Below are positions 1 through 64,000 of a stretch of DNA of 64,000 bases, in pieces; positions within the stretch are counted from its first letter, which is position 1, and every line of letters starts with the position of its first letter. The stretch is taken from the NCBI RefSeq assembly GCF_000010805.1, contig NC_012522.1:4712001-4776000 (forward strand), given 5' to 3'. The position numbers and the translations under genes are program-made. The notes below the pieces were generated by a model. That model was not told the origin of the DNA. It saw nothing but the letters and a program-made list of their open reading frames with translations, and made no database searches. The stretch is from Rhodococcus opacus B4. GTDB taxonomy: Bacteria > Actinomycetota > Actinomycetes > Mycobacteriales > Mycobacteriaceae.

Positions 1-304
1 TCCCGGCGCCGCCCTGGATGACGTCGACGACGAACTGCTCGTGCCAGCGTCCGTCGACGATCTCCCGGCACGCCTGCCCGATCGCGTCGGCGCGGCGGGG
101 GTCGAGAATCCCGAGTTTCTCGTTGGCGCTCGCCGCGGCCCACTTGACGTACGCGAGTCCGCGGATCAGGTAGGGGTTGGTGGAGATCGTGCGGCCGGTG
201 ATCGGGAAGTTCTCGACCGCCCGCAGCGTGTGGATTCCCCAGTAGGAATCCGCAGGTACTTGGCGGTCGCCGAGCAGATCGTGTTCTGTTCGCGTTTCGA
301 GCAC
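1..304 (-). CDS. aspA: aspartate ammonia-lyase, N-terminal part (runs off window)
   Basis: The reverse strand gives 101 codons of an aspartase/fumarase-superfamily enzyme, which deaminates L-aspartate to fumarate and ammonia in the cytosol. Diagnostic stretches are GDRQVPADSYWGIHTLRA near the N terminus, NFPITG, and FVVDVIQGGAG just before the window edge; the last would lead into the family GTSTNMN motif outside the window. I place the start at GTG 304-302 because an in-frame TGA lies five codons upstream and GAGGA sits 9 nt before the GTG. The catalytic signature loop is not included, so activity cannot be judged. The gene is divergent from a GntR/FadR-type regulator, and a palindromic operator candidate lies between them. 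Identification as aspartase rather than fumarase rests on the GIHTLRAVENF wording. Confidence 0.88.
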   Translation of the reverse strand, partial: MLETRTEHDLLGDRQVPADSYWGIHTLRAVENFPITGRTISTNPYLIRGLAYVKWAAASANEKLGILDPRRADAIGQACREIVDGRWHEQFVVDVIQGGAG

Positions 305-423
305 TTGATCAATTCCTCACGGGGATTCGCGCGAGCGTTGCTCTGCACGGATGCGGTGGACGGAGTCTGCTGCTCGAAGAGGGTGGTTTCTCGGTCGAGC
401 CACCCGGCTATCCACCTGCCAGG

Positions 424-434
424 CTGTCAGACAG
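424..434. promoter_or_regulatory. GntR/FadR-type operator, copy 1
   Basis: CTGTCAGACAG is an 11-bp palindrome around a single central A in the 220-bp gap between aspA and the divergent regulator. It contains GTC-A-GAC, which fits the GTM-N(0-1)-KAC core known for FadR-subfamily operators. An identical copy lies at 531-541. Operator function is inference from motif, repetition and position. Confidence 0.6.
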
Positions 435-524
435 GTGCAATTGTTACCTCGCTCACTTGCAGTCGTCAACCCGGGGCCCCGCGCCGTGTTGACGTCGCAG
501 CCGGGGCGTGAGCAGAATATCCCC

Positions 525-1244
525 ATGAACCTGTCAGACAGCTGGGCAGCCAGGCGCCCCGTCACGGCGCGGGTCAGTGCCGCGGAGGCGGTCCTCGCGG
601 ATCTTCGTGACGCGATCACCTCGGGTGAGCTGTCGGTCGGTGAACGTCTCCCGTCCGAGGCGTCCCTCGCGGCGCGGCACGGAGTCAGCCGGTCCGTGAT
701 CCGGGAGGCGCTGCGGTCCTGCCACGCGCTCGGGCTCACGGAGACGAAATCGGGCCTCGGCACGTTCGTCGTCAGCGATTCGATCGCCCGCGACCTCGAC
801 TTCGGGAACTATGCGGCCAACGAGCTCGTCGAGGCGCGCCCGCACGTGGAGATTCCCGCCGCCGGCTGGGCGGCTCAGCGGCACACCGCCGAGGATCTCG
901 CCGCCCTTCGTGGTCTGGTCGACCAGATGCGGGACGAGGACGATCCACTCGTGTGGGTGTCCCTCGACGCGCAGTTCCATGCGTTCATCGCCCGGACGAG
1001 CCGGAACCGCGTGTTCGAATCCGTGATCGTCGACATCCGCGAAGCCCTCACCCGGCAGTCCGAAACGCTGAATCTGGTTGCGGGACGGCAGCAGAAGTCG
1101 AACGACGAGCACGACCGGATCGTGGACGGCATCGCATCCGGAAGCTACGACAAGGCCGCCCGCGCCATGGCCGAACACCTGGACGCGGTGCGGGTCGCAC
1201 TGGAATCCGTGGTCGGAGAAGCCGGCCCGGACGATCGACAGTAA
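525..1244 (+). CDS. GntR family regulator, FadR/FCD subfamily
   Basis: A 239-residue cytosolic DNA-binding regulator. Residues about 15-85 form the GntR winged helix-turn-helix (LRDAITSGELSVGERLPSEA, then GVSRSVIREALR and the wing LGTFV). Residues about 95-230 form the all-helical FCD effector domain, with the His-bearing DAQFHAFIARTSRN segment that usually helps bind metal and a carboxylate effector. The open frame extends further upstream, but ATG 525 gives a normal N terminus for the family. Divergent from aspA and followed 11 bp later by a CitE-like lyase, it probably controls one or both. Two identical operator candidates flank its start. The effector is unknown; an organic acid is the family norm. 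Confidence 0.85.
   Translation: MNLSDSWAARRPVTARVSAAEAVLADLRDAITSGELSVGERLPSEASLAARHGVSRSVIREALRSCHALGLTETKSGLGTFVVSDSIARDLDFGNYAANELVEARPHVEIPAAGWAAQRHTAEDLAALRGLVDQMRDEDDPLVWVSLDAQFHAFIARTSRNRVFESVIVDIREALTRQSETLNLVAGRQQKSNDEHDRIVDGIASGSYDKAARAMAEHLDAVRVALESVVGEAGPDDRQ
531..541. promoter_or_regulatory. GntR/FadR-type operator, copy 2 (inside codons 3-6 of the regulator)
   Basis: This is an exact second copy of CTGTCAGACAG, 107 bp from the first and just downstream of the regulator's ATG at 525. An operator here could block transcription of the regulator itself, and the pair could loop or cooperate to cover the aspA promoter as well. The exact duplication of a perfect palindrome makes chance unlikely; autoregulation is inferred. 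Confidence 0.55.
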
Positions 1245-1255
1245 GGACCGGAACC

Positions 1256-2086
1256 ATTCTCACAGCACAACCCCTCGACGCCCGGCACGCACGATCCTGG
1301 CTCCTGGTATCCGCCTCGCGGACCGGGGATTTCGACCTCGCCGACCGGAGCGACGCCGACGCCGTCATCCTCGACCTCGAGGACGGGGTGGTCACCGACG
1401 AACGATCGGACGCCCGGCGGTCCGTCGCCGAATGGTTGTCCGGTGACGGCGCCGCCTGGGTCCGGATCAACGCCGCGACCACCGCGGACTGGTCTGCCGA
1501 CGTGGACGCGCTGTGCGGGCTACCCGGACTACAGGGTGTCATGCTGGCGAAAAGTGAATCCGGGCAACAGGTCCGGGACACCGCCGCCCGGCTGGGCGGG
1601 ACCGTTCCCGTGCTCGCTCTCGTCGAGTCCGCGCGCGGCATCGAATTCGCGTTCGACATCGCGTCCGAGTCCGCCACGCTGCGATTGGCGTTCGGTAGTG
1701 GCGATTTCCGGCGGGACACGGGAGCGGGCGCCGAGCCGGACGCGCTCGCCTACGCCCGCGGCCGCCTCGTCGTCGCGAGCGCCGCCGCCGGGATCGCGGC
1801 ACCGATCGACGGACCCACCCTCGTCGACGATCGCGACACGAGGGTCGAGGCCCTGGCCGTCACGCGGTCGATGGGGATGTCCGGCAAGCTGTGCATGCAC
1901 GCCGCGCACACCGGCGACGTCAACCGCGAACTGAGCCCGTCCGCAGAGGACGCAGCGTGGGCCGACGAGGTGATCGGTCGCCTCGGCGCCGACGGCTCGG
2001 GTGTCCGGAGCGGCAGCGACCGGCCGCAACTCGCGCGCGCCCTGACCATTCGCACCCGACTGGACGCGCTCCGGCTGTCCTACTAG
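1256..2086 (+). CDS. CitE-like HpcH/HpaI aldolase/citrate lyase family protein
   Basis: A 276-residue TIM-barrel lyase of the CitE / L-malyl-CoA lyase family, which cleaves or hydrolyses (acyl-)CoA thioesters or aldols with Mg2+. Visible family features are SDADAVILDLEDGVV near residue 25, VESARGIEFAFD with the metal-binding Glu, and LRLAFGSGDFRRDTG. The usual late GKxxIHPxQ motif reads GKLCMHAAH here. The substrate is unknown. No ATG, GTG or TTG suits the N terminus: the frame upstream lies inside the regulator and the next GTG would remove the first beta strand. AAGGA at 1243-1247 sits 8 nt before ATT 1256, so ATT is the best start. It follows the GntR regulator by 11 bp and is probably co-transcribed. 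Confidence 0.78.
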   Translation: MLTAQPLDARHARSWLLVSASRTGDFDLADRSDADAVILDLEDGVVTDERSDARRSVAEWLSGDGAAWVRINAATTADWSADVDALCGLPGLQGVMLAKSESGQQVRDTAARLGGTVPVLALVESARGIEFAFDIASESATLRLAFGSGDFRRDTGAGAEPDALAYARGRLVVASAAAGIAAPIDGPTLVDDRDTRVEALAVTRSMGMSGKLCMHAAHTGDVNRELSPSAEDAAWADEVIGRLGADGSGVRSGSDRPQLARALTIRTRLDALRLSY

Positions 2087-2093
2087 GGCGTAT

Positions 2094-3179
2094 CTAGTCG
2101 TACGGGCCCGAGATCGACGTCTCGGCGAGCCGGGACAGGCCCTCGCGGATGTGGCGCGCCCAGAGTCCGCCGATCCCCTCGACCGACTGCAGGTCGGCGG
2201 CCGTCGCCGCCAGCAGCGACTGCAGTGTTCCGAACGAGCCGACGAGCCGGTGAATCTGGTTGAACTGCAACCGGGGAACACGAGTCAGGACGCGGTAGCC
2301 GCGAGGGCTCATCGGGGCCTCGAGTGCCTCGATGGTGCCCGGGTAGCCGAACGCCCGCGCCAACGTGGTGAGGTCGAGAAGGTCTGCGTCCGTGATCCTG
2401 TCGAGCGCGGTGAGCGACTTCTCGACGTCCTCGGCGGGCGCCGGCCCGGATCCGGCCAGATAGTCGCGCACGATGAGTTCTCTCGCCACGTCGTTGTCGC
2501 CGACGAGTTCCTCGAGCTGCAGCGCGAGCTGCCGCCCGTCCGTCCCGAGCTCGAGCACGTCCTGCTCGATCTCGACGGACACGCGCCGCACCATCTCCAG
2601 GCGCTGCACCACGGTCAGGGCGTCGCGGAGCGTGACGAAATCCTCGATCTCCACGACCGACAGCTGGCGGGTCACCTCGTCGAGCCGCGCCTTGTACCGC
2701 TCGAGGGTGGCCACCGCCTGATTGGCGCGCGACAGGATCGTGGCGGACCCGTCGATGACGTGCCGGATGCCGCCGACGTACACGCTGACGATGCTCATCG
2801 ACTGGCTGACCGACACCACCGGGTACCCGGTCTGCATCGCCGTCCGCTCGGCGGCACGGTGCCGGGTGCCGGACTCGACGGTCGGGATCTTGTGGTCGGG
2901 CACCAGCTGGACGTTGGCGCGCACGATGCGCGACCCGTCGGTGGACAGGACGACGGCGCCGTCCATCTTCGACAGCTCACGCAGGCGGGTGGGGGCGAAC
3001 TCCACGTCGAGTTCGAAGCCGCCGTCGCAGATTTCTTCCATCTGCTCGTCGTAGCCGAGGACGATCAACGCACCCGTGCGGCCGCGCAGAATGCGTTCCA
3101 GGCCGTCGCGAAGTGCAGTTCCGGGAGCCAGCCGGGCAATCGTTTCGCGCAGTGCAGACGACGACTCGGCATCGTTCAT
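2094..3179 (-). CDS. disA: DNA integrity scanning diadenylate cyclase DisA
   Basis: A 361-residue protein that makes cyclic di-AMP from two ATP while scanning DNA for branched structures. The N-terminal DAC domain (about 1-145) carries both catalytic signatures, DGA at 73-75 and GTRHR at 104-108. A helical spine follows, and a helix-hairpin-helix DNA-binding tail covers roughly the last 65 residues ([20 protein letters not shown]). Length equals that of characterised DisA proteins. It runs opposite to the thioesterase at 3265 and lies near radA, the same neighbourhood as in mycobacteria. All catalytic residues appear intact, so an active c-di-AMP synthase is expected. Confidence 0.95.
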
Positions 3180-3250
3180 CGCGCAATACTCCCGCTGAGG
3201 TAGACGTCACTTGTCGGGGACCGCCGCAGAAACACGTCCGGACCCGCGTT

Positions 3251-3264
3251 TAGATTACCTATCC
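3251..3264 (+). promoter_or_regulatory. probable leaderless promoter of the thioesterase
   Basis: TAGATT at 3251-3256 fits the actinobacterial -10 box TANNNT and ends 8 nt before ATG 3265, so the first transcribed base would be at or next to the start codon. There is no Shine-Dalgarno sequence before this ATG. This favours ATG 3265 over the upstream in-frame TTG at 3211. Confidence 0.45.
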
Positions 3265-3828
3265 ATGAGTGGTACCTGGACTTTGCCCGACGACCTGACC
3301 CTGCCAGGCCGGGTCGACAGCTTTCCCGCCGCAGGTCAGCCGGTGCCGCGCCACTGGTCGAGGTGCTTCGGGTGCGGAGACCAGTCGCCCGCCGGGATGT
3401 CGATGAGCTTCACCGCCGGGGGCGGTCTCGACGTGTGGGGGCGGCTCGAGGTGGCACCCCGCTACCAGGGCGGTCCGGGGGTGATCCACGGCGGAATCCT
3501 CTCGACCGCGTTCGACGAGGCGCTCGGCATGGTATGCCGGTCGATCGTCGACGGACCGGTGGTCACGGGACATCTCGAGATCGACTTCGCCAGGCCCATA
3601 CCGCTGGGTTCCGTCCTCGAATTCCACGCGCGGGTCGACGGGTCGATCCGCCGCAAGGTGTACGCGAGCGCCGAAGCGCGCATCGTCGAGGGGCCGACGG
3701 CCGACCCCGGCGTGGTCGTGGCGAGGTCGCGGGGGTTATTCGTCACCGTCACGGCCGAGCACTTCGAGAAGACGAAGGACTACGTGGACGGCGTCCCGGA
3801 GCGGCCGTTCGGCACCTCGTCGATCTGA
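3265..3828 (+). CDS. PaaI-family hotdog-fold thioesterase
   Basis: A 187-residue protein of the PaaI/YbgC-type hotdog thioesterases, which hydrolyse acyl-CoA esters in the cytosol. A Cys-rich lead (HWSRCFGCGDQSPAG) precedes the hotdog domain, as in many actinobacterial members. The catalytic segment GVIHGGILSTAFDEALG contains the conserved HGG, with the Asp/Glu pair following. The frame stays open to TTG 3211, but ATG 3265 is preceded by a leaderless-type -10 box, so I prefer it. The gene sits between divergent disA and convergent radA; no pathway link is evident. The substrate cannot be read from sequence. Confidence 0.82.
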   Translation: MSGTWTLPDDLTLPGRVDSFPAAGQPVPRHWSRCFGCGDQSPAGMSMSFTAGGGLDVWGRLEVAPRYQGGPGVIHGGILSTAFDEALGMVCRSIVDGPVVTGHLEIDFARPIPLGSVLEFHARVDGSIRRKVYASAEARIVEGPTADPGVVVARSRGLFVTVTAEHFEKTKDYVDGVPERPFGTSSI

Positions 3829-3861
3829 CGGTTACCGCGGGCGACGCAGTCCGTCCGAGCG

Positions 3862-5244
3862 TCACCGCAGCGACAGTATGGCTGCGTCGAGGTTCCCGAC
3901 CTCGGTGACCTTCATGCCCTTGGGCGCCGCCCCGGAATCGAGCGGCACGATGGCGCGGGTGAATCCGAGGCGGTGCGCCTCCGCGAGCCTTCGCCCGACG
4001 CCAGGCACCCGGCGCACCTCGCCGGCCAAACCGACCTCGCCGAGGATCACGAGCCCGTCCGGAACGGCCCGGTCCCGGACCGCCGACGCGACGGCGAGGG
4101 CCAGCGCCAGGTCGGCGGACGGCTCGGTCATCCGCATGCCGCCGACGGTGGCCGCGTAGACGTCCTGCTTCGCGATCTGCACGCCGCACCGGCGGTCGAG
4201 CACGGCCAGGACCATGGCCACCCGGGCGCTGTCGAGTCCGCTCACGGCGCGGCGGGGCGCGGGCATGGACGTCGCCGCGACGAGGGCCTGCACCTCACCG
4301 AGGAGGGGCCGTTTGCCGTCCATCATGACGGTGACGGCGGTTCCGGGCACAGCTTCGGCGCGGTGGTGGAGGAACAGTCCGGACGGGTCGCTGATGCCGG
4401 CGATGCCGTCTTCCCGCAGTTCGAAGCAACCGACTTCGTCGGCGGCACCGAAACGGTTCTTGACGCCGCGCACCATCCGCAGCGTCGAATGCTTGTCGCC
4501 CTCGAAGTGCAGCACCACGTCGACGAGATGCTCGAGCGACCGCGGACCGGCGACCGCACCGTCCTTGGTGACGTGGCCGATGAGGAGTACCGGCACGCCG
4601 CTGGCCTTGGCGAGGGAGGTGAGGGCGCTGGTGACGGCCTTCACCTGGGTGACGCCTCCGACCACGCCGTCGACGTCCGCGGCCAGCATGGTCTGCACGG
4701 AGTCGACGATCAGCAGGGTGGGGCGCACCTGTTCGACGTGACCGAGGACGGTCGCGAGGTCGGATTCGGCGGCGAGGTAGACCCGCTCGTGGACGGCGCC
4801 GGTGCGGTCGGCCCGCAGGCGCACCTGCCCGGCGGATTCCTCGCCGGTGACGTAGAGCGACCGGTCGTCCGGGCCGCGGCGGGCCCACTGGTGGACCACC
4901 TCGAGGAGCAGGGTCGACTTGCCGACGCCGGGTTCGCCGGCGAGGAGAACGACGGAACCGGGCACCACACCGCCGCCGAGGACACGGTCGAGCTCGTCGA
5001 TGCCGGTCGGCTTGGCGCGGGTGGATGTGCTGTCGATCCGCGTGATCGGGGTAGCCGGGGTGGACGGAAGGACCGCTCCCGCTCCCGCTTTCGCGAGCGA
5101 GGCGCCGGGGCGGCTCGCGACGGACGCGACGATCGGGGCCTCGTCCATCGAACCCCAGCTCCCGCATTCGGGGCACCGCCCGACCCATTTGGGAACCGTG
5201 CACTGGCACGACGAGCAGCGGAAGCTGGATTTGAGTTTGGCCAC
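3862..5244 (-). CDS. radA: DNA repair protein RadA (Sms)
   Basis: A 460-residue RecA-like helicase that drives branch migration during homologous recombination. An N-terminal four-Cys zinc finger (CxxC at 10-13 and 24-27) is followed by the ATPase core with Walker A GEPGVGKS at 103-110 and the RadA-specific KNRFG motif at 262-266. A Lon-like domain closes the protein (about 300-460). Size and order of domains match the family, and no residue loss is seen. It is convergent with the thioesterase gene and lies 46 bp downstream of nothing on its own strand except lpqE, which runs the same way further upstream. Neighbourhood with disA and carD is conserved in mycolic-acid bacteria. Confidence 0.95.
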
Positions 5245-5290
5245 CCGGCCAGCCTAGGTATCGGGTCCGACAGCGGACCCGGGACGGCTG

Positions 5291-5923
5291 CTAGTGTCCG
5301 CCGCCCTCGGCCTCGGTGCCGGGCGACTTGTCGGAGACGTGCCGCTCGGTCTCGTGGCCCGCATCGACGGGCACCGACACGGTGACGTCCCCGGCCTTCT
5401 CGAATGCGAACGTGACGGGGAAGGTGAGGCCCGGGCGGACGCCTTCCTTCAGGTTGTTCAGGGTGACGAGGACGACGTCGGTCGGCGCGTCGGCGCTCTC
5501 GTCCGTCGCGGCGGCGGCGTCGGCGGACGCTTCGGCGTCTTCGCCCGGCAGGCCGGCGACGAGCGCGCTCTGCGGGTCGATCTCGAGGCCACCGGCCGAC
5601 TCGCCGAGGGTGACGGACTGCGCGAAGTCGGTGCTGATGCGGGTCAGCTTGTCCGGGGTGTCCTCGTTGTTGTTGATCGCGGTGAACGCGAGGACGGCGT
5701 TGCCGCCCGGCTCGAGGCTGTACTCGGCGGAGTTGGGGTAGACGACGTGCACGTTGCGCAGGGCGATCGACCCGGCGTCCGCGCTGTTGCCGTTGACCGC
5801 GGCGACCTGACTCGACGTCTGAGTGATCTGGCCCGCACTGCACGCGGACAGCACGAGGGCTGCGCCGGCAGCGAGAGCGACGGCGGTAGCGACTCGGCGA
5901 GTCGACTTGTCGAGAGCAGTCAC
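5291..5923 (-). CDS. lpqE: LpqE-like lipoprotein
   Basis: A 210-residue exported lipoprotein. A Lys/Arg-bearing N terminus, a hydrophobic stretch and the lipobox VLSAC put the lipidated Cys at about residue 28. The mature part is a beta-rich domain (NVHVVYPNSAEYSLEPGG, then TLNNLKEGVRPGLTFPVTF) followed by an acidic, His-containing tail ending GGGH. In mycobacteria lpqE sits between carD and radA exactly as here, which supports the name; its role is not established. Relation to copper-chaperone-like lipoproteins is possible but I do not see a clean Met/His motif. The start is GTG 5923 because GGAGGA lies 7 nt upstream; the frame continues further but lacks a ribosome site. Confidence 0.82.
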   Translation of the reverse strand: MTALDKSTRRVATAVALAAGAALVLSACSAGQITQTSSQVAAVNGNSADAGSIALRNVHVVYPNSAEYSLEPGGNAVLAFTAINNNEDTPDKLTRISTDFAQSVTLGESAGGLEIDPQSALVAGLPGEDAEASADAAAATDESADAPTDVVLVTLNNLKEGVRPGLTFPVTFAFEKAGDVTVSVPVDAGHETERHVSDKSPGTEAEGGGH

Positions 5924-6150
5924 GAGTTGTCCTCCGGTGTCAGGTTCGCACTTCAACTAGGCAGAGTAGTAGTTCGCCCGCATGGCCTGCTCGCTGGGTA
6001 CGCACAATGGTTGTCTGCGTGCGGTTTCGGTGCTTGGGAACGGCCCGATCGGGGTGTCCGGAATGCACGTATCAGGACCCCTGTCAACCCCTAGGGTCAC
6101 GCCACGATGCCCCTGACCTGCACCGTTGATGCGACCAGGATCCGGACACG

Positions 6151-6675
<525 letters not shown>

Positions 6676-6693
6676 ACAGTCGCGATACCCACA

Positions 6694-7374
6694 GTGGCCG
6701 AGGGAAGAGGTCCTGTAGTCGCGCTGGTTCCCGCCGCAGGTCAGGGTGTGCGTTTGGGCGAGAACAAGCCCAAGGCATTCGTTGATCTCGGTGGGACGAC
6801 CATGCTGACACGCGCGGTCGACGGGCTCCTGCAGTCGGGGGCTGTCGACCGCGTCGTCGTGATCGTCCCGGAAGAACTCGTCGAGTCGACGCGCAGCCTC
6901 CTCCCCGGTCACGTCACCGTCGTAGCCGGCGGAAGCGAGCGGACCGGCTCGGTTCGCGCCGGACTCGCCGTCGCGGACGACGCCGAATACGTCCTCGTGC
7001 ACGACGCCGCCCGCGCCCTGACACCGCCGTCGCTCATCGCGCGAGTGGTCGCGGAACTGCGGTGCGGCCGCCGCGCGGTCATTCCCGTCCTCCCGGTGGC
7101 GGACACCATCAAGACCGTCGACGTTCTCGGCGCGGTCACCGGCACCCCCGAACGGTCCGAACTGCGGGCCGTGCAGACGCCGCAGGGTTTCACCGCGGAA
7201 CTGCTCCGCCGCGCGTACGCCGCCGCCGACGGCATCGCCACGGACGACGCCGGCCTGGTGGAGCGCCTCGGCGAACGGGTCCGCAGCATCGTCGGAGAAC
7301 CCACAGCATTCAAGATCACCACGCCGCTGGACCTCGTGCTGGCCCGCGCGCTGGTGGAAGAGGGAGCGCACTAG
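6694..7374 (+). CDS. ispD: 2-C-methyl-D-erythritol 4-phosphate cytidylyltransferase
   Basis: A 226-residue enzyme of the non-mevalonate (MEP) isoprenoid pathway, transferring CMP from CTP to methylerythritol phosphate. The N-terminal nucleotide-binding signature reads [19 protein letters not shown]. Downstream are [18 protein letters not shown] and the TPQGF motif near residue 165, all typical of IspD. The start is GTG 6694. The stop TAG shares one base with the GTG of ispF, so the two are translationally coupled. The product feeds polyprenyl carriers, menaquinone and carotenoids. Confidence 0.95.
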
Positions 7375-7850
7375 TGCGAGTCGGAATCGGGACGGACGTC
7401 CACCCGATCGAGCAGGGACGGCCGTGCTGGATGGCGGGCCTGCTGTTCGAGGACGAGAACGGCTGCGCGGGCCATTCCGACGGCGACGTCGCCGTCCACG
7501 CGCTCTGCGACGCCCTGCTCTCCGCCGCCGGCCTCGGCGATCTCGGCTCCGTCTTCGGAACCGGCCGGCCCGAGTGGTCCGGGGTGAGCGGCGCCGCGAT
7601 GCTCGCGGAGGTCCGCCGGCTCCTGGAACAGGACGACTTCGGTGTCGCCAACGCCGCGGTCCAGGTGATCGGGAACCGGCCGAAGATCGGCCCGCGCCGG
7701 AACGAGGCGCAGAAGGTGCTCAGCGACATTCTGGGCGCCCCGGTTTCGGTGTCCGCGACCACCACGGACGGGCTCGGTCTCACCGGCCGCGGCGAGGGGA
7801 TCGCCGCGATGGCCACCGCGTTGGTCATTCCCGATCGAAGCGCCAGGTAG
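7374..7850 (+). CDS. ispF: 2-C-methyl-D-erythritol 2,4-cyclodiphosphate synthase
   Basis: A 158-residue enzyme cyclising CDP-methylerythritol phosphate with release of CMP, a later step than ispD in the MEP pathway. Metal ligands appear in [10 protein letters not shown] (Asp8, His10) and [12 protein letters not shown] (His42). The C terminus has [17 protein letters not shown], the family substrate-binding end. The GTG start overlaps the ispD stop by one base (TAGTG). Length matches the trimeric enzyme. The IspD and IspF genes lie in tandem rather than fused. Confidence 0.95.
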
Positions 7851-7861
7851 GATCGCTGGTC
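7848..7861 (+). promoter_or_regulatory. possible leaderless promoter of cysS, overlapping the ispF stop
   Basis: TAGGAT at 7848-7853 begins with the ispF stop codon and ends 8 nt before GTG 7862. It fits TANNNT, and no Shine-Dalgarno sequence precedes the cysS GTG. This would allow cysS to be transcribed independently inside the operon. Purely motif-based. Confidence 0.35.
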
Positions 7862-9256
7862 GTGACCCTGCGCCTATTCGACACCGAGACGCGGGCCTTG
7901 CGTGACTTCGCTCCGCTGGCCCCTGGACACGCATCGGTGTACCTGTGTGGCGCCACGGTGCAGGGCGACCCCCACATCGGCCACGTACGCAGCGGCGTCG
8001 CCTTCGACGTGCTGCGACGCTGGCTGCTCGCCCACGACTACGACGTGGCGTTCGTCCGCAATGTCACGGACATCGAAGACAAGATCCTGAACAAGGCCGC
8101 CGAGGCGGGCAGGCCGTGGTGGGAGTGGGCCGCCACGTTCGAGCGGTCCTTCACGTGGGCCTACCAGCAGCTGGGTGTGCTGCCTCCGTCCGTCGAGCCG
8201 CGCGCCACCGGGCACATCACACAGATGGTCGAGATGATGCAGCGCCTCATCGACAACGGTCACGCGTACGCGGCTGGCGGCGACGTCTACTTCGACGTCC
8301 GCAGCTACCCGCGGTACGGCAGCCTGTCCGGGCACAAGCTCGACGACGTGCACCAGGGCGAGAGCGCCGGCGAATGCAAGCGCGATCCCCGCGACTTCAC
8401 GTTGTGGAAGGCGGAGAAGCCGGGCGAGCCGTCGTGGCCGACGCCGTGGGGCCGCGGCAGGCCGGGCTGGCACCTCGAGTGCTCCGCGATGGCCGAGTTC
8501 TACCTCGGGGCGGCGTTCGACATCCACTGCGGCGGCCTGGACCTGGTGTTCCCGCACCACGAGAACGAGATCGCGCAGGCCAAGTGCGCCGGCGACGACT
8601 TCGCGCAGTACTGGCTGCACAACGGCTGGGTCACCATGGGCGGCGAGAAGATGTCGAAGTCGCTCGGCAACGTTCTCTCCGTGCCGAACGTGCTGAAAAA
8701 GGTGCGGCCGCAAGAGCTTCGGTACTACCTCGGCAGCGCCCACTACCGGTCGATGCTCGAATACTCCGACACCGCGCTCGACGAGGGCGCGGCCGCGTAC
8801 CGCCGCATCGAATCGTTCGTCATGCGCACGCAGGAGCGCGCCGGTGAAGTGACGATCGGCCGGTGGACGGACGCGTTCGCTCGCGCGCTCGACGACGACC
8901 TCGCCGTCCCCGCCGCTCTCGCCGAGGTGCACGGCAAGGTCCGCGAGGGCAACATCGCGCTCGACGGGGGAGATCTCGAGGGGGCGCGCGCAATCGCGTC
9001 GCAGGTCCGGGCCATGCTCGGAATCCTCGGCGTCGACCCGCTGGACGAGCACTGGACTCAGGAGACCGCGGACGCGTCCGCGGCAACCGACGCCCTGGAC
9101 GTTCTGGTCCGGGCCGAACTCGAGCGCAGGCAGACTGCCCGCGCCGAGAAGAACTGGGCTGTGGCCGACGAGGTGCGTGACCGTCTCATCCGGGCAGGCA
9201 TCGAGGTCACCGATACCCCCAACGGGCCCGAGTGGTCTCTCAAGGCAGGACAGTAG
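7862..9256 (+). CDS. cysS: cysteinyl-tRNA synthetase
   Basis: A 464-residue class I aminoacyl-tRNA synthetase. The HIGH signature occurs in [15 protein letters not shown] near residue 40 and KMSKS in [11 protein letters not shown] near residue 265. Zinc ligands are visible at CGATV, in WHLECSAM and in HCGG...HHENE. The C-terminal helical anticodon-binding region is complete. Mycothiol ligase MshC is a close paralogue, but gene order (between ispF and rlmB as in mycobacteria) and full length favour CysS. The GTG start lies 11 bp after ispF. Confidence 0.95.
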
Positions 9257-9258
9257 TA

Positions 9259-10227
9259 ATGGCTGGAAATTCGAGTAGGCGCGGCGCCATCCGCAAGGCC
9301 GGTACCAAGAAGGGGCAGGTCGCCGGTTCCGGTGGCCAGCGCCGCAAGGGCCTGGAAGGGCGCGGCGCCACCCCGCCCGCGGAGGCCCGCACCAAGCACC
9401 CCGCCGCCAAGCGCGCCGCTCGGGCCGCCCGGGAAGCGGAGAAGCAGCCGGGCCGCGGACGTCAGGCCGCAGGCCGCAAGGTGCTCGACGGTCCCGAGAC
9501 CGTGCTGGGTCGCAACCCCGTCGTCGAGTGCCTGCGCGCCGGTGTCCCCGCGACCGCCCTGTACGTCGCGGTCGGAACCGAGAGCGACGACCGCCTGAAG
9601 GAATCCGTCCAGCGCGCCGCCGACGCGGGCATCTCCATCCTCGAGGTCCCCCGCACCGATCTCGACCGGCTCAGCGCCAACGGCATGCACCAGGGGATCG
9701 CGTTGCAGGTGCCGCCGTACCGCTACGCGCATCCCGACGACCTCATCGCGGAGGCCCGCAAGCACCAGGAGGCGCCGCTGCTCGTGGCCCTCGACAACAT
9801 CACCGATCCCCGCAACCTCGGTGCGGTCGTGCGGTCGGTGGCGGCGTTCGGCGGGCACGGTGTGGTCATCCCCGAGCGTCGCAGTGCTTCGGTCACCGCG
9901 GTGGCGTGGCGCACCAGCGCCGGCGCCGCGGCGCGTCTGCCGATCGCCCGTGCCACCAATCTCACTCGCACACTGAAGGATTGGGCGTCCAAAGGTGTCC
10001 AGGTGGTCGGGCTCGACGCGGGCGGCGACACCACGCTCGACGAGTTCGACGGCAGCGGTCCGGTGGTCGTCGTGGTCGGCTCCGAGGGCAAGGGATTGTC
10101 GCGTCTGGTGCGCGAGAACTGCGACGCCATCCTCAGCATCCCGATGGCGGGCCCGGTCGAATCGCTCAACGCGTCCGTCGCCGCGGGTGTCGTGCTCGCT
10201 GACATCGCCCGCCGCCGCCGGAGCTAG
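9259..10227 (+). CDS. rlmB: TrmH/RlmB family 23S rRNA 2'-O-methyltransferase
   Basis: A 322-residue SPOUT methyltransferase. Residues 1-80 are a very basic, low-complexity Lys/Arg/Ala tail; residues about 85-160 are the SpoU substrate-binding domain; the rest is the knotted SPOUT fold with [30 protein letters not shown] and [16 protein letters not shown], the three family motifs. The most likely target is the 23S rRNA guanosine modified by RlmB, but the family also holds antibiotic-resistance methyltransferases, so the exact base is inferred. ATG 9259 is two bases after the cysS stop. It ends the carD-led gene run and is convergent with pxpC. Confidence 0.9.
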
Positions 10228-10236
10228 GCCCCGCCG

Positions 10237-11118
10237 TCACCTCGGGAGCGGGGACGCCACCGCGCGGTGGAACCGCACCCGGTGCCCGGGCCGCAACTGA
10301 GCGGCCCGCGGCAGGTCGGCCTCAGCGACCACGGCGATCACCGGGTAACCGCCCGTCACCGGATGGTCGGCGAGGAACAGGATCGGCTGACCGTTCGGGG
10401 GCACCTGCAGGGCGCCGGCGACCATGGCCTCGCTGGGCATTTCGCCGCGCACGGATCGATGCAGCGCTCCCGGGCCTTCGAGTCGCGCCCCCACCCGGTT
10501 GGTGTCGGAACTGACCGTCCACGTCTCGCGGAGCAGGGCGTCGACGGATGCGGGGGTGAACCAGTCGTCCCGCGGTCCGATCCGGACACGCATCGTCAAC
10601 GGATCCTCGGGAGTGACGGGCGGGGGGATGATCTCGTCGGCGGGCCAGTCGCCGGCATCCGCACCGACGAGCAACCGGTCACCCTCGGCGATCGGATCGG
10701 GTCCGAGGCCCGACAGCGTGTCGGTGGACCGGCTCCCCATCACCGCGGGCACGTCGACACCTCCGCGCACCGCGACGTAACTGCGCAGCCCCTCCGAAGC
10801 GAACGCGATCTCCAGCACGTCCCCGGTGTTCAGGTGCAGCATCGTGTAGTCGGGTCGGGGTTTGGAATTGACGGCGACGGGATTACGGGCACCGGTGACG
10901 GCGACGCTGACGGTCCCGGCCGCCCGCACCGCGAGCCCACCGAGCGTGACCTCCAGCGTCGCGGCGTCGGAGTGGTTGCCCACCAACCTGTTTGCGCAAT
11001 CGTGTGCGTCGCGGTCGGCGGCACCCGACTCGCCGACACCGATGGAGGCGTATCCGGGGCGGCCGCGATCCTGCACGGTGGTGAGCGGTCCGGTGCGCAC
11101 GACCTCGAGCCAAGCCAT
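10237..11118 (-). CDS. pxpC: 5-oxoprolinase subunit C family protein (PxpC/AHS2)
   Basis: A 293-residue member of the carboxyltransferase AHS2 family. The N terminus MAWLEVVRTGPLTTVQDRGRPG and the central RSYVAVRGGVDVPAVMGSRS are diagnostic. In ATP-dependent 5-oxoprolinase PxpABC this subunit works with PxpB to activate or open the pyroglutamate ring. Here it stands alone; the B and A subunits are 22 kb away at 33605-34983. It may complete that enzyme or serve another lactamase. ATG 11118 is chosen over the ATG six codons upstream because family members start MxxLEV. It is convergent with rlmB (9 bp) and divergent from the ZIP-like gene. Confidence 0.87.
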   Translation of the reverse strand: MAWLEVVRTGPLTTVQDRGRPGYASIGVGESGAADRDAHDCANRLVGNHSDAATLEVTLGGLAVRAAGTVSVAVTGARNPVAVNSKPRPDYTMLHLNTGDVLEIAFASEGLRSYVAVRGGVDVPAVMGSRSTDTLSGLGPDPIAEGDRLLVGADAGDWPADEIIPPPVTPEDPLTMRVRIGPRDDWFTPASVDALLRETWTVSSDTNRVGARLEGPGALHRSVRGEMPSEAMVAGALQVPPNGQPILFLADHPVTGGYPVIAVVAEADLPRAAQLRPGHRVRFHRAVASPLPR

Positions 11119-11152
11119 CGTCCGATTGTCCCGCATCTCCGCGGCGTCTGGA

Positions 11153-11165
11153 TACGCTCTCGATC
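11153..11165 (+). promoter_or_regulatory. probable leaderless promoter of the ZIP-like gene
   Basis: TACGCT at 11153-11158 fits the TANNNT -10 box and ends 7 nt before ATG 11166; no ribosome-binding sequence precedes the ATG. The pxpC/ZIP divergent gap is only 47 bp. Confidence 0.4.
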
Positions 11166-11855
11166 ATGTTGACCGCGACTCTGTACGGCCTCGGCACGGC
11201 CGTGCCCCTGCTGATCGGTGCCGTCGTCGGGCTGCGCTACGACCTGCCGCGGCCGGTCCTCGCGGCGCTCATGGCGTTCGGTGCGGGAACGATGGTGGCC
11301 GCCGTGTCCACCGAGTTGTTCCAGCCCGCGTTCGAGACCGAAGGGATCTGGAGGGCGGGGGCAGCCCTGTTCGCGGGTGCCCTCGTCTACGTGGTCGCCG
11401 ACCGGCTCATCGAGCAGAAACTCGGAGCCGGCGCCCTGGGCTGGGCGTTGATGCTCGGCGCGCTGCTCGACGGCGTCCCCGAGAACACCGCCCTCGGGGT
11501 GACGATCAGCAGCGCGGGCGGCGTGGTGCTGCTCGTCGCCGTCGCGGTAGGAAACGTGCCCGAGGCGGTCGCGGGCGCGGCGTCCATGCGGTCCCAGCCG
11601 CACTTCAGCCGCGGCCGCGCGCTCTCGGTGTGGGTGGCCGTCGCCGTCCTGCTCGTTCTGGTCGTGATCGGCGCCGACGCCCTGTCCGACACCATCTCCG
11701 ACGGCGCCATCGCGACCATCCAGGCATTCGCCGGTGGCGCGACCATCGCCGTGCTCGCCGACTCGCTGATGCCCGAGGCATACCGGGAGGGCGGGTGGTG
11801 GGTCGGGCTGTCCACCGCGCTCGGGTTCCTCGTCGCGTTCGGGCTCGGCGCCTAG
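11166..11855 (+). CDS. ZIP-like metal transporter, membrane protein
   Basis: A 229-residue integral membrane protein with about seven or eight hydrophobic helices. The segment [19 protein letters not shown] resembles the helix-IV metal-site motif of ZIP transporters (His/Asp-rich DGxxE), and [13 protein letters not shown] resembles helix V. ZIP proteins move zinc or other divalent metals into the cytosol. The family His residues are mostly replaced by Asp, Asn and Glu, so the ion could differ or the protein may be a distant member. It sits between pxpC and ald with no clear functional link. Confidence 0.65.
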
Positions 11856-11876
11856 CCTGCTCGGTCGCGCTGAGTT

Positions 11877-12983
11877 TCAGGCGGGCAGCGTCGCCACCGT
11901 GTACCCGTGCGCGGCACCGACTTCCGCCGACAGCAGTTGGCCGTCGTGCGTGCTCAGGCCCGCCGCGAGTCCGGGGACGGTCGCGGTGGCGTCCTTCCAG
12001 CCCTTGTCGGCAAGGGCGACGACGTAGGGGAGGGTCGCGTTGGTGAGCGCGTAGGTGGAGGTGCGGGGCACGGCGCCGGGCATGTTGGCGACGCAGTAGA
12101 ACACCGAGTCGTGAACCTGGTAGGTGGGTTCGGCGTGGGTGGTGGGGCGTGAGTCCTCGAAGCAGCCGCCCTGGTCGATGGCGATGTCGACGAGCACCGA
12201 GCCGGGCTTCATCCGGGAGACGAGGTTGTTGGAGACGAGGGTGGGGGCCTTGGCGCCGGGGACGAGGACGGCGCCGATCACCAGGTCGGCCTCGAGGACG
12301 GCCTGCTCGAGTTCCAGGGAGTTCGAGACGATCGTCTTGACCTGCCCCTGGTACAGGGCGTCGATCTCCCGGAGGCGGGCGATGGACAGGTCCAGGACGG
12401 TGACGTCGGCGTGCATGCCGTGCGCGATGGCGATCGCGTTCTTGCCGGAGACGCCGGCGCCGATGACGACGACCTTGGCCGGCCGGACGCCGGGGACGCC
12501 GCCCATGAGGACGCCGCGGCCGCCGCCCTGGCGCATGAGGTGGTAGGCGCCGGCCTGCGGGGCGAGGCGTCCGGCGACCTCGCTCATCGGGGCGAGCAGC
12601 GGCAGCGAGCCGTCGGCGGCGGTGACGGTTTCGTAGGCGATCGAGGTGGTCCGCGAGGCGAGCAGGGCGTCGGTGCACTCCTTGGACGCGGCGAGGTGCA
12701 GGTAGGTGAACAGCACCTGGTCCTTGCGCAGGCGTGAATACTCCTCGGCGATGGGCTCTTTCACCTTCAGGAGAAGGTCGGCGGTCCCCCACACCGCAGT
12801 GGCGGAGGAGAGGATCTGGGCGCCCGCTGCCTTGAAGTCCTCATCGGTGAACGAGGACCCGAGGCCCGCGCCCGCTTCGATGATGACGTCGTGGCCGCGT
12901 TCGGCGAGTTCGTGGACACCGGCGGGGCTGATGGCCACGCGGTACTCGTGGTTCTTGATTTCGCGGGGGATGCCGATCTTCAT
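11877..12983 (-). CDS. ald: alanine dehydrogenase
   Basis: A 368-residue NAD-dependent enzyme interconverting L-alanine with pyruvate and ammonia. The N-terminal substrate domain opens [17 protein letters not shown] and has the catalytic Lys in LLKVKEP and His in LFTYLHLAA. The NAD-binding domain carries [16 protein letters not shown]. The frame opens upstream, but ATG 12983 gives the family N terminus and has GGAG 6 nt before it. It lies 214 bp downstream of pucR on the same strand, in a gap rich in repeats (13010-13086) that look regulatory. Next to an aminotransferase that would form alanine, it could return pyruvate. Confidence 0.95.
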
Positions 12984-13009
12984 GAGAACTCCGTGCTGTT
13001 GGAAATTCG

Positions 13010-13025
13010 ATTGGTAGGTGCCAAT
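13010..13025. promoter_or_regulatory. inverted-repeat operator candidate upstream of ald
   Basis: ATTGGTA-GG-TGCCAAT forms arms matching at six of seven positions, 27 bp before the ald ATG. The right half-site TGCCAAT recurs twice upstream. Regulators known for ald in relatives are Lrp-type (AldR) or PucR-type; which acts here cannot be read from sequence. Confidence 0.5.
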
Positions 13026-13086
13026 AGTGAAGAAAGCGATCATTCCTGCCAATAGTTCTGAAGATAATTCTTAGAATTGCCAACAT
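13019..13086. repeat. three spaced TGCCAA direct repeats upstream of ald
   Basis: TGCCAATAGT occurs exactly at 13019-13028 and 13047-13056, and TGCCAACAT at 13078-13086, spaced 28 and 31 bp, about three helical turns. The region is much more AT-rich than its surroundings. Such phased half-sites suit a regulator that wraps or oligomerises on DNA. Confidence 0.5.
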
Positions 13087-13159
13087 CGCTTGCGGCGATT
13101 CGGAGGCGGCCGCAGCGGGGAGGTCTTCGCCGAACGATCTTCGGCAATGGCTCCGCCCC

Positions 13160-13201
13160 GTGGAGTACTGAATTAACCGCCCGACGTTGATAAGTACTCA
13201 C
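13160..13201. repeat. dispersed palindromic element, copy A (degenerate) at pucR 3' end
   Basis: Reading the minus strand, GTGAGTACTTATCAAC, the 8-nt loop GTCGGGCG and an imperfect right arm (GTTAATTCAGTACTCCAC) form the same hairpin as at 21271, 33580 and 61672. The TGA in its GTGAG is the stop codon of pucR. This copy is not between convergent genes: it lies between pucR and downstream ald, where it may act as a terminator. Confidence 0.8.
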
Positions 13202-14805
13202 GGGCGCCGGAGGCGCAGGATCAGCATGGCCGTGTGCAGCGACGTCCGGGACTCGGCATCGTCGAGGTCCACACCGAGCAGGCGCTCGATCGTGGCCAGC
13301 TTCGCGTAGAGCGTGGGACGCGAGAGGTGGAGCTTCTTCGCGAGTTCCGTCTTGTTGCCGCCGAGTTCGAGGAAGCTCCGCAGGACGTCGAGGCTGTCGC
13401 CGCCGTGCCGCGCCCGATGCTCCAGCAGGCCGCGCAGTTCGGTCTCGGCGAACGCCTGCACCCGCGGATCGCTCTGGATGAGGGCGAGGAGCCCGCGCAA
13501 CCGGATGTCGGCTGCCCGGTGAAAGGCCTTGTCGTCCGGTGGCAACGACAGCGCGACGTCGGCGATGTGCGCGGATTCCGCCAGGCCGCCCGCGGCATCC
13601 AGCAGACGGGTCGATTCGGGACCGACGCCGATCGTGCAGTGCAGGACGCCGTCGAGTCGGGTGAGTGCAGCGCGGATGGCCCCGCAGAGTTCGGTCAGCG
13701 CGCCGGGTGCGGACGCCGGCGGATGGGACAGGAGCAGGTCGATCTGCCCGGCCCGGGTGTTCGCGGTCAACGCCGTCTGCCGCGACGTCCGGACCGCGTG
13801 ACGCACGGCGTCCAGCATGGTGACTCGGCGTCGCTGGGCCAGAACCTGGTCGGCACTGGCGGTTTCGCTGACACGCACGGTCATCGGCAGGTAGGTCAAG
13901 GCAGGGCGGAGGCCGAGTGCGTGGGCGCGCGCGGTCGCCTCGGCCTCGTCCTGAACCCGTGCGCGGCGGAGTTCGTCGATGAGCCCACTCTGGGCCTGCT
14001 GCTCGAGCGCGGTCCGGTCCTGTTCGACCATGCGGTGCAATGCGAGCGCCTGAGCCGCGCGTTCGAGGGCCATCCGGGCCCGGCCTTCGGCGGCGACGGG
14101 GTACGGGGCGACGAGTCGTCCCCATTCCTGCCGATGGGCGCCGACGGGCGTCGTCGTCCACGATTCGGGGCCGTCGACCGCGGTCTGATGCGACACGGGC
14201 GTCAGCCGCGACCGCCGTTCCCACTCGGCGAGGAGGTCCGCCGCCGCGGTGTCCTGCGCCGCGAACGCCAGCACCTGCCGGTTGAGGTCTTCGAGCACGA
14301 CCGGGGCGCCGAGCATGCCGGCCGCGGCGTCGACGATCTCACCGAGCGACGCCCGCTTCATGCTGAGGTCGGTAAAGACCTCGTGGGCGTGCCGCGCGAA
14401 GGCGACCTCGTCGTACTGCTCCGCGACGATCGACCGGTGCACCGCCTCGGTGACCTCGACGAACTTGATCTGGCGGTGCAGCGCGATCACGGGGAACGAC
14501 AGCCTGTCGGCGGCGCGTGCCACCCCGGCCGGGACGGTATCGACGTGGACGCCCAGTTCGACGACGAGTCCGGCCGCGCCCGCCGCGGCCAGTCCTTCCA
14601 GGTATTCCACGCTCGACGAGTCGTCCGCGAGGGGGTGCCCGGTGGTGAGGACGAGTTCGCCGCCCTGGAGGAGGTTCGACAGGTCGGGCAGATCGCTGAC
14701 GTGCACCCATCGCACCGGCCTGTCCAGTGGTCCGCCGCCGACCACCTCGGGCGTTCCGGCCTGGACTACCGGGAGCGCCAGGATGTCGACGATGGTGGGC
14801 AGCAT
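13198..14805 (-). CDS. PucR family transcriptional regulator
   Basis: A 535-residue regulator. Residues about 8-125 are the PucR sensory domain (LDRPVRWVHVSDLPDLSNLL, GGELVLTTGHPL). The middle contains a GGDEF-like cap typical of the group, and residues about 465-525 form the PucR C-terminal helix-turn-helix (SFLELGGNKTELAKKLHLS, RPTLYAKLATIERLLG). PucR members control purine, amino-acid, GABA or proline breakdown. It diverges from mmsA with a palindrome covering its own ATG, and lies upstream of ald, so control of both sides is likely. Its stop codon is supplied by a dispersed palindromic element. Confidence 0.88.
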   Translation of the reverse strand: MLPTIVDILALPVVQAGTPEVVGGGPLDRPVRWVHVSDLPDLSNLLQGGELVLTTGHPLADDSSSVEYLEGLAAAGAAGLVVELGVHVDTVPAGVARAADRLSFPVIALHRQIKFVEVTEAVHRSIVAEQYDEVAFARHAHEVFTDLSMKRASLGEIVDAAAGMLGAPVVLEDLNRQVLAFAAQDTAAADLLAEWERRSRLTPVSHQTAVDGPESWTTTPVGAHRQEWGRLVAPYPVAAEGRARMALERAAQALALHRMVEQDRTALEQQAQSGLIDELRRARVQDEAEATARAHALGLRPALTYLPMTVRVSETASADQVLAQRRRVTMLDAVRHAVRTSRQTALTANTRAGQIDLLLSHPPASAPGALTELCGAIRAALTRLDGVLHCTIGVGPESTRLLDAAGGLAESAHIADVALSLPPDDKAFHRAADIRLRGLLALIQSDPRVQAFAETELRGLLEHRARHGGDSLDVLRSFLELGGNKTELAKKLHLSRPTLYAKLATIERLLGVDLDDAESRTSLHTAMLILRLRRP

Positions 14806-14820
14806 TTACGCAGTGTAAAT
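14804..14820. promoter_or_regulatory. palindromic operator candidate over the pucR start codon
   Basis: ATTTAC-GCAGT-GTAAAT has perfect 6-bp arms and includes the pucR ATG (14805-14803). It lies in the 137-bp divergent gap between pucR and mmsA. Autoregulation and control of mmsA by PucR are inferred; no second copy was seen. Confidence 0.5.
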
Positions 14821-14942
14821 CAGAATGCGGAATTCTATACAGATCGTCGGGGCCTGGGGGCTGGTTTACGGACCAGAGTGGAGGCATCGCACTTCACGCG
14901 GAGTTCCCGCGACTCGGCCCTCTCGGTAAGGACACCCACCTC

Positions 14943-16451
14943 ATGACACACAGCGACGCCGTCCGGACCATCTCGCACTGGTTCGACAACAAGAGTTTCA
15001 CCGGCACGAGTGGAAACACCGCTCCGGTGACGAACCCGGCGACCGGTGAGGTCACCGGTCAGGTCGCCCTCGCCAGCGTCGAGGATTCCCGCGCGGTGAT
15101 CGACGCCGCCGCCGCGGCGTTCCCGGCGTGGCGGGACACCTCCCTCGCCAAGCGCACCCAGATCATCTTCAAGTTCCGGGAACTGCTCAACGAGCGTAAG
15201 GGCGAGCTGGCGGAGATCATCACCGCCGAGCACGGCAAGGTCGTCTCCGACGCATTGGGAGAGGTGTCCCGTGGTCAGGAGGTCGTCGAATTCGCGTGCG
15301 GCATCGCGCACCTGCTCAAGGGCGGCATGACCGAAAACGCCTCCACCAACGTCGACGTGCATTCGATCCGCCAGCCCGTCGGCCCGGTCGGGATCATCTC
15401 CCCGTTCAACTTCCCCGCCATGGTCCCGATGTGGTTCTTCCCCGTCGCCATCGCCGCCGGCAACACGGTGGTGTTGAAGCCGTCGGAGAAGGACCCCACC
15501 GCCGCCATCTGGATGGCCGAACTCTGGGCCGAGGCCGGACTGCCGGCCGGGGTGTTCAACGTCCTCCAAGGGGACAAGACCGCCGTCGACGAACTGCTCA
15601 CCAACCCCGCCATCAAGGCCATCAGCTTCGTCGGCTCCACCCCCATCGCCCAGTACGTGTACGCCACCGGCACCGCCCACGGCAAACGTGTGCAGGCGTT
15701 GGGCGGCGCGAAGAACCACGCCATCGTCCTCCCGGACGCCGACCTCGACCTCGCGGCCGACGCCATGGTCAACGCCGGCTTCGGCTCCGCCGGTGAACGC
15801 TGCATGGCCATCAGTGCGCTGGTGGCGGTCGGCGACATCGCCGACGAGTTGGTCGCGAAGATCAAGGAGCGCACCGACACGTTGAAGATCGGGGACGGCA
15901 CCAAAGACTCGGACATGGGACCGCTGGTGACGAAGGTGCACCGCGACAAGGTCGCCTCCTACATCGACGCCGGCGAACACGACGGCGCCACCATCGTCGT
16001 CGACGGCCGGCAGGTGCAGGCCAACGGCGGCAAGGACGGGTTCTGGCTCGGACCGACCCTGATCGACCACGTCACCACCGACATGTCCGTGTACACCGAC
16101 GAAATCTTCGGACCCGTCCTGTCCGTGATCCGAGTCGACTCCTACGACGAGGCCCTGGAGTTGGTGAACTCCAGCGAGTTCGGCAACGGCACCGCCATCT
16201 TCACCAACGACGGTGGCGCGGCCCGCCGGTTCCAGAACGAGGTCGAGGTCGGCATGGTCGGCATCAACGTCCCGATCCCGGTTCCCACCGCCTACTACTC
16301 GTTCGGTGGCTGGAAGTCATCGCTGTTCGGTGACACCCACGCCCACGGCACCGAGGGTGTGCACTTCTTCACCCGCGGCAAGGTCGTGACCAGTCGCTGG
16401 CTCGACCCGAGCCACGGTGGCATCAACCTCGGCTTCCCACAGAACAACTGA
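14943..16451 (+). CDS. mmsA: CoA-acylating methylmalonate-semialdehyde dehydrogenase
   Basis: A 502-residue aldehyde dehydrogenase superfamily enzyme converting (methyl)malonate semialdehyde, NAD and CoA to propionyl- or acetyl-CoA and CO2. Family marks are PVGPVGIISPFNFPAMVP, FVGSTPIAQYVYATGTAHGK, QALGGAKNHAIVLPDAD and the catalytic Cys in SAGERCMAISALV. The MmsA-type GGAKNH replaces the ELGGK of ordinary aldehyde dehydrogenases, supporting CoA-dependence. ATG 14943 is preceded only by weak ribosome-site sequence. Divergent from pucR and 20 bp before an aminotransferase: together they would take a beta-amino acid to the semialdehyde and on to acyl-CoA. Valine and beta-alanine are the usual sources. 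Confidence 0.93.
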   Translation: MTHSDAVRTISHWFDNKSFTGTSGNTAPVTNPATGEVTGQVALASVEDSRAVIDAAAAAFPAWRDTSLAKRTQIIFKFRELLNERKGELAEIITAEHGKVVSDALGEVSRGQEVVEFACGIAHLLKGGMTENASTNVDVHSIRQPVGPVGIISPFNFPAMVPMWFFPVAIAAGNTVVLKPSEKDPTAAIWMAELWAEAGLPAGVFNVLQGDKTAVDELLTNPAIKAISFVGSTPIAQYVYATGTAHGKRVQALGGAKNHAIVLPDADLDLAADAMVNAGFGSAGERCMAISALVAVGDIADELVAKIKERTDTLKIGDGTKDSDMGPLVTKVHRDKVASYIDAGEHDGATIVVDGRQVQANGGKDGFWLGPTLIDHVTTDMSVYTDEIFGPVLSVIRVDSYDEALELVNSSEFGNGTAIFTNDGGAARRFQNEVEVGMVGINVPIPVPTAYYSFGGWKSSLFGDTHAHGTEGVHFFTRGKVVTSRWLDPSHGGINLGFPQNN

Positions 16452-16471
16452 GCAGGAAAGGAACCACGGTC

Positions 16472-17860
16472 ATGACGACGACAGTCTCCCAGGAACTCCT
16501 GCCCACCGGTCAGCCCCTCGACGTGGCTCGTGCCGAGGGGGAGCGGGCCTACGCCCTCGACCGCGCGCACGTGTTCCACTCGTGGTCCGCGCAGGAGCAG
16601 ATCACCCCGATGACGATCCTCGCGTCCGAGGGTTCGTACGTGTGGGACGGCGCCGGGAACCGGATGCTGGACTTCTCGTCCCAGCTGGTCAACACGAACA
16701 TCGGGCACCAGCACCCGAGAGTCGTTGCCGCCATCCAGGAGCAGGCCGCGAAGCTGTGCACCATCGCGCCGCAGTACGCGAACGACGCCCGCTCCGAGGC
16801 CGCGCGGCTGATCGCCGAGCGGACCCCGGGCGATCTGAACAAGGTGTTCTTCACCAACGGCGGCGCGGATGCCAACGAGCACGCGGTGCGGATGGCTCGC
16901 CTGCATACCGGCCGCTACAAGGTGCTCTCCCGGTACCGGTCGTACCACGGTGGCACGGACACCGCGATCAACCTCACCGGCGATCCGCGCCGGTGGCCCA
17001 ACGACTACGGCAACAGCGGAGTGATCCACTTCCACGGACCGTTCCTGTACCGGTCGCAGTTCCACTCGGAGAACGAGCAGCAGGAAACCGAGCGTGCGCT
17101 CGAGCACCTCGACCAGCTGATCCGACTGGAGGGCCCGAACTCGATCGCTGCGATCGTGCTCGAATCGGTGCCCGGGACCGCGGGGATCATGGTGCCCCCG
17201 CCCGGGTACCTGGCCGGTGTGCGGGAGATCTGCGACCGCTACGGCATCGTGTTCATCGCCGACGAGGTGATGTCCGGGTTCGGCCGGACCGGAAAGTGGT
17301 TCGCGATCGACCATTTCGATGTCGTCCCGGACCTGATCACGTTCGCGAAGGGCGTCAACTCCGGCTACGTTCCGCTCGGCGGTGTCGCGATCAGCGAGAA
17401 GATCGCCGCGACGTTCGCGAACCGGCCCTACCCCGGCGGGCTGACCTACTCCGGTCACCCGCTCGCCACCGCCGCCGCCGTCGCGACGATCAGCGCGATG
17501 GCAGACGAGGGGATCGTCGAGAACGCCGCCCGGATCGGCAGCGAGATTCTCGGTCCCGGACTGCGTGGACTCGCCGACCGGCATCCGTCGATCGGTGAAG
17601 TCCGCGGGCTCGGCGTGTTCTGGGCGATCGAACTCGTTGCCGACCGCGCCACGAAGGAACCGCTCGCCCCGTACGGCGCGTCCAGTCCGGTGATGAACGA
17701 GGTGATCGCGGCGTGCAAGGCAGCAGGACTGCTGCCGTTCGCCAACTTCAACCGCGTCCACGCCGTGCCACCGTGCACAGTCACCGAGACCGAGGTCCGT
17801 GAGGGTCTCGCGATCCTCGACACGGTTCTCGACATCGCGGACGCACACCGCAAGTCCTGA
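16472..17860 (+). CDS. class III omega-amino acid aminotransferase
   Basis: A 462-residue PLP enzyme of the class III transaminases. Visible are SRYRSYHGGTDTA, the PLP-contacting FIADEVMSGFGRTGKWFA and the Schiff-base Lys in LITFAKGVNSGYVPLGG. The N-terminal HSWSAQEQITPM resembles taurine- and beta-alanine-pyruvate aminotransferases, which use pyruvate and give L-alanine. Being 20 bp after mmsA, beta-alanine (or 3-aminoisobutyrate) is the best guess for the amino donor, with malonate semialdehyde passed to MmsA. The ATG has AGGAAAGGA upstream. A strong hairpin at 17900 ends the transcript before the glutamate dehydrogenase. Confidence 0.85.
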   Translation: MTTTVSQELLPTGQPLDVARAEGERAYALDRAHVFHSWSAQEQITPMTILASEGSYVWDGAGNRMLDFSSQLVNTNIGHQHPRVVAAIQEQAAKLCTIAPQYANDARSEAARLIAERTPGDLNKVFFTNGGADANEHAVRMARLHTGRYKVLSRYRSYHGGTDTAINLTGDPRRWPNDYGNSGVIHFHGPFLYRSQFHSENEQQETERALEHLDQLIRLEGPNSIAAIVLESVPGTAGIMVPPPGYLAGVREICDRYGIVFIADEVMSGFGRTGKWFAIDHFDVVPDLITFAKGVNSGYVPLGGVAISEKIAATFANRPYPGGLTYSGHPLATAAAVATISAMADEGIVENAARIGSEILGPGLRGLADRHPSIGEVRGLGVFWAIELVADRATKEPLAPYGASSPVMNEVIAACKAAGLLPFANFNRVHAVPPCTVTETEVREGLAILDTVLDIADAHRKS

Positions 17861-17899
17861 CACACCCCGTCCGACGACACACCCGTGTCCCGACACTCG

Positions 17900-17945
17900 A
17901 TCCGTCCCGCGGTCAATGGCGCCCGCGGGACGGATCTTTCTCTAT
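17900..17945 (+). terminator. rho-independent terminator after the aminotransferase
   Basis: ATCCGTCCCGCGG (17900-17912) and its perfect complement (17923-17935) form a 13-bp stem with a 10-nt loop, followed by a T-rich tail CTTTCTCTATT. It lies 40 bp past the aminotransferase stop and 45 bp before the glutamate dehydrogenase start. Confidence 0.75.
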
Positions 17946-17989
17946 TCCACGACAACCACTCGGCGCCCGGATCTCAACGGAGAGAATCT

Positions 17990-20900
17990 ATGAGCTCGAT
18001 TACGTCCACGCTCGCCCTGTCCCTGCCGGAAGGCTATGTCGAAGAACGGGACCGGCCGCCGGTCCCCGACGTCGCCATCCTCGACCGACTGACCGCCGAC
18101 GCCTTCGACCTTCACATCGACACCGCCGGGCCCGATGATGGCCCGCAACTCCGGGTCACGCTCTACAGCGGCGGCTCGACCGTGTCGCTCGAGCGGGTGC
18201 TCCGCCTGCTCGGGAGTCTCGACCTCGAGGTCGACGACCAGCGGACGTCGGTGTTCCGACGCGCCGACGGTCTGGTGTGCCGCCTCTACGACTTCCGGGT
18301 GTCCGCGGGGCCGCTCGTCGCGTTCGCGATGGCCGCGGGATCCGTCGAACCCGAGGCCGTCGTGGAAACGTTCCGGGCGATGTGGTCGGGCCGGGCGGAG
18401 GCGGATCGGTTCAACGTGCTGGTGCTCGCCGCCGGCCTGGACTGGCGCGAAGTCGTGCTCCTGCGCGCCTACGCACGCTTTCTGCGGCAGAGTGCTCTGC
18501 CCTACGACCAGGGCCGGATCGAGGCGGTGCTGCTGTCGCGTCCCGAGTTCGCGTCTGCGCTCGTGGATCTGTTCCACGCGCACTTCGATCCGTGCGGGCA
18601 TTCCACCGGCGAGGTCGAAACTCGCCGAGACAGAGTCGAATCACTGCTCGAACAGGTCGAGGGCCTCGACGCCGACCGGATCCTGCGCGCGTACGGAAAT
18701 CTCGTCTCGGCGACGACCCGCACCAACTTCTACCGGGACGGGGCGCTCGGTCCGGCGCGGCCCCAGCTGTCGCTGAAACTCCGCTCCGGCGAGATCGACG
18801 AACTTCCGCGGCCGCGGCCGTTCCACGAGGTCTTCGTGTATTCACCGGACATGGAGGGTGTGCATCTGCGGTACGGACCGGTTTCGCGCGGTGGGCTGCG
18901 CTGGTCCGACCGCCCCGACGACTATCGCACCGAGATCCTCGGACTCGTCAAGGCACAGGCGGTGAAGAACGCCGTGATCGTGCCCGCCGGTGCCAAGGGC
19001 GGTTTCGTCGTGCGTAACCCGTCGTCGACCGGTCAGGACTGCTACCGGCAGTTCATCTCCGGGTTGCTCGACGTCACCGACAACCGTTCGGATACAGGCG
19101 AGTCGGTGCATCCGGACCGTGTCGTGTGCCGGGACGGCGACGACCCCTACCTCGTGGTGGCGGCGGACAAGGGCACAGCCACGTTCTCCGACGCCGCCAA
19201 CGAGGTGGCCCGAAAATACGACTTCTGGCTCGGGGACGCGTTCGCGTCCGGTGGTTCGGTCGGCTACGACCACAAGAAGATGGGCATCACCGCGAAGGGG
19301 GCCTGGGTGAGCGTCACCCGGCATCTGGCCGAACTCGGAATCGATGTCGACGGTGACCCGTTCACGGTGGCGGGGATCGGCGACATGAGTGGCGACGTCT
19401 TCGGCAACGCCATGCTGGCAACGCCGGGGATCGGGCTGGTCGCCGCGTTCGACCACCGGCACATCTTCGTCGACCCCACCCCCGGCCGGGAGCAGGCCTG
19501 GCAGGAACGCCGCCGGCTGTTCGAGCTGCCGAGGTCGTCGTGGGGCGACTACGACCGGACCCTCATCAGTGAAGGCGGCGGTGTCTGGTCGCGGGAGAGC
19601 AAGTCGATTCCGGTGAGCAGTCGGATGCGGGCGGCGCTGGGACTGTCGCCGTCGGTGACGACACTGACGCCGCCGGAGATGATCCGCGCCATCCTCGCCG
19701 CCCCGGTGGATCTGCTGTTCAACGGCGGAGTCGGGACGTACGTCAAGGCCTCCTCGGAGTCGCACACGGACGCGGGGGACAAGGCGAACGACAACGTCCG
19801 GATCGATGCCGGTCTGCTCCGCGCACGGGCCGTCGCCGAGGGCGGCAACCTGGGCATGACCGCGCTCGCCCGCATCGAATTCGCCCGCGCGGGTGGACGC
19901 GTCAACACGGACGCACTGGACAACTCGGCCGGAGTGGACTGCTCCGACCACGAGGTGAACATCAAGATCCTGCTCGATTCCCTGCCGGTCGACCGGCAGC
20001 TCGACCCGGCCCGGCGCTCGGACCTGCTCGGGGCGCTCACCGCCGACGTGTCGGAGCTCGTGCTAGCGAACAATCGCGCGCAGAACCGGGTGCTCGGCGA
20101 CGCCCGGTCGAACGCCCACCGGATGGTGGACGTGCACGCACGGATGGTGAGCGACCTCGTCGACAGGCGCGGTCTGGACTGCGAGCTGGAGGCGCTGCCG
20201 ACAGCCGACGGCTTCGCCGAACTGTCGGAGGCGGGGTTCGGGCTGACGTCGCCCGAACTGGCGACGCTCCTCGCCCACGCCAAGCTGGATCTGAAAGCGG
20301 AACTCGAGGATTCGGACGTCTTCACCGACGGGTATTTCTCCGCTCGGCTCGAGGCGTACTTCCCGGCCGCACTGCGCACCGTCGCCCCCGTCGCCGAACA
20401 TCCTCTCCGCCAGGAGATTCTCGCCACCGAGATCGTGAACGACATCTTTGCGCGCGGCGGGCTCACCTACACGCACCGGCTTCGCGAGGAGACGGGGGCC
20501 GGGACCGCGGATGTGGTGCGCGCGTTCGTCATTACGTCGGAAGTGTTCGGGCTCGCGGAACTCTGGTCCGATATCGCCGCGGCGAAACTGCCGCCGGCGA
20601 CGGAGTACGAATTGGTCGTCGAGGCCCGCAGGTTGCTGGACCGGGCGTCGCGGTGGTTCCTCGCCAACCGGCCCCAGCCGCTGTCGGTGGACGCCGAGAT
20701 CGACGAGTTCCGGCGTGACGTCCACACGCACTCCGGCGACGTCGGCGGATGGCTCCGCGGCGCCGAGGCGCTGGCGATGGAGGAAACGCGCCGGGCCTAC
20801 GACGAGACCGATGTGGAGACGTACATCGCGCGGCGTATCGCGGACGGCCTCTACCGGTTCAGCCTGCTCGACATCGAGGAGGTCGCCCGCGAATTGGGCC

Positions 20901-21256
20901 ACGATGTCGCCGAGGTGGCGCCGCTCTATTTCGCGCTCTCCGACCACCTCGGCGTGGATCGGTGGCTGATCAAGGTGTCGGCGCTTCCTCGGGGTGAACG
21001 CTGGCACACCCTGGCCCGTCTGGCGCTGCGTGACGACCTGTACCGGTCGGTCCGCCTCCTGACCCGGGACGTGTTGTCCTCGGGTGAACCCGGAGATTCG
21101 GCGGATTCCCGGATTCTTCTGTGGGAGAGCACCAACCGGGCCAGGATCGAGCGTGCTCGCAGGACGCTGGGAGAAATCGACGCCGCGCCCATTCACGATC
21201 TGGCCTCGCTGTCGGTCGCAGCTCGCCACGTGCGGTCCATGGCGGAGCCGCACTGA
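17990..21256 (+). CDS. NAD-specific glutamate dehydrogenase, short large-type form
   Basis: A 1088-residue member of the large NAD-glutamate dehydrogenases, deaminating glutamate to 2-oxoglutarate. Catalytic segments are present: RGGLRWSDRPDDYRTE, KNAVIVPAGAKGGFV with the catalytic Lys, GIGDMSGDVFGNAML and LLFNGGVGTYVKAS. Characterised actinobacterial enzymes of this type have about 1,600 residues; here the long N-terminal regulatory region is about 500 residues shorter, while the catalytic and C-terminal parts look whole. ATG 17990 follows AACGGAGAG at good spacing. A terminator precedes the gene and a palindromic element follows it, so it is probably monocistronic. It could regenerate 2-oxoglutarate for nearby transaminases. 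Confidence 0.88.
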   Translation: MSSITSTLALSLPEGYVEERDRPPVPDVAILDRLTADAFDLHIDTAGPDDGPQLRVTLYSGGSTVSLERVLRLLGSLDLEVDDQRTSVFRRADGLVCRLYDFRVSAGPLVAFAMAAGSVEPEAVVETFRAMWSGRAEADRFNVLVLAAGLDWREVVLLRAYARFLRQSALPYDQGRIEAVLLSRPEFASALVDLFHAHFDPCGHSTGEVETRRDRVESLLEQVEGLDADRILRAYGNLVSATTRTNFYRDGALGPARPQLSLKLRSGEIDELPRPRPFHEVFVYSPDMEGVHLRYGPVSRGGLRWSDRPDDYRTEILGLVKAQAVKNAVIVPAGAKGGFVVRNPSSTGQDCYRQFISGLLDVTDNRSDTGESVHPDRVVCRDGDDPYLVVAADKGTATFSDAANEVARKYDFWLGDAFASGGSVGYDHKKMGITAKGAWVSVTRHLAELGIDVDGDPFTVAGIGDMSGDVFGNAMLATPGIGLVAAFDHRHIFVDPTPGREQAWQERRRLFELPRSSWGDYDRTLISEGGGVWSRESKSIPVSSRMRAALGLSPSVTTLTPPEMIRAILAAPVDLLFNGGVGTYVKASSESHTDAGDKANDNVRIDAGLLRARAVAEGGNLGMTALARIEFARAGGRVNTDALDNSAGVDCSDHEVNIKILLDSLPVDRQLDPARRSDLLGALTADVSELVLANNRAQNRVLGDARSNAHRMVDVHARMVSDLVDRRGLDCELEALPTADGFAELSEAGFGLTSPELATLLAHAKLDLKAELEDSDVFTDGYFSARLEAYFPAALRTVAPVAEHPLRQEILATEIVNDIFARGGLTYTHRLREETGAGTADVVRAFVITSEVFGLAELWSDIAAAKLPPATEYELVVEARRLLDRASRWFLANRPQPLSVDAEIDEFRRDVHTHSGDVGGWLRGAEALAMEETRRAYDETDVETYIARRIADGLYRFSLLDIEEVARELGHDVAEVAPLYFALSDHLGVDRWLIKVSALPRGERWHTLARLALRDDLYRSVRLLTRDVLSSGEPGDSADSRILLWESTNRARIERARRTLGEIDAAPIHDLASLSVAARHVRSMAEPH

Positions 21257-21270
21257 CACAACGCAAAACA

Positions 21271-21320
21271 CGCCCGTGAGTACTTGTTAACCGCCGGCGG
21301 TTAACAAGTACTCACGGGCG
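21271..21320. repeat. dispersed palindromic element, copy B: perfect 50-bp palindrome
   Basis: Every base from 21271 to 21320 pairs: the 25-nt half beginning CGCCCGTGAGTACTTG is followed directly by its reverse complement, with no loop. The 40-bp core corresponds to the elements at 33580 and 61672, but A-T at core position 11 is G-C here on both arms, a compensatory change. It lies between convergent glutamate dehydrogenase and permease genes, and probably acts as a bidirectional terminator. Confidence 0.9.
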
Positions 21321-21330
21321 CGAAGCGCAC

Positions 21331-22809
21331 TTACAGGGTGCGCGCGGGGTCGGCGTCGTCGTCGGGGATGAAGTCGGCCTCGACGGCGGCCGCCGGTTCC
21401 TTCCAGATCCACGGCTGACCGTCCTGGACGACGCGACGGTAGGCATACAGCACGATCGACAGCGACAGAACGACGACGCCGACGATCAGTTCCTTCGTGC
21501 TGCCGTAGCCGGTGATGGACGCGCTGAGGGCACCGACGACGACCATGATCGTGTCGACGACGACGAGGAGGCCGGCGATGTACACCCACTGCTTGCCGAG
21601 CTTGATGGGGCGATGGGCGTCCGGTTCGTCGCGGCGCAGGTTGAGGAAGCCGGTCAGCGACAGGATGTGGCAGATGAGGTAGCCGACGATGCCGGCGACG
21701 ATGACGGCGAGGGCCTCGCCGACGAACAGGATCAGGATGACGTTGACGAGCAGGTCGAGCGACATCGCCCGCCCCGGGACCTTGAAACGGTTGAGTTCGC
21801 CGAGCTGTTTGATGGTGAGGCCTTCGCGGGCGCTGCCGTGGAGTACGCGTCCGCCGTCGGCCGTGGTCATGACCATCAGGAGGACGAGGCCGGCGATGAG
21901 GCAGACCGCCATCACGATGTCGCCGCCGGGGAAGAGGCTCTCGAACACGGTCAGGTAGAAGGAGACGGGGTTCTCGGCGACGTCCGCCTGATCGACGAGT
22001 CCGCCGACGCCGAGCGGGACGAGGATGTAGACGGCGATGACGAAGAAACCGGCCAGTCGCAATGCAATTCGGCTGTCTCGGATGGTGTCGCGGAATTCGG
22101 GCACGAACGAGGCGACGGCCTCGATGCCGTACACCGACCAGGCGAGGACGAACATCCAGGCGATCGCGGTGCGCCAGCCCGCTTCACCGCTGGCGTCGAT
22201 GTCCCAGTGCAGGTTGCTCATCGACCAGTTGTCGGACAGGAGGGGAGCGGCCGCGAAGACGACGATCGGGACGAGGACGAGCGCGCCGGTCGCGTACATC
22301 AGCCACATCGCGGGACGCATGCCCAGGACGTTCAGGCCCCAGCCCATGACCAGGACGCCGAGTGCGATGACGTGGGGTAGTCCGATGGTGGCCAGGCCCG
22401 TGGAGAATGTCCACGTCTGTTCGGGGAACCATTCGGCCTGGACCAGTTTTCCGATCTGCAGGCCGTAGATGGCCAGTGAACTGGACCAGGAGAACCAGTA
22501 GCCGTACGTCGCGAGCGGGCCGACGAGGGTCGACCGGGTTCGCCAGCCTTGATGCGCGTACATCGAGATGCCGCCGACCTTGTCGACGAACATGCTGGCC
22601 ATCTCGGAGTAGATGAAATTCTGGAGGCACGCCAGGACGGCGACGCCGCCGAGGAGGACGAGCGTCGTCCACGCGCCGATCAGGCCGATCGCGTACCCCA
22701 TTCCGACGAACAGTGCGGCGGGGATGGAGAGGCTGATGGTGAAGCCGTCCCACCACCGCAGGTTTTTCTCGTAGGTGTGATCGTCGGCGAAGGAATCGTG
22801 CAGGCTCAC
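21331..22809 (-). CDS. APC family amino acid/polyamine permease
   Basis: A 492-residue inner-membrane transporter with about 12 hydrophobic helices of the APC superfamily. The N-terminal soluble part (HDSFADDHTYEKNLRWWDGFTISLSIP) leads into helix 1 with the substrate-binding GMGYAIG; helix 6 region reads WSVYGIEAVASFVPEFRD, with the Glu typical of amino-acid and amine carriers. GTG 22809 is chosen because GGAG lies 7 nt upstream; an open frame continues further without a ribosome site. It diverges from the Lrp regulator, and an ACGC-AAT-GCGT palindrome lies between, so Lrp control is likely. The substrate may be an amine or omega-amino acid, given the adjacent aminotransferase genes. Confidence 0.87.
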   Translation of the reverse strand: MSLHDSFADDHTYEKNLRWWDGFTISLSIPAALFVGMGYAIGLIGAWTTLVLLGGVAVLACLQNFIYSEMASMFVDKVGGISMYAHQGWRTRSTLVGPLATYGYWFSWSSSLAIYGLQIGKLVQAEWFPEQTWTFSTGLATIGLPHVIALGVLVMGWGLNVLGMRPAMWLMYATGALVLVPIVVFAAAPLLSDNWSMSNLHWDIDASGEAGWRTAIAWMFVLAWSVYGIEAVASFVPEFRDTIRDSRIALRLAGFFVIAVYILVPLGVGGLVDQADVAENPVSFYLTVFESLFPGGDIVMAVCLIAGLVLLMVMTTADGGRVLHGSAREGLTIKQLGELNRFKVPGRAMSLDLLVNVILILFVGEALAVIVAGIVGYLICHILSLTGFLNLRRDEPDAHRPIKLGKQWVYIAGLLVVVDTIMVVVGALSASITGYGSTKELIVGVVVLSLSIVLYAYRRVVQDGQPWIWKEPAAAVEADFIPDDDADPARTL

Positions 22810-22936
22810 GGGAGTTCTCCAGTTCTGGGCCTCGTCGGCGCAGTGTGTGTATTCAGAATGCGGCCCTCGGCGACTCGAGTCGAGTGGATGGATGCCGACG
22901 GACCGCCGCAAGTATGTGATTCAAGACACTAACACC

Positions 22937-22947
22937 ACGCAATGCGT
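22937..22947. promoter_or_regulatory. ACGC-AAT-GCGT palindrome, likely Lrp operator
   Basis: ACGCAATGCGT (extended to CACGCAATGCGTG) lies in the 254-bp gap between the permease and the lrp gene. A related ACGCAAAGCGT lies at 28406 before the hydrolase run, and GTATTGCGT occurs at 22971 and 25163. Lrp-family sites are often such short TTGCG/CGCAA palindromes. Nothing else in this gap stands out. Confidence 0.55.
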
Positions 22948-23051
22948 GACACAAGAGTGGAATGACTCATGTATTGCGTATCTTCTGGACGTTTACATCA
23001 ATGAAATGCAGCATCTTGCCCCCGCAACGCCACTGATCTCGTCGTTCTGGC

Positions 23052-23063
23052 TAGAGTCGATCC
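23052..23063 (+). promoter_or_regulatory. probable leaderless promoter of the Lrp gene
   Basis: TAGAGT at 23052-23057 fits TANNNT and ends 6 nt before ATG 23064; no Shine-Dalgarno sequence is present. Confidence 0.45.
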
Positions 23064-23525
23064 ATGTCACAGCACACACTGGACGAACTGGACCGCGCGA
23101 TCCTGCGGCAACTCGAAGACGACGGGCGGCGAGCGTTCCGGGAGATCGCCCGCAACCTGGGCTCGTCCGAGGCGACGGTGCGGGCGCGCGTGAAGCGCCT
23201 GCAGGATCTGAACATCCTGCGCATCGTCGCGTTCGCCGATCCCGAGCGGTTGGGCGACTCGCAACTCGCTCTCGTCTTCCTGACGGTCGATCCGGACAGG
23301 CACGAGCAGGTGGTGGACGCGCTGACCGAGATGCCGGAGGTCACCTATGTCTCGACCCTGCTGGGGCGCGCCGACATCTGCGTCGAGGTCGGCAGCGCGA
23401 ACAACGCCGAATTGTGGGCATTTCTGAATCAGCACGTCAGCACCATCGAGGGCGTGCGTACCACCGAGACCACCTCGATCCTCAAGGTGCACAAGCTGCG
23501 GTACGGCACGCCCTCGCAGGGGTAG
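23064..23525 (+). CDS. Lrp/AsnC family transcriptional regulator
   Basis: A 153-residue regulator. Residues 4-60 form the winged helix-turn-helix (LDELDRAILRQLEDDGR, FREIARNLGSSEATVRARV), and residues about 70-145 form the RAM/ACT-like effector domain (VDALTEMPEVTYVSTLLGRAD). Lrp proteins assemble into octamers that respond to amino acids. It is divergent from an APC permease and convergent, by 2 bp, with an aldehyde dehydrogenase. Palindromes of the ACGC-N3-GCGT type in the region suggest local control of amine or amino-acid breakdown genes. Confidence 0.92.
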   Translation: MSQHTLDELDRAILRQLEDDGRRAFREIARNLGSSEATVRARVKRLQDLNILRIVAFADPERLGDSQLALVFLTVDPDRHEQVVDALTEMPEVTYVSTLLGRADICVEVGSANNAELWAFLNQHVSTIEGVRTTETTSILKVHKLRYGTPSQG

Positions 23526-23527
23526 TC

Positions 23528-25054
23528 CTACTGTCCGGCGCGGAACACCGTGCGGTGCCAGTCTTTTCGTGACACGCCGGAGATGTCGCTCATGACGTGC
23601 TTGACGGTGAGGTACTCCTCGAACGAGTACGTCGACATGTCCTTGCCGAATCCGGACGCACCGACCCCGCCGTGCGGCATCTCGCTGATGATCGGGATGT
23701 GATCGTTGATCCATACACAACCCGCGGCGATGTCCCGTGATGCGCGCTGCGCACGGTACAGGTTCGTCGTCCACGCCGATGCTGCGAGACCGTAGTCGGT
23801 GTCGTTCGCGCGGCGGATCGCGTCGTCGTCGCCCGAGTGCCGGCTGACGGTGAGCACCGGGCCGAACACCTCGTCGCGGTAGATCTCCGCGTCCTCGGTG
23901 ACATCGGCGATCAGGGTCGGCAGGTAGAACGCTCCGGGCAGATCGGGCGCGGATCCACCCGTCACGATCCGGAAACCGGCGGCCCGGGCGCGCTGCACCA
24001 TGCCGTCGACCCGGTCGCGATGGGCGAGCGTGATCAGCGATCCGAGGTCGGTGCCGGGGTCGTGCGGATCGCCCACGACCACCCGTTCCATCAATTCGGC
24101 CACGCCGGCGACGAAGTCGTCGTACAACGAGTCCGCCACGATCGCGCGGGTCGCCGCGGTGCAGTCCTGGCCGCCGTTGATCAGCGACGCCGCCACCGCG
24201 CCGTGTACGGCCGCGTCGAGATCGGCATCGTCGAACACGACGAACGGGGCCTTGCCGCCCAGTTCCAGCTGGACGCGGGTGCCGTTCACGGCCGCCTGCG
24301 CCATCACCGTCCGGCCCACGGCGGTCGATCCGGTGAACGTCAGGACGTCGATTCCGCGATGGCCGGCGAGTGCCGCACCGACCTCGGCGCCCGTGCCCGT
24401 GACCACGTTGAACACGCCGTCGGGCAGGCCGGATTCGGTGGCCAGCCGGGCGAGCCGCAGCGTCGTGAGCGGGGTGAGCTCGCTCGGTTTGAGTACGACC
24501 GTGCATCCGGCGGCCAGTGCCGGAATCACCTTCCATACCGCCATCTGCAGCGGATAGTTCCACGGCGTGATCGACCCGACGACGCCGACGGCCTCGCGGC
24601 GGATGCTCGACGTGTGGTCGGGGGAGTACTCCGCCGACGCCTTGCCCTCGAGATTGCGCGAGGCTCCGGCGAAGAAGTCGATGTTGTCGATGCTTCCCGG
24701 GACGTCGAACTCGCGAGCGAGCCGAATTGCCTTGCCGGTCTGCGCTACTTCCTCACGGGCGAACAGTTCCGCGTCGCGTTCGAGTGCGCGGGCGAGGGTG
24801 GTGAGCACTGCGGCGCGCTCGGACGGTGCCACCCCCGACCAGCCTGGGAAGGCTGTACGCGCGGCGTGGACGGCGGCATCGACGTCCGACGCACTCGCCA
24901 GGGTCAGCGTCGTGACGGCCGCGCCCGTCGCCGGATCGACGATGCGGTGGACGGCGCCGGAGCCCTCGGCTGGGGATCCGGAGATCCAGCAGCCGGGCAC
25001 GGTGGTCGGCACGTCGATCGCGGTAGAGGGTGGGAAAGAAGCAGAGACGGTCAT
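23528..25054 (-). CDS. gamma-aminobutyraldehyde-type dehydrogenase
   Basis: A 508-residue NAD-dependent aldehyde dehydrogenase. Landmarks are GSITPWNYPLQMAVWK, FTGSTAVGRTVM, QLELGGKAPFVVFDDADLD with the catalytic Glu, and NGGQDCTAATR with the catalytic Cys. The NGGQDCTA wording is typical of PatD-like gamma-aminobutyraldehyde dehydrogenases in putrescine breakdown, less so of betaine aldehyde dehydrogenase. The upstream open frame is ignored: ATG 25054 has GGAG 8 nt before it. Divergent from a class III aminotransferase at 25342 that could supply the aminoaldehyde. A 287-bp gap between them carries a GCGTATTGCGT sequence (25161-25171). Confidence 0.85.
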   Translation of the reverse strand: MTVSASFPPSTAIDVPTTVPGCWISGSPAEGSGAVHRIVDPATGAAVTTLTLASASDVDAAVHAARTAFPGWSGVAPSERAAVLTTLARALERDAELFAREEVAQTGKAIRLAREFDVPGSIDNIDFFAGASRNLEGKASAEYSPDHTSSIRREAVGVVGSITPWNYPLQMAVWKVIPALAAGCTVVLKPSELTPLTTLRLARLATESGLPDGVFNVVTGTGAEVGAALAGHRGIDVLTFTGSTAVGRTVMAQAAVNGTRVQLELGGKAPFVVFDDADLDAAVHGAVAASLINGGQDCTAATRAIVADSLYDDFVAGVAELMERVVVGDPHDPGTDLGSLITLAHRDRVDGMVQRARAAGFRIVTGGSAPDLPGAFYLPTLIADVTEDAEIYRDEVFGPVLTVSRHSGDDDAIRRANDTDYGLAASAWTTNLYRAQRASRDIAAGCVWINDHIPIISEMPHGGVGASGFGKDMSTYSFEEYLTVKHVMSDISGVSRKDWHRTVFRAGQ

Positions 25055-25160
25055 GAGGTCACTCCAAGACGGGGGCGAAAAGATGCACTCACAGTAGAGA
25101 AGCGATCCGGCGTTGGCTACCGCACGCCGCGAATTTGGCAGCACTTTCGCGAAGATTTCC

Positions 25161-25171
25161 GCGTATTGCGT
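25161..25171. promoter_or_regulatory. GCGTATTGCGT, possible Lrp half-site
   Basis: It shares GTATTGCGT with a sequence at 22971 beside the lrp gene and resembles the ACGCAAT palindrome at 22937 in reverse. It lies in the divergent gap between the aldehyde dehydrogenase and the aminotransferase. Only weakly palindromic, so low confidence; I see nothing else in this 287-bp gap. Confidence 0.3.
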
Positions 25172-25341
25172 CAAGAATTCCGCTTCAACTACTTGAATTC
25201 GCAGACTTCAGCCGTCATGATCGACGCATGCCGGATCGAACCTCGGAGTTCGAAGATCTGCCGAGGCGATCATCCCGAGTTCGGTCGATAGAGCCGGACC
25301 GGGCCGAACTCGACTGAACCGAAACATAATTGAGGACTACG

Positions 25342-26724
25342 ATGACTGCAGTCACCGAACAACCCGCGGAAACCGGACTCGAGCGCTCGGCTTCGCGCCA
25401 CTTGTGGGGTCATTTCTCCCGGCACGGGGAGAACATCACCCCGCCGATCATCACCCGCGGCGAGGGTGCCCGGATCTTCGACGCGTCCGGTAAGAGCTAC
25501 CTCGACGGACTGTCCGGGCTGTTCGTCGTCCAGGCCGGACACGGCCGCACCGAGCTCGCCGAGGCCGCCGCCAAACAGGCCGAACAACTCGCCTTCTTCC
25601 CGCTCTGGTCCTACGCCACCGAACCGGCCATCGAACTCGCCGAACGCCTCGCCGGCTACGCCCCCGGCGACCTGAACCGGGTCTTCTTCACCACCGGCGG
25701 CGGCGAGGCCGTCGAAAGCGCCTGGAAACTGGCCAAACAGTACTTCAAGAAGGTCGGCAAACCCGGCAAACACAAGGTCATCTCCCGCTCCATCGCCTAC
25801 CACGGCACCCCCCAAGGCGCCCTCGCCATCACCGGGATCCCCGCCCTGAAGGCCCCGTTCGAACCGCTCACCCCCGGCGCGTTCCGGGTCCCCAACACCA
25901 ACCTCTACCGCGCCCCCGCACCGCTCGGCTCCGACCCGGAGGCGTTCGGGATCTGGGCCGCCGACCGGATCGCCGAGGCCATCGAATTCGAGGGCCCCGA
26001 CACCGTCGCCGCCGTCTTCCTCGAACCCGTCCAGAACGCCGGCGGCTGCTTCCCACCGCCGCCCGGCTACTTCGAGAGGGTCCGGCAGATCTGCGACGAC
26101 TACGACGTGCTGCTCGTCTCGGACGAGGTGATCTGCGCGTTCGGGCGGATCGGGTCGATGTTCGCGTGCGACGACTTCGGGTACGTCCCCGACATCATCA
26201 CCTGCGCCAAGGGCCTGACCTCCGGGTATTCGCCGATCGGGGCGATGATCGCCTCCGACCGGTTGTTCGAACCGTTCGCCGACGGGCAGTCGATGTTCGC
26301 GCACGGCTACACCTTCGGCGGCCACCCCGTCTCCGCGGCGGTCGCGCTGGCGAACCTGGACATCTTCGAACGCGAAGGCCTCAACGCCCACGTGGCCGAG
26401 CAGGCGCCGGCATTCCGGGCCACCCTCGACAAGCTCACCGACCTGCCGATGGTCGGCGACGTGCGCGGCGAAGGCTTCTTCTACGGCATCGAACTGGTCA
26501 AGGACAAGGCCACCAAGGAAACGTTCACCGACGCCGAGGCCGAACGGATCCTGCACGGGTTCCTCTCCACCGCCCTGTTCGACGCCGGCCTGTACTGCCG
26601 GGCCGACGACCGCGGCGACCCGGTCATCCAGCTCGCACCCCCACTGATCTGCGGGCAGACCGAATTCGACGAAATCGAATCCATCCTGCGCAGCGTCCTC
26701 ACCGAAGCCTGGACCCTGCTGTAA
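25342..26724 (+). CDS. class III aminotransferase (putrescine/diamine-pyruvate type)
   Basis: A 460-residue PLP enzyme. Motifs are SRSIAYHGTPQGALAITG, FLEPVQNAGGCFPPP, LLVSDEVICAFGRIG and the PLP Lys in DIITCAKGLTSGYSP. The SRHLWGHFSRH start and overall wording resemble diamine or omega-amino acid:pyruvate transaminases such as SpuC. With the divergent aminobutyraldehyde dehydrogenase it would take a diamine to the amino acid. ATG 25342 is set by GAGGA 6 nt upstream. A strong terminator follows within 25 bp, separating it from the next permease. Codon wobble is unusually C/G-rich even for this window, suggesting high expression. Confidence 0.86.
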   Translation: MTAVTEQPAETGLERSASRHLWGHFSRHGENITPPIITRGEGARIFDASGKSYLDGLSGLFVVQAGHGRTELAEAAAKQAEQLAFFPLWSYATEPAIELAERLAGYAPGDLNRVFFTTGGGEAVESAWKLAKQYFKKVGKPGKHKVISRSIAYHGTPQGALAITGIPALKAPFEPLTPGAFRVPNTNLYRAPAPLGSDPEAFGIWAADRIAEAIEFEGPDTVAAVFLEPVQNAGGCFPPPPGYFERVRQICDDYDVLLVSDEVICAFGRIGSMFACDDFGYVPDIITCAKGLTSGYSPIGAMIASDRLFEPFADGQSMFAHGYTFGGHPVSAAVALANLDIFEREGLNAHVAEQAPAFRATLDKLTDLPMVGDVRGEGFFYGIELVKDKATKETFTDAEAERILHGFLSTALFDAGLYCRADDRGDPVIQLAPPLICGQTEFDEIESILRSVLTEAWTLL

Positions 26725-26746
26725 CGCAACCGGTCCCACGCCGGAA

Positions 26747-26790
26747 GGCGGCACCTCGACAACGGCGTCGAGGTGCCGCCTTTCTGTTTT
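26747..26790 (+). terminator. rho-independent terminator after the aminotransferase
   Basis: GGCGGCACCTCGAC (26747-26760) pairs perfectly with 26767-26780 around a 6-nt loop, then TTTCTGTTTT follows. A 14-bp GC-rich stem with a T tail is a textbook intrinsic terminator. Confidence 0.88.
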
Positions 26791-26839
26791 GCGGTGCGCC
26801 GCACGGCGCATCGACCCTTCTCACGAGAACGGCAGATAC

Positions 26840-28333
26840 ATGACTCCGCACTCCTCTGTGCCCGAGAACGGCGGCGCAGGCCCTGACGCGAGTCCGCATC
26901 CCTTGAACAGCGGACTGGGTGTCGGCGCCATCGTCTTCATGGTGGTGGCCGCCGCGGCGCCGCTCGCCGTCGTCGCCGCGCAGGTGCCCATCGTCATGGC
27001 GTTCGGTGGCAGCATCGGCGCGCCGCTGTTCTTCCTCGTCGCCGCCGTCATCCTCACCTTGTTCGCTGTCGGATACACGCTCATGAGCAGGCACGTCCGC
27101 AACGCGGGGGCGTTCTACTCGTACGTGCAGGCCGGGCTCGGACGGGTGAACGGGCTGGGTGCCGCGTTGCTGGCGCTCGTGTCGTACGCCATGCTCCTCA
27201 TCGCCGTCTACTCCTATCAGGGTGTGGCGGCGAGCAACGCCGCCGCGCATTACCTGCACGTGGACGTCCCCTGGTGGGTGTTCTCGTTCGTGGCTTTCGG
27301 GATCGTCTCCGTGCTCGGGTACCGCGACATCGAACTCAGTTCCAAGATCCTCGGAGTGCTCCTGATCGCGGAGGCACTCATCGTCGTCGTGCTCGATCTC
27401 GCGATCCTCGTCAAGGGTGGCGCCGCCGGACTGACCGCCGCGCCGCTGCTGCCGGCCACGGTGTTCGACGGCTCTCCCGGACTGGGGCTGATGTTCGCGT
27501 TCTTTGCATTCTTCGGGTTCGAGGCGACGGCGGTGTTTCGGAACGAGGCGCGAGACCCCGACCGCACGATTCCGCGGGCGACGTATGTCGCGGTGGTGTC
27601 GATCGGTGCGTTCTATGCGCTGTCCGCGTGGGCCGTCGTCGTCGGAGCCGGCGTCACCGATGCCGTGGGCACGGCGTCGGACGACCCCGTGAACATGGTG
27701 TTCGACCTCGCCACGCGGTATGCCGGAACGGTCGTGCACGACATCATGCAGCTTCTCGTCGTGACCAGCGTCTTCGCGTGCGTGCTGTCGTTCCACAACG
27801 TCATCACGCGGTATCAGTTCACGCTCGGCTCGATGGGAGTGCTGCCGTCGGCGCTCGGCCGGGTCAATGTGAAGTACGGCGCGCCCTCGCGCTCGTCGCT
27901 CGTCCTGACCTCGATCTCCGGAGTGCTGCTCGCGGTGGTGGCGGTCAGCGGCATCGATCCGATCACCCAGGCGTACACGTGGCTGTCCGGTGCGGCCACG
28001 CTCGGGATCGTTCTGCTCATGGCGCTCACCAACCTGGCCGTCATCGTGTTCTTCCGCAGGCGCGATCTCGACAAGCGCCGGTGGAACACGGTCGTGGCGC
28101 CGACTTCGGCGATCGTCGGTCTGCTCGCGGTCGTTGCTCTCGTCGTCACCAACTTCGAGTTGCTCATCGGAGATCGGCTCGGCGCGTGGGTCATCGGGAG
28201 CCTGGTGGCATCAGCCTACGTCGCCGGGGTTGTCGTCGCCCTGCGGATGCGGCGGTCCCGCCCAGCGGTGTATGCGGCGCTCGAGGCGGGCGAACCTGGT
28301 GGGGTGACGCTGCGCAATGCGCAGCAGGGCTGA
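26840..28333 (+). CDS. APC family amino acid/amine permease
   Basis: A 497-residue inner-membrane transporter with about 12 hydrophobic helices. The helix 1 region reads VFMVVAAAAPLAVVAAQVP and the helix 6 region FAFFGFEATAVFRNEARDP, both typical of APC carriers of actinobacteria; a basic C-terminal tail follows. It differs strongly from the permease at 21331, so the pair probably imports different substrates or different parts of one compound. It follows the aminotransferase past a terminator and lies 165 bp before the hydrolase-oxygenase run. Confidence 0.85.
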   Translation: MTPHSSVPENGGAGPDASPHPLNSGLGVGAIVFMVVAAAAPLAVVAAQVPIVMAFGGSIGAPLFFLVAAVILTLFAVGYTLMSRHVRNAGAFYSYVQAGLGRVNGLGAALLALVSYAMLLIAVYSYQGVAASNAAAHYLHVDVPWWVFSFVAFGIVSVLGYRDIELSSKILGVLLIAEALIVVVLDLAILVKGGAAGLTAAPLLPATVFDGSPGLGLMFAFFAFFGFEATAVFRNEARDPDRTIPRATYVAVVSIGAFYALSAWAVVVGAGVTDAVGTASDDPVNMVFDLATRYAGTVVHDIMQLLVVTSVFACVLSFHNVITRYQFTLGSMGVLPSALGRVNVKYGAPSRSSLVLTSISGVLLAVVAVSGIDPITQAYTWLSGAATLGIVLLMALTNLAVIVFFRRRDLDKRRWNTVVAPTSAIVGLLAVVALVVTNFELLIGDRLGAWVIGSLVASAYVAGVVVALRMRRSRPAVYAALEAGEPGGVTLRNAQQG

Positions 28334-28340
28334 CTGGATC

Positions 28341-28385
28341 CGCGCAAATGTCTAGGGTTTCTGGGGTTGTGTGACGGTTTGCGCG
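28341..28385. promoter_or_regulatory. inverted repeat CGCGCAAA / TTTGCGCG before the hydrolase run
   Basis: Perfect 8-bp arms at 28341-28348 and 28378-28385, 29 bp apart. Too open for a terminator; it may be a paired half-site. GATAAT at 28388-28393 follows and could be a -10 box for the 28499 operon. Confidence 0.3.
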
Positions 28386-28405
28386 CTGATAATGTGGCCC
28401 TCAAC

Positions 28406-28416
28406 ACGCAAAGCGT
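28406..28416. promoter_or_regulatory. ACGC-AAA-GCGT palindrome upstream of the hydrolase-oxygenase run
   Basis: ACGCAAAGCGT matches the ACGCAATGCGT palindrome at 22937 except for the central triplet. It lies 83 bp before the TTG start at 28499, suggesting that the same Lrp regulator acts on this run. Confidence 0.5.
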
Positions 28417-28498
28417 TGAATCAATGCCTATTGGATGACGAAATGCGCAGCATCGAGTCGTACCCGCCGCCGGAGCGGCGCAAACAGAGGAGCGTGTC

Positions 28499-29335
28499 TT
28501 GACGATTCAGGACTTTCCCACCGCAGACTGGCCGGGCGGCAAGGCCGCCGCGGTGTCGTTGACCTTCGACGTCGACGCGGAGGTCGGCTGGCTCGGCGAG
28601 GGCGACGAGTACGCACGCCGCCTGACCATCCTGTCCGAGGGTCGCTACGGCGTCACGCGCGGAGTGCCGCGCATCCTCGACCTGCTTGCCCGATACGACA
28701 TTTCGGCCACGTTCTTCGTCCCCGGACACACCGCGGAACACCACCCCGCGATGGTGGAGAGCCTGCTCGATGCGGGGCACGAGATCGGCCACCACGGACA
28801 CCTGCACCTGCGCAGTGACAAGGTGAGCGAGCAGCAGCAGATCGACGAGATCGACGGGGGCCTCGAGGCGCTGGAGCGGCTGGGTGTCCCCCGGCCGCGG
28901 GGATACCGCTCCACCTCCTGGGAACTCACTCCCGAGACGTTCGGACTGCTCGTCGACCGCGGATTCCTCTACGACTCCAGCTGTATGGGCGACGACCGCC
29001 CGTACCTCGAGTCCTGGGACGGGCTCGAGATCCTCGAACTGCCCGTGCACTGGTCGCTCGACGACTGGCCGCGCTTCGGCTGGAACATCGACGGCGGCGG
29101 CAACGTCGCCGACCCGGAGGAGCTGCGCCGGTGCTGGACAGCCGAATTCGAGTCGGCCCGCGCCGAACGCAGGCACACGAGCTTCACCATGCATCCCGAG
29201 GTCATCGGACGTCCCTACCGGCTCGCCCAGTTCGAGCAGGTCGTGGCGCACATGGCCGAATCCGGCGACGTGTGGTTCGCGCGCCTCGACGAGGTCGCCG
29301 AACGGGTGGCGCCGCAGCTGCAGGCGGCGTCGTGA
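28499..29335 (+). CDS. NodB-fold polysaccharide deacetylase family hydrolase (cyclic-imide/allantoinase-like)
   Basis: A 278-residue carbohydrate-esterase-4 fold hydrolase. It has the metal-binding start SLTFDVDAEVGW, ISATFFVPGHTAEHHP and the His pair in GHEIGHHGHLH. No signal peptide is visible, so it acts in the cytosol and not on the wall. Cytosolic members of this wording include cyclic imide hydrolases and the PuuE allantoinase, which open C-N bonds of rings. The start is TTG 28499, with AGAGGAG 7 nt upstream. Its stop overlaps the GTG of the C45 acyltransferase gene (GTGA), so they are translationally coupled in a five-gene run. The substrate is unknown. Confidence 0.82.
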   Translation: MTIQDFPTADWPGGKAAAVSLTFDVDAEVGWLGEGDEYARRLTILSEGRYGVTRGVPRILDLLARYDISATFFVPGHTAEHHPAMVESLLDAGHEIGHHGHLHLRSDKVSEQQQIDEIDGGLEALERLGVPRPRGYRSTSWELTPETFGLLVDRGFLYDSSCMGDDRPYLESWDGLEILELPVHWSLDDWPRFGWNIDGGGNVADPEELRRCWTAEFESARAERRHTSFTMHPEVIGRPYRLAQFEQVVAHMAESGDVWFARLDEVAERVAPQLQAAS

Positions 29336-30837
29336 CCCGCCGGTTCCGCTCCACGCAGACCCGGCCGTGGGACCGGGGCTACGAATTCGGCCGCATCCAC
29401 ACAGAACAGGTCGGCGCCTGCGTGGCCGCGTACCGGCAGCTCTTCGACCGCGCCGCCGGCTCGACCGTCGACCTGAACCACTGGGGAACCCTCGCCCTCG
29501 AGCGGATCACCGCGGCCGCGCCCGCACTCGCCGACGAGATCGCCGGCATCGCGGAGGGCGCCGGTCTGCCGGTCACCGCGGTCGCGGCGATCAATGCACG
29601 CACCGAGGTGCTGGCCGCGGTCGGCGGGACCACGCCGAGCGAGTGCTCGACCGTCGTCAAGCTCCGGGACGGGTCCACACCGGTCTCCGTGCAGGCGTGG
29701 GACTGGTTCGCCGAACTCGCCGACCTCTGGCTCGTCTGGGACATCCCGCACGAGAACGGTCACCTGACCACCACCGTCACCGAATACGGCATCGTCGGCA
29801 AGATCGGCGTCAACGACCGCGGACTCGGCGTGCACTTCAACATCCTCCATCACACCGAGGACGGGAACGGGATCGGCGTCCCGGTGCATGTGCTGGCCCG
29901 CGCCGTGCTAGACGAGTCGCGCGACCTCAACCACGCGCTCGTCCGGCTCGCCCAGGCGGAGGTGTCGGCGTCGACGTCGCTGACGCTCGTCGCGAGCACC
30001 GGTGGCGAATCCGCCGCCGTGAGTGTCGAACTCAATCCCGGCGGAATCGGATACGCTCTGCCGGATCACGACGGCCTGCTCGTCCACACCAACCATTTCC
30101 TCAGTAGTCCGGCGAACCTGCACGACACGGAACTCCGGGACGGACCGGACACCGTGATCCGGTTCGACATGCTCCACCGTCGACTGTCCGGCAGGCCGGA
30201 TGTCGGTACTCCCGCAGTCCTCGAGGCGATGACGTCACATTTGCTCGGCGGCGGAGCGACGTGCTGCCACGGCGACCCGGCCCTGCCCGCGTCGGCTCGC
30301 TTCGAAACCCTCGCCACCGTCTCGCTCGACGTCGAGAACGGAACCCTGACCGCCCATTCCGGTGGGCCCTGCACCATTCCCGCCGATTTCGCGGCACCGA
30401 CCAAGGAGAACACCGTGCTGAAACTGAAGCGTATCGACAACATGGACATCCTCACGCGCGATGTCGACGCACTCGTGGAGTTCTACCACGGCGTCCTCGG
30501 GCTGCCCTTCCACCTCCCGTACGAGAGGGACGAGGAGTGGGCGGCGATCGACATGGGCAACGTGACGCTCTACATCTTCAAATCCGAAGTGGGCGAACAT
30601 GCTCCGCGCCGCACGGCGGTCAATCCCGACAACGCACCCGGCTACGACTCGATCGCATTCGAGGTCGACAGTCTGGACGAGGCCGAGGCCGCGCTGGACG
30701 GGCGCGTCGAATGGGTCGACGAGCGGATCCAGTGGAAGCACCCCAGCGGAACGTGGTACCAGTACCGTCCGTTCTTCGATCCCGACGGCAACATGCTGTA
30801 CGTCACCGAGCCGCACATCGTGGGGGCGGGAGTATGA
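29332..30837 (+). CDS. C45-type acyltransferase/amidohydrolase fused to a VOC (glyoxalase-fold) domain
   Basis: A 501-residue open frame with two parts. Residues 1-360 resemble the C45 / isopenicillin-N acyltransferase family of Ntn-hydrolases (NHWGTLALERITAAAPALADEIAG, and SECSTVVKL with Cys105 as probable autoproteolytic nucleophile, then VQAWDWF). Residues 362-501 are a VOC metalloenzyme domain (KRIDNMDILTRDVDALVEFY, then YQYRPFFDPDGNMLYVTEP). The first part would split or exchange an amide; the second could be a dioxygenase, isomerase or binding protein. An internal AAGGAG 6 nt before GTG 30415 exactly at the domain border suggests the VOC domain may also, or instead, be made alone. Start GTG 29332 overlaps the previous stop. 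Confidence 0.78.
   Translation: MTRRFRSTQTRPWDRGYEFGRIHTEQVGACVAAYRQLFDRAAGSTVDLNHWGTLALERITAAAPALADEIAGIAEGAGLPVTAVAAINARTEVLAAVGGTTPSECSTVVKLRDGSTPVSVQAWDWFAELADLWLVWDIPHENGHLTTTVTEYGIVGKIGVNDRGLGVHFNILHHTEDGNGIGVPVHVLARAVLDESRDLNHALVRLAQAEVSASTSLTLVASTGGESAAVSVELNPGGIGYALPDHDGLLVHTNHFLSSPANLHDTELRDGPDTVIRFDMLHRRLSGRPDVGTPAVLEAMTSHLLGGGATCCHGDPALPASARFETLATVSLDVENGTLTAHSGGPCTIPADFAAPTKENTVLKLKRIDNMDILTRDVDALVEFYHGVLGLPFHLPYERDEEWAAIDMGNVTLYIFKSEVGEHAPRRTAVNPDNAPGYDSIAFEVDSLDEAEAALDGRVEWVDERIQWKHPSGTWYQYRPFFDPDGNMLYVTEPHIVGAGV
30403..30417 (+). promoter_or_regulatory. internal ribosome-binding site and GTG at the domain border
   Basis: AAGGAG (30403-30408), six bases, then GTG at 30415-30417 in frame with the VOC domain. 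This is as good as any ribosome site in the window. It would give a separate 140-residue VOC protein ending at 30837. Confidence 0.55.
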
Positions 30838-31604
30838 GTCTCACCGCAATTCCGAGTGTCCGGTTGGACGACCGCGTCGCATTCGTCACCGGCGCGGCCC
30901 GGGGGATGGGCGCCGCCCACGCGCGGACCCTCGCGTCCCGCGGGGCCGACCTGATCATCGCCGATCTCGACACCGCGGAACTGTCGGCGGTCGCCAAGGA
31001 GATTCGCGACAGCACCGGGCGCCGTGTCGAATGCCTCGAACTGGACGTCACCGCACCGGACGCGGGTGAGCGGGCCGTCGCCATCGCGCAGGACAACTTC
31101 GGTCGCCTCGACATCCTCGTCCACAACGCCGGCATCATGCACGACTGGAAGGCGCTCGGCGAGACACCTGTCGAGAACCTGCGACCGTATCTCGACGTCA
31201 ACGTCCTCGGACCGTACGCCATCATCCGCGCCGCCGCGCCGCTCCTCGCGCGCAGCGACGCCCCACGCGTCATCTTTATCTCCTCGCAGTGGGGGCAGGT
31301 GCCGGACGGTCACTCGTACGGCTACATGGTCTCCAAGACAGCGCAACTCGGCCTGATGAAAGCCCTTGCTGCCGAACTTGTCTCGCAGAAGATCCTCGTC
31401 AACGCCGTCGCCCCGGGCGCGATCCACACCCGGATGGTCCCCGACGACGTCTACGCCGAAGAACTCGCCGCCGTCCCCCTCGGCCGTCTCGGCGACGCCC
31501 ACGAAATAGCCGCGGCCGTCGCCTTCCTCGCCTCCGACGGAGCAGCATTCATCACCGGTCAGACCCTCGCGGTCAACGGTGGAGCGCTCGTCGTCGGCGC
31601 CTGA
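30834..31604 (+). CDS. short-chain dehydrogenase/reductase
   Basis: A 256-residue classical SDR. The cofactor motif is VTGAARGMGAAH, NAG occurs in LVHNAGIMHD, and the catalytic Ser and YxxxK appear in FISSQWGQ and SYGYMVSKTAQ. The acidic residue in IIADLD after beta-2 favours NAD(H). The C-terminal GQTLAVNGGALV is standard. The ATG overlaps the preceding stop (ATGA), so it is coupled to the C45-VOC gene. In a run with a Rieske oxygenase it could oxidise a diol or alcohol intermediate; the substrate is unknown. Confidence 0.9.
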   Translation: MSLTAIPSVRLDDRVAFVTGAARGMGAAHARTLASRGADLIIADLDTAELSAVAKEIRDSTGRRVECLELDVTAPDAGERAVAIAQDNFGRLDILVHNAGIMHDWKALGETPVENLRPYLDVNVLGPYAIIRAAAPLLARSDAPRVIFISSQWGQVPDGHSYGYMVSKTAQLGLMKALAAELVSQKILVNAVAPGAIHTRMVPDDVYAEELAAVPLGRLGDAHEIAAAVAFLASDGAAFITGQTLAVNGGALVVGA

Positions 31605-31623
31605 ACTCCCAGAAAGGACTATC

Positions 31624-32649
31624 GTGACCACCTCGATCCCCGCCCCCACGAAACGTGAACTGGCCGAAGCGTCGATGCGCCGCTCCTGGTTCCCCGTCGC
31701 TCGACTCTGCGACCTCGACACGCCCCAGACGGCCACGCTCCTCGGCGTCAGCCTGGTGATCTACCGCGACGGCGAGGGGCGAATCTCGGTGCAGTCGCGT
31801 CGCTGCCCGCACCGCGGCGGCGACCTGTCGATGGGCGAAGTACACCGGAGTTCCATCGGCTGCCCGTACCACGGCTGGGAGTTCTCCAGTGCCGACGGTA
31901 GCTGCAGCCGCATCCCGTCCCTGGCGGATCAGGGCAAGATCCCGCCGCGCGCGTCGATCGCCACCTACCCGGCGGTCGAACGGTTCGGCCACGTCTGGAC
32001 GGTGCTCGAGGATCCGATCCGCGACATGTACGAGATCGAGGAGTGGCAGGGTCTCGACCTCGAATGGCTTGCCGCCGACCCGATCGACTCGTCCGTCGGA
32101 GTCGGGGTGACGATCGAGAACTTCCGCGACGTCGCGCATTTCCCGTTCGTCCACAAGGTGTCGATGGGCCCGACCCCGGAGGTCGTCGAACCGCTGATCG
32201 TCAACCGCGACGGCCTCGACGTCTGGATGGACCGGCCGCTCGACGCCGGCTCCGGCGACTGGGCCAACGACGGCGATTGCATGATGCGGTACCGCTGCTC
32301 CGCACCGGGTCTCGCGTCCATCACGTACCACTACGAGAAGCTCGGACGCCGCGTCGTCGCCGGGTTCCCGTCGCCGATCGACTACGAGCACGTCAAGATC
32401 TTCTGGGGCGTCGCCAACGAGGTCGGCTACCGGGGCGCGGACCTCGAGGAATGCCTGCGCGTCGAGGAGATGGTGTACCTCGAGGACATCCCGATCGTCG
32501 AATTCATCGAACCCCGCGAGATCCCCTGGGATTCGGAGTTCCAGGAATTCTCCGTGCCCGCCGACCTGTTCACCCTCAACTACCGGCGCTCGTTCACCGA
32601 GCTGATGAATCGTGTCAAGGACGGCAGTCATGTCAACGAGTTCGTCTGA
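31624..32649 (+). CDS. Rieske non-heme iron oxygenase, catalytic subunit
   Basis: A 341-residue aromatic-ring or C-H hydroxylating oxygenase of the VanA/phthalate type (alpha subunit only). The Rieske centre ligands are CPHR and CPYHGW, about 18 residues apart near residues 58-80. The catalytic domain holds the bridging Asp and mononuclear iron ligands in ENFRDVAHFPFVHK. VanA-like enzymes demethylate or monohydroxylate. The start is GTG 31624 with AAAGGA upstream. Its end overlaps the start of the reductase gene by 20 bp. It is the fourth gene of the coupled run from 28499. Confidence 0.9.
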   Translation: MTTSIPAPTKRELAEASMRRSWFPVARLCDLDTPQTATLLGVSLVIYRDGEGRISVQSRRCPHRGGDLSMGEVHRSSIGCPYHGWEFSSADGSCSRIPSLADQGKIPPRASIATYPAVERFGHVWTVLEDPIRDMYEIEEWQGLDLEWLAADPIDSSVGVGVTIENFRDVAHFPFVHKVSMGPTPEVVEPLIVNRDGLDVWMDRPLDAGSGDWANDGDCMMRYRCSAPGLASITYHYEKLGRRVVAGFPSPIDYEHVKIFWGVANEVGYRGADLEECLRVEEMVYLEDIPIVEFIEPREIPWDSEFQEFSVPADLFTLNYRRSFTELMNRVKDGSHVNEFV

Positions 32650-33583
32650 TTCGCAGACACTTCCGCTGCGCGTCGTCGCCGCCCGCTGGGAGTCCGAGTC
32701 GATCACCTCCTACGAGCTCGCCCGTGCCGACGGTGGCGAACTGCCCGCCTGGGAGCCCGGCGCCCACGTCGACGTGCACCTGCCGTCGGGGACGGTCCGG
32801 CAGTACTCGCTGTGCGGCGACCCCACCGATACGTCGCGGTACCGGATTGCCGTCCTCGAACTGCCCGCGGGCCGAGGCGGTTCGGTGGAGGTTCATCGCG
32901 AGCTGCGTCCGGGCCGCGTGATCCCGATCGGCCGCCCGCGTTCGAACTTCGTCTTGGCAGAAGCGGATCGGTACGTGTTCGTCGCCGGCGGCATCGGCAT
33001 CACCCCGATGCTGCCGATGATCCGGGAAGTGCAGCGACGCGGCGGAACCTGGGAACTGGTGTACGGCGCGCGCACCGTCGAGCACTTCGCGTTCGTCCGC
33101 GAATTGGACCCGTCCGCGGTACAACTGGTGCCGCAGGACACGCACGGTCACCTCGATCTGGAGTCCGTCGTGGCGTCCTCGTCGGGGGCGGCGGTCTACT
33201 GCTGCGGTCCCACGCCGCTCATGGATGCGCTGGTGGAACGGATGTCGCGGGCGGGTCGCGGTGACGATCTCCACCTCGAACGGTTCGCCGCGGCGGCACC
33301 CGTGGTCGGGTCGAGCGGCGAATTCGAGGTCGAACTGGCCCGCAGCGAGAAGGTCGTCCCGGTACGTCCCGACCAGACGGTGCTCGAGGCGGTCCGCGAC
33401 GCCGGCATCGACCATCCGTCGTCCTGCGAGATGGGCATCTGCGGGTCCTGCGAGGTGAAGGTCCTCGGCGGCGACGTCGACCACCGCGACGACCTCCTCA
33501 CCGAAAGCGAACGTGCGCAGTGCAACAGCATGATGATCTGCGTGTCCCGGGCCTGCGGTGCCCGCCTCGTCCTCGACCTGTGA
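32630..33583 (+). CDS. Rieske oxygenase reductase (FNR-NAD-[2Fe-2S], phthalate dioxygenase reductase type)
   Basis: A 317-residue electron-transfer protein. Residues about 8-100 are the flavin domain (RQYSLCGDP), about 105-215 the NAD domain (VFVAGGIGITPMLPM, VYCCGPTPLMDAL) and about 230-317 a C-terminal plant-type ferredoxin with ligands in CEMGICGSCEVKV and a late Cys in MMICVSRA. This order fits class IA reductases that serve VanA-like oxygenases. ATG 32630 lies inside the oxygenase gene with AAGGA 9 nt before it. The TGA stop is in the left arm of a dispersed palindromic element. Confidence 0.93.
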   Translation: MSTSSSDSQTLPLRVVAARWESESITSYELARADGGELPAWEPGAHVDVHLPSGTVRQYSLCGDPTDTSRYRIAVLELPAGRGGSVEVHRELRPGRVIPIGRPRSNFVLAEADRYVFVAGGIGITPMLPMIREVQRRGGTWELVYGARTVEHFAFVRELDPSAVQLVPQDTHGHLDLESVVASSSGAAVYCCGPTPLMDALVERMSRAGRGDDLHLERFAAAAPVVGSSGEFEVELARSEKVVPVRPDQTVLEAVRDAGIDHPSSCEMGICGSCEVKVLGGDVDHRDDLLTESERAQCNSMMICVSRACGARLVLDL

Positions 33584-33619
33584 GTACTTATTAACGTCGG
33601 GCGGTTAATAAGTACTCAC
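33580..33619. repeat. dispersed palindromic element, copy C
   Basis: GTGAGTACTTATTAAC and its exact complement form 16-bp arms around the loop GTCGGGCG. It fills the 21-bp gap and both gene ends between the convergent reductase and pxpB: the reductase TGA (33581-33583) and the pxpB TAA (33607-33605) are both inside. The right flank continues GGGCGCGAAGCGCA as at 21316. A role as bidirectional terminator is likely. Confidence 0.9.
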
Positions 33620-34225
33620 GGGCGCGAAGCGCACCACGACGCCGGGACGGAGCAGAGCGGGAGGAGTGCGTCCGGCATCCCAGATCGGTTCGTCCGTGGT
33701 CCCGATGAGCTGCCAGCCGCCGGGCGAACTGCGGGGGTAGATTCCGGTGAACTCCCCGCCCAGAGCCACGGTGCCGGCGGGGACGGAGGTCCGGGGCGTC
33801 GCGCGTCGCGGCACGTGCAGTTCGGGTGCGCCGCCGGTGAGGTACCCGAAACCCGGTGCGAAGCCGCAGAACGCCACCGTCCACGGTGTTCCGGTGTGCG
33901 CCTCGACGACGCCGTCGACACCCAGGCCGGTCAGCTCGGCCACGTCCTCGAGGTCGGGTCCGTCGTACCGCACGGCGATCCGGATCTCCTCCGGGGCGTC
34001 CTCGGCGACCGCCGCCACCGGTTCCGTCGTCCGCACCCACTTGGCGACGCGGTCACGGCTCGTCGCGCCGTGGTCGAACCGCACGAGAATGGTGCGCGCG
34101 GCCGGGATCACCTCCCGGACACCGGGTAGCCGGGACTCGTCCAGGGCACGGAAGTGTGCGAGCACGGTGTCTTGGTCCCCGAACTCGGCGAGGATGGCGC
34201 TTTCTCCGACGTCGAGGATGCGCAT
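33605..34225 (-). CDS. pxpB: 5-oxoprolinase subunit B (PxpB/KipI, AHS1)
   Basis: A 206-residue protein of the AHS1 carboxyltransferase family, subunit of ATP-dependent 5-oxoprolinase. Family wording is VRYDGPDLEDVAELTGL, FCGFAPGFGYLTG, LHVPRRATPRTSVPAGTVALG and SPGGWQLIG. PxpB usually pairs with PxpC, which here is 22 kb away at 10237. ATG 34225 overlaps the stop of pxpA by one base (TGATG), so the two are coupled. The last residues FAPVSTY and the stop are encoded by the palindromic element at 33580, which suggests that the original C terminus was replaced. Confidence 0.92.
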   Translation of the reverse strand: MRILDVGESAILAEFGDQDTVLAHFRALDESRLPGVREVIPAARTILVRFDHGATSRDRVAKWVRTTEPVAAVAEDAPEEIRIAVRYDGPDLEDVAELTGLGVDGVVEAHTGTPWTVAFCGFAPGFGYLTGGAPELHVPRRATPRTSVPAGTVALGGEFTGIYPRSSPGGWQLIGTTDEPIWDAGRTPPALLRPGVVVRFAPVSTY

Positions 34226-34983
34226 CACACGAACGGCTCCACCGTGACGTCCTCGGCGTCGAGCAACGACCGGATGGCGGTGGCCATCTCGACGGCCGCG
34301 GGTGTATCGCCGTGGACGCAGACGGATTCGGCAGTGACCCGGAGGACCGTGCCGTCCACCGCTTCGAGGGTGTGATCGACGACGAGCCTGCGGACTCGCT
34401 CCGCCACGACCGCCGGATCGTGCAGGACGGCGCCTTCCGTCGAACGGGGCACCAGCGTTCCCTCGGGTGTGTACGCACGGTCGGCGAACGCCTCGGTGAC
34501 CGTCCGCAGTCCCGCCTTCTCGGCCTCCTCGAGGAACACCGAACCGGGCAGACCGAGAACCGGAAGCGTGTCGTCGTACGCGCTCACCGCCGCGACCACC
34601 GCGCGGGCCTGCTCCCGGTGATGCACGATCGCGTTGTACAGCGCGCCGTGCGGTTTCACGTACGCGACCGCGGACCCGGACACCTGGGCGAGGCCGTCGA
34701 GGGCTCCGATCTGATAGACGACGTCGGCCGTCAGGTCACGCGGGGCCACGTCGATGAACCGACGTCCGAACCCGGCGAGGTCGTGATAGCCCACCTGCGC
34801 GCCGATCCGGACCGTCAACTCGGACGCCGCGGAACAACAGGCCCACAGTGTCGCGGGATCGCCCGCATGAAACCCGCAGGCCACGTTTGCGCTGGTCACG
34901 AGTTTCAGCATCGCCACGTCGTCGCCGAGGGTCCAGGCACCGTAGCTCTCGCCGAGGTCGCTGTTCAGATCGATTGCCGGCAC
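34225..34983 (-). CDS. pxpA: 5-oxoprolinase subunit A (LamB/YcsF family)
   Basis: A 252-residue protein of the LamB/YcsF family, the 5-oxoprolinase subunit that hydrolyses 5-oxoproline (pyroglutamate) to glutamate with PxpB and PxpC. The N terminus [15 protein letters not shown] and [13 protein letters not shown] are diagnostic; [10 protein letters not shown] and SVCVHGDTP follow. I start at GTG 34983: a TAGTAT -10 box ends 7 nt upstream, family length is about 250, and the longer open frame carries unrelated sequence. It is the first gene of a two-gene unit with pxpB. Glutamate formed could feed the glutamate dehydrogenase. Confidence 0.92.
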
Positions 34984-34996
34984 ATATTCGATACTA
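34984..34996 (-). promoter_or_regulatory. probable leaderless promoter of pxpAB
   Basis: On the minus strand TAGTAT (34996-34991) ends 7 nt before GTG 34983, fitting a -10 box for a leaderless transcript. No Shine-Dalgarno sequence precedes the GTG. Confidence 0.45.
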
Positions 34997-35112
34997 GGGT
35001 TCCGAGTGCCGTCTTGTAGATTCTCTCGCGGGGGCGGGCGGAACCGGTGAGGGTCCTGCTGCGTCAGAACAATTGACCGTGTGTGGCGGACCGCGCCATC
35101 GGAGGGGGAAAC

Positions 35113-36276
35113 GTGACCGACCCGGCATACATCAAGGATCCCGAGAACTTCCACTCGGACCAGTGGGACCACGCGAGGATTGCGAGCGCCGTCGCCGGCA
35201 TGGACGTCGAACACCTGAGTGGCATCGCGAGAGCCTGGACCGAACTGGGGACGACGGCCCACGACGCGATCGTCGAGTTCAGCGACGCGATCAAGAAGAC
35301 GATCAGCGAGAGCTGGCAGGGGGCTGCCGCGTCGGTGGCCTACAGCGAGACCGAGCGGTACTCGACCTCCGCACCGCAGGCACAGGATCAACTTCACGGA
35401 GTGGCGGCCGCGCTGACCCCGCTGGCGGAGACGGTCGCGTCGCTGCGGTCGCAGGTTCCCGAAACCATCGGCACCGGATTGTGGGACAAGCTGACGCCCT
35501 GGGACACGGACACCGAGGACGAGTACTACCGCCGCGACGGCGAAGCGCGCGAGAAGATGGCCACGATCTTCAACCCGGGACTCGCGACCTCGGACGGCAA
35601 CGTCCCGTCGTTCACGAAACCGGAGAGCATCGTCGATGTGCCTTCGGGTCCGTCCGCGCCCGGCGTCGACTCCAGCGGCGCCCCGACCTCGAGCGATCGG
35701 TTCGGGGGACCGAGCTCCGGGCAGCCGAGTTCCGTCCCCGCGCCCGATAGCGCGGCTCCGGACAGCGACGCCTCCGCCGCGCCCGGTACTCCCGCAGCGG
35801 ACGGCGCGGAGCAGAATGCGGCCACCGCGCCGTCGTCGGCCCCCGGACCGGCGGCGACGGCGCCCGCCTCGGTGACGGGTGATCAGGCACAGAGCCGGTC
35901 GGCGATGCCGCAGGGAACCGATTCGACTTCGGGTGCCGGCTCACGATCCGCGGGTGCGGGTGGAGGTGCCGGAGCGAGCGGATTCGGACTCGGCGGGCCG
36001 GGCAACGCCGGCGGCGCCGGAAGTCGGATGGGCGTCGGAGCCCGGTCGGGCTCGGTACCCGGGGCCGCGGGTGCTGCTGCCGGTGGTCGCGTGGGTGCCG
36101 GGATGCGGGGCACCGGCCCGATGGGCGGCGGAATGATGGGCGGTGCCCCGGGGGCTGCCAGGGGCGGCGGCGAGGACAAGGAACACAAGACGCCCGACTA
36201 CCTGATCACCCTCGACAACGGCAACGAGCTGATCGGCACACTGCCCCTCGTCTCGCCGCCGGTGATCGGTGCATGA
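35113..36276 (+). CDS. PPE-like / WXG-type type VII secretion substrate
   Basis: A 387-residue protein. Residues 1-150 are helical with a WQG turn at 68-70 between two long helices, the hairpin of WXG100/PPE proteins that are exported by type VII (ESX) systems. From about residue 165 to 360 it is Pro, Ala, Ser and Gly-rich and disordered; a short ordered end ([16 protein letters not shown]) follows. The export signal YxxxD/E may be provided by YYRRDGE near residue 140. GTG 35113 follows GGAGGGGG. It is coupled to espG (ATGA overlap). No PE partner and no ESX core gene lie in the window, so export would need an ESX system encoded elsewhere. Confidence 0.72.
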
Positions 36277-37034
36277 GCATGCGTAATTGGCGGCTGCGTC
36301 CCGAACTGTTCGACGCGCTGTGGGCCGGCACCGGGCAGGACCGCATCCCGTACCCCTTCCGGATCGTGAGCGCACACCCCGGGCTCAACGCCTATGTGGC
36401 CGAGCAGAACCGGGTACGAGAAACCTTCGCAGGTGCCGAGCACGACGACGTGAGGTCGGCGTTGGCAGTGCTCGCCGAGCCCGAAGTGTATGTGGAGATC
36501 TCCGGTACCACCGCGGACGACACACCGATCCGCATCATCGGTGCGCAGCACCGGCAATGGGTTGTGATCGCCTCACAACTCCCCGGCCGGGCACCGCAGA
36601 TCGGCGGAGACGTGGTGATCGGCGCCGGGCACGCCGGACGACTGGGCGCGCAACTGATCGGTGTCATCCCGCAGAACGCCGCCGGCAGGCGCCGGTTCCA
36701 GCGACGGGACGAGGAGGAGTTCGGCTTCTCCCAGGGAATCCTGCAAGAGGTCAATCGGGCGGCTCCTGTCCCGCGACTCGAAAACGCCGTGCAGAAGGGA
36801 TACGCGGGTCGCGGCAAGATCCGAGTATTCCGCGGCCCGCGCTACGGCACCGGCCGCGACGTCGGCGTCATGAGTTGGATCGACATCGCCGGAGACGGTC
36901 GCTACGTGATCGGCCCGCACGATCCCGCCGCCGCGCACCCGGCAGGCCCCGACCAGCTCGTAGCCTCACTCGACACCCTGATCAGGGTCGGTGCTACTCC
37001 TCGCGCAGGGTCGGTCGGCGGCCGCGGTTGGTAG
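36273..37034 (+). CDS. EspG-like type VII secretion chaperone
   Basis: A 253-residue cytosolic protein resembling EspG, the chaperone that binds the tip of PPE proteins and keeps PE-PPE pairs soluble before ESX export. Features are the start NWRLRPELFDALWAGTG, QNRVRETFAG, VEISGTTADDTPIRIIGAQ and the C-terminal GRDVGVMSWIDIAGDGRYVI. The ATG overlaps the stop of the PPE-like gene, which supports a chaperone-substrate pair. Sequence identity to mycobacterial EspG cannot be measured here; the call rests on fold-like wording and context. Confidence 0.75.
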   Translation: MSMRNWRLRPELFDALWAGTGQDRIPYPFRIVSAHPGLNAYVAEQNRVRETFAGAEHDDVRSALAVLAEPEVYVEISGTTADDTPIRIIGAQHRQWVVIASQLPGRAPQIGGDVVIGAGHAGRLGAQLIGVIPQNAAGRRRFQRRDEEEFGFSQGILQEVNRAAPVPRLENAVQKGYAGRGKIRVFRGPRYGTGRDVGVMSWIDIAGDGRYVIGPHDPAAAHPAGPDQLVASLDTLIRVGATPRAGSVGGRGW

Positions 37035-37097
37035 ATTGCCACGCGCCGGCGATTGCACAGGTGGGGACACGGCACGACACACGGAGGGGACACGAAC

Positions 37098-37514
37098 ATG
37101 GCGGGGCCAGAAGCACCGGAAGCCGGTTGGAAGGCATTCACCGAGAACGTCGTCGGGGGAGGCAGGCTCGAACTCGACCCGGACGGGATAGAGCAGTGCA
37201 TCAAGCTGTGCCAGGAGCACGCGGAGGATATGCGTGAATTGGCCAGACGCGCGCGAAACGACCTTCGAGCTCTGGACCTCGGTATCGGCGAAAAAGACAT
37301 CGAATCAGCGAAGGACCTTGCTCGAAAATTTGACGAGAAGGCAATTGGCGGCAGCGAAACCATCGATTCCGGCAATACCGCGGTGGGGTTGTTTCTCGCT
37401 CATGAGGCCTACGCACTCGATATGAAGTCGATGTTCGAGGCGACACTCACGCGGTACCAAGAGCAAGATTCAGCGCTTGCCGGAGACTTGAATCAGTCAG
37501 GACAGCAACTGTGA
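37098..37514 (+). CDS. small helical protein, WXG100-like without the WXG turn
   Basis: A 138-residue, strongly helical and charged protein that I do not recognise by name. Helices cover about 28-55 (DGIEQCIKLCQEHAEDMREL) and 65-135; no WxG motif is present. Similar-sized helical proteins often accompany PPE, EspG and DUF3558 genes in nocardial ESX accessory clusters. ATG 37098 has GGAGGGG about 9 nt upstream. Its stop overlaps the GTG of the lipoprotein gene. From about 37230 the DNA is clearly AT-richer than neighbouring genes, so recent acquisition is possible. Confidence 0.6.
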   Translation: MAGPEAPEAGWKAFTENVVGGGRLELDPDGIEQCIKLCQEHAEDMRELARRARNDLRALDLGIGEKDIESAKDLARKFDEKAIGGSETIDSGNTAVGLFLAHEAYALDMKSMFEATLTRYQEQDSALAGDLNQSGQQL

Positions 37515-38041
37515 TCCATCACCGCAAATGTGTCGGCTCCGTGGCAATTCTCGCCGCAGTCTTAACGCTCAGCGCCTGCAATCAATCAGTCGAGGGTCAG
37601 GCGGGCCAGCAACCGAAACCTGAGATCACGTTCCATCCCTGCGACGGACTCCCGCCCGATGCTATCCGCGCTGTCGGTCTCGATGTGCGGCCGCCGGAAC
37701 GCGATGACACCGACGTCCCAAGCGCCCGCGGCTGTGGGTATTTGTCGAACAATCCAAACTACGGCATCACGATCGCCGCGCGTGCCGAGACGTTTGAAGA
37801 CATCGAGTCGAGCGACCGATTCAACGTCCTGAGAGAGACACAGATCGGCGGGCGGAGTGCGCTGGTGTCGGATTTTCGTGGGGGTAGTGCGTGCACGGTG
37901 TCGGTGGCGATCGAGCCGGGGATTCTCGAGTTCATGATCGGCTATAGCGAGCTGGAGGAGTTCACCACCGTCGAGGCGGCGTGTGATCAGGCGACGAAGG
38001 TGGCGACGTCGCTGGCGCCGTATTTCCCCGACCACCTGTAG
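37511..38041 (+). CDS. DUF3558 family lipoprotein
   Basis: A 176-residue exported lipoprotein. The signal peptide ends in the lipobox LSAC, Cys about residue 23. The mature part has the DUF3558 pattern: FHPCDGLPPDAIRAVGLD, then CGYLSNNPNYGITIAA, a late Cys in GSACTVSV and ACDQATKVA, with four Cys likely forming two disulfides. Function of the family is unknown; it is common in mycobacteria and rhodococci. GTG 37511 overlaps the previous stop (GTGA). It ends 5 bp before the convergent znuB gene. First third of the gene is AT-rich. Confidence 0.85.
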   Translation: MIHHRKCVGSVAILAAVLTLSACNQSVEGQAGQQPKPEITFHPCDGLPPDAIRAVGLDVRPPERDDTDVPSARGCGYLSNNPNYGITIAARAETFEDIESSDRFNVLRETQIGGRSALVSDFRGGSACTVSVAIEPGILEFMIGYSELEEFTTVEAACDQATKVATSLAPYFPDHL

Positions 38042-38046
38042 GCGGC

Positions 38047-38940
38047 TCAGTGTGTGTGAGCGTGCGAGTGGGCGAGGCGTCCGGCGTTTTTGCGTCGTGA
38101 GGAGCCGCTGAGTCTGCAGATGAGGTAGATGATGAACGAGATCGTGGTGACGAAGCTGGACACGGGGACGCCGGGTGCGAGGGACAGCAGGATGCCGCCG
38201 ACGGCGGCGAGTTCGGCGAACACGATGGACAGGATGGTCGCCTTGAGGGGGCTGGCGGTGACGTAGGCGGCGGCTGCGGCAGGGGTGATGAGCAGTGCCA
38301 TGACGAGCAGAGCCCCGACGATCTGCACGCCGAGGGCGGCGGTGATGCCGACGAGGACGGCGAACACGATGGACAGCGCGCGCACCGGGACGCCGCGGGC
38401 CTCGGCGACGTCGGGGTCGGTGCTCGCGAAGAGGAGGGGGCGGTAAATCAGGCCGAGGACCCCGATGACCAGGACGGCGCAGAGCAGCAGCAACTGCAGC
38501 CCGCTGTCTCCGGGGGCGACGATCTGCCCGATCAGCAGCGAGAAACTGGTGCCGGTGCGGCCTTGATACGACCAGATGAACAGCACCGACAGACCGAGCC
38601 CGAACGCCATGATCACGCCGATCACGGAGTCACGGTCGCGGGCCTTCGCGCCGAGGAGTCCGAAGAGGACGGCCGCGACCACGGAACCGGCGATGGCACC
38701 GGCCCCGACGCTGACGCCGATGAGCAGGGCAGCGGATGCGCCGGTCAGGGACAGCTCGCTCGTGCCGTGCACGGCGAACGACATCTGCCTGCTCACGATC
38801 AGCGGTCCGATGGCGCCCGCGAGGAGGCCGAGGATGGCGCCCGCGATCAACGCCTGCTGCACGAAGTCGTATTGCAGGAGGTCGACGGTGGCGGGGACGT
38901 CGAACATGCGTGACATGGCGTCGGTGAATTTGTTGCTCAT
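38047..38940 (-). CDS. znuB: zinc/manganese ABC transporter permease
   Basis: A 297-residue membrane permease of the ABC-3 family with about eight or nine hydrophobic helices. SRQMSFAVHGTSELSLTGAS and ATPASAA-like LLITPAAAAAYVTAS segments are typical of ZnuB/TroC. The C terminus HSHAHTH is His-rich, which may bind the metal. The ATG at 38940 overlaps the ATPase stop (ATGA). It forms one unit with the ATPase and binding protein at 38937-40791. Zinc is the best guess, given the His-rich loop of the binding protein. Confidence 0.9.
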   Translation of the reverse strand: MSNKFTDAMSRMFDVPATVDLLQYDFVQQALIAGAILGLLAGAIGPLIVSRQMSFAVHGTSELSLTGASAALLIGVSVGAGAIAGSVVAAVLFGLLGAKARDRDSVIGVIMAFGLGLSVLFIWSYQGRTGTSFSLLIGQIVAPGDSGLQLLLLCAVLVIGVLGLIYRPLLFASTDPDVAEARGVPVRALSIVFAVLVGITAALGVQIVGALLVMALLITPAAAAAYVTASPLKATILSIVFAELAAVGGILLSLAPGVPVSSFVTTISFIIYLICRLSGSSRRKNAGRLAHSHAHTH

Positions 38941-39815
38941 GCGTGTCCCTCGTCCGTGTGGTGCACGCCCTCGCCGGGGCGGAGGCCGCCCGCGCTGCCG
39001 AGTGCGTCGATGGCGTCGCCGGTGCCGATGACGACGAGGCGGCCGCGTACGTGCAGCACCTCGACGTCGGTGCGGTACAGCTCGGACAGCACCTCCGACG
39101 TCATGACCTCTTCCGGTGTGCCGATGCGGAACTGGCCGTCGACGAGGTACAGCACGCGGTCGACGAGCGGAAGGATCGGGTTGATCTCGTGGGTGACGAA
39201 GAGGACGGCGGTGTCGTGGGTGCGGCGCCGCCGGTCGATGAGGCCGGACACGAGGTTCTGGTTGGCCAGGTCGAGGCTGAGCAGCGGTTCGTCGCACAGC
39301 AGGATCTGCGGGTTGCCGACGAGGGCCTGCGCGATCCGCAGTCGCTGCTGCTCGCCGCCGGACATGGAACCGATCGGTGCGTCCGCGTAGTGCTGGGCGC
39401 CGACTTCGGCGATCGCCGCGTCGACGATGGCCCGGCGACGGCCGCGCCGGAGAAGACCAGTTCCCCACTGGTGGCCGTCGACGCCGAGCCCGACGAGGTC
39501 GCGGCCGCGGAGCGGCAACCCGTCGTCGAGCGACTTCTGCTGGGGGATGTACCCGACGTGCGAATTGCCTTTCCGCGCCGGGGTTCCGGCGATGCGCGCG
39601 GTGCCGGAGCTGAGGGCGAGCTGGCCGAGCAGCACCTTGAGCAGCGACGTCTTGCCCGACCCGTTGGGTCCGAGGACGGCGACGAATTCGCCGGGTTCCA
39701 CGGTGAGGTCGAGGTCCTGCCAGAGTGTGCGTTCGCCGAAGGACAGCCGCGCCCCCGTCAGTTCCAGCGCGGGGACGCGACCGTTGCCGGCGTTCTTCGA
39801 AGTGGGTTCAGTCAC
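38937..39815 (-). CDS. znuC: zinc/manganese ABC transporter ATPase
   Basis: A 292-residue ATPase. Walker A is GPNGSGKTS, the signature SMSGGEQQRLR, Walker B ILLCDEPLLSLD and the switch His occurs in FVTHEINP. RxxIGYxPQ-like HVGYIPQQKSLD is typical of metal-type ABC ATPases. I prefer GTG 39815, which lies 13 bp after the binding-protein stop, over an ATG inside that gene; no strong ribosome site decides this. The tail beyond residue 240 is longer than usual and ends with His-containing VHHTDEGHA. Confidence 0.88.
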   Translation of the reverse strand: MTEPTSKNAGNGRVPALELTGARLSFGERTLWQDLDLTVEPGEFVAVLGPNGSGKTSLLKVLLGQLALSSGTARIAGTPARKGNSHVGYIPQQKSLDDGLPLRGRDLVGLGVDGHQWGTGLLRRGRRRAIVDAAIAEVGAQHYADAPIGSMSGGEQQRLRIAQALVGNPQILLCDEPLLSLDLANQNLVSGLIDRRRRTHDTAVLFVTHEINPILPLVDRVLYLVDGQFRIGTPEEVMTSEVLSELYRTDVEVLHVRGRLVVIGTGDAIDALGSAGGLRPGEGVHHTDEGHA

Positions 39816-39828
39816 AAGCCGATCAGTT

Positions 39829-40791
39829 CTATTGCAGAGCCGCGGCAAGCGACTCGGCGGTATTGGTCTGCCACTGAATGTAGTCCAGGCCTTCGGGCAG
39901 GGTTTCGGTCACCTCGACGACGGGAATGCCCGCCGACTCGGCCGTGGCGCGCACGTCCTGGGTGACCCGGTCCTGGGTCTGCACGTTGTAGACGAGGGCC
40001 TGCACCTGCTTGCCGGTGAGCAGTTGCCGCGTCGCGGCGATGGCGGCGGGTGCGGGATCGTTGCCGTTCTCGATGGCGCTGGTGAAGTCGGGCGGGGTGA
40101 CGTCCTTCAGACCCGCGGACTGGAGCAGGTAGTAGGCGATCGGTTCGGTCTGCGCGACGGGCGCGCCCGGATGCGCTGCGGCGATGCCGTCGGTGATCGC
40201 GGAGATCTGCTCGAGCCGGCCGTGGAAGGTGGCGGCGTTGGCCTTGTACGCGTCGGCGTTGTCGGGGTCGAGCTGTCCGAGTTTGTCGGCGATGGACTGC
40301 GCGGTGGCGTCGACGGTGTCGACGTCGAACCAGACGTGTTCATTGACGTCGCCGTGGTCGTGGTCGTGGCCCTCGTGGGAGTCGCCTTCGCCGGAGTGCT
40401 CTTCTTCGTTCGCGTGCGCGCCGCCCTCGAGGAGGTCGAACGCGTTGACCGTGAGCTGGTCGCTGTTGCCGGTGCCGATGATGTCGTCGACGAAGTGGTC
40501 GTACCCGCCGCCGTTGTAGACGATCAGCGACGCGTCGGTGAGCTTCGCGGCGTCGGTCGGGGTCGCCTCGAAGGAGTGCGGGTCGGAAGACGGCTCGGTG
40601 ATGATCGAGGTGACGTCGACTTTGTCGCCGGCGACGGCCTGGGCGACGCTGCCCCAGACGTTCGTCGACGCGACGACGGTCAGCGTGCCGTCGCCGGTGG
40701 TGTCGGAGCCGCACGCGGTGAGGGTGACGGCCGCGGCGAACGACAGCCCGACGGCCGCCGAGGCGGCACGAAAACCTGGGAAAGCGCGCAC
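39829..40791 (-). CDS. znuA: zinc/manganese ABC transporter substrate-binding lipoprotein
   Basis: A 320-residue cluster-9 metal-binding lipoprotein. A signal peptide leads to the lipobox LTAC. A His/Asp/Glu-rich loop (HSGEGDSHEGHDHDHGD) between the two lobes is typical of zinc-specific ZnuA. Metal ligands probably include His in DPHSFEATP, EHVWFDVDT and the late Asp/Glu. GTG 40791 is chosen because AGGAG lies 7 nt upstream; the frame extends nine codons further. Upstream is a GGAAAC-C-GTTACC near-palindrome and a divergent LacI gene. Confidence 0.92.
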   Translation of the reverse strand: MRAFPGFRAASAAVGLSFAAAVTLTACGSDTTGDGTLTVVASTNVWGSVAQAVAGDKVDVTSIITEPSSDPHSFEATPTDAAKLTDASLIVYNGGGYDHFVDDIIGTGNSDQLTVNAFDLLEGGAHANEEEHSGEGDSHEGHDHDHGDVNEHVWFDVDTVDATAQSIADKLGQLDPDNADAYKANAATFHGRLEQISAITDGIAAAHPGAPVAQTEPIAYYLLQSAGLKDVTPPDFTSAIENGNDPAPAAIAATRQLLTGKQVQALVYNVQTQDRVTQDVRATAESAGIPVVEVTETLPEGLDYIQWQTNTAESLAAALQ

Positions 40792-40829
40792 AGAAAACTC
40801 CTGACAGAAGACGAACACTAAACGCTATT

Positions 40830-40842
40830 GGAAACCGTTACC
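40830..40842. promoter_or_regulatory. GGAAAC-C-GTTACC operator candidate between znuA and lacI
   Basis: The 13-bp near-palindrome (five of six pairs) lies 39 bp upstream of znuA. It loosely resembles an actinobacterial Zur box, but a LacI-family operator is equally possible since that gene is divergent 88 bp away. I cannot decide which. Confidence 0.4.
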
Positions 40843-40929
40843 GTTGCACTTTAGCGGATCGGTCCTGGTAGTGCACTTTCGGTGCAGCCCCGACGAGCCA
40901 GAAGCCGGGCCAGGTACTAACGTCCCCCT

Positions 40930-42018
40930 ATGCCCAGGTCTCGACAGCCACGTCGCCAAGCCACGCTGGCGTCGCTCGCGGCCGAGCTCAATATTTCGCG
41001 AACGACCGTCTCCAACGCCTACAACCGGCCGGATCAACTCTCCGCGGAACTCCGCGACCGGGTGCTGCAGGCGGCGAAGCGCCGCGGCTATCCCGGCCCC
41101 GACCCGGTGGCCCGATCCCTGCGCACCCGTAAGGCCGGCGCCGTCGGACTGCTGCTCACCGAGGCCCTCAGCTATTCCTTCCGCGACCCCGCCGCGATGA
41201 GCTTTCTGTCCGGACTGGCCGAGTCGTGCGAGGCGGCCGGGCAGGGGCTGCTCCTGATTCCCGCGGGGCCGGGACGCGAGGAGGCCGACGCCGCTGCGGT
41301 CGTGCAGCAGGCGGGTGTCGACGGATTCGTCGTGTATTCGGTGGCGGACGACGACCCCTATCTCGCGGCGGTGTGCGAGCGGCACCTGCCGATGGTCGTG
41401 TGCGATCAGCCGCGGGAGATCCCGGGGGCGTCGCTCGTCGGGATCGACGACCGAGGTGCGATGCGCGGTCTCGCCGACTATCTGATCGGCCTCGGCCACC
41501 GCGACATCGGCGTGCTGAGTATGAGGCTGGGGCGCGACCGTTCGGACGGAGTCGCCGACGCCGAGCGTCTGCGGTCACCGAACTTCCACGTGCAGCGCGA
41601 ACGCATCGAGGGGGTGCGCGACGCGATGGCGGACGCCGGCCTGGACCCTGCCACCCTCACCGTGATCGAACGCTTCGAGCACACCGCGAAGTCGGGGCAT
41701 GCCGGGGCCGCGCAGGCACTCGGGGTGAATCCGCGGATCACCGCGCTCGTGTGCACCACCGACGTCCTTGCCCTGGGCGCCCTGGATTGGGCGCGCTGGC
41801 AGGGCATCGACGTGCCCGCACAGCTGTCGGTCACGGGGTTCGACGGCGTCGACGACGCCCTGCGCGAGGGTCTGACGACCGTCCGGCAACCGCAGGAGGA
41901 GAAGGGGCGCCGGGCGGGCGCCCTTCTCATGTCCCCGTCGCACTCCGGTGTCGCGACCGTCGAGATGCTCGAGACCGAACTGCTGCGCGGCACGACCGCC
42001 GGGCCGGCCAGACGCTGA
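40930..42018 (+). CDS. LacI family transcriptional regulator
   Basis: A 362-residue regulator. The N-terminal helix-turn-helix and hinge read TLASLAAELNISRTTVSNAY and VARSLRTRKAGAVG; the periplasmic-binding-protein-like effector domain covers about 65-355 (VDGFVVYSVADDDPY, TALVCTTDVLALGALDWAR, LSVTGFDGVDDA). The ligand is probably a sugar or nucleoside, but no sugar operon is adjacent. It diverges from znuA and is convergent with the trehalose-phosphatase fusion, so it may control the latter's neighbourhood or itself. ATG 40930 gives the standard N terminus. Confidence 0.9.
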   Translation: MPRSRQPRRQATLASLAAELNISRTTVSNAYNRPDQLSAELRDRVLQAAKRRGYPGPDPVARSLRTRKAGAVGLLLTEALSYSFRDPAAMSFLSGLAESCEAAGQGLLLIPAGPGREEADAAAVVQQAGVDGFVVYSVADDDPYLAAVCERHLPMVVCDQPREIPGASLVGIDDRGAMRGLADYLIGLGHRDIGVLSMRLGRDRSDGVADAERLRSPNFHVQRERIEGVRDAMADAGLDPATLTVIERFEHTAKSGHAGAAQALGVNPRITALVCTTDVLALGALDWARWQGIDVPAQLSVTGFDGVDDALREGLTTVRQPQEEKGRRAGALLMSPSHSGVATVEMLETELLRGTTAGPARR

Positions 42019-42039
42019 CCGGCCCGAGGCCCAGGGGCT

Positions 42040-44580
42040 CTAGGCCAGGAGCTGAGCGCAGCGCAGCAGCCCGAGGTGGCTGTACGCCTGGGGGTGGTTG
42101 CCCAGTGAGCGTTCGGCGACGGGGTCGTACTCCTCGCTGAGCAGCCCGGTCGGTCCGGCGGCGTCGACCAGCTGCGCGAACAACGCCTCCGCCTGCGACC
42201 GCTGACCGATCAGCAGGTACGCCTCGACGAGCCACGCCGCGCAGAGGTGGAAACCGCCCTCGGTCCCGGGCAGTCCGTCGTCGTGGTGGTACCGGTACAC
42301 GGTCGACCCGCTGCGCAGTTCGGCCTCGGTGGCCGTGACGGTGGCCGCGAACCTCTCGTCCGACGGGTCGATCAGCCCGGAGAGTCCGATGAACAGGGTG
42401 GCGGCGTCGAGGTCGGTGCCGTCGTACGCGGCGGTGAAGGAGCGCACCTCGTCCTTCCAGCCCTTCTCGCGCACCTCGTCGGCGATCTTGTCGCGCAGCG
42501 GCGTCCAGCCGGGCTCGATGTCGCGGCCGAAGTGCTCGGCCAACGCGACCGCGCGGTCGATGGTGACCCAGCCCATCACCTTGGAGTACACGTGGTGACG
42601 CGGGTTGTCGCGGATTTCCCAGATGCCGTGGTCGGGTTCGAACCAGCGGCGTTCCACGGCCTCGACCATGGCGCAGACCAGTTCCCAGTCGCGGTCGTTG
42701 AGCGCGACCTCGGCGCCCTGCTTCTCGCGGGCGTGGGACAGGTCGTGGATGAGTTCGACGATGGGTCCGAACACGTCGAGCTGCACCTGCTGATTGGCCG
42801 CGTTGCCGATGCGGACCGGACGCGAGCCCGCGTATCCGGGCAGCGAATCGATGACGGCCTCGGGCGGCAGGCCGCCGCCGTGCAGCGTGTAGAGGGGGTG
42901 CAGGCGTTCGGGGCCGGGCAGCGTCTCGAGGACGTCGTGCACCCAGTCGAGGTAGCCCTCGGCCTCGCTGAGGGAACCGAGGCTGACGAGTGCGGACGCG
43001 GTGAGCGCGGCGTCGCGGAGCCAGCAGTAGCGGTAGTCCCAGTTACGGACGCCGCCGATTTCCTCGGGCAGGGAGGTGGTGGCGGCGGCCATGATCGCGC
43101 CGGAGTCGACGTGCACGAGACCGCGGAGGGTGAGCGCCGAACGCTTCATCAGGTCGGGTTTCAGGGTGGGCAGGGTGAGGCTCTTCGCCCAATCCGACCA
43201 GTACGACTCCGCGAGTGCGCGGCGCTCTTCCTCCGGAGTTTCCGAAGGTCCGATTTCCTCGGTGCCGCAACGTAATTCCAGCACGATGTCGCCGCCGGAC
43301 GGGTCGACGACGGCGTGCGCGGTCTGCTGGTTGCCGTCCGAAGTCACGTTCCACTGGACGCCGGGGGAGCGCAGCACGATCGGCTCGTTGGTGCCGTGCA
43401 CCCGCAGTCCCTCGCTGACCGCCTCCAGGATGACCTGGCCCTGCCCGAACTCGGGTCGCGGCGCGAACGTCACGACGGCGGCGGCCTTACCGCTGATCAC
43501 CCGGGTCAGGTCGGTGCGGCCCTGGCGGACGTCGTGCGGCAGGTAGTCGGTGACGGCGAGGCTGGCCCACCGGGTCTGCACGGTCATCGTGCTGTCGATG
43601 TACCGCTGGCTCAGCGGCAGGGCGCTGCGGTGCGGGCCCACGCTGAAGTGGCCGGCCTCCGGTCCGCCGAGAAGGTGCGCGAACACGGACGCCGAGTCGG
43701 GTTCGGGGTGACACAGCCAGGTGAGGGTCGCGTCGGGGGTTACGAGGGCGACGGTCCGCGGGCTGGCGAGCATGGTGAGGCGCTCGATCGGCGGCGCGTG
43801 GGCCCCCGACAGCCAGGTGCGGCGCTCCTCGAGCAGGAACGCGAGGGCCGCGGCCACGTCCTCGGTGGTCGAGACCCGGTACTCGGCGAGACTCTCGCCC
43901 GGGCCGACCTTCACCCCCAGGTCGGGACCCTGGAGACGGGCGAACGCCTTCTCGTCGGTGACGTCGTCGCCGACGAACACCGCTGCCGTCGCACCGTCCT
44001 GGTGGCGGATCAGGTCGAGGGCATGGCCCTTGTCGGTGGCGACGACGGCCAGTTCGACGACGGACTTGCCCTCGGTGACCTGCACGCCCACCCGCTGCCC
44101 GGCGTCGGCACGCACCGCGGCCAGGGCCTGGGCGCCCTCCTCCGCATCGGCGTTGCGGACGTGGAGGGCGACGCTCGCAGGCTTCGCCTCGACGGACGTG
44201 CCGGGGTGCAGCTTCGAGATTCGGGTGAGTTCCTCGGTGATCTCGACGAGAAGCTTCTTGGCGTCGGCGTCGATCGCATGGATGAAGCCGATGTCGAATT
44301 CCGAGCCGTGGCTCCCGACCAGTTGAACCTCGGCGGGCAGCCGCGACAGCGCGGCGAGGTCTTTGAGGGCCCGGCCCGAGATCACGGCCGCCGTCGTGCC
44401 TGCGAGGCTGGCCAGCGCGCGGAGAGCGCGCACCGATTCGGCGTGGGGAAACGCCTTCTCGGGGTCGGAGACGATGGGGGCCATCGTGCCGTCGTAATCG
44501 GAAGCGACGAGCAGACGAGGGGTCCGTGCAACCCTCGACAGGGCACGACGAAGTTCGATGGGCAGATCGTGGGCGCTCAC
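42040..44580 (-). CDS. trehalose-6-phosphate phosphatase fused to GH15 trehalase/glucoamylase-like domain
   Basis: An 846-residue two-domain protein. Residues about 1-255 are an OtsB HAD phosphatase (LLVASDYDGTMAPI with the nucleophile Asp, VISGR, GDDVTDEKAF), which makes trehalose from trehalose 6-phosphate. Residues about 265-846 are a glycoside hydrolase family 15 enzyme (GVRNWDYRYCWLRDAALTA, GNAANQQVQLDVFG, LLSEEYDP). Mycobacterial relatives of this GH15 type are trehalases. The fusion could convert the phosphate ester to trehalose and on to glucose in one polypeptide. The DNA between the domains shows no stop or internal start. ATG 44580 fits. Which substrate the GH15 part uses is inference. 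Confidence 0.87.
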   Translation of the reverse strand: MSAHDLPIELRRALSRVARTPRLLVASDYDGTMAPIVSDPEKAFPHAESVRALRALASLAGTTAAVISGRALKDLAALSRLPAEVQLVGSHGSEFDIGFIHAIDADAKKLLVEITEELTRISKLHPGTSVEAKPASVALHVRNADAEEGAQALAAVRADAGQRVGVQVTEGKSVVELAVVATDKGHALDLIRHQDGATAAVFVGDDVTDEKAFARLQGPDLGVKVGPGESLAEYRVSTTEDVAAALAFLLEERRTWLSGAHAPPIERLTMLASPRTVALVTPDATLTWLCHPEPDSASVFAHLLGGPEAGHFSVGPHRSALPLSQRYIDSTMTVQTRWASLAVTDYLPHDVRQGRTDLTRVISGKAAAVVTFAPRPEFGQGQVILEAVSEGLRVHGTNEPIVLRSPGVQWNVTSDGNQQTAHAVVDPSGGDIVLELRCGTEEIGPSETPEEERRALAESYWSDWAKSLTLPTLKPDLMKRSALTLRGLVHVDSGAIMAAATTSLPEEIGGVRNWDYRYCWLRDAALTASALVSLGSLSEAEGYLDWVHDVLETLPGPERLHPLYTLHGGGLPPEAVIDSLPGYAGSRPVRIGNAANQQVQLDVFGPIVELIHDLSHAREKQGAEVALNDRDWELVCAMVEAVERRWFEPDHGIWEIRDNPRHHVYSKVMGWVTIDRAVALAEHFGRDIEPGWTPLRDKIADEVREKGWKDEVRSFTAAYDGTDLDAATLFIGLSGLIDPSDERFAATVTATEAELRSGSTVYRYHHDDGLPGTEGGFHLCAAWLVEAYLLIGQRSQAEALFAQLVDAAGPTGLLSEEYDPVAERSLGNHPQAYSHLGLLRCAQLLA

Positions 44581-44648
44581 ATGATCAAATCTAGGGGATG
44601 CGGCGGCTGTGAGCGCGTTGTCGGCGGGGGCTGTGCCCCGATCGGGTC

Positions 44649-45287
44649 CTACTCGGGTCTGCGGCTTCCGTCACCGAGCAGCAGTTCGACGGTGAGTTCG
44701 AGCCGATTCGCGACATCGGTCGCGGACGAGCGGCGTGTGAGCCAGGCCACCAGGTTCGACAACCACACGTCGGAGATGACGCGGGCGACGGCCAACTGGT
44801 CTTCGGTGGGCTCGGTGTCCGTCATCGCGCGGGCGAACAGACGGTCCATCAGCTTGCCCACCTGATCGACCTCGGCGGCCGCCGAGGCGTCGGCGAACAT
44901 GAACGCGCGCGTCATGGCCTCGGTCAGCAGCGGGTCGCGCTGCATGGCCCGGGTGATCTGGCTGAGAATCAGCTGCATCCGCTCGAGCGGGTTCCGGCCC
45001 GGCGGGTTCTTTCCGCGCGAATCGATCCGCTCGAACTCGCGGGCGAGCGCCGACACCAGCAGGTGCACCTTGGACGGGAAATAGCGGTACAGCGTTCCCA
45101 CGGCGACGTCGGCGCGTTCGGCGACGGCCCGCATCTGCACGGCCTCGTATCCGCCCTTGGACGCCAGGGCCAGGGTCGCGTCGAGGATCCGCTTGCGCCG
45201 TTCCTTCTGCGCGTTGGAACTGAGATCGTCCTCGCCCAGCGTCGCCGCAGCGACCGTCGTGGACCGTGATCGAGAGCTGGTCGTCAT
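44649..45287 (-). CDS. kstR: TetR family repressor of cholesterol catabolism KstR
   Basis: A 212-residue TetR repressor. The helix-turn-helix region RRKRILDATLALASKGGYEAV, RADVAVGTLYRYFPSK is almost word for word that of mycobacterial KstR, and the ligand domain keeps AMQRDPLLTEAMTRAF, FADASAA and ISDVWLSNLVAWLTRR. KstR represses sterol uptake and breakdown genes until a cholesterol-derived CoA ester binds. ATG 45287 gives the known N-terminal length. A perfect KstR box lies at 45332 in the gap to divergent fadE34, so it represses itself and that gene. A second perfect box lies before fadE28. Confidence 0.95.
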   Translation of the reverse strand: MTTSSRSRSTTVAAATLGEDDLSSNAQKERRKRILDATLALASKGGYEAVQMRAVAERADVAVGTLYRYFPSKVHLLVSALAREFERIDSRGKNPPGRNPLERMQLILSQITRAMQRDPLLTEAMTRAFMFADASAAAEVDQVGKLMDRLFARAMTDTEPTEDQLAVARVISDVWLSNLVAWLTRRSSATDVANRLELTVELLLGDGSRRPE

Positions 45288-45331
45288 TACCTGTTTTCCT
45301 TCGCGCCTTGACTCATGGCCAGGTGTCATAT

Positions 45332-45345
45332 TAGAACACGTTCTA
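45332..45345. promoter_or_regulatory. KstR operator between kstR and fadE34
   Basis: TAGAACACGTTCTA is a perfect 14-bp palindrome that fits the published KstR consensus TNNAACNNGTTNNA. It is 44 bp from the kstR start and 36 bp from the fadE34 start. Confidence 0.95.
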
Positions 45346-45381
45346 GACGAATGTGTCATTCAGGAGAGGCGGATACCCGTT

Positions 45382-47547
45382 GTGACTATCGCCACCACCG
45401 AAGAACAGAGGGCTGCAGCGGGTGCGATCCAGGCGTGGGCGCGGTCGACGGATCCGCTGGTCACAGTACGGCAAGGACCAGCAGATTCGTGGCGCACGTC
45501 GTGGCCGTCCTTCTCCGCGCTCGGAATTTTCTCGGTCGCCGTGCCCGAAGAGGTCGGTGGATCGGGGGCGGAGATCGTCGATCTCGCCGCAATGCTGGAA
45601 CAGGCCGCGACCGAACTCGTCCCGGGTCCTGTTCTCTCCACCGCACTGGCCGCTCTCGTCGTCGGTCGCAGCTCCGGCGCCGCCGCGAAACGGTGGTCCG
45701 AGGACCTCGCCGACGGCGCGATGCCGTGCGCGGTGGCTCTCGGCAGCAACTCCCCGGTGAACGCGACGCTCGGCGTCGACGGCGGGTTGACGATCACCGG
45801 CGACGCCGGCTTCGCGATCGGCAGCGACGCGGGAGTGTCGGTGCTGTTGCCGGCCGACGCGGGCGAGGGGGTCGTGTGGTGCCTGGTCGACGGCGACTCC
45901 GACGGCCTCGACATCACGGTTGCCGACACGATCGACAAGAGCCGACCCCTCGCGCGGGTGCGCTGCGACGGGGTGGCGGTCGCGGCCGACCGGGTGGTCA
46001 CGGGCGTGCGGGACGGGCTCGTGACCGACCTCGCCGCGACGCTCGCCGCGGCGGAGGCGTCCGGGATCGCGAGCTGGTGCCTGCGAACGGCGGTGGAGTA
46101 CGCCAAGATTCGCGAACAGTTCGGCACACCGATCGGATCGTTCCAGGCGATCAAGCATCTGTGCGCGGAGATGCTGTGCCGCGTCGAACAGTCCGGGGCG
46201 GCGGCGTGGGACGCGGCCGTGGCGGCGGAGCACGCCTGGGATGCGGACGGCGGCGAACTGCCGGTCGCAGCTGCGGTCGCGGCGGCGATCACGCTCGACG
46301 CCGCCGTGGAGACCGCCAAGGACTGCATCCAGGTGCTCGGCGGCATCGGCTTCACCTGGGAGCACGACGCCCACTTCTACCTGCGCCGGGCCACGTCGCT
46401 GCGGCAGCTGCTCGGCGGCTCGACGCGTTGGCGGGCGCGGGTCACGGAACTGACACGCGCGGGTGCCCGCAGGCATCTGTCGATCGACCTGTCCGGGCTC
46501 GACGAAGAACGGGCGCGGATCCGCGCCGAGATCGCCGAGCTGGTGGCGCGGCCCGAGTCGGAGCGACGCGCGGCCCTCGCGGACTCGGGCTACCTCGCCC
46601 CGCACTGGCCCGCACCCTACGGACGCGGCGCTCGTGCCGCCGAGCAGATCCTGATCGAGGAGGAACTGGCGGCGGTCGGGGTCGGCAGGCCCGACCTCGT
46701 GATCGGCTGGTGGGCGGTGCCGACCATCCTCGAGCACGGCAGCGCCGAGCAGATCGAGCGCTTCGCCACCCCGACGCTGCGCGGCGAGATCATCTGGTGC
46801 CAGTTGTTCAGCGAACCCGGCGCCGGCTCCGACCTCGCGGCGCTGCGCACGTCCGCGGAGCGGGTGGACGGCGGGTGGACGCTGAACGGTCAGAAGGTGT
46901 GGACGTCGCGGGCTCAGGAGGCGGACTGGGCGATCTGCCTCGCCCGCACCGACCGGGACGCGCCCAAGCACAAGGGCATCACCTACTTCCTCGTCGACAT
47001 GACGAGCCCGGGCATCACCATCTCGCCGCTGCGCGAGATCACCGGCGACGCCCTGTTCAACGAGGTGTACCTCGAGGACGTGTTCGTGCCCGACGAGCTG
47101 GTGGTCGGGAATCTCGGCGACGGCTGGAAACTGGCCCGCACCACGCTGGCGAACGAGCGGGTCGCGATGGGCGGGGGCTCCTCGCTCGGTGCGGCGATGG
47201 AGGACCTGCTCGCGCTCGCGGGGGACGGCGACCCGGTGATCGACGACAGGCTCGGGCACCTCATCGGCAACGCGCTCGTCGGCTCCCAGCTCGAACTGCG
47301 CACCACCCTCCGGCAGCTGGACGGGCAGGATCCCGGACCTGAATCGAGCGTCCGCAAGCTCGTCGGTGTGCGGCAGCGGCAGGCCGTCGCGGAGTTCGCG
47401 ATGGAACTCGGCGGCCCGGACGGCTGGGTGGAGGGTCCGCTGGCGCGGGAGTTCCTCAACACCCGCTGCCTGTCCATCGCGGGCGGAACGACGCAGATCC
47501 TGCTGACGGTCGCGGCCGAGCGGATCCTCGGGCTGCCCCGCGGCTGA
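45382..47547 (+). CDS. fadE34: two-domain acyl-CoA dehydrogenase FadE34 (ChsE3)
   Basis: A 721-residue protein of two tandem acyl-CoA dehydrogenase modules: residues about 5-355, and about 370-721 with the stronger family motifs (WCQLFSEPGAGSDLAALR, VWTSRAQEADWAICL, LANERVAMG with the likely catalytic Glu, SIAGGTTQILL). In mycobacteria FadE34 dehydrogenates a steroid-CoA intermediate with a shortened side chain. It is divergent from kstR under a shared KstR box, as in mycobacteria. I take GTG 45382; upstream CAGGAGAGGCGG is spaced rather far (about 15 nt), so a start a few codons away is possible. Length is close to the roughly 710 of known FadE34. Confidence 0.9.
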   Translation: MTIATTEEQRAAAGAIQAWARSTDPLVTVRQGPADSWRTSWPSFSALGIFSVAVPEEVGGSGAEIVDLAAMLEQAATELVPGPVLSTALAALVVGRSSGAAAKRWSEDLADGAMPCAVALGSNSPVNATLGVDGGLTITGDAGFAIGSDAGVSVLLPADAGEGVVWCLVDGDSDGLDITVADTIDKSRPLARVRCDGVAVAADRVVTGVRDGLVTDLAATLAAAEASGIASWCLRTAVEYAKIREQFGTPIGSFQAIKHLCAEMLCRVEQSGAAAWDAAVAAEHAWDADGGELPVAAAVAAAITLDAAVETAKDCIQVLGGIGFTWEHDAHFYLRRATSLRQLLGGSTRWRARVTELTRAGARRHLSIDLSGLDEERARIRAEIAELVARPESERRAALADSGYLAPHWPAPYGRGARAAEQILIEEELAAVGVGRPDLVIGWWAVPTILEHGSAEQIERFATPTLRGEIIWCQLFSEPGAGSDLAALRTSAERVDGGWTLNGQKVWTSRAQEADWAICLARTDRDAPKHKGITYFLVDMTSPGITISPLREITGDALFNEVYLEDVFVPDELVVGNLGDGWKLARTTLANERVAMGGGSSLGAAMEDLLALAGDGDPVIDDRLGHLIGNALVGSQLELRTTLRQLDGQDPGPESSVRKLVGVRQRQAVAEFAMELGGPDGWVEGPLAREFLNTRCLSIAGGTTQILLTVAAERILGLPRG

Positions 47548-47592
47548 GCCTGTCGCGATGGTCTTCCGCGGGGTCCGGGATGGTGATACAAC

Positions 47593-47606
47593 TAGAACAC
47601 GTTCTA
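47593..47606. promoter_or_regulatory. KstR operator before fadE28
   Basis: A second exact TAGAACACGTTCTA lies 22 bp upstream of the fadE28 GTG and 45 bp after the fadE34 stop. It indicates a separate KstR-controlled promoter for the fadE28-ltp2 operon. Confidence 0.95.
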
Positions 47607-47628
47607 AATTGAAAGTGGGATTGTCAGC

Positions 47629-48669
47629 GTGGACTTCACTCGAGACGAAACCCAGGAGGCCGTGGCCCAGGTCGCGGCCGGACTGCTGGCCCGCGACCTC
47701 GACGGCGACGCCCTCTGGGCCGCGTTCGCCGACGCCGATCTGCTGACCCTCGCACTGCCGGAACGCCTCGGCGGCGAGGGACTGTCGGTCACCGACGTCG
47801 GTGCGCTGCTCACCGAGGTCGGGCGGAAGGCGGCGCAGGTCCCGGCCCTCGCGACGCTCGGATTCGGCGTGCTGCCCATCGTCGCGCTCGGCGACGACGC
47901 GACGCAGGACGCGCTGCTCACCGGTCTCGCCGACGGCCGCACGTTCACGGCGACGCTCGCGGAACCCGGGGCGCAGTTCCCGGCACGGCCGTCGGTGACC
48001 GCGGTCGCGGACGGCGACGGCTACTCCGTCACCGGGCGGGTGCTCGCGGTGCCGTTCGCGGAGGGGGCGCATCGGATCCTGGTGCCGACGGATGCCGGGG
48101 TGGTCCTCGTGGATCCAGGCGCGGACGGCGTCACGCTCGCACCGACCCCCTCGGCGTCGGGGAGCCCCGAATTCGCGATCACGTTCGACGGTGCGCGGGG
48201 CGCACTGCTCGCGGCCGGCGACGACGCGGTGCAGGCGCTGTACCGCATCGCCCTGGCCTCGATCGGCGCCGTCGCGGACGGACTGCTTTCGGGCGCAACG
48301 GCTCTGGCGGCCGAACACCTCGCCACCCGCCATCAGTTCGGCAAGCCGCTCGCCACGTTCCAGGCCGTGTCCCAGCAGATCGCGGACGTCTACGTCACGT
48401 CCCGCACGCTGCACGTGTCCGCGCTCGCGGCGTCGTGGCGGGTGTCCGAAGGCCTGGACGCGCAGGACGATCTGGACGTGATGGCGTACTGGATCGCCGC
48501 GGAAGTGCCTGCCGCCATGCAGGTTCTGCACCACCTGCACGGCGGCATCGGCGTCGACGTCACGTACCCGCTGCACCGCTACTACTCGACTGCCAAAGAC
48601 CTGGCCCGCCTCGTGGGCGGCGCCTCGTACCGACTCGACCTCGTGGGGGCCCGGTGTTCATCGATCTGA
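47629..48669 (+). CDS. fadE28: acyl-CoA dehydrogenase FadE28 (ChsE1 subunit)
   Basis: A 346-residue acyl-CoA dehydrogenase module, short for the family, matching FadE28. It pairs with FadE29 as a heterotetramer that desaturates the three-carbon (propanoyl-CoA) side chain of the sterol. Visible are GLLSGATALAAEHLATRHQFGKPLATFQAV and HHLHGGIGVDVTYPLHRY. The canonical catalytic Glu loop is lacking, which is known for this subunit. GTG 47629 lies 22 bp after the KstR box. Its last 16 bases overlap fadE29. First gene of a five-gene operon. Confidence 0.9.
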   Translation: MDFTRDETQEAVAQVAAGLLARDLDGDALWAAFADADLLTLALPERLGGEGLSVTDVGALLTEVGRKAAQVPALATLGFGVLPIVALGDDATQDALLTGLADGRTFTATLAEPGAQFPARPSVTAVADGDGYSVTGRVLAVPFAEGAHRILVPTDAGVVLVDPGADGVTLAPTPSASGSPEFAITFDGARGALLAAGDDAVQALYRIALASIGAVADGLLSGATALAAEHLATRHQFGKPLATFQAVSQQIADVYVTSRTLHVSALAASWRVSEGLDAQDDLDVMAYWIAAEVPAAMQVLHHLHGGIGVDVTYPLHRYYSTAKDLARLVGGASYRLDLVGARCSSI

Positions 48670-49805
48670 CCGACGAGCAGCGTGAACTGCAAGCGGAACT
48701 CCGCCGCTATTTCTCCGGGCTGATCTCCCCGGCCGAGGCGGAGGTGATGCGCACGGAGCGGCACGGCGCCACCTACCGCGAGGTCATCCGCCGGATGGGC
48801 AAGGACGGCTGGCTCGGTGTGGGCTGGCCGGTGGAATTCGGCGGCCGCGGTTTCGGCGAGATCGAGCAGCAGATCTTCGTGAACGAGGCTGTGCGCGCCG
48901 ATGTTCCGCTGCCCTCGGTCACGCTGCAGACGGTCGGCCCGACGCTGCAGAAGTACGGCACGGAGGAACAGAAGCGTAAGTTCCTCCCCGCGATCCTCGC
49001 CGGCGAGGTGCACTTCGCGATCGGCTACACCGAACCGGAGGCGGGCACCGACCTCGCGGCGCTGCGCACCACCGCCGTGCGCGTCGGCGACGAGTACGTG
49101 GTCAACGGGCAGAAGATCTTCACCACCGGCGGCCACGACGCCGACTACCTGTGGCTCGCCGTCCGCACGGGCCCGGCGGATTCGCGGCACCGCGGCATCT
49201 CCATCCTGATCATGGACACCAAGGACCCGGGCTACAGCTGGACACCGATCATCACGTGCGACGGCGCCCACCACGTCAACGCCACGTACTACTCCGATGT
49301 CCGGGTGCCCGCGGACATGCTGGTCGGCGAGGAGAATCAGGGCTGGCGGCTGATCACCACCCAGCTCAACCACGAACGCGTCATGCTCGGGCCCGCCGGC
49401 CGGGTCGGGGGACTCTACGACCGCGTCCGCAACTGGGCGGCCGCGCACGACCTGCTCGGCGAACCGGACGTGCGGCGCGCGCTCGGCGAGATCCACGCGA
49501 CGTACCGCCTCAACGAACTCCTCAACTGGCAGGTGGCGTCGAGTGAGGCGGACGCCGTCGACGTCGCCGACGCGTCCGCGACGAAAGTGTTCGCCACCGA
49601 ACGCATTCAGCGCATCGGCCGGCTCGTCGAAGAGATCGTCGGACGGTACGGCGACCCGTCCGAGCCGGCGACCGCCGACCTCGTGACGTGGCTCGACATG
49701 CAGGTCAAGCGCAACCTCGTCATCACGTTCGGCGGCGGGGTCAACGAGGTGATGCGTGAGCTGATCGCGACAGCCGGCCTGAAACTTCCCCGAGTCCCGC
49801 GATAG
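48654..49805 (+). CDS. fadE29: acyl-CoA dehydrogenase FadE29 (ChsE2 subunit)
   Basis: A 383-residue acyl-CoA dehydrogenase. Family motifs are FAIGYTEPEAGTDLAALRT, VNGQKIFTTGGHDADY, LNHERVMLGP with the probable catalytic Glu, and ITFGGGVNEVMRELIA. With FadE28 it forms the alpha2beta2 enzyme ChsE1-ChsE2 acting on 3-oxo-pregnene-20-carboxyl-CoA in the last side-chain cycle of cholesterol breakdown. GTG 48654 starts inside fadE28, so translation is coupled. FAD and CoA-site residues look intact. Confidence 0.92.
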   Translation: MFIDLTDEQRELQAELRRYFSGLISPAEAEVMRTERHGATYREVIRRMGKDGWLGVGWPVEFGGRGFGEIEQQIFVNEAVRADVPLPSVTLQTVGPTLQKYGTEEQKRKFLPAILAGEVHFAIGYTEPEAGTDLAALRTTAVRVGDEYVVNGQKIFTTGGHDADYLWLAVRTGPADSRHRGISILIMDTKDPGYSWTPIITCDGAHHVNATYYSDVRVPADMLVGEENQGWRLITTQLNHERVMLGPAGRVGGLYDRVRNWAAAHDLLGEPDVRRALGEIHATYRLNELLNWQVASSEADAVDVADASATKVFATERIQRIGRLVEEIVGRYGDPSEPATADLVTWLDMQVKRNLVITFGGGVNEVMRELIATAGLKLPRVPR

Positions 49806-49819
49806 GAGCGCCGCGCGCT

Positions 49820-50818
49820 ATGAGTTCCGAACAGATTCTCGCTGCCGCAGAAGAGGTCCGGTCGGCCGGCCCGAGCGCTCCCCGGCCCGGACGGGACCCG
49901 ATCAACCTGCCGATGATCCGCAACTGGGTGGAGGCGATCGGCGACAGGAACCCGATCTACGTCGACGAGGCGGCGGCGCGGGCTGCCGGGCACGACGGCA
50001 TCGTCGCCCCGCCCGCGATGGCCCAGGTGTGGACGATGCAGGGCCTGAATGCCGTTCGGCAGACCGACGACCCGCTCGGGCGCATGACGACGATCCTCGA
50101 CGAGGCCGGGTTCACGTCCGTCGTCGCCACCAACTGCGATCAGATCTACCACCGCTACCTGTTGGTCGGCGAGGAGGTCACCATCACCACGACGCTCGAG
50201 GACGTGGTGGGCCCGAAGAAGACGGGTCTCGGTGAGGGGTTCTTCTTCAACACCCGCAGTGTGTGGCGCGACGCCGCGGGCGAGCCGGTGGCCGAGATGC
50301 TGTTCCGGATCCTGAAGTTCGTGCCGAAGACCGATCGGCCCGGGCCGTCGGGGAACGGGCAGGGCGCGTCCTACGTCGACCTGGACCCGACGAAGATGAT
50401 GCGGCCCAGCGCCTCCCAGGACACCCAGTTCTTCTGGGACGGGATCGCCGCCCACGAACTGCGGATCCAGCAGCGCGAGGACGGGTCGCTGCAGCATCCG
50501 CCGGTGCCGGCGCTGTGGAAGGACAAGGCGGAGGCGACGGACTACGTCGTTGCGTCGGGTCGTGGCACGGTGTTCAGTTACGTCGTCCATCATGCGCCGA
50601 AGGTTCCGGGACGCTCGCTGCCGTTCGTGGTGGCGCTGGTCGAACTGGAGGAAGGCGTCCGCATGCTCGGCGAGCTGCGCGGGGTCGAGCCCGCCGAGGT
50701 GACGATCGGGATGCCGGTGGAGGCGATCTACCTCGACTTCCCGGGCGACGAAGAGACGGGCGGCGCGCCGTGGACCCTGTACGCGTGGCAACGCGGAGCG
50801 AAGGAGCAGCAGTCATGA
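49820..50818 (+). CDS. chsH2: MaoC/DUF35 steroid enoyl-CoA hydratase subunit ChsH2
   Basis: A 332-residue two-domain protein. Residues about 25-190 are a MaoC-like hotdog domain (WVEAIGDRNPIYVDEAAARA, GIVAPPAMAQVW); residues about 200-332 are a DUF35-type OB-fold (GRGTVFSYVVHHAPKVPGRSLPFVVALVELEEG). In the mycobacterial pathway ChsH1 and ChsH2 together hydrate the side-chain enoyl-CoA, and the DUF35 part binds aldolase Ltp2. No CxxC pairs are visible, so the zinc ribbon frequent in DUF35 proteins is not present. AGGAG lies 12 nt before the ATG. Gene order fadE29-chsH2-chsH1-ltp2 is the conserved igr order. Confidence 0.9.
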   Translation: MSSEQILAAAEEVRSAGPSAPRPGRDPINLPMIRNWVEAIGDRNPIYVDEAAARAAGHDGIVAPPAMAQVWTMQGLNAVRQTDDPLGRMTTILDEAGFTSVVATNCDQIYHRYLLVGEEVTITTTLEDVVGPKKTGLGEGFFFNTRSVWRDAAGEPVAEMLFRILKFVPKTDRPGPSGNGQGASYVDLDPTKMMRPSASQDTQFFWDGIAAHELRIQQREDGSLQHPPVPALWKDKAEATDYVVASGRGTVFSYVVHHAPKVPGRSLPFVVALVELEEGVRMLGELRGVEPAEVTIGMPVEAIYLDFPGDEETGGAPWTLYAWQRGAKEQQS

Positions 50819-51237
50819 CGTCCACTCTCGATGTCGCGGTGGGAACGACGCTTCCGGAACTGTCCGTCACCGGCGACCCGACGTTCGTCGTCTCCGCCGC
50901 CCTCGCGACGCGCGACTTCCAGGACGTCCACCACGACCGCGACCTGGCGCAGCAGCGCGGATCGAAGGACATCTTCGTCAACATCCTCACCGACACCGGG
51001 CTGGTGCAGCGGTTCGTCACGGACTGGGCGGGACCGACCGCGGTGATCAAGTCGATCGCGCTCCGCCTCGGGGTTCCGTGGTACGCCTACGACACGCTCA
51101 CGCTGAGCGGCACGGTGGCGTCGGTGGACGACGGCGTCGTCACACTCGACGTCCTCGGGAAGAACGGTCTCGGCGACCACATCACGTCGAAGGTGACCCT
51201 CGTCGTGGACGGGCGCACGAACGGAGCGGGTGCATGA
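50815..51237 (+). CDS. chsH1: MaoC-like steroid enoyl-CoA hydratase subunit ChsH1
   Basis: A 140-residue single hotdog-fold hydratase subunit. The active-site segment RDFQDVHHDRDLAQQ with His/Asp matches the MaoC hydratase motif, followed by SKDIFVNILTDTGLVQRFV. It pairs with the degenerate hotdog of ChsH2 to add water to the steroid enoyl-CoA. The ATG overlaps the chsH2 stop and the gene's own stop overlaps the ltp2 ATG, both ATGA, so the three subunits are translationally coupled. Confidence 0.92.
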   Translation: MTSTLDVAVGTTLPELSVTGDPTFVVSAALATRDFQDVHHDRDLAQQRGSKDIFVNILTDTGLVQRFVTDWAGPTAVIKSIALRLGVPWYAYDTLTLSGTVASVDDGVVTLDVLGKNGLGDHITSKVTLVVDGRTNGAGA

Positions 51238-52403
51238 GCGGATTGTCGGGCAAGGCCGTCATCGCCGGGATCGGCGCCACCGACTTCTCGAAGGATTCCG
51301 GTCGCAGCGAATTACGGCTGGCGGCGGAGGCGGTCACGGCCGCGCTCGTCGACGCCGGGCTGACCCCCTCGGACGTCGACGGCCTCACGTCCTTCACGAT
51401 GGACACCAACACCGAAGCGGCCGTTGCCCGTTCGGTCGGAATCCCGGATCTGAAGTTCTTCAGCCGCATCCACTACGGCGGCGGCGCGGCGTGCGCCACC
51501 GTGCAGCAGGCCGCGATGGCCGTGGCCACCGGTGTCGCCGACGTGGTGGTGGCGTACCGGGCATTCAACGAGCGGTCGGGGATGCGGTTCGGGCAGGTGA
51601 ACTCCGGTCTGGTGCAGCAGGTGAACTCGTCCGGCACCGACAACGCGTTCTCCTACCCGCACGGCCTGTCGACGCCGGCGGCGTTCGTCGCGATGGTCGC
51701 CCAGCGGTACATGCACGAATACGGCGCCACGAGTGAGGACTTCGGGCGGGTCGCGGTCACCGACCGCACGCACGCGGCCACCAACCCGAACGCCTTCTTC
51801 TACGGCAAGCCGATCACCCTCGAGGACCACCAGAATTCCCGCTTCATCGCCGAGCCCCTGCATCTGCTCGACTGCTGCCAGGAGTCCGACGGCGGCATCG
51901 CGATCGTGGTCACGTCCCCGGAGCGGGCGAAGGACCTGAAGCAGAAACCGGCGGTGATCGCGGCGGCAGCCCAGGGCAGCGGCAGCGACCAGTACATCAT
52001 GACCAGCTACTACCGACCCGAGCTCGCGGGACTGCCGGAGATGGAGCTGGTCGGCAGGCAGCTGTGGGAGCAGGCCGGGCTCGGACCGCGGGACATGGAT
52101 CTGGCAATCCTGTACGACCACTTCACACCCTACGTATTGATGCAGCTCGAAGAACTCGGCTTCTGCGGTCGCGGTGAGGCCAAGGACTTCATCGCCGACG
52201 GGGCCATCGACCTCGACGGCAGCCTGCCGCTCAACACCCACGGTGGCCAACTCGGCGAGGCCTACATCCACGGCATGAACGGCATCGCCGAGGGGGTGCG
52301 GCAGATCCGCGGCACATCCGTCAATCAGGTCTCGGGCGCGCAGAACGTCCTCGTCACCGCAGGCACCGGGGTGCCTACGTCGGGGCTGGTGCTGACGGCC
52401 TGA
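51234..52403 (+). CDS. ltp2: steroid side-chain aldolase Ltp2
   Basis: A 389-residue thiolase-fold protein of the lipid-transfer-protein group. It performs the final retro-aldol cleavage of the hydrated side chain, releasing propionyl-CoA and androstenedione-type steroid. Family marks are VIAGIGATDFSKDSG, YGGGAACATVQQAAMAVATG, LLDCCQESDGGIAIVV and the Tyr-containing YDHFTPYVLMQLEELGF. The thiolase catalytic Cys is not in the usual context, as expected for an aldolase. ATG 51234 overlaps chsH1. The 3' end overlaps the convergent monooxygenase gene by 29 bp, leaving no room for a terminator between them. Confidence 0.92.
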   Translation: MSGLSGKAVIAGIGATDFSKDSGRSELRLAAEAVTAALVDAGLTPSDVDGLTSFTMDTNTEAAVARSVGIPDLKFFSRIHYGGGAACATVQQAAMAVATGVADVVVAYRAFNERSGMRFGQVNSGLVQQVNSSGTDNAFSYPHGLSTPAAFVAMVAQRYMHEYGATSEDFGRVAVTDRTHAATNPNAFFYGKPITLEDHQNSRFIAEPLHLLDCCQESDGGIAIVVTSPERAKDLKQKPAVIAAAAQGSGSDQYIMTSYYRPELAGLPEMELVGRQLWEQAGLGPRDMDLAILYDHFTPYVLMQLEELGFCGRGEAKDFIADGAIDLDGSLPLNTHGGQLGEAYIHGMNGIAEGVRQIRGTSVNQVSGAQNVLVTAGTGVPTSGLVLTA

Positions 52404-53484
52404 CGCCGGCCCGTGACTGTCTGCGCGCAATGTGTTTCGCGACGTACGCGGCGTCGCGGCCCACTCCGCCGGTGAGCATCGACGCGAACGCCTGCAGGAA
52501 CGGCAGCCCCACGAAATACAGTCCCGGATGGTCCGGTGAGACTCCGCGGGACTGCTCGGGCCAGCCGTCCGCGCCGGTGACGGGGATCTGGATCCACGAC
52601 GTATCCTTCCGGAACCCGGTGCACCAGACCACGTTGCGGACGTCGACTTCGGTGCCGTCGTCCAGTACCGGTCGGCCGTCGCGCACACTCGTCACCTTCG
52701 CGGGGAAGTGCTCCACACGAGCCGCGGCGAGGTCGGCGCGTTTGACCCGCAGCAACGGTCCGCCACCCGAACGGACGTGGACGCGCATCTTCCGGCCGAT
52801 CGGTGTGCGTTCGGTCAGAACGTGATTGGCCAGAAACCACATGATCGGGATCGCGACGTGTGCGGCGCGGCCCTCGATGTCGAACGGCACCTCACCGCGG
52901 ACCGGACCGCAGATCGTGGTGCGATGCGAACGGGAGGCCTCCAGGGCGATGTCCGCGCCGGAGTGGCTGCACCCGACCACCAGCACCGGCCCGTCCTGCA
53001 GTTGGGAGGGATTGCGGTAGTCGCTGGAATGCAGTTGGCGGATCCGGGGGTCGAGTTGCTCGGCGAGTTCCGGGACGACCGGGGTTTGCCACGTCCCGGA
53101 CGCGACGACGACGTTGTCGGCCTCGTACCGGTCCGTTCCGGCGGTGACGACGTAACGGTCACCGACGCGGGACAGTCCGTCCACGGTGACGCCGGTCCGG
53201 ACCGGCAGCGCGAACCGCTCCGCATAGGCCTCGAAGTAGTCGGCGACTTCGTCCTTCCCCGGCCAGGACCACGCCGGGGCGGGAATTCCCCAGCCGGGCA
53301 GTCCGTCGTACCGGGCCGGACTGTACAGCCGGAGCGAGTCGAACCGCTCCCGCCACACGTCCCCGACCCGGTCGTGGGCGTCGAGGATCACGAATCGCTG
53401 CCCGCGTCCGGCGAGGTGGTAGCCGGTGGCGAGGCCGGCCTGACCGGCACCGATCACGATCGTGTCGAAATGTTCTGTGGACAT
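52375..53484 (-). CDS. flavin-containing monooxygenase-like FAD/NAD(P) oxidoreductase
   Basis: A 369-residue protein with two Rossmann motifs: FAD-binding VIGAGQAGLATGYHLAG at the N terminus and NAD(P)-binding LVVGCSHSGADIALEASRS near residue 175. RLYSPARYDGLPGWG and NVVWCTGFRKDTSW are typical of the YUCCA/CzcO-like branch that oxygenates ketones, sulfides or amines. It is shorter than classical Baeyer-Villiger enzymes. The ATG lies 108 bp downstream of a LuxR-type gene on the same strand. A steroid role is tempting next to ltp2, but no KstR box precedes it. Confidence 0.85.
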   Translation of the reverse strand: MSTEHFDTIVIGAGQAGLATGYHLAGRGQRFVILDAHDRVGDVWRERFDSLRLYSPARYDGLPGWGIPAPAWSWPGKDEVADYFEAYAERFALPVRTGVTVDGLSRVGDRYVVTAGTDRYEADNVVVASGTWQTPVVPELAEQLDPRIRQLHSSDYRNPSQLQDGPVLVVGCSHSGADIALEASRSHRTTICGPVRGEVPFDIEGRAAHVAIPIMWFLANHVLTERTPIGRKMRVHVRSGGGPLLRVKRADLAAARVEHFPAKVTSVRDGRPVLDDGTEVDVRNVVWCTGFRKDTSWIQIPVTGADGWPEQSRGVSPDHPGLYFVGLPFLQAFASMLTGGVGRDAAYVAKHIARRQSRAGVRPSAPAPT

Positions 53485-53592
53485 CGGGTGCCTTCTTCCC
53501 TCGGTGATCGGTGGTTGTGCTCAACGCTATGAGCGGACCGATCGGGGCGCGTCGGGAGAAAGGCGCAGATACGTACGACCGTATGGGTACTT

Positions 53593-55233
53593 TCATGCAG
53601 ACGGGCCGACGAGATGATGCTCGTAGGCATAGGCGGTGGCCGCCGACCGCGACGAGATTCCCAGCTTGACGAAGATGTTGCTCAGGTGCCGCGCGACCGT
53701 CTTCTCGCTGAGGAACAGGTCCGTCGCCACCGCCCGGTTGCTCTTGCCTGCCGCGACGAGTCGCAGCACGCACACTTCGCGAGGAGTCAGGGGAGTGGAG
53801 TCCGCCGCGTCGGAGCGGAACTCGGCCCGCAGTCGCTCGAGGTCCGGGAGCGCGCCCAATTGCCGATAGGTCGCGGACGCGAGGTCGTGCTCCATCTGCG
53901 CGGTGTCGTCGTCGCCGAGGCCGCGGCACACCAGCGCGATCGATTCCCGGACCCGCGCGCACTCGTAGGGCGCGCCGACCTCCTGCCAGCGCCGCCACGC
54001 GTCGCGCAGAACGGTCAGCGCGTCGCTGCCCCGCCCCTCTGCGTGCAGCACCGATCCCGAGGCCTGCGCGGCCAGGGCGCACAGATAGGGAATCGCGAAC
54101 CGCGTTGCCGTCGAGTCGAGTTCGTCTGCGGCGGACCGCGCCGCCGGGATGTCGCCCGCGGCGAGCAGGATCTCCACGCAGGCGGGCAGCAGCCGGGCGC
54201 GTTCCACGGCGCCGGTGGACTCGTCCACCGCACAGCGGATCGACGCGGCCGCGCTGCCGACCCGCCCCTGCGCCATCCGCAGCAGGGCGAGTCCGGGTTG
54301 CGGGCGCCGACCCCAGCGGTTCGCCTCCAGGAACAGTTTCTCGGCCTGCGCGACCTCGCCGCGCAGACGGTGGAGGTCGGCCATCACGTAGGCGGCGGAC
54401 CCGGCCGCGGCATGCGAGGCGAGTCGTTCGTGCGCCCGCCGGGCCGAGTCCATCGCCGTCGGCCACTCGCCCTGCAGTTGCAGGATCTCCGCGCGGTGGA
54501 CGAGGCACTGGCCGCGGTAGGGGACGAGGCCGGGTTGCGTGGAACACCACTCCTCCAGCGCCACAGTCCATTCCCTCGACCGGCGGAGATCGCAGATGTT
54601 CTGGCACTGCTCGATCACGGCGCAGTACACGATCCCCGCCACCACCGGGGACACGTTGTCGGACGTCACCCCGACCATCGCTTCGTCGAATGCGGACACC
54701 GCCTCGTCGACGTTCCCCAGCAGGACGAGCGAATGGCCGGTGCCCAGCACTCCGAGCGTCGTCAGATCCGGGTCGGCGAACCGGATACCCACCTCCGTCA
54801 CCGTGCGGAAGATGTCCCGGGCCGCGGTGCCGTCACCGTCGTCGATTCGATGCAGCCCCTGCGGCACCATCAGATAGCCGCGCTCCGCGCAGTCCACGCC
54901 CGCGGTGTCCAGCAGCCGCTGGGCCTTGCCCAGCCAGCCGCCGCCGCGCGCCTGCTCGCCCCGCATGATCAGGCCGAAGGAGAGCCAGAACGCGCACCGC
55001 GCCGAGCGCACCGGCCGACCCGTGCGGGTCCACTCGTGCACCGCCCGCTCCCACCATTCGGTGCTGGCGTCGTCCTCACCGAGCAGGTAGGCGGCGGTGG
55101 CGAGCAGTTCGAGGTCGTCACCGGACAGCGGGTCCTGCCGATCGGCGCTCGACAGGCGTGCGTACGCGTCGCGCCAGTCTCGCCGTTCGAAGGCCGCACG
55201 GCCCGTCCGGAGTTCCGACGCCGCGTCCGACAT
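53593..55233 (-). CDS. LuxR-type regulator with TPR-like sensor region
   Basis: A 546-residue regulator. About 470 N-terminal residues form helical TPR-like repeats (AYLLGEDDASTEWWERAV, LLGNVDEAVSAFDEAM, RLRGEVAQAEKLFLEA). The last 65 form a LuxR helix-turn-helix (LTPREVCVLRLVAAGKSNRAVA, LFLSEKTVARHLSNIFVKLG). No P-loop is present, so this is not a full LAL ATPase but a shortened relative. It lies upstream of the monooxygenase on the same strand and divergent from an ABC exporter, 149 bp away; either could be its target. The signal is unknown. Confidence 0.87.
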   Translation of the reverse strand: MSDAASELRTGRAAFERRDWRDAYARLSSADRQDPLSGDDLELLATAAYLLGEDDASTEWWERAVHEWTRTGRPVRSARCAFWLSFGLIMRGEQARGGGWLGKAQRLLDTAGVDCAERGYLMVPQGLHRIDDGDGTAARDIFRTVTEVGIRFADPDLTTLGVLGTGHSLVLLGNVDEAVSAFDEAMVGVTSDNVSPVVAGIVYCAVIEQCQNICDLRRSREWTVALEEWCSTQPGLVPYRGQCLVHRAEILQLQGEWPTAMDSARRAHERLASHAAAGSAAYVMADLHRLRGEVAQAEKLFLEANRWGRRPQPGLALLRMAQGRVGSAAASIRCAVDESTGAVERARLLPACVEILLAAGDIPAARSAADELDSTATRFAIPYLCALAAQASGSVLHAEGRGSDALTVLRDAWRRWQEVGAPYECARVRESIALVCRGLGDDDTAQMEHDLASATYRQLGALPDLERLRAEFRSDAADSTPLTPREVCVLRLVAAGKSNRAVATDLFLSEKTVARHLSNIFVKLGISSRSAATAYAYEHHLVGPSA

Positions 55234-55382
55234 CTTGGTCTCCTGCCGAAGATCTGTGCGCTGACCTGCTCGAATCTCAGAGTACCGCCGCAGAGGGCCT
55301 GCCCGGAACGTCGAATATTCCCCTGCACCTGTCGGTGCCTCGAGTCACACTGGTTCGACACGCCAACGGATGGGAACTTCTG

Positions 55383-56339
55383 ATGGTCGATGCGATAACG
55401 GCAGAGGGTCTGGTCAAGAAGTATGGCAAGGTCACAGCGCTGGACGGGGTCGACCTCGCGGTCCCCTCGGGAACGGTCATGGCGCTGCTCGGCCCGAACG
55501 GCGCAGGCAAGACGACGGCGGTGCGGGTCTTCACCACCCTCCTCGTCCCGGATGCCGGCCGGGCGGAGGTAGCCGGACTCGACGTCGTCCACGACGCGCG
55601 GGTCCTCCGATCCCGGATCGGCGCGTCGGGGCAGTACGCGGCCGTCGACGAGTACCTCACCGGTTTCGAGAACCTCGAGATGGTCGGGCGGCTCTACCAC
55701 CTCGGCGCCAAACGCAGTAAGGCGCGCGCCCGCGAGTTGCTCGAACAGTTCGACCTGGTCGAGGCGGGAGATCGCCCCGTCAAGGGCTACTCGGGCGGCA
55801 TGCGGCGCCGCCTCGACCTCGCGGGCGCACTCGTGGCCGAGCCGGAGGTGCTGTTCCTCGACGAACCGACCACCGGGCTCGACCCCCGCGCCCGGCTGGC
55901 ACTGTGGGACGTCATCGACAACCTCGTCGCCAGGGGCACCACCCTGTTGCTGACGACGCAGTACATGGAGGAGGCCGAGCGGCTCGCCGACCAGATCGCG
56001 GTCATCGACCACGGCTCCGTCATCGCCCGCGGAACCGCCGACGAACTGAAGGACCGCGTCGGCGGCGAGCGCATCGAGCTGAGTGTCCGCGAGGGCATCG
56101 ACCTCTCGGTGGTGCGCGACGAACTGGCCCCGCTCGCCGCCGGCGACATCCTGGTGGAAGAGAACGTCCGCCGAGTGACGGTTCCCGTGTCCGGGGGTGC
56201 CGACGCCCTCGTCGAGGCGCTGGGAAGACTCTCGAATCGCGGAGTGAAGGTATTCGACGTCGGACTGCGCAGGCCGACTCTGGACGACGTCTTCCTCACC
56301 CTGACCGGACACGAAGCCGAGGAGAAGCAAGTCTCATGA
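55383..56339 (+). CDS. ABC-2 type drug/lipid exporter ATPase (DrrA-like)
   Basis: A 318-residue ATPase. Walker A is GPNGAGKTT, the signature YSGGMRRRLD, Walker B VLFLDEPTTGLD, followed by a DrrA-type C-terminal extension (RRPTLDDVFLTLTGHEAEE). DrrA-like ATPases power export of daunorubicin-type drugs or lipids with a separate permease, which is the next gene (ATGA overlap). ATG 55383 gives the normal start, though no good ribosome site precedes it. A LuxR gene is divergent. Confidence 0.92.
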   Translation: MVDAITAEGLVKKYGKVTALDGVDLAVPSGTVMALLGPNGAGKTTAVRVFTTLLVPDAGRAEVAGLDVVHDARVLRSRIGASGQYAAVDEYLTGFENLEMVGRLYHLGAKRSKARARELLEQFDLVEAGDRPVKGYSGGMRRRLDLAGALVAEPEVLFLDEPTTGLDPRARLALWDVIDNLVARGTTLLLTTQYMEEAERLADQIAVIDHGSVIARGTADELKDRVGGERIELSVREGIDLSVVRDELAPLAAGDILVEENVRRVTVPVSGGADALVEALGRLSNRGVKVFDVGLRRPTLDDVFLTLTGHEAEEKQVS

Positions 56340-57154
56340 CCGCCCCACAGACGGCATCCGTGCACACCGCGCTCGCGGACGGGCTCACGATCGCCAAACG
56401 CAACATGATCAAGATCAAGCGCGTCCCCGACCTCATCGTGTTCACCACGTTGTCGCCGATCATGTTCGTGCTGCTGTTCGCGTACGTCTTCGGCAGCGCG
56501 ATCCAGGTTCCCGGCATGTCCTATCGGGAGTTCCTGATCGCCGGGATCTTCACGCAGACCGTCATCTTCGGGGCCACGTGGACGGGACTCGGGATGGTCG
56601 AGGATCTGCAGAAGGGGATCATCGACCGATTCCGGTCGCTGCCGATGGCCCCGTCCGCAGTCCTCCTCGGCCGCACCTCCACCGACGTCCTGATCAACAT
56701 CGTCAGCCTCGTCGTGATGTCGCTGACGGGTCTCATCATCGGGTGGCGGATCCATTCGAGTCTCGGCGAAGCGCTTCTCGGCTACCTGCTCCTGCTGCTG
56801 TTCGCCTACGCCCTGTCCTGGGTGATGGCCGTGGTCGGGCTGTGGATCCGGACACCGGAGGTGTTCAACAACGCCAGTTTCATCGTCATCTTCCCGCTCT
56901 CGTTCATCGCGAACACGTTCGTCGAGACCACCAACCTGCCCGGCCCGCTGAAGGTGATCGCGGAATGGAACCCGGTGTCGGCAGTGACGCAGGCGGTGCG
57001 GGAACTGTTCGGAAACACCAACCCGGCCATGACCGTTCCCGACGCGTGGCCGCTGCAGCACCCGGTCATCGCCTCACTCCTGTGGTCGGCGGTGCTGCTG
57101 GTGATCTTCGTGCCGTTCGCGATCCGGCGGTACAAGAAGGCCGTCAGCCGCTAG
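56336..57154 (+). CDS. ABC-2 type exporter permease (DrrB-like)
   Basis: A 272-residue membrane protein with six hydrophobic helices. The cytosolic N terminus LTIAKRNMIKIKRVPDL precedes helix 1; YREFLIAGIFTQTV and GIIDRFRSLPMAPSAVLLGR are the ABC-2 permease marks. It pairs with the ATPase to export a hydrophobic compound or lipid. The start overlaps the ATPase stop. A 15-bp-stem hairpin at 57167 follows and is shared with the convergent cytidylyltransferase gene. Confidence 0.9.
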   Translation: MTAPQTASVHTALADGLTIAKRNMIKIKRVPDLIVFTTLSPIMFVLLFAYVFGSAIQVPGMSYREFLIAGIFTQTVIFGATWTGLGMVEDLQKGIIDRFRSLPMAPSAVLLGRTSTDVLINIVSLVVMSLTGLIIGWRIHSSLGEALLGYLLLLLFAYALSWVMAVVGLWIRTPEVFNNASFIVIFPLSFIANTFVETTNLPGPLKVIAEWNPVSAVTQAVRELFGNTNPAMTVPDAWPLQHPVIASLLWSAVLLVIFVPFAIRRYKKAVSR

Positions 57155-57166
57155 CTCCCCACCACT

Positions 57167-57217
57167 GGACGAACGGGACGCCGGTTGCGTCAGATCGAAC
57201 GAGCGTCCCGTTCGTCC
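57167..57217. terminator. long-stem inverted repeat between convergent genes
   Basis: GGACGAACGGGACGC (57167-57181) and its perfect complement (57203-57217) flank a 21-nt loop in the 69-bp gap between the exporter permease and the MocA-like gene. There is no U-tract, but position and 15-bp arms suggest a bidirectional terminator. It is unrelated to the palindromic element found elsewhere in the window. Confidence 0.6.
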
Positions 57218-57223
57218 GAGAAG

Positions 57224-57805
57224 TCAGCCGAGTTCGCGCGGCGAATCGACGTCGCGGCCCGACCCCAGGTCGGAACAGTCGACCGCCTCGGCGCCGTGCG
57301 CCGCGAGGTATTTCCGCGCGCCGGAGTCTCCGGTGAGGCTGCGCCGCAACGGGAGCCAATGGTCCCGGCCGATCAGCACGGGGTGGCCCGGGCGTCCGCC
57401 GTATTGGGCCTGACGGAGCGCCGACCGGGCGTCGCCGGACGGTACCGCGGCCACCCGCCGGACGGCGTCGGCACCGAGGTCGGGGAGATCGACCAGGGTG
57501 ATGACCACGGCCTCGACGTCGTCGAACGTCGCCGCGACCTCGAGTCCCCGGCGCAGCGACGCGGACAGTCCCGACTGCCAGTCCTCCGCGATCCCGACGG
57601 TCACGGGGACGCCGTCGGGTAGAAGGACCTCGGCCTCGTCGGCGCGGGCACCGAGCACCACGACGGTGGGTTCACATCCCGCGTCCGCCAGCACCCGGAC
57701 GCCGCGCTCCAGCCACGGCTGTCCGTCGGCCCCGACGACGAGTGCCTTGGGCATGCCCATGCGTGAACCGGCCCCTGCGGCGAGCAGCACGCCTCCGATC
57801 GTCAT
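57224..57805 (-). CDS. MobA/MocA-like nucleotidyltransferase
   Basis: A 193-residue NTP transferase. The N-terminal signature is VLLAAGAGSRMGMPKAL, with VVVLGARADEAE, ITLVDLPDLG carrying the metal Asp, and GHPVLIGRDHW downstream. MocA members attach CMP to molybdopterin for xanthine-dehydrogenase-type enzymes, and one such enzyme lies 4 kb away at 61708. A sugar or phosphonate cytidylyltransferase is the alternative. ATG 57805 gives the family start; the longer open frame is not used. Confidence 0.82.
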   Translation of the reverse strand: MTIGGVLLAAGAGSRMGMPKALVVGADGQPWLERGVRVLADAGCEPTVVVLGARADEAEVLLPDGVPVTVGIAEDWQSGLSASLRRGLEVAATFDDVEAVVITLVDLPDLGADAVRRVAAVPSGDARSALRQAQYGGRPGHPVLIGRDHWLPLRRSLTGDSGARKYLAAHGAEAVDCSDLGSGRDVDSPRELG

Positions 57806-57921
57806 CGAACTCTCACCGGTCTGTGCTGCATGCGTACAACCTACTTTCCTCGGACAAGTTCGCGGGGCATCGTAGACTGGCCGGTGGCCTCGACACGGCA
57901 ACAGTCGGAACGGACGGACAC

Positions 57922-58866
57922 ATGGTGGATCCGAGCAGAGTCGGTGTACCTGCGCAGAAGGAGTTCGCGCACCGGTGGGGCGGCGCGGGCAGCGTCGTCG
58001 ACCTCGACGGGCCGGTGCACTGGGTCGAGTACGGCGAAGACACCGGGGCCACCCCGGTCGTCATGGTCCACGGACTCGGCGGCTCGCACCTCAACTGGGT
58101 CCGCATCGCGCCGTTACTCGCGAGGCGCACGCGGGTGCTGACCGTCGATCTCCCCGGTTTCGGGCTCAGCCCGTCCGGTCGTCGTCAGACGGGGGTCGGT
58201 GCCAACGCGAAGGTGCTGCACCGATTCCTGCGCGAGGTCGTCGGCCGTCCCGTGATCCTCATGGGCAACTCGATGGGCGGCATGATCTCGCTGTTCGAGG
58301 CGGCGGCGCACCCCGACGCCGTCTCGGCCCTCGTTCTCGTCGACCCCGCACTTCCTGTCGCCCAACGGATCCCGGACCCGCGGATCGCGGCACAGTTCGC
58401 GATGTATTTCACGCCGTACGTGGGGGAGCGGTTCCTGCAGTACTCGAGCAGGAAGATGACGGACCGGCAGTTGGTCGAGCGCATGATCGACCTGTGCTTC
58501 GCCGACCCGAGCCGGGCGTCCGAGGATTCCCTCGTCGCCGCAACGGCGCTCGCGGGCTACCGGCGCGGGCAGCCGTCCGAGGATGCGGCGTTCCTTCAGG
58601 CCAGCCGGTCGCTGATGCGGGTGCTGGCTCGTCCGCGCCGGTACCTCGACGTCATGCAGTCGATTGCGCAGCCCGTCCTGCTGCTCCACGGCGACCGCGA
58701 CCGGCTGGTCCCGGTCGCGGCCGCCCGCAAGGTCGCGACGGCAAATCCGCGGTGGGACAGCGTGATTCTCGCCGACGTGGGGCACACGCCGCAGCTCGAG
58801 GTCCCCGGCGTTCTGCTCGACCGCGTGCAGGCCTGGGTCGACCGGCACGGGCTGATCGAGATCTAG
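57922..58866 (+). CDS. alpha/beta hydrolase
   Basis: A 314-residue alpha/beta-fold hydrolase. The oxyanion segment is MVHGLGGSHLNWV, the nucleophile Ser is in LMGNSMGGMIS, the Asp in HGDRDRLVP and the His in DVGHTPQLE, completing the catalytic triad. No signal peptide. Substrate unknown; esterases, epoxide hydrolases and meta-cleavage hydrolases share this pattern. ATG 57922 has weak ribosome-site sequence (GGACGGACAC). Divergent from the MocA-like gene and convergent with lysR, overlapping it by 4 bp. Confidence 0.85.
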   Translation: MVDPSRVGVPAQKEFAHRWGGAGSVVDLDGPVHWVEYGEDTGATPVVMVHGLGGSHLNWVRIAPLLARRTRVLTVDLPGFGLSPSGRRQTGVGANAKVLHRFLREVVGRPVILMGNSMGGMISLFEAAAHPDAVSALVLVDPALPVAQRIPDPRIAAQFAMYFTPYVGERFLQYSSRKMTDRQLVERMIDLCFADPSRASEDSLVAATALAGYRRGQPSEDAAFLQASRSLMRVLARPRRYLDVMQSIAQPVLLLHGDRDRLVPVAAARKVATANPRWDSVILADVGHTPQLEVPGVLLDRVQAWVDRHGLIEI

Positions 58867-59756
58867 GTCGAACCGCCGGACCCGGCGATCGACTGTGCGA
58901 GCGCCAGGAACAGGTGCGTGAGTTCGGGCCTCGTCGCGGTCCCGCTGCGGACCACCCCGCACACCGGGATGCGCAGACGGTCGTGGGCCTCGCGCAGGAA
59001 GCTCAGCCCCCGCCGGGGAGTCGCGTCCGCAGTGTCGGCGTACAGCACGGTCCACGACCGCGGGGTGGTGAGGACGTCGAGGGTCGCGGTGTGGTCGCTC
59101 GGGATCGACGGTCCGAGCATCACCCGCTGCCCGACCTGCCGGAACGCGTCCTCGACCACCGTGTGGATCAGGATCTGACTGCTGCGCGGCGGCAGGAGCA
59201 GCGGATACGGCGCCAGTTCGCTCAGGTCGACGGTCGAGACCCCGGCCAGCGGGTGCTTGCTCGACGTGACGATCACCAGATCTTCCAGCCCGAACTCCAC
59301 CGTTTCTAGACCCGGCCGATCGACGCCGCCGCGGATCAGTGCGAGGTCGGCGTCGCCCGACGCGACCGCGGTCATGCGGTCGGTGAAGTCCTTGATGACG
59401 AATTCGATGTCGAGCTGCGGGAAATCTTCGCGCACAAGTGAAATCGCCTCGAGACTCTGCGTCGCGAAGCTCATGCTCGCGCTGATGCGCAGACGGTTGC
59501 GCGGATCGAGACCCACCGACAGCGCGCGCGCCTCGAGCCCCATCATCTCGGCGGCGATCGGCATGAGGCGCTCGCCGGCGGGAGTGAGCTTGGTGGCGCG
59601 GGTCGTCCGCTCGAGCAGGGTGGTGCCCAACTCCTGCTCAAGTTTGGCGATCTGATGGCTGATCGCCGACTGCGAGATGAAGCAGCGTTGCGCCGCGCGC
59701 GAGAAACTGCCCTCCTCGCCGACCGCGAGGAAGTAGCGAAGCTGTCGGAACTCCAT
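58863..59756 (-). CDS. LysR family transcriptional regulator
   Basis: A 297-residue regulator. The N-terminal helix-turn-helix reads LRYFLAVGEEGSFSRAAQRCF, SQSAISHQIAKLEQELG; the rest is the two-lobed effector domain (LRISASMSFATQSLE, DLALIRGGVDRPGLE). It is divergent from the NADH dehydrogenase gene with a 153-bp gap that holds an inverted repeat (59794-59817), the classic LysR arrangement, so control of that gene is likely. The effector is unknown. Confidence 0.92.
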   Translation of the reverse strand: MEFRQLRYFLAVGEEGSFSRAAQRCFISQSAISHQIAKLEQELGTTLLERTTRATKLTPAGERLMPIAAEMMGLEARALSVGLDPRNRLRISASMSFATQSLEAISLVREDFPQLDIEFVIKDFTDRMTAVASGDADLALIRGGVDRPGLETVEFGLEDLVIVTSSKHPLAGVSTVDLSELAPYPLLLPPRSSQILIHTVVEDAFRQVGQRVMLGPSIPSDHTATLDVLTTPRSWTVLYADTADATPRRGLSFLREAHDRLRIPVCGVVRSGTATRPELTHLFLALAQSIAGSGGST

Positions 59757-59793
59757 GACTCGAGGTTACGTCCTTTCCACACGACTTATGAGC

Positions 59794-59817
59794 AATCGAG
59801 ATAACACAATTTCGATT
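59794..59817. promoter_or_regulatory. LysR-type box candidate between lysR and ndh
   Basis: AATCGA and TCGATT, perfect complements separated by 12 bp, lie 38 bp upstream of the lysR ATG in an AT-rich gap. LysR binding sites often have such spaced short arms. Motif-based only. Confidence 0.45.
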
Positions 59818-59909
59818 TCCCCAGCTTACTGGCAATTAACATCGGCCGATCCCTAATGTGGAGCTCATACGCAGCGCTAAGAGATGCACAAGGCAGTAGG
59901 AGGTTTTCG

Positions 59910-61214
59910 GTGGATCGCACACAGGTCGTCATCGTGGGATCGGGATTCGGCGCCCTCGCGGCGGCGAAGAAGCTCGGCAAGGCAGGCACGCCGTTCGTGC
60001 TGATTTCCGAGACCACCGAACATCTGTTCCAGCCGCTCCTGTACCAGGTCGCGACCGGTGTCATCTCGCCCGGCGAGATCGCCCCGTCGATCCGCGCGAT
60101 CCTCGCCAAGTACCCCAGCGGCGACGTCCGGCTCGGCCGTGTCGTCGACGTCGACCCGGACAAGAAAGAGGTCGTCTACGAGGCCGGCAGCATCCGCCAC
60201 ACGATCGGCTACGACAGCCTCGTCGCCGCGACGGGCGCACGGCAGGCCTACTTCGGCCGCGACGAGTTCGCCGAGGTCACGTACGCGCTCAAGACCGTCG
60301 CCGACGCCGACCGGCTGCGGCGCCAGATCGTCCGCTGCTTCGAGGAGGCGCACACCACCTCCGACGCGGAGCGCCGGCGCGACCTGCTGCATTTCATCGT
60401 GATCGGTGCCGGCCCGACCGGTGTCGAACTGGCAGGTCAGATCAAGGAACTGGCCGGCCGCTACTTCGAGAAGTCGCTCCGCGACATCACGGCCGAAGAG
60501 GTCACCGTCACCCTGGTCGAGGGCGCAGGCGAGACGCTGCCGGTCTTCGGCGGCAAGCTCAGCAAGTACACGCAGGACTCGCTGGAGAAGGCGGGTGTCG
60601 AGGTGGTGCTCGGCACCATGGTCACGGACATCGACGAACACGGTGCCACGCTGTCGTCGCCGAGTACCGGTTTCGAGAAGCGCCTCACGGCCGACACGAT
60701 CATCTGGTCGGCCGGCATCCAGGCCAACGACTTCGCCGCCGTACTCGCGGACCGGACCGGCTGTGAGACCGGCCGCGGTGGCCGCCTCCTGGTCGACGAG
60801 GACCTCACGGTGGGCCGCTACGACGACGTCTTCGCGATCGGCGACATGGCCTCGCTGAACAACCTCCCCGCGCAGTCGCCGTTCGCGATGCAGGGCGGCA
60901 GGCACGTCGCGGCGATCATCACCGGAAAGCGCGCCCTCGGAACGCCGTTCAAGTACCGAGACAAGGGCAGCATGGCCATCATCAACCGGTTCCGCGCCAT
61001 CACCCGCGTCGGTAAGATCGAGCTGACCGGTGTGCTCGCCTGGTTCCTGTGGCTGGCCGTGCACCTCGTCTACCTGGTCGGGTTCCGCAACCGGTACGTC
61101 GCGGTGATGTCGTGGTTCGGATCGTTCCTCGGCCACCGCCGCCCGCACTTCCACTACGCCCAGGAGATCGAAACCATCGAGTTGCGCGACCAGCGAGAGG
61201 ACGCCGCAGCCTAA
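59910..61214 (+). CDS. ndh: type II NADH dehydrogenase (NDH-2)
   Basis: A 434-residue membrane-associated flavoprotein that oxidises NADH and reduces menaquinone without pumping protons. FAD motif VIVGSGFGALAAAKKLG opens the protein; EHLFQPLLYQVATG, the second Rossmann VIGAGPTGVELAGQ and VFAIGDMASLN are typical of NDH-2. The C terminus has a hydrophobic membrane anchor (LAWFLWLAVHLVYLVGF). GTG 59910 is set by AGGAGG 7 nt upstream. It is divergent from lysR, so expression is probably adjusted by that regulator. Confidence 0.9.
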   Translation: MDRTQVVIVGSGFGALAAAKKLGKAGTPFVLISETTEHLFQPLLYQVATGVISPGEIAPSIRAILAKYPSGDVRLGRVVDVDPDKKEVVYEAGSIRHTIGYDSLVAATGARQAYFGRDEFAEVTYALKTVADADRLRRQIVRCFEEAHTTSDAERRRDLLHFIVIGAGPTGVELAGQIKELAGRYFEKSLRDITAEEVTVTLVEGAGETLPVFGGKLSKYTQDSLEKAGVEVVLGTMVTDIDEHGATLSSPSTGFEKRLTADTIIWSAGIQANDFAAVLADRTGCETGRGGRLLVDEDLTVGRYDDVFAIGDMASLNNLPAQSPFAMQGGRHVAAIITGKRALGTPFKYRDKGSMAIINRFRAITRVGKIELTGVLAWFLWLAVHLVYLVGFRNRYVAVMSWFGSFLGHRRPHFHYAQEIETIELRDQREDAAA

Positions 61215-61223
61215 CGTGGTCCC
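61212..61223 (+). promoter_or_regulatory. possible leaderless promoter of the NUDIX gene, overlapping the ndh stop
   Basis: TAACGT at 61212-61217 starts with the ndh stop codon and ends 6 nt before ATG 61224; it fits TANNNT. No Shine-Dalgarno sequence is visible. Confidence 0.35.
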
Positions 61224-61700
61224 ATGACCGTCACCAGCGCTGGAGTGCTCCTGTATCGCTTCGACGATGCGGGGGTGCTCCAGCTGTGGATCGTGCACAT
61301 GGGCGGCCCGTTCTGGGCGCGTAAGGACGAGGCCGCGTGGTCGATCCCCAAGGGCATCTACGTCGAGGGGGAGGATCCCTTCGCGGCAGCGCTGCGCGAG
61401 TACGAGGAAGAGATCGGTGCACCGCCGCCGGACGTCGAGTATCACCTGCTCGGACAATTCAAGCAGCCGTCCCGCAAGCTGATCACCGTCTACCTGGCGG
61501 AGGCGAAGGACGACGTCACCTTCGTCGGGAGCAACACCTTCGAACTGGAGTGGCCGCCGCGGTCGGGGAAGTTTCAGCAGTTCCCCGAGGTCGACGACGC
61601 CCGCTGGTTCCCGGTGAGCGTCGCCGAGACGAAACTGGTCAAGGGCCAGCGCCCGATTGTGCTTCGCACCCGTGAGTACTTATTAACGTCGGGCGGTTAA
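61224..61700 (+). CDS. NUDIX hydrolase
   Basis: A 158-residue small hydrolase of nucleoside-diphosphate derivatives. The NUDIX box is complete: GIYVEGEDPFAAALREYEEE followed by IG, with the Gx5Ex7REUxEE pattern. The N terminus VTSAGVLLYRF and WSIPKG match the group that hydrolyses dinucleoside polyphosphates or nucleotides. It lies 9 bp after ndh. The last nine residues, REYLLTSGG, and the TAA stop are encoded by the palindromic element at 61672, so the natural C terminus probably was a few residues different. Confidence 0.9.
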   Translation: MTVTSAGVLLYRFDDAGVLQLWIVHMGGPFWARKDEAAWSIPKGIYVEGEDPFAAALREYEEEIGAPPPDVEYHLLGQFKQPSRKLITVYLAEAKDDVTFVGSNTFELEWPPRSGKFQQFPEVDDARWFPVSVAETKLVKGQRPIVLRTREYLLTSGG

Positions 61701-61711
61701 TAAGTACTCAC
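61672..61711. repeat. dispersed palindromic element, copy D
   Basis: The 40-bp core is identical to copy C at 33580: 16-bp perfect arms (GTGAGTACTTATTAAC) around GTCGGGCG; three more flanking pairs extend it to 61669-61714. It carries the TAA of the NUDIX gene and the TGA of the convergent molybdenum hydroxylase gene. The identity of copies C and D over 40 bp, 28 kb apart, shows active spread or gene conversion. Confidence 0.92.
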
Positions 61712-64000
61712 GGGGGCGAAGCGCATCGCCAGACGGCGGCGGGGGTCATCGGGAGGCTGCGGAGCCGGGCGCCCGTTGCGTCCGCGATGGCGTTGGCCAG
61801 GGCCGGCGCGACCGGGTTGTACGGGGATTCGCTCATCGACTTGGCGCCGTGCGGACCCAGCTCGTCGTAGGTGTCCGCGAAATAGACCTCGGTGTCCGGG
61901 ACGTCCACGAGCTGCGGGATGTGATAGTTCCGCAGCTGCGGGTTGAGCACGGTCCCGGCTCCGTCGAGCAGGATCTCCTCGTACAGCGCGCTGCCGATCG
62001 CCTGTGCCACGCCGCCCTCGACCTGCCCGCGGCACTGCTGCGGGTTGAGGACCGTGCCGGCATCCGCCGCCTGGATGGACTGCAGGATCCGGACCTCCCC
62101 GGTGACGGTGTCGACCGCGACCCGGAAGGCGTGCACGTTGAAGACCACCGACCGCGGGGTGCCGTCGTGGTGCCCCTCCGCGCGGAGCGGTCCCTCGGGC
62201 ACCAGCTTGTCGAGTTCGACGGTTCGCCCGGCGACCTCGACGGCGTCGGGTGTCAGCGCGCAGTCGCTGTCCTCGGCGGCGCCCGCGACGCGGCGAGCGA
62301 CCTCGAACAGCTGCTCCCGCAACCGGGTTCCGGCGAGATGTACCGCCTTTCCGGCGACGACCGTGCCTGCCGAGCCGAACGCTCCGGTGTCATGGTCGGC
62401 GACGTCGGTGTCGGATTGGATCACGGTGATCCGGTCGGCGGTGGTGCCCAGCGCGGACGCGGCGAGCTGCGCGTGGACGGTGGTGGTGCCGTTGCCGAAC
62501 TCGGCGGTGCCCACCCGAAGTTCGTACCGGCCGCCCTCGACGAGGGTGCAGGACACGTCCGCGAAGTGCCCCCGCGGCGGAATGGTCGCGATCATGGACG
62601 CCGCCATGCCCTCGCCGACCCGCCACTGCGGCCCGTCCGGCGGGTGCACGTCGTTGCCGCGGCGCAAAGCAGCCTCCGCGAGGTCGAGGCACTGGTCGAG
62701 TCCGTAACTGCCGTAAGTGAGGTCGCCGTGCTCCACCTCGAAGTCGACGAAGTCGTCACCCGGCACGACGACGTTGCGGCGACGCAACTCGAACGGATCG
62801 ATCCCCAGCTCCGCGGCCAGTTGGTCGAGCGCGGACTCCACCGCGAAGATGATCTGGCCCAGACCGTAACCGCGGAACGCCCCGGACGGCAGGTTGTTGG
62901 TGTAGACGGCCTGGGCATCCACCCGCTTGTTCGGCGACCGGTACAGCGCAACGGATTCGCTGCAGCCGTGGAACATCACCCCCACCGAGTGATTGCCGTA
63001 GGCTCCGGCGTCCGAGAGCACGTCGACGGCGAGCGCGGTCAGCTTTCCGTCGCCGCCGGCCCCGACCTTCACCGAGACCCGCATGGGATGCCGGCACGGT
63101 GCGATCGTGAACTGGTCGGAGCGGGTGAATTCATACTGCACCGGTCGGCCGGTGCGCAGCACGGCGAGGGCGACGAGATCCTCGACCAGCATCTCCTGCT
63201 TCGCGCCGAAGCCACCCCCGACGCGGGCCGTGAACACCCGGACCTGTGCGCGGTCGAGGGAGAACAGGTGAGCGAGTTCGTCGCGGACGAGAAAGGGCAC
63301 CTGGGTGCTGCTGCGGAGGGTGAGCCGCCCGTCGGAGTCGAGCCAGCCGATGGCCGAATGGGTTTCGAGGTGGGTGTGCTGCACGCGTTGTGTCTGCCAC
63401 GTGCCCTCGACCACCGCGCCGGTGTCCCGTGCCGCCGCGAGTCCGGCCGCGAGGTCACCGACCTCGCCGTGCACCTCGGCCACCAGGTTCCGGGCCGGAT
63501 CCGCGATCCGGGACTCGGCGCCCTTGTCGCCGTGCAGCAGGGGTGCACCGGGGCGGCGCGCCAGGTCGGGGTCGAAGACCGGTTCGAGGACCTCGTACTC
63601 CGCCTCGATCAGTTCCACTGCGCGCCGGGCGATGTCGACCGAGTCGGCGACGACGGCCGCGACGCGCTGCCCCCGGAACCGCAGGATGGTGTCGAACACG
63701 TAGGTGTCGTCGGGGTCGTCGGTACGGAATTCGTGGCGGGCCGTGGAGTAGGCCACGTCGGGACTGTCGCGGTGGGTGAGCACCGCGTGGACGCCGGGCA
63801 GTCGCTCTGCGGCGGACGTGTCGAGGCGGGTGATGCGGGCGTGCGGATGCGGGCTGCCGAGGATCTGGATGTGCGTCAGCCCGTCGACGGCGAGGTCGAG
63901 CGTGTAGGGTTCGGCGCCGCACACCACGCGCGTGGCGGCAGGAGCGGGAATGGAACGGCCGAACGACCTACCAACACTGTCTGATTCGGTGGTGCAGACG
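61708..64000 (-). CDS. xanthine dehydrogenase family molybdenum-binding subunit (5' end beyond window)
   Basis: At least 763 residues of a molybdenum hydroxylase large subunit. The reading frame is open to the window edge. It holds the Mo-cofactor motifs VRVFTARVGGGFGAKQEML, SGAFRGYGLGQ, GTAEFGNGTTTVHAQ and FGSAGTVVAGKAVHLAG; the catalytic Glu probably is in GAKSMSESPYNPVAPA. Such enzymes hydroxylate purines, N-heterocycles or aldehydes. Whether a [2Fe-2S] domain is fused upstream cannot be seen: the sequence at the edge reads VGRSFGRSIPAP, a typical start of the Mo subunit. No FAD subunit is in the window. Its stop codon is in the palindromic element at 61672. Confidence 0.88.
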   Translation of the reverse strand, partial: VCTTESDSVGRSFGRSIPAPAATRVVCGAEPYTLDLAVDGLTHIQILGSPHPHARITRLDTSAAERLPGVHAVLTHRDSPDVAYSTARHEFRTDDPDDTYVFDTILRFRGQRVAAVVADSVDIARRAVELIEAEYEVLEPVFDPDLARRPGAPLLHGDKGAESRIADPARNLVAEVHGEVGDLAAGLAAARDTGAVVEGTWQTQRVQHTHLETHSAIGWLDSDGRLTLRSSTQVPFLVRDELAHLFSLDRAQVRVFTARVGGGFGAKQEMLVEDLVALAVLRTGRPVQYEFTRSDQFTIAPCRHPMRVSVKVGAGGDGKLTALAVDVLSDAGAYGNHSVGVMFHGCSESVALYRSPNKRVDAQAVYTNNLPSGAFRGYGLGQIIFAVESALDQLAAELGIDPFELRRRNVVVPGDDFVDFEVEHGDLTYGSYGLDQCLDLAEAALRRGNDVHPPDGPQWRVGEGMAASMIATIPPRGHFADVSCTLVEGGRYELRVGTAEFGNGTTTVHAQLAASALGTTADRITVIQSDTDVADHDTGAFGSAGTVVAGKAVHLAGTRLREQLFEVARRVAGAAEDSDCALTPDAVEVAGRTVELDKLVPEGPLRAEGHHDGTPRSVVFNVHAFRVAVDTVTGEVRILQSIQAADAGTVLNPQQCRGQVEGGVAQAIGSALYEEILLDGAGTVLNPQLRNYHIPQLVDVPDTEVYFADTYDELGPHGAKSMSESPYNPVAPALANAIADATGARLRSLPMTPAAVWRCASPP

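Follow-up and report, generated by a model that had tools for sequence, protein, structure and literature searches.

Gene-end palindromes of the Rhodococcus opacus B4 chromosome as candidate bidirectional terminators or insulators

Hairpins at gene ends are usually expected to conserve their shape rather than their letters, and terminators devoid of a U-tract have been reported in actinobacteria. Recombination sites are organized as 11-6-11 for Xer/dif and as 13-8-13 for lox. The SlmA site of Escherichia coli is described as a compact 12-bp palindrome occurring mainly in coding regions (PMC3116907). Template switching is likewise described as homogenising the arms of inverted repeats (PMC8604942). 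The window analysed here, a stretch of 64,000 nt from R. opacus B4 (NC_012522.1), carries four copies of a palindrome for which no description was found in the open-access literature among the matches listed, which is no proof of absence. The motif text was met in one paper, where it forms part of the reverse primer for R. jostii RHA1 alkU and receives no comment in the passages concerned (PMC6921075).

Window copies and the chromosomal family

The initial annotation had reported four palindromes, and all were recovered where it had placed them. Copies 3 (33580..33619) and 4 (61672..61711) are, as claimed, identical over the 40-bp core, and each contains the stop codons of both neighbours. Copy 3 separates a 2Fe-2S oxidoreductase gene (32630..33583, plus strand) from a carboxyltransferase-domain (CT_C_D) gene (33605..34228, minus strand); copy 4, framed by an outer inverted repeat (61658-61725), separates a NUDIX gene (61224..61700, plus strand) from a molybdopterin-dependent dehydrogenase gene (61708..63927, minus strand). 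Copy 2 (21271..21320) is a perfect palindrome with 25-bp arms (core 21276-21315) and a different loop, CGCCGGCG. An NAD-glutamate dehydrogenase gene (17885..21256, plus strand) ends 15 bp before it, and the end of an amino-acid permease gene (21331..22911, minus strand) lies just beyond. In copy 1 (13160..13201, minus strand), damage affects the left arm, GTGGAGTACTGAATTAAC, and the right arm (13186-13201) is the half-site with one mismatch. This copy is located between two minus-strand genes, a PucR-family regulator gene (13198..14805) ending inside it and an alanine dehydrogenase gene (11877..13043) starting beyond it. Three of the four junctions are thus convergent and that of copy 1 is tandem, in agreement with the earlier description, as are the loop GTCGGGCG common to three copies (on the minus strand in copy 1) and the sharing of the right flank GGGCGCGAAGCGCA, complete at two copies and nearly so at a third. 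Gene calls were home-made (one in the window was wrong) and products were assigned with Pfam, which identified no transposase among the eight flanking genes examined, as had been noted. At up to three mismatches, the half-site matched seven times in the window, whereas 100 shuffles gave 0.01 matches on average, and no match to Rfam 15 exceeded the gathering score in the window, i.e. no known RNA family was recognized.

On the 7.9-Mb chromosome, the palindromes form a family of about 92 elements including the four window copies, elements without any exact half-site being under-counted. The core consists of GTGAGTACTTVTYAAC, 8 nt, and the reverse complement of GTGAGTACTTVTYAAC (16-8-16, 40 bp), with half-site spacing fixed at 24 bp. 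The elements are placed at gene ends: of the 86 called convergent or tandem, a stop codon is at most 25 bp away in 83 and inside the element in 61, and 35 of the 40 tandem copies are nearer to the end of the upstream gene. When flanking-gene orientation was tabulated, as the annotation had proposed, convergent junctions were in excess (46/92 elements versus 13/54 window gene pairs, p 0.003) and divergent ones in deficit (6/92 versus 13/54, p 0.004). The proposed family of palindromes dispersed over gene 3' ends was borne out by chromosome-wide count and stop-codon placement; the genome search returned neither a set of four copies only nor a random placement, the two outcomes that, according to the annotation, would argue against a functional terminator-like family.

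Elements appeared to be restricted to the chromosome. The exact half-site was absent from the genome's other contigs, and the motif matched none of 50,697 phage records and only one of 72,556 plasmid records (88% identity); a phage or plasmid origin was rejected on these counts. Copies are few near dnaA, with 4/92 in C5:2.85-4.12 Mb (a region chosen after looking) and, within 0.5 Mb, 7 where 13.6 would be expected (p 0.03, weak). Such a distribution would suit protein-bound sites of chromosome architecture or nucleoid occlusion, for which gene ends would only be harmless places, and the arms have GTGAGTACT in common with the SlmA site GTGAGTACTCAC (PMC3116907). Nevertheless, we regard this reading as improbable: the low density near dnaA is a weak argument, tight attachment to stop codons is not required by such a role, SlmA sites are reported to lie mainly in coding regions (PMC3116907), and asymmetric loops showed no preferred orientation on one chromosome arm relative to the other. 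This last result also ruled out a replication-polarity signal. Five close element pairs were read for a mobile gene in between; by eye, the genes looked ordinary and no transposase was seen. One of them, between C5:5660697 and 5661330, is a PfpI-like gene.

Inheritance and decay in related genomes

A search of 28 genomes of the genus, as had been suggested, yielded matches in 11 and none in the rest. Nine of the matching genomes carry 51-100 cores (100 in G024 and 61 in G012), one 38 and one 6. In eight close relatives, the element was kept, either intact, mutated, split or recombined, at 26 of 27 informative junctions, a count in which the single recombined element of G018 stands for both copy 2 and copy 3. 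At the 27th, which is the copy-2 junction of G024, its place is taken by a hairpin of unrelated sequence whose stem measures 21 bp. Orthologues of copy 1 are intact in five relatives. The 27 junctions do not include outgroups G012 and G020 nor, for copy 1, G005 (a 48-base match) and G019 (an 87% match short of the gene end); for copy 2, G005 (a short match at 65%) and G019; and for copy 4, G026, matched by an element elsewhere only. The divergent PucR (76%) and GDH (72%) homologues of G019 are devoid of the element, as is the copy-4 junction in both outgroups, where the right-hand gene is present. In a broader two-sided comparison, of which the loci were partly fetched because of the motif (flank-only searches cover two junctions), 350 of 383 pairs were filled, and the other 33 corresponded to copies that are decayed or carry indels, to a copy split by an insertion or to NRPS paralogues. 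The position of the element is inherited at most junctions examined.

These observations bear on the suggestion of a REP- or MITE-like family, i.e. non-autonomous repeats moved by a transposase. Dispersed, palindromic and intergenic elements in about 90 copies are what it predicts, and the elements are targeted by insertion sequences. However, the RAYT-type domain Y1_Tnp (PF01797), matched in 7 of 15 genomes, had no match in G012, G024, G019 and G020, the first two being carriers with 61 and 100 cores, and REP/RAYT was rejected on these counts. Among the 383 pairs, the loci of which were partly motif-chosen, none showed a clean empty site accompanied by a target duplication. The suggestion was thus not borne out, and we consider it highly improbable. 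The insertion sequences that land inside elements have ends unlike those of the elements.

Junctions carrying an element were broken more often than others (21/99 versus 19/343, p 1e-5), counts that are biased since the contigs had been selected because they carry elements (synteny was scored on 113 of 120 named loci, of 7 kb or more). At 24 of 25 listed breaks, a number that includes reciprocal comparisons, an element was also present at the break in the other genome. G018 lacks the 12.3-kb block that separates copies 2 and 3 and has a single element there. Recombination sites of lox or dif type, at which a genome acquires or loses the genes between two elements, would account for this, but homologous recombination between repeats of 40-70 bp gives the same outcome. 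Moreover, some 90 active sites should scramble the chromosome, whereas both flanks are syntenic for 99 of the 135 named elements, which makes such sites very doubtful.

Conservation is not uniform among genomes. Both arms are exact at 69 of 93 places in R. opacus B4 versus 7 of 42 in G019 (p 4e-10), and G020 also displayed decayed copies; the arms are decaying in these two relatives.

Letter constraint and a putative clade-specific factor

Copy statistics were established on 88 copies, after exclusion of five damaged places (C5:4178392, 4725162, 4900441, 4904606 and 5471465). Most arm letters are nearly invariant, constant positions being kept in at least 85 of 88 copies per arm. In contrast, change is rapid at positions 11 and 13 and in the loop, even when orthologues are compared. 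Pairing at position 11 is broken in 34 of 88 copies (25 even when G-T is allowed), which is surprising in a plain hairpin.

An unlikely alternative is that plain hairpin terminators were dispersed from a single origin in the distant past, their letters being kept by copying between arms or copies without a dedicated factor. Besides the arm homogenisation by template switching described for inverted repeats (PMC8604942), it is favoured by changes at position 11 that mirror each other in the two arms (16 of 88 orthologue pairs versus 8.8 in shuffles, 105 pairs having been reduced to 88 by removal of short flank matches), by several mirrored arm changes in G020 and by a species-dependent composition at position 13 (p 0.0008). 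Exact spacer inversion, however, was not enriched overall (22 of 121 loop changes, p 0.19; 5 of 18 in the closest pairs, p 0.05), and is unsupported over all pairs as the engine of loop change. Copying alone would also leave unexplained the two variable positions beside constant neighbours, the near-absence of T at position 11 (1 of 176) and the composition of this position, alike in species (p 0.41).

We see about an even chance that these chromosome-borne palindromes are bidirectional terminators or insulators whose letters are held by a putative clade-specific factor. RNA from either neighbouring gene would fold into a hairpin of at least 16 bp just after, or across, the stop codon. Transcription would probably stop from both sides, judging from sequence. 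The elements may in addition need a protein, because they decay in two relatives. The near-invariant arm letters and the fixed spacing would be best explained by a factor that recognizes the sequence. In its simplest form, this would be a DNA-binding protein that contacts both half-sites and helps to block RNA polymerase; it would be confined to the clade, and two relatives would have lost or altered it.

About 90 sites with near-exact letters, mostly at the same junctions across several species, and with a few positions changing very fast, are unexpected for gene-end hairpins. Letter conservation, fast positions and decay in two relatives together make a hidden termination or insulation factor directly testable. 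A bolder and rather unlikely version is that a single clade-specific protein both insulates genes at about 90 palindromes and delimits exchangeable gene blocks at the same sites. If this were true, loss of the protein, as proposed for G019 and G020, would lead to decay of the sites, so that sites and factor would compose a natural knock-out series. Biotechnology makes use of the R. opacus/jostii group, and a compact insulator working in both directions would be of value there.

Comparison with known systems

Intrinsic bidirectional terminators are the closest parallel, since they too place a stable hairpin where convergent genes end, and transcription from each strand can use it. Right after the stop, copies 2-4 are predicted to fold stably on both strands (z -5.1 to -13.1 versus shuffles), and the minus strand of copy 1 does not fold more stably than its shuffles (z -1.0). 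The bidirectional terminator envisaged by the annotation finds its best support in anatomy, with stop codons in or beside the core, a stable hairpin on both strands and the substitute hairpin of G024, but it lacks a U-tract, at least five T per 8-nt window being found in just 3 of 186 element flanks. The elements further differ from intrinsic terminators in that letters, and not pairing alone, are kept across about 90 copies and several species, with fixed spacing.

REP/BIME elements associated with RAYT transposases are likewise short intergenic palindromes, dispersed in many copies and targeted by insertion sequences. Yet, the Rhodococcus elements are far fewer and inherited in place, and two carriers are devoid of a RAYT-type gene. 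SlmA sites of E. coli also amount to about 50-100 palindromic chromosomal sites with outer letters GTGAGTACT; instead of the compact palindrome GTGAGTACTCAC, the elements display half-sites 24 bp apart, located at stop codons. Finally, Xer/dif and lox sites share with them inverted arms around a short spacer and site-bounded gene blocks that are gained or lost, and the elements are distinguished from both by their 16-8-16 layout and their placement at stop codons.

Family size and anatomy of the palindrome

The initial annotation described four palindromes at gene 3' ends, and inspection of the window sequence confirmed all four as described (copies 1 to 4: 13160-13201, 21271-21320, 33580-33619 and 61672-61711). 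The half-site GTGAGTACTTRTTAAC matched the window seven times with at most three mismatches (mean of 0.01 in shuffles). Over 40 bp copies 3 and 4 indeed match exactly; copy 2 forms a perfect palindrome around a different loop, and one arm of copy 1 is damaged. Copies 2 to 4 are flanked by convergent genes, as had been reported; the setting of copy 1 is tandem, both adjoining genes lying on the minus strand, with the PucR gene identified by Pfam search. The genes adjoining the four copies are ordinary ones (Pfam: glutamate dehydrogenase, amino-acid permease, 2Fe-2S oxidoreductase, carboxyltransferase domain, NUDIX, molybdopterin dehydrogenase, PucR, alanine dehydrogenase). Window 57167-57217, also between convergent genes, holds an inverted repeat of 20 bp, imperfect and unrelated in sequence, that is perhaps an ordinary terminator.

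A search of the whole B4 genome yielded about 92 elements, not just four. With up to two mismatches the half-site occurred 191 times (3 for the reversed control), and exact T- and C-form half-sites marked 93 places, two of which are halves of one insertion-split element, hence the estimate of about 92; both arms were exact at a 24-bp offset in 69 of the 93. Every exact half-site lies on the chromosome contig (C5), spanning 0.50-7.28 Mb, and the other contigs held one inexact half-site among the matches listed. The stretch around dnaA (C5:3776668) is sparse, with 4 of the 92 elements in C5:2.85-4.12 Mb, a region picked after looking.

The whole 40-bp core (at most three mismatches) was matched in 11 of 28 genus genomes, the control in none of the 28; core counts were 100, 93, 92, 91, 85, 85, 78, 61, 51 (in a genome 74% complete), 38 and 6. 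Near half-sites occurred in 13 of 61 relatives, all within the genus: the same 11 plus two with one match each. Carriers named among the matches listed (80 loci) were Rhodococcus wratislaviensis, R. koreensis, R. opacus, R. jostii and one Rhodococcus MAG. Plasmid records gave a single match among 72,556, and the 50,697 phage records gave no match.

In 88 intact copies each arm follows the pattern GTGAGTACTT-V-T-Y-AAC, continued by CG or GT, C, and lastly C or G. The consensus letter stands at positions 1-10, 12, 15 and 16 in 85 or more of the 88 on each side. Position 11 varies among G, A and C (a single T in 176 arms) and position 13 between T and C; position 14 is A, replaced by G in 10 of 176. 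The two arms agree at position 11 in 54/88 copies (39 expected, p = 0.00015) and at position 13 in 54/88 (46 expected, p = 0.06), so that pairing is favoured, not required. G at position 17 in both halves was never found (0/88, p = 0.002), nor was a GC centre (0/88, p = 1e-9); both absences are unexplained by simple pairing. Small hairpins (stem of at least 4 bp) occupy 33% of 186 element flanks and 12% of shuffled ones. Many cores are accompanied by GC-rich small hairpins with three-base loops (GGA, GAA; e.g. window 61658-61671 and 61712-61725), which differ among orthologues.

Placement at gene ends

Placement relative to genes proved non-random once orientation was tabulated. The 93 places comprised 46 convergent, 40 tandem and 6 divergent settings and one inside a frame, against 13, 28 and 13 among 54 neighbouring gene pairs of the window. 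With the in-frame element excluded, convergent settings were in excess (46/92 versus 13/54, p = 0.003) and divergent ones in deficit (6/92 versus 13/54, p = 0.004), six being an upper bound because it includes copy 1, truly tandem. Convergent and tandem settings account for 86 elements; a stop codon falls within 25 bp of 83 of them and inside the core of 61. Among 132 flanking 3' ends, core position 4 (TGA of GTGAGT) accounts for 50 and position 15 for another 17, and 35 of 40 tandem copies are closer to the end of the upstream gene than to the next start. The long open frame that holds the in-frame copy (L183, C5:5188486) is NRPS-like, and two of its paralogues are without the element.

Folding z-scores of copies 2 to 4 ranged from -5.1 to -13.1 on both strands, that of the copy 1 minus strand being -1.0. 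A U-tract was not found as a family feature (3/186 flanks).

Inheritance, rearrangement and decay

Other genomes were searched at the DNA level for the four junctions, using queries with the element and, separately, flanks only. Eight close relatives (G001, G005, G015, G018, G019, G023, G024 and G026) gave 27 informative junctions, and the element was present at 26: copy 3 in 8/8, copy 4 in 7/7 (one insertion-split, G018), copy 2 in 5/6 (four filled, one recombined) and copy 1 in 6/6 (five intact, one interrupted in G001 by about 1.2 kb inserted at TTAA; L333, 2650-3850). At copy 2 in G024 the same two genes enclose an unrelated hairpin (21-bp stem), a 14-base piece of which was absent from all others of 342 loci compared. 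In outgroup G012 the copy 3 arms are intact despite a flank 78% identical; outgroup G020 has two 3-mismatch half-sites there, perhaps a decayed trace, the control being about as frequent at that level. At copy 4 neither outgroup holds the element beside the right-hand gene, and it is missing at copy 4 from the ten other genus genomes as well.

Of 135 elements in named loci, 99 were syntenic with a B4 element on both sides, 24 on one and 12 on neither. Over all loci two-sided pairs were filled in 350 cases and unfilled in 33, empty sites being under-sampled since most loci were fetched for holding the motif; the unfilled pairs consist of decayed or indel copies (G019, G020, one in B4), an insertion-split copy and NRPS paralogues (65-72% identity).

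Synteny broke at 21/99 element junctions compared and 19/343 others (p = 1e-5), and among convergent junctions at 12/46 with and 2/42 without the element (p = 0.008), in contigs picked for holding elements. The opposite genome also had an element in 24 of 25 listed element breaks, reciprocal comparisons included. The 12.3-kb stretch separating copies 2 and 3 (window 21271-33619; loci L218, L326) is missing from G018, which retains one hybrid element whose left flank is that of one copy and whose right flank is that of the other. In R. jostii a block of about 2.5 kb lies between two elements (L038, 777-3393) where R. koreensis has a single one (L093, ~6812). Elements are themselves interrupted: three insertions of about 1.8 kb occupy the 8-base loop in G018 (L253, L254, L255; 4-base duplications by eye), one being typed as having DUF772 and DDE transposase domains, and a 4.1-kb insertion in B4 (L252, C5:4900441-4904606), with ATTAAC repeated at both ends, encodes a group II intron-type reverse transcriptase/maturase.

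Letter changes were followed in 88 orthologue pairs of 56 B4 elements. Third codon positions differed by about 17% and constant core positions by 0.6%, a value partly ascertained because named loci were found by motif; differences reached 47 and 42% at position 11, 38 and 32% at position 13, and 38 and 35% at the centre. Variable positions were already about 24% different where flanks were 95-99.9% identical (16 pairs), and orthologues were still more alike than random copies, agreeing on average at 7.1 of the 10 such positions where random copies agreed at 5.9. Changes at position 11 were mirrored across arms in 16/88 pairs (8.8 in shuffles). According to PMC8604942, template switching at inverted repeats homogenises arms and inverts spacers; exact spacer inversion was not enriched over all pairs (22/121 loop changes, p = 0.19) and marginally enriched in the closest (5/18, p = 0.05). 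Composition differed between species at position 13 (p = 0.0008), not at position 11 (p = 0.41).

G019, whose identity at copies 3 and 4 is 89-91%, has 49 exact half-sites; both arms are exact in 7 of 42 elements with an exact arm, against 69/93 places in B4 (p = 4e-10), and spacings of 22-28 bp occur. G020 has at least 18 half-site pairs 22-26 bp apart among the matches listed (up to three mismatches each), several with an identical change in both arms. We read both as letter constraint lost and pairing partly kept, a pattern that loss of a recognising factor may have given, other causes being possible.

Candidate role and comparison with known systems

The elements would terminate transcription at gene ends or insulate them, a role that would fit their placement, the unrelated hairpin of G024 and the hairpins predicted for either strand; judged from sequence, a terminator role is likely. 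Fixed letters and fixed spacing call for specific recognition, which would most simply involve a protein on duplex DNA, or possibly act on RNA. Of the claims made here that lend themselves to testing, such a putative clade-specific factor is the boldest.

The initial annotation had proposed a REP- or MITE-like family or a domesticated bidirectional terminator. The findings support a dispersed family that has a role at gene ends; the REP/MITE-like part is not supported, and a REP/RAYT system was rejected because no Y1_Tnp (RAYT-type transposase) was found in carrier genomes G012 and G024. As a lead only, the E. coli SlmA site, as given in PMC3116907, has its outer nine letters in common with the element.
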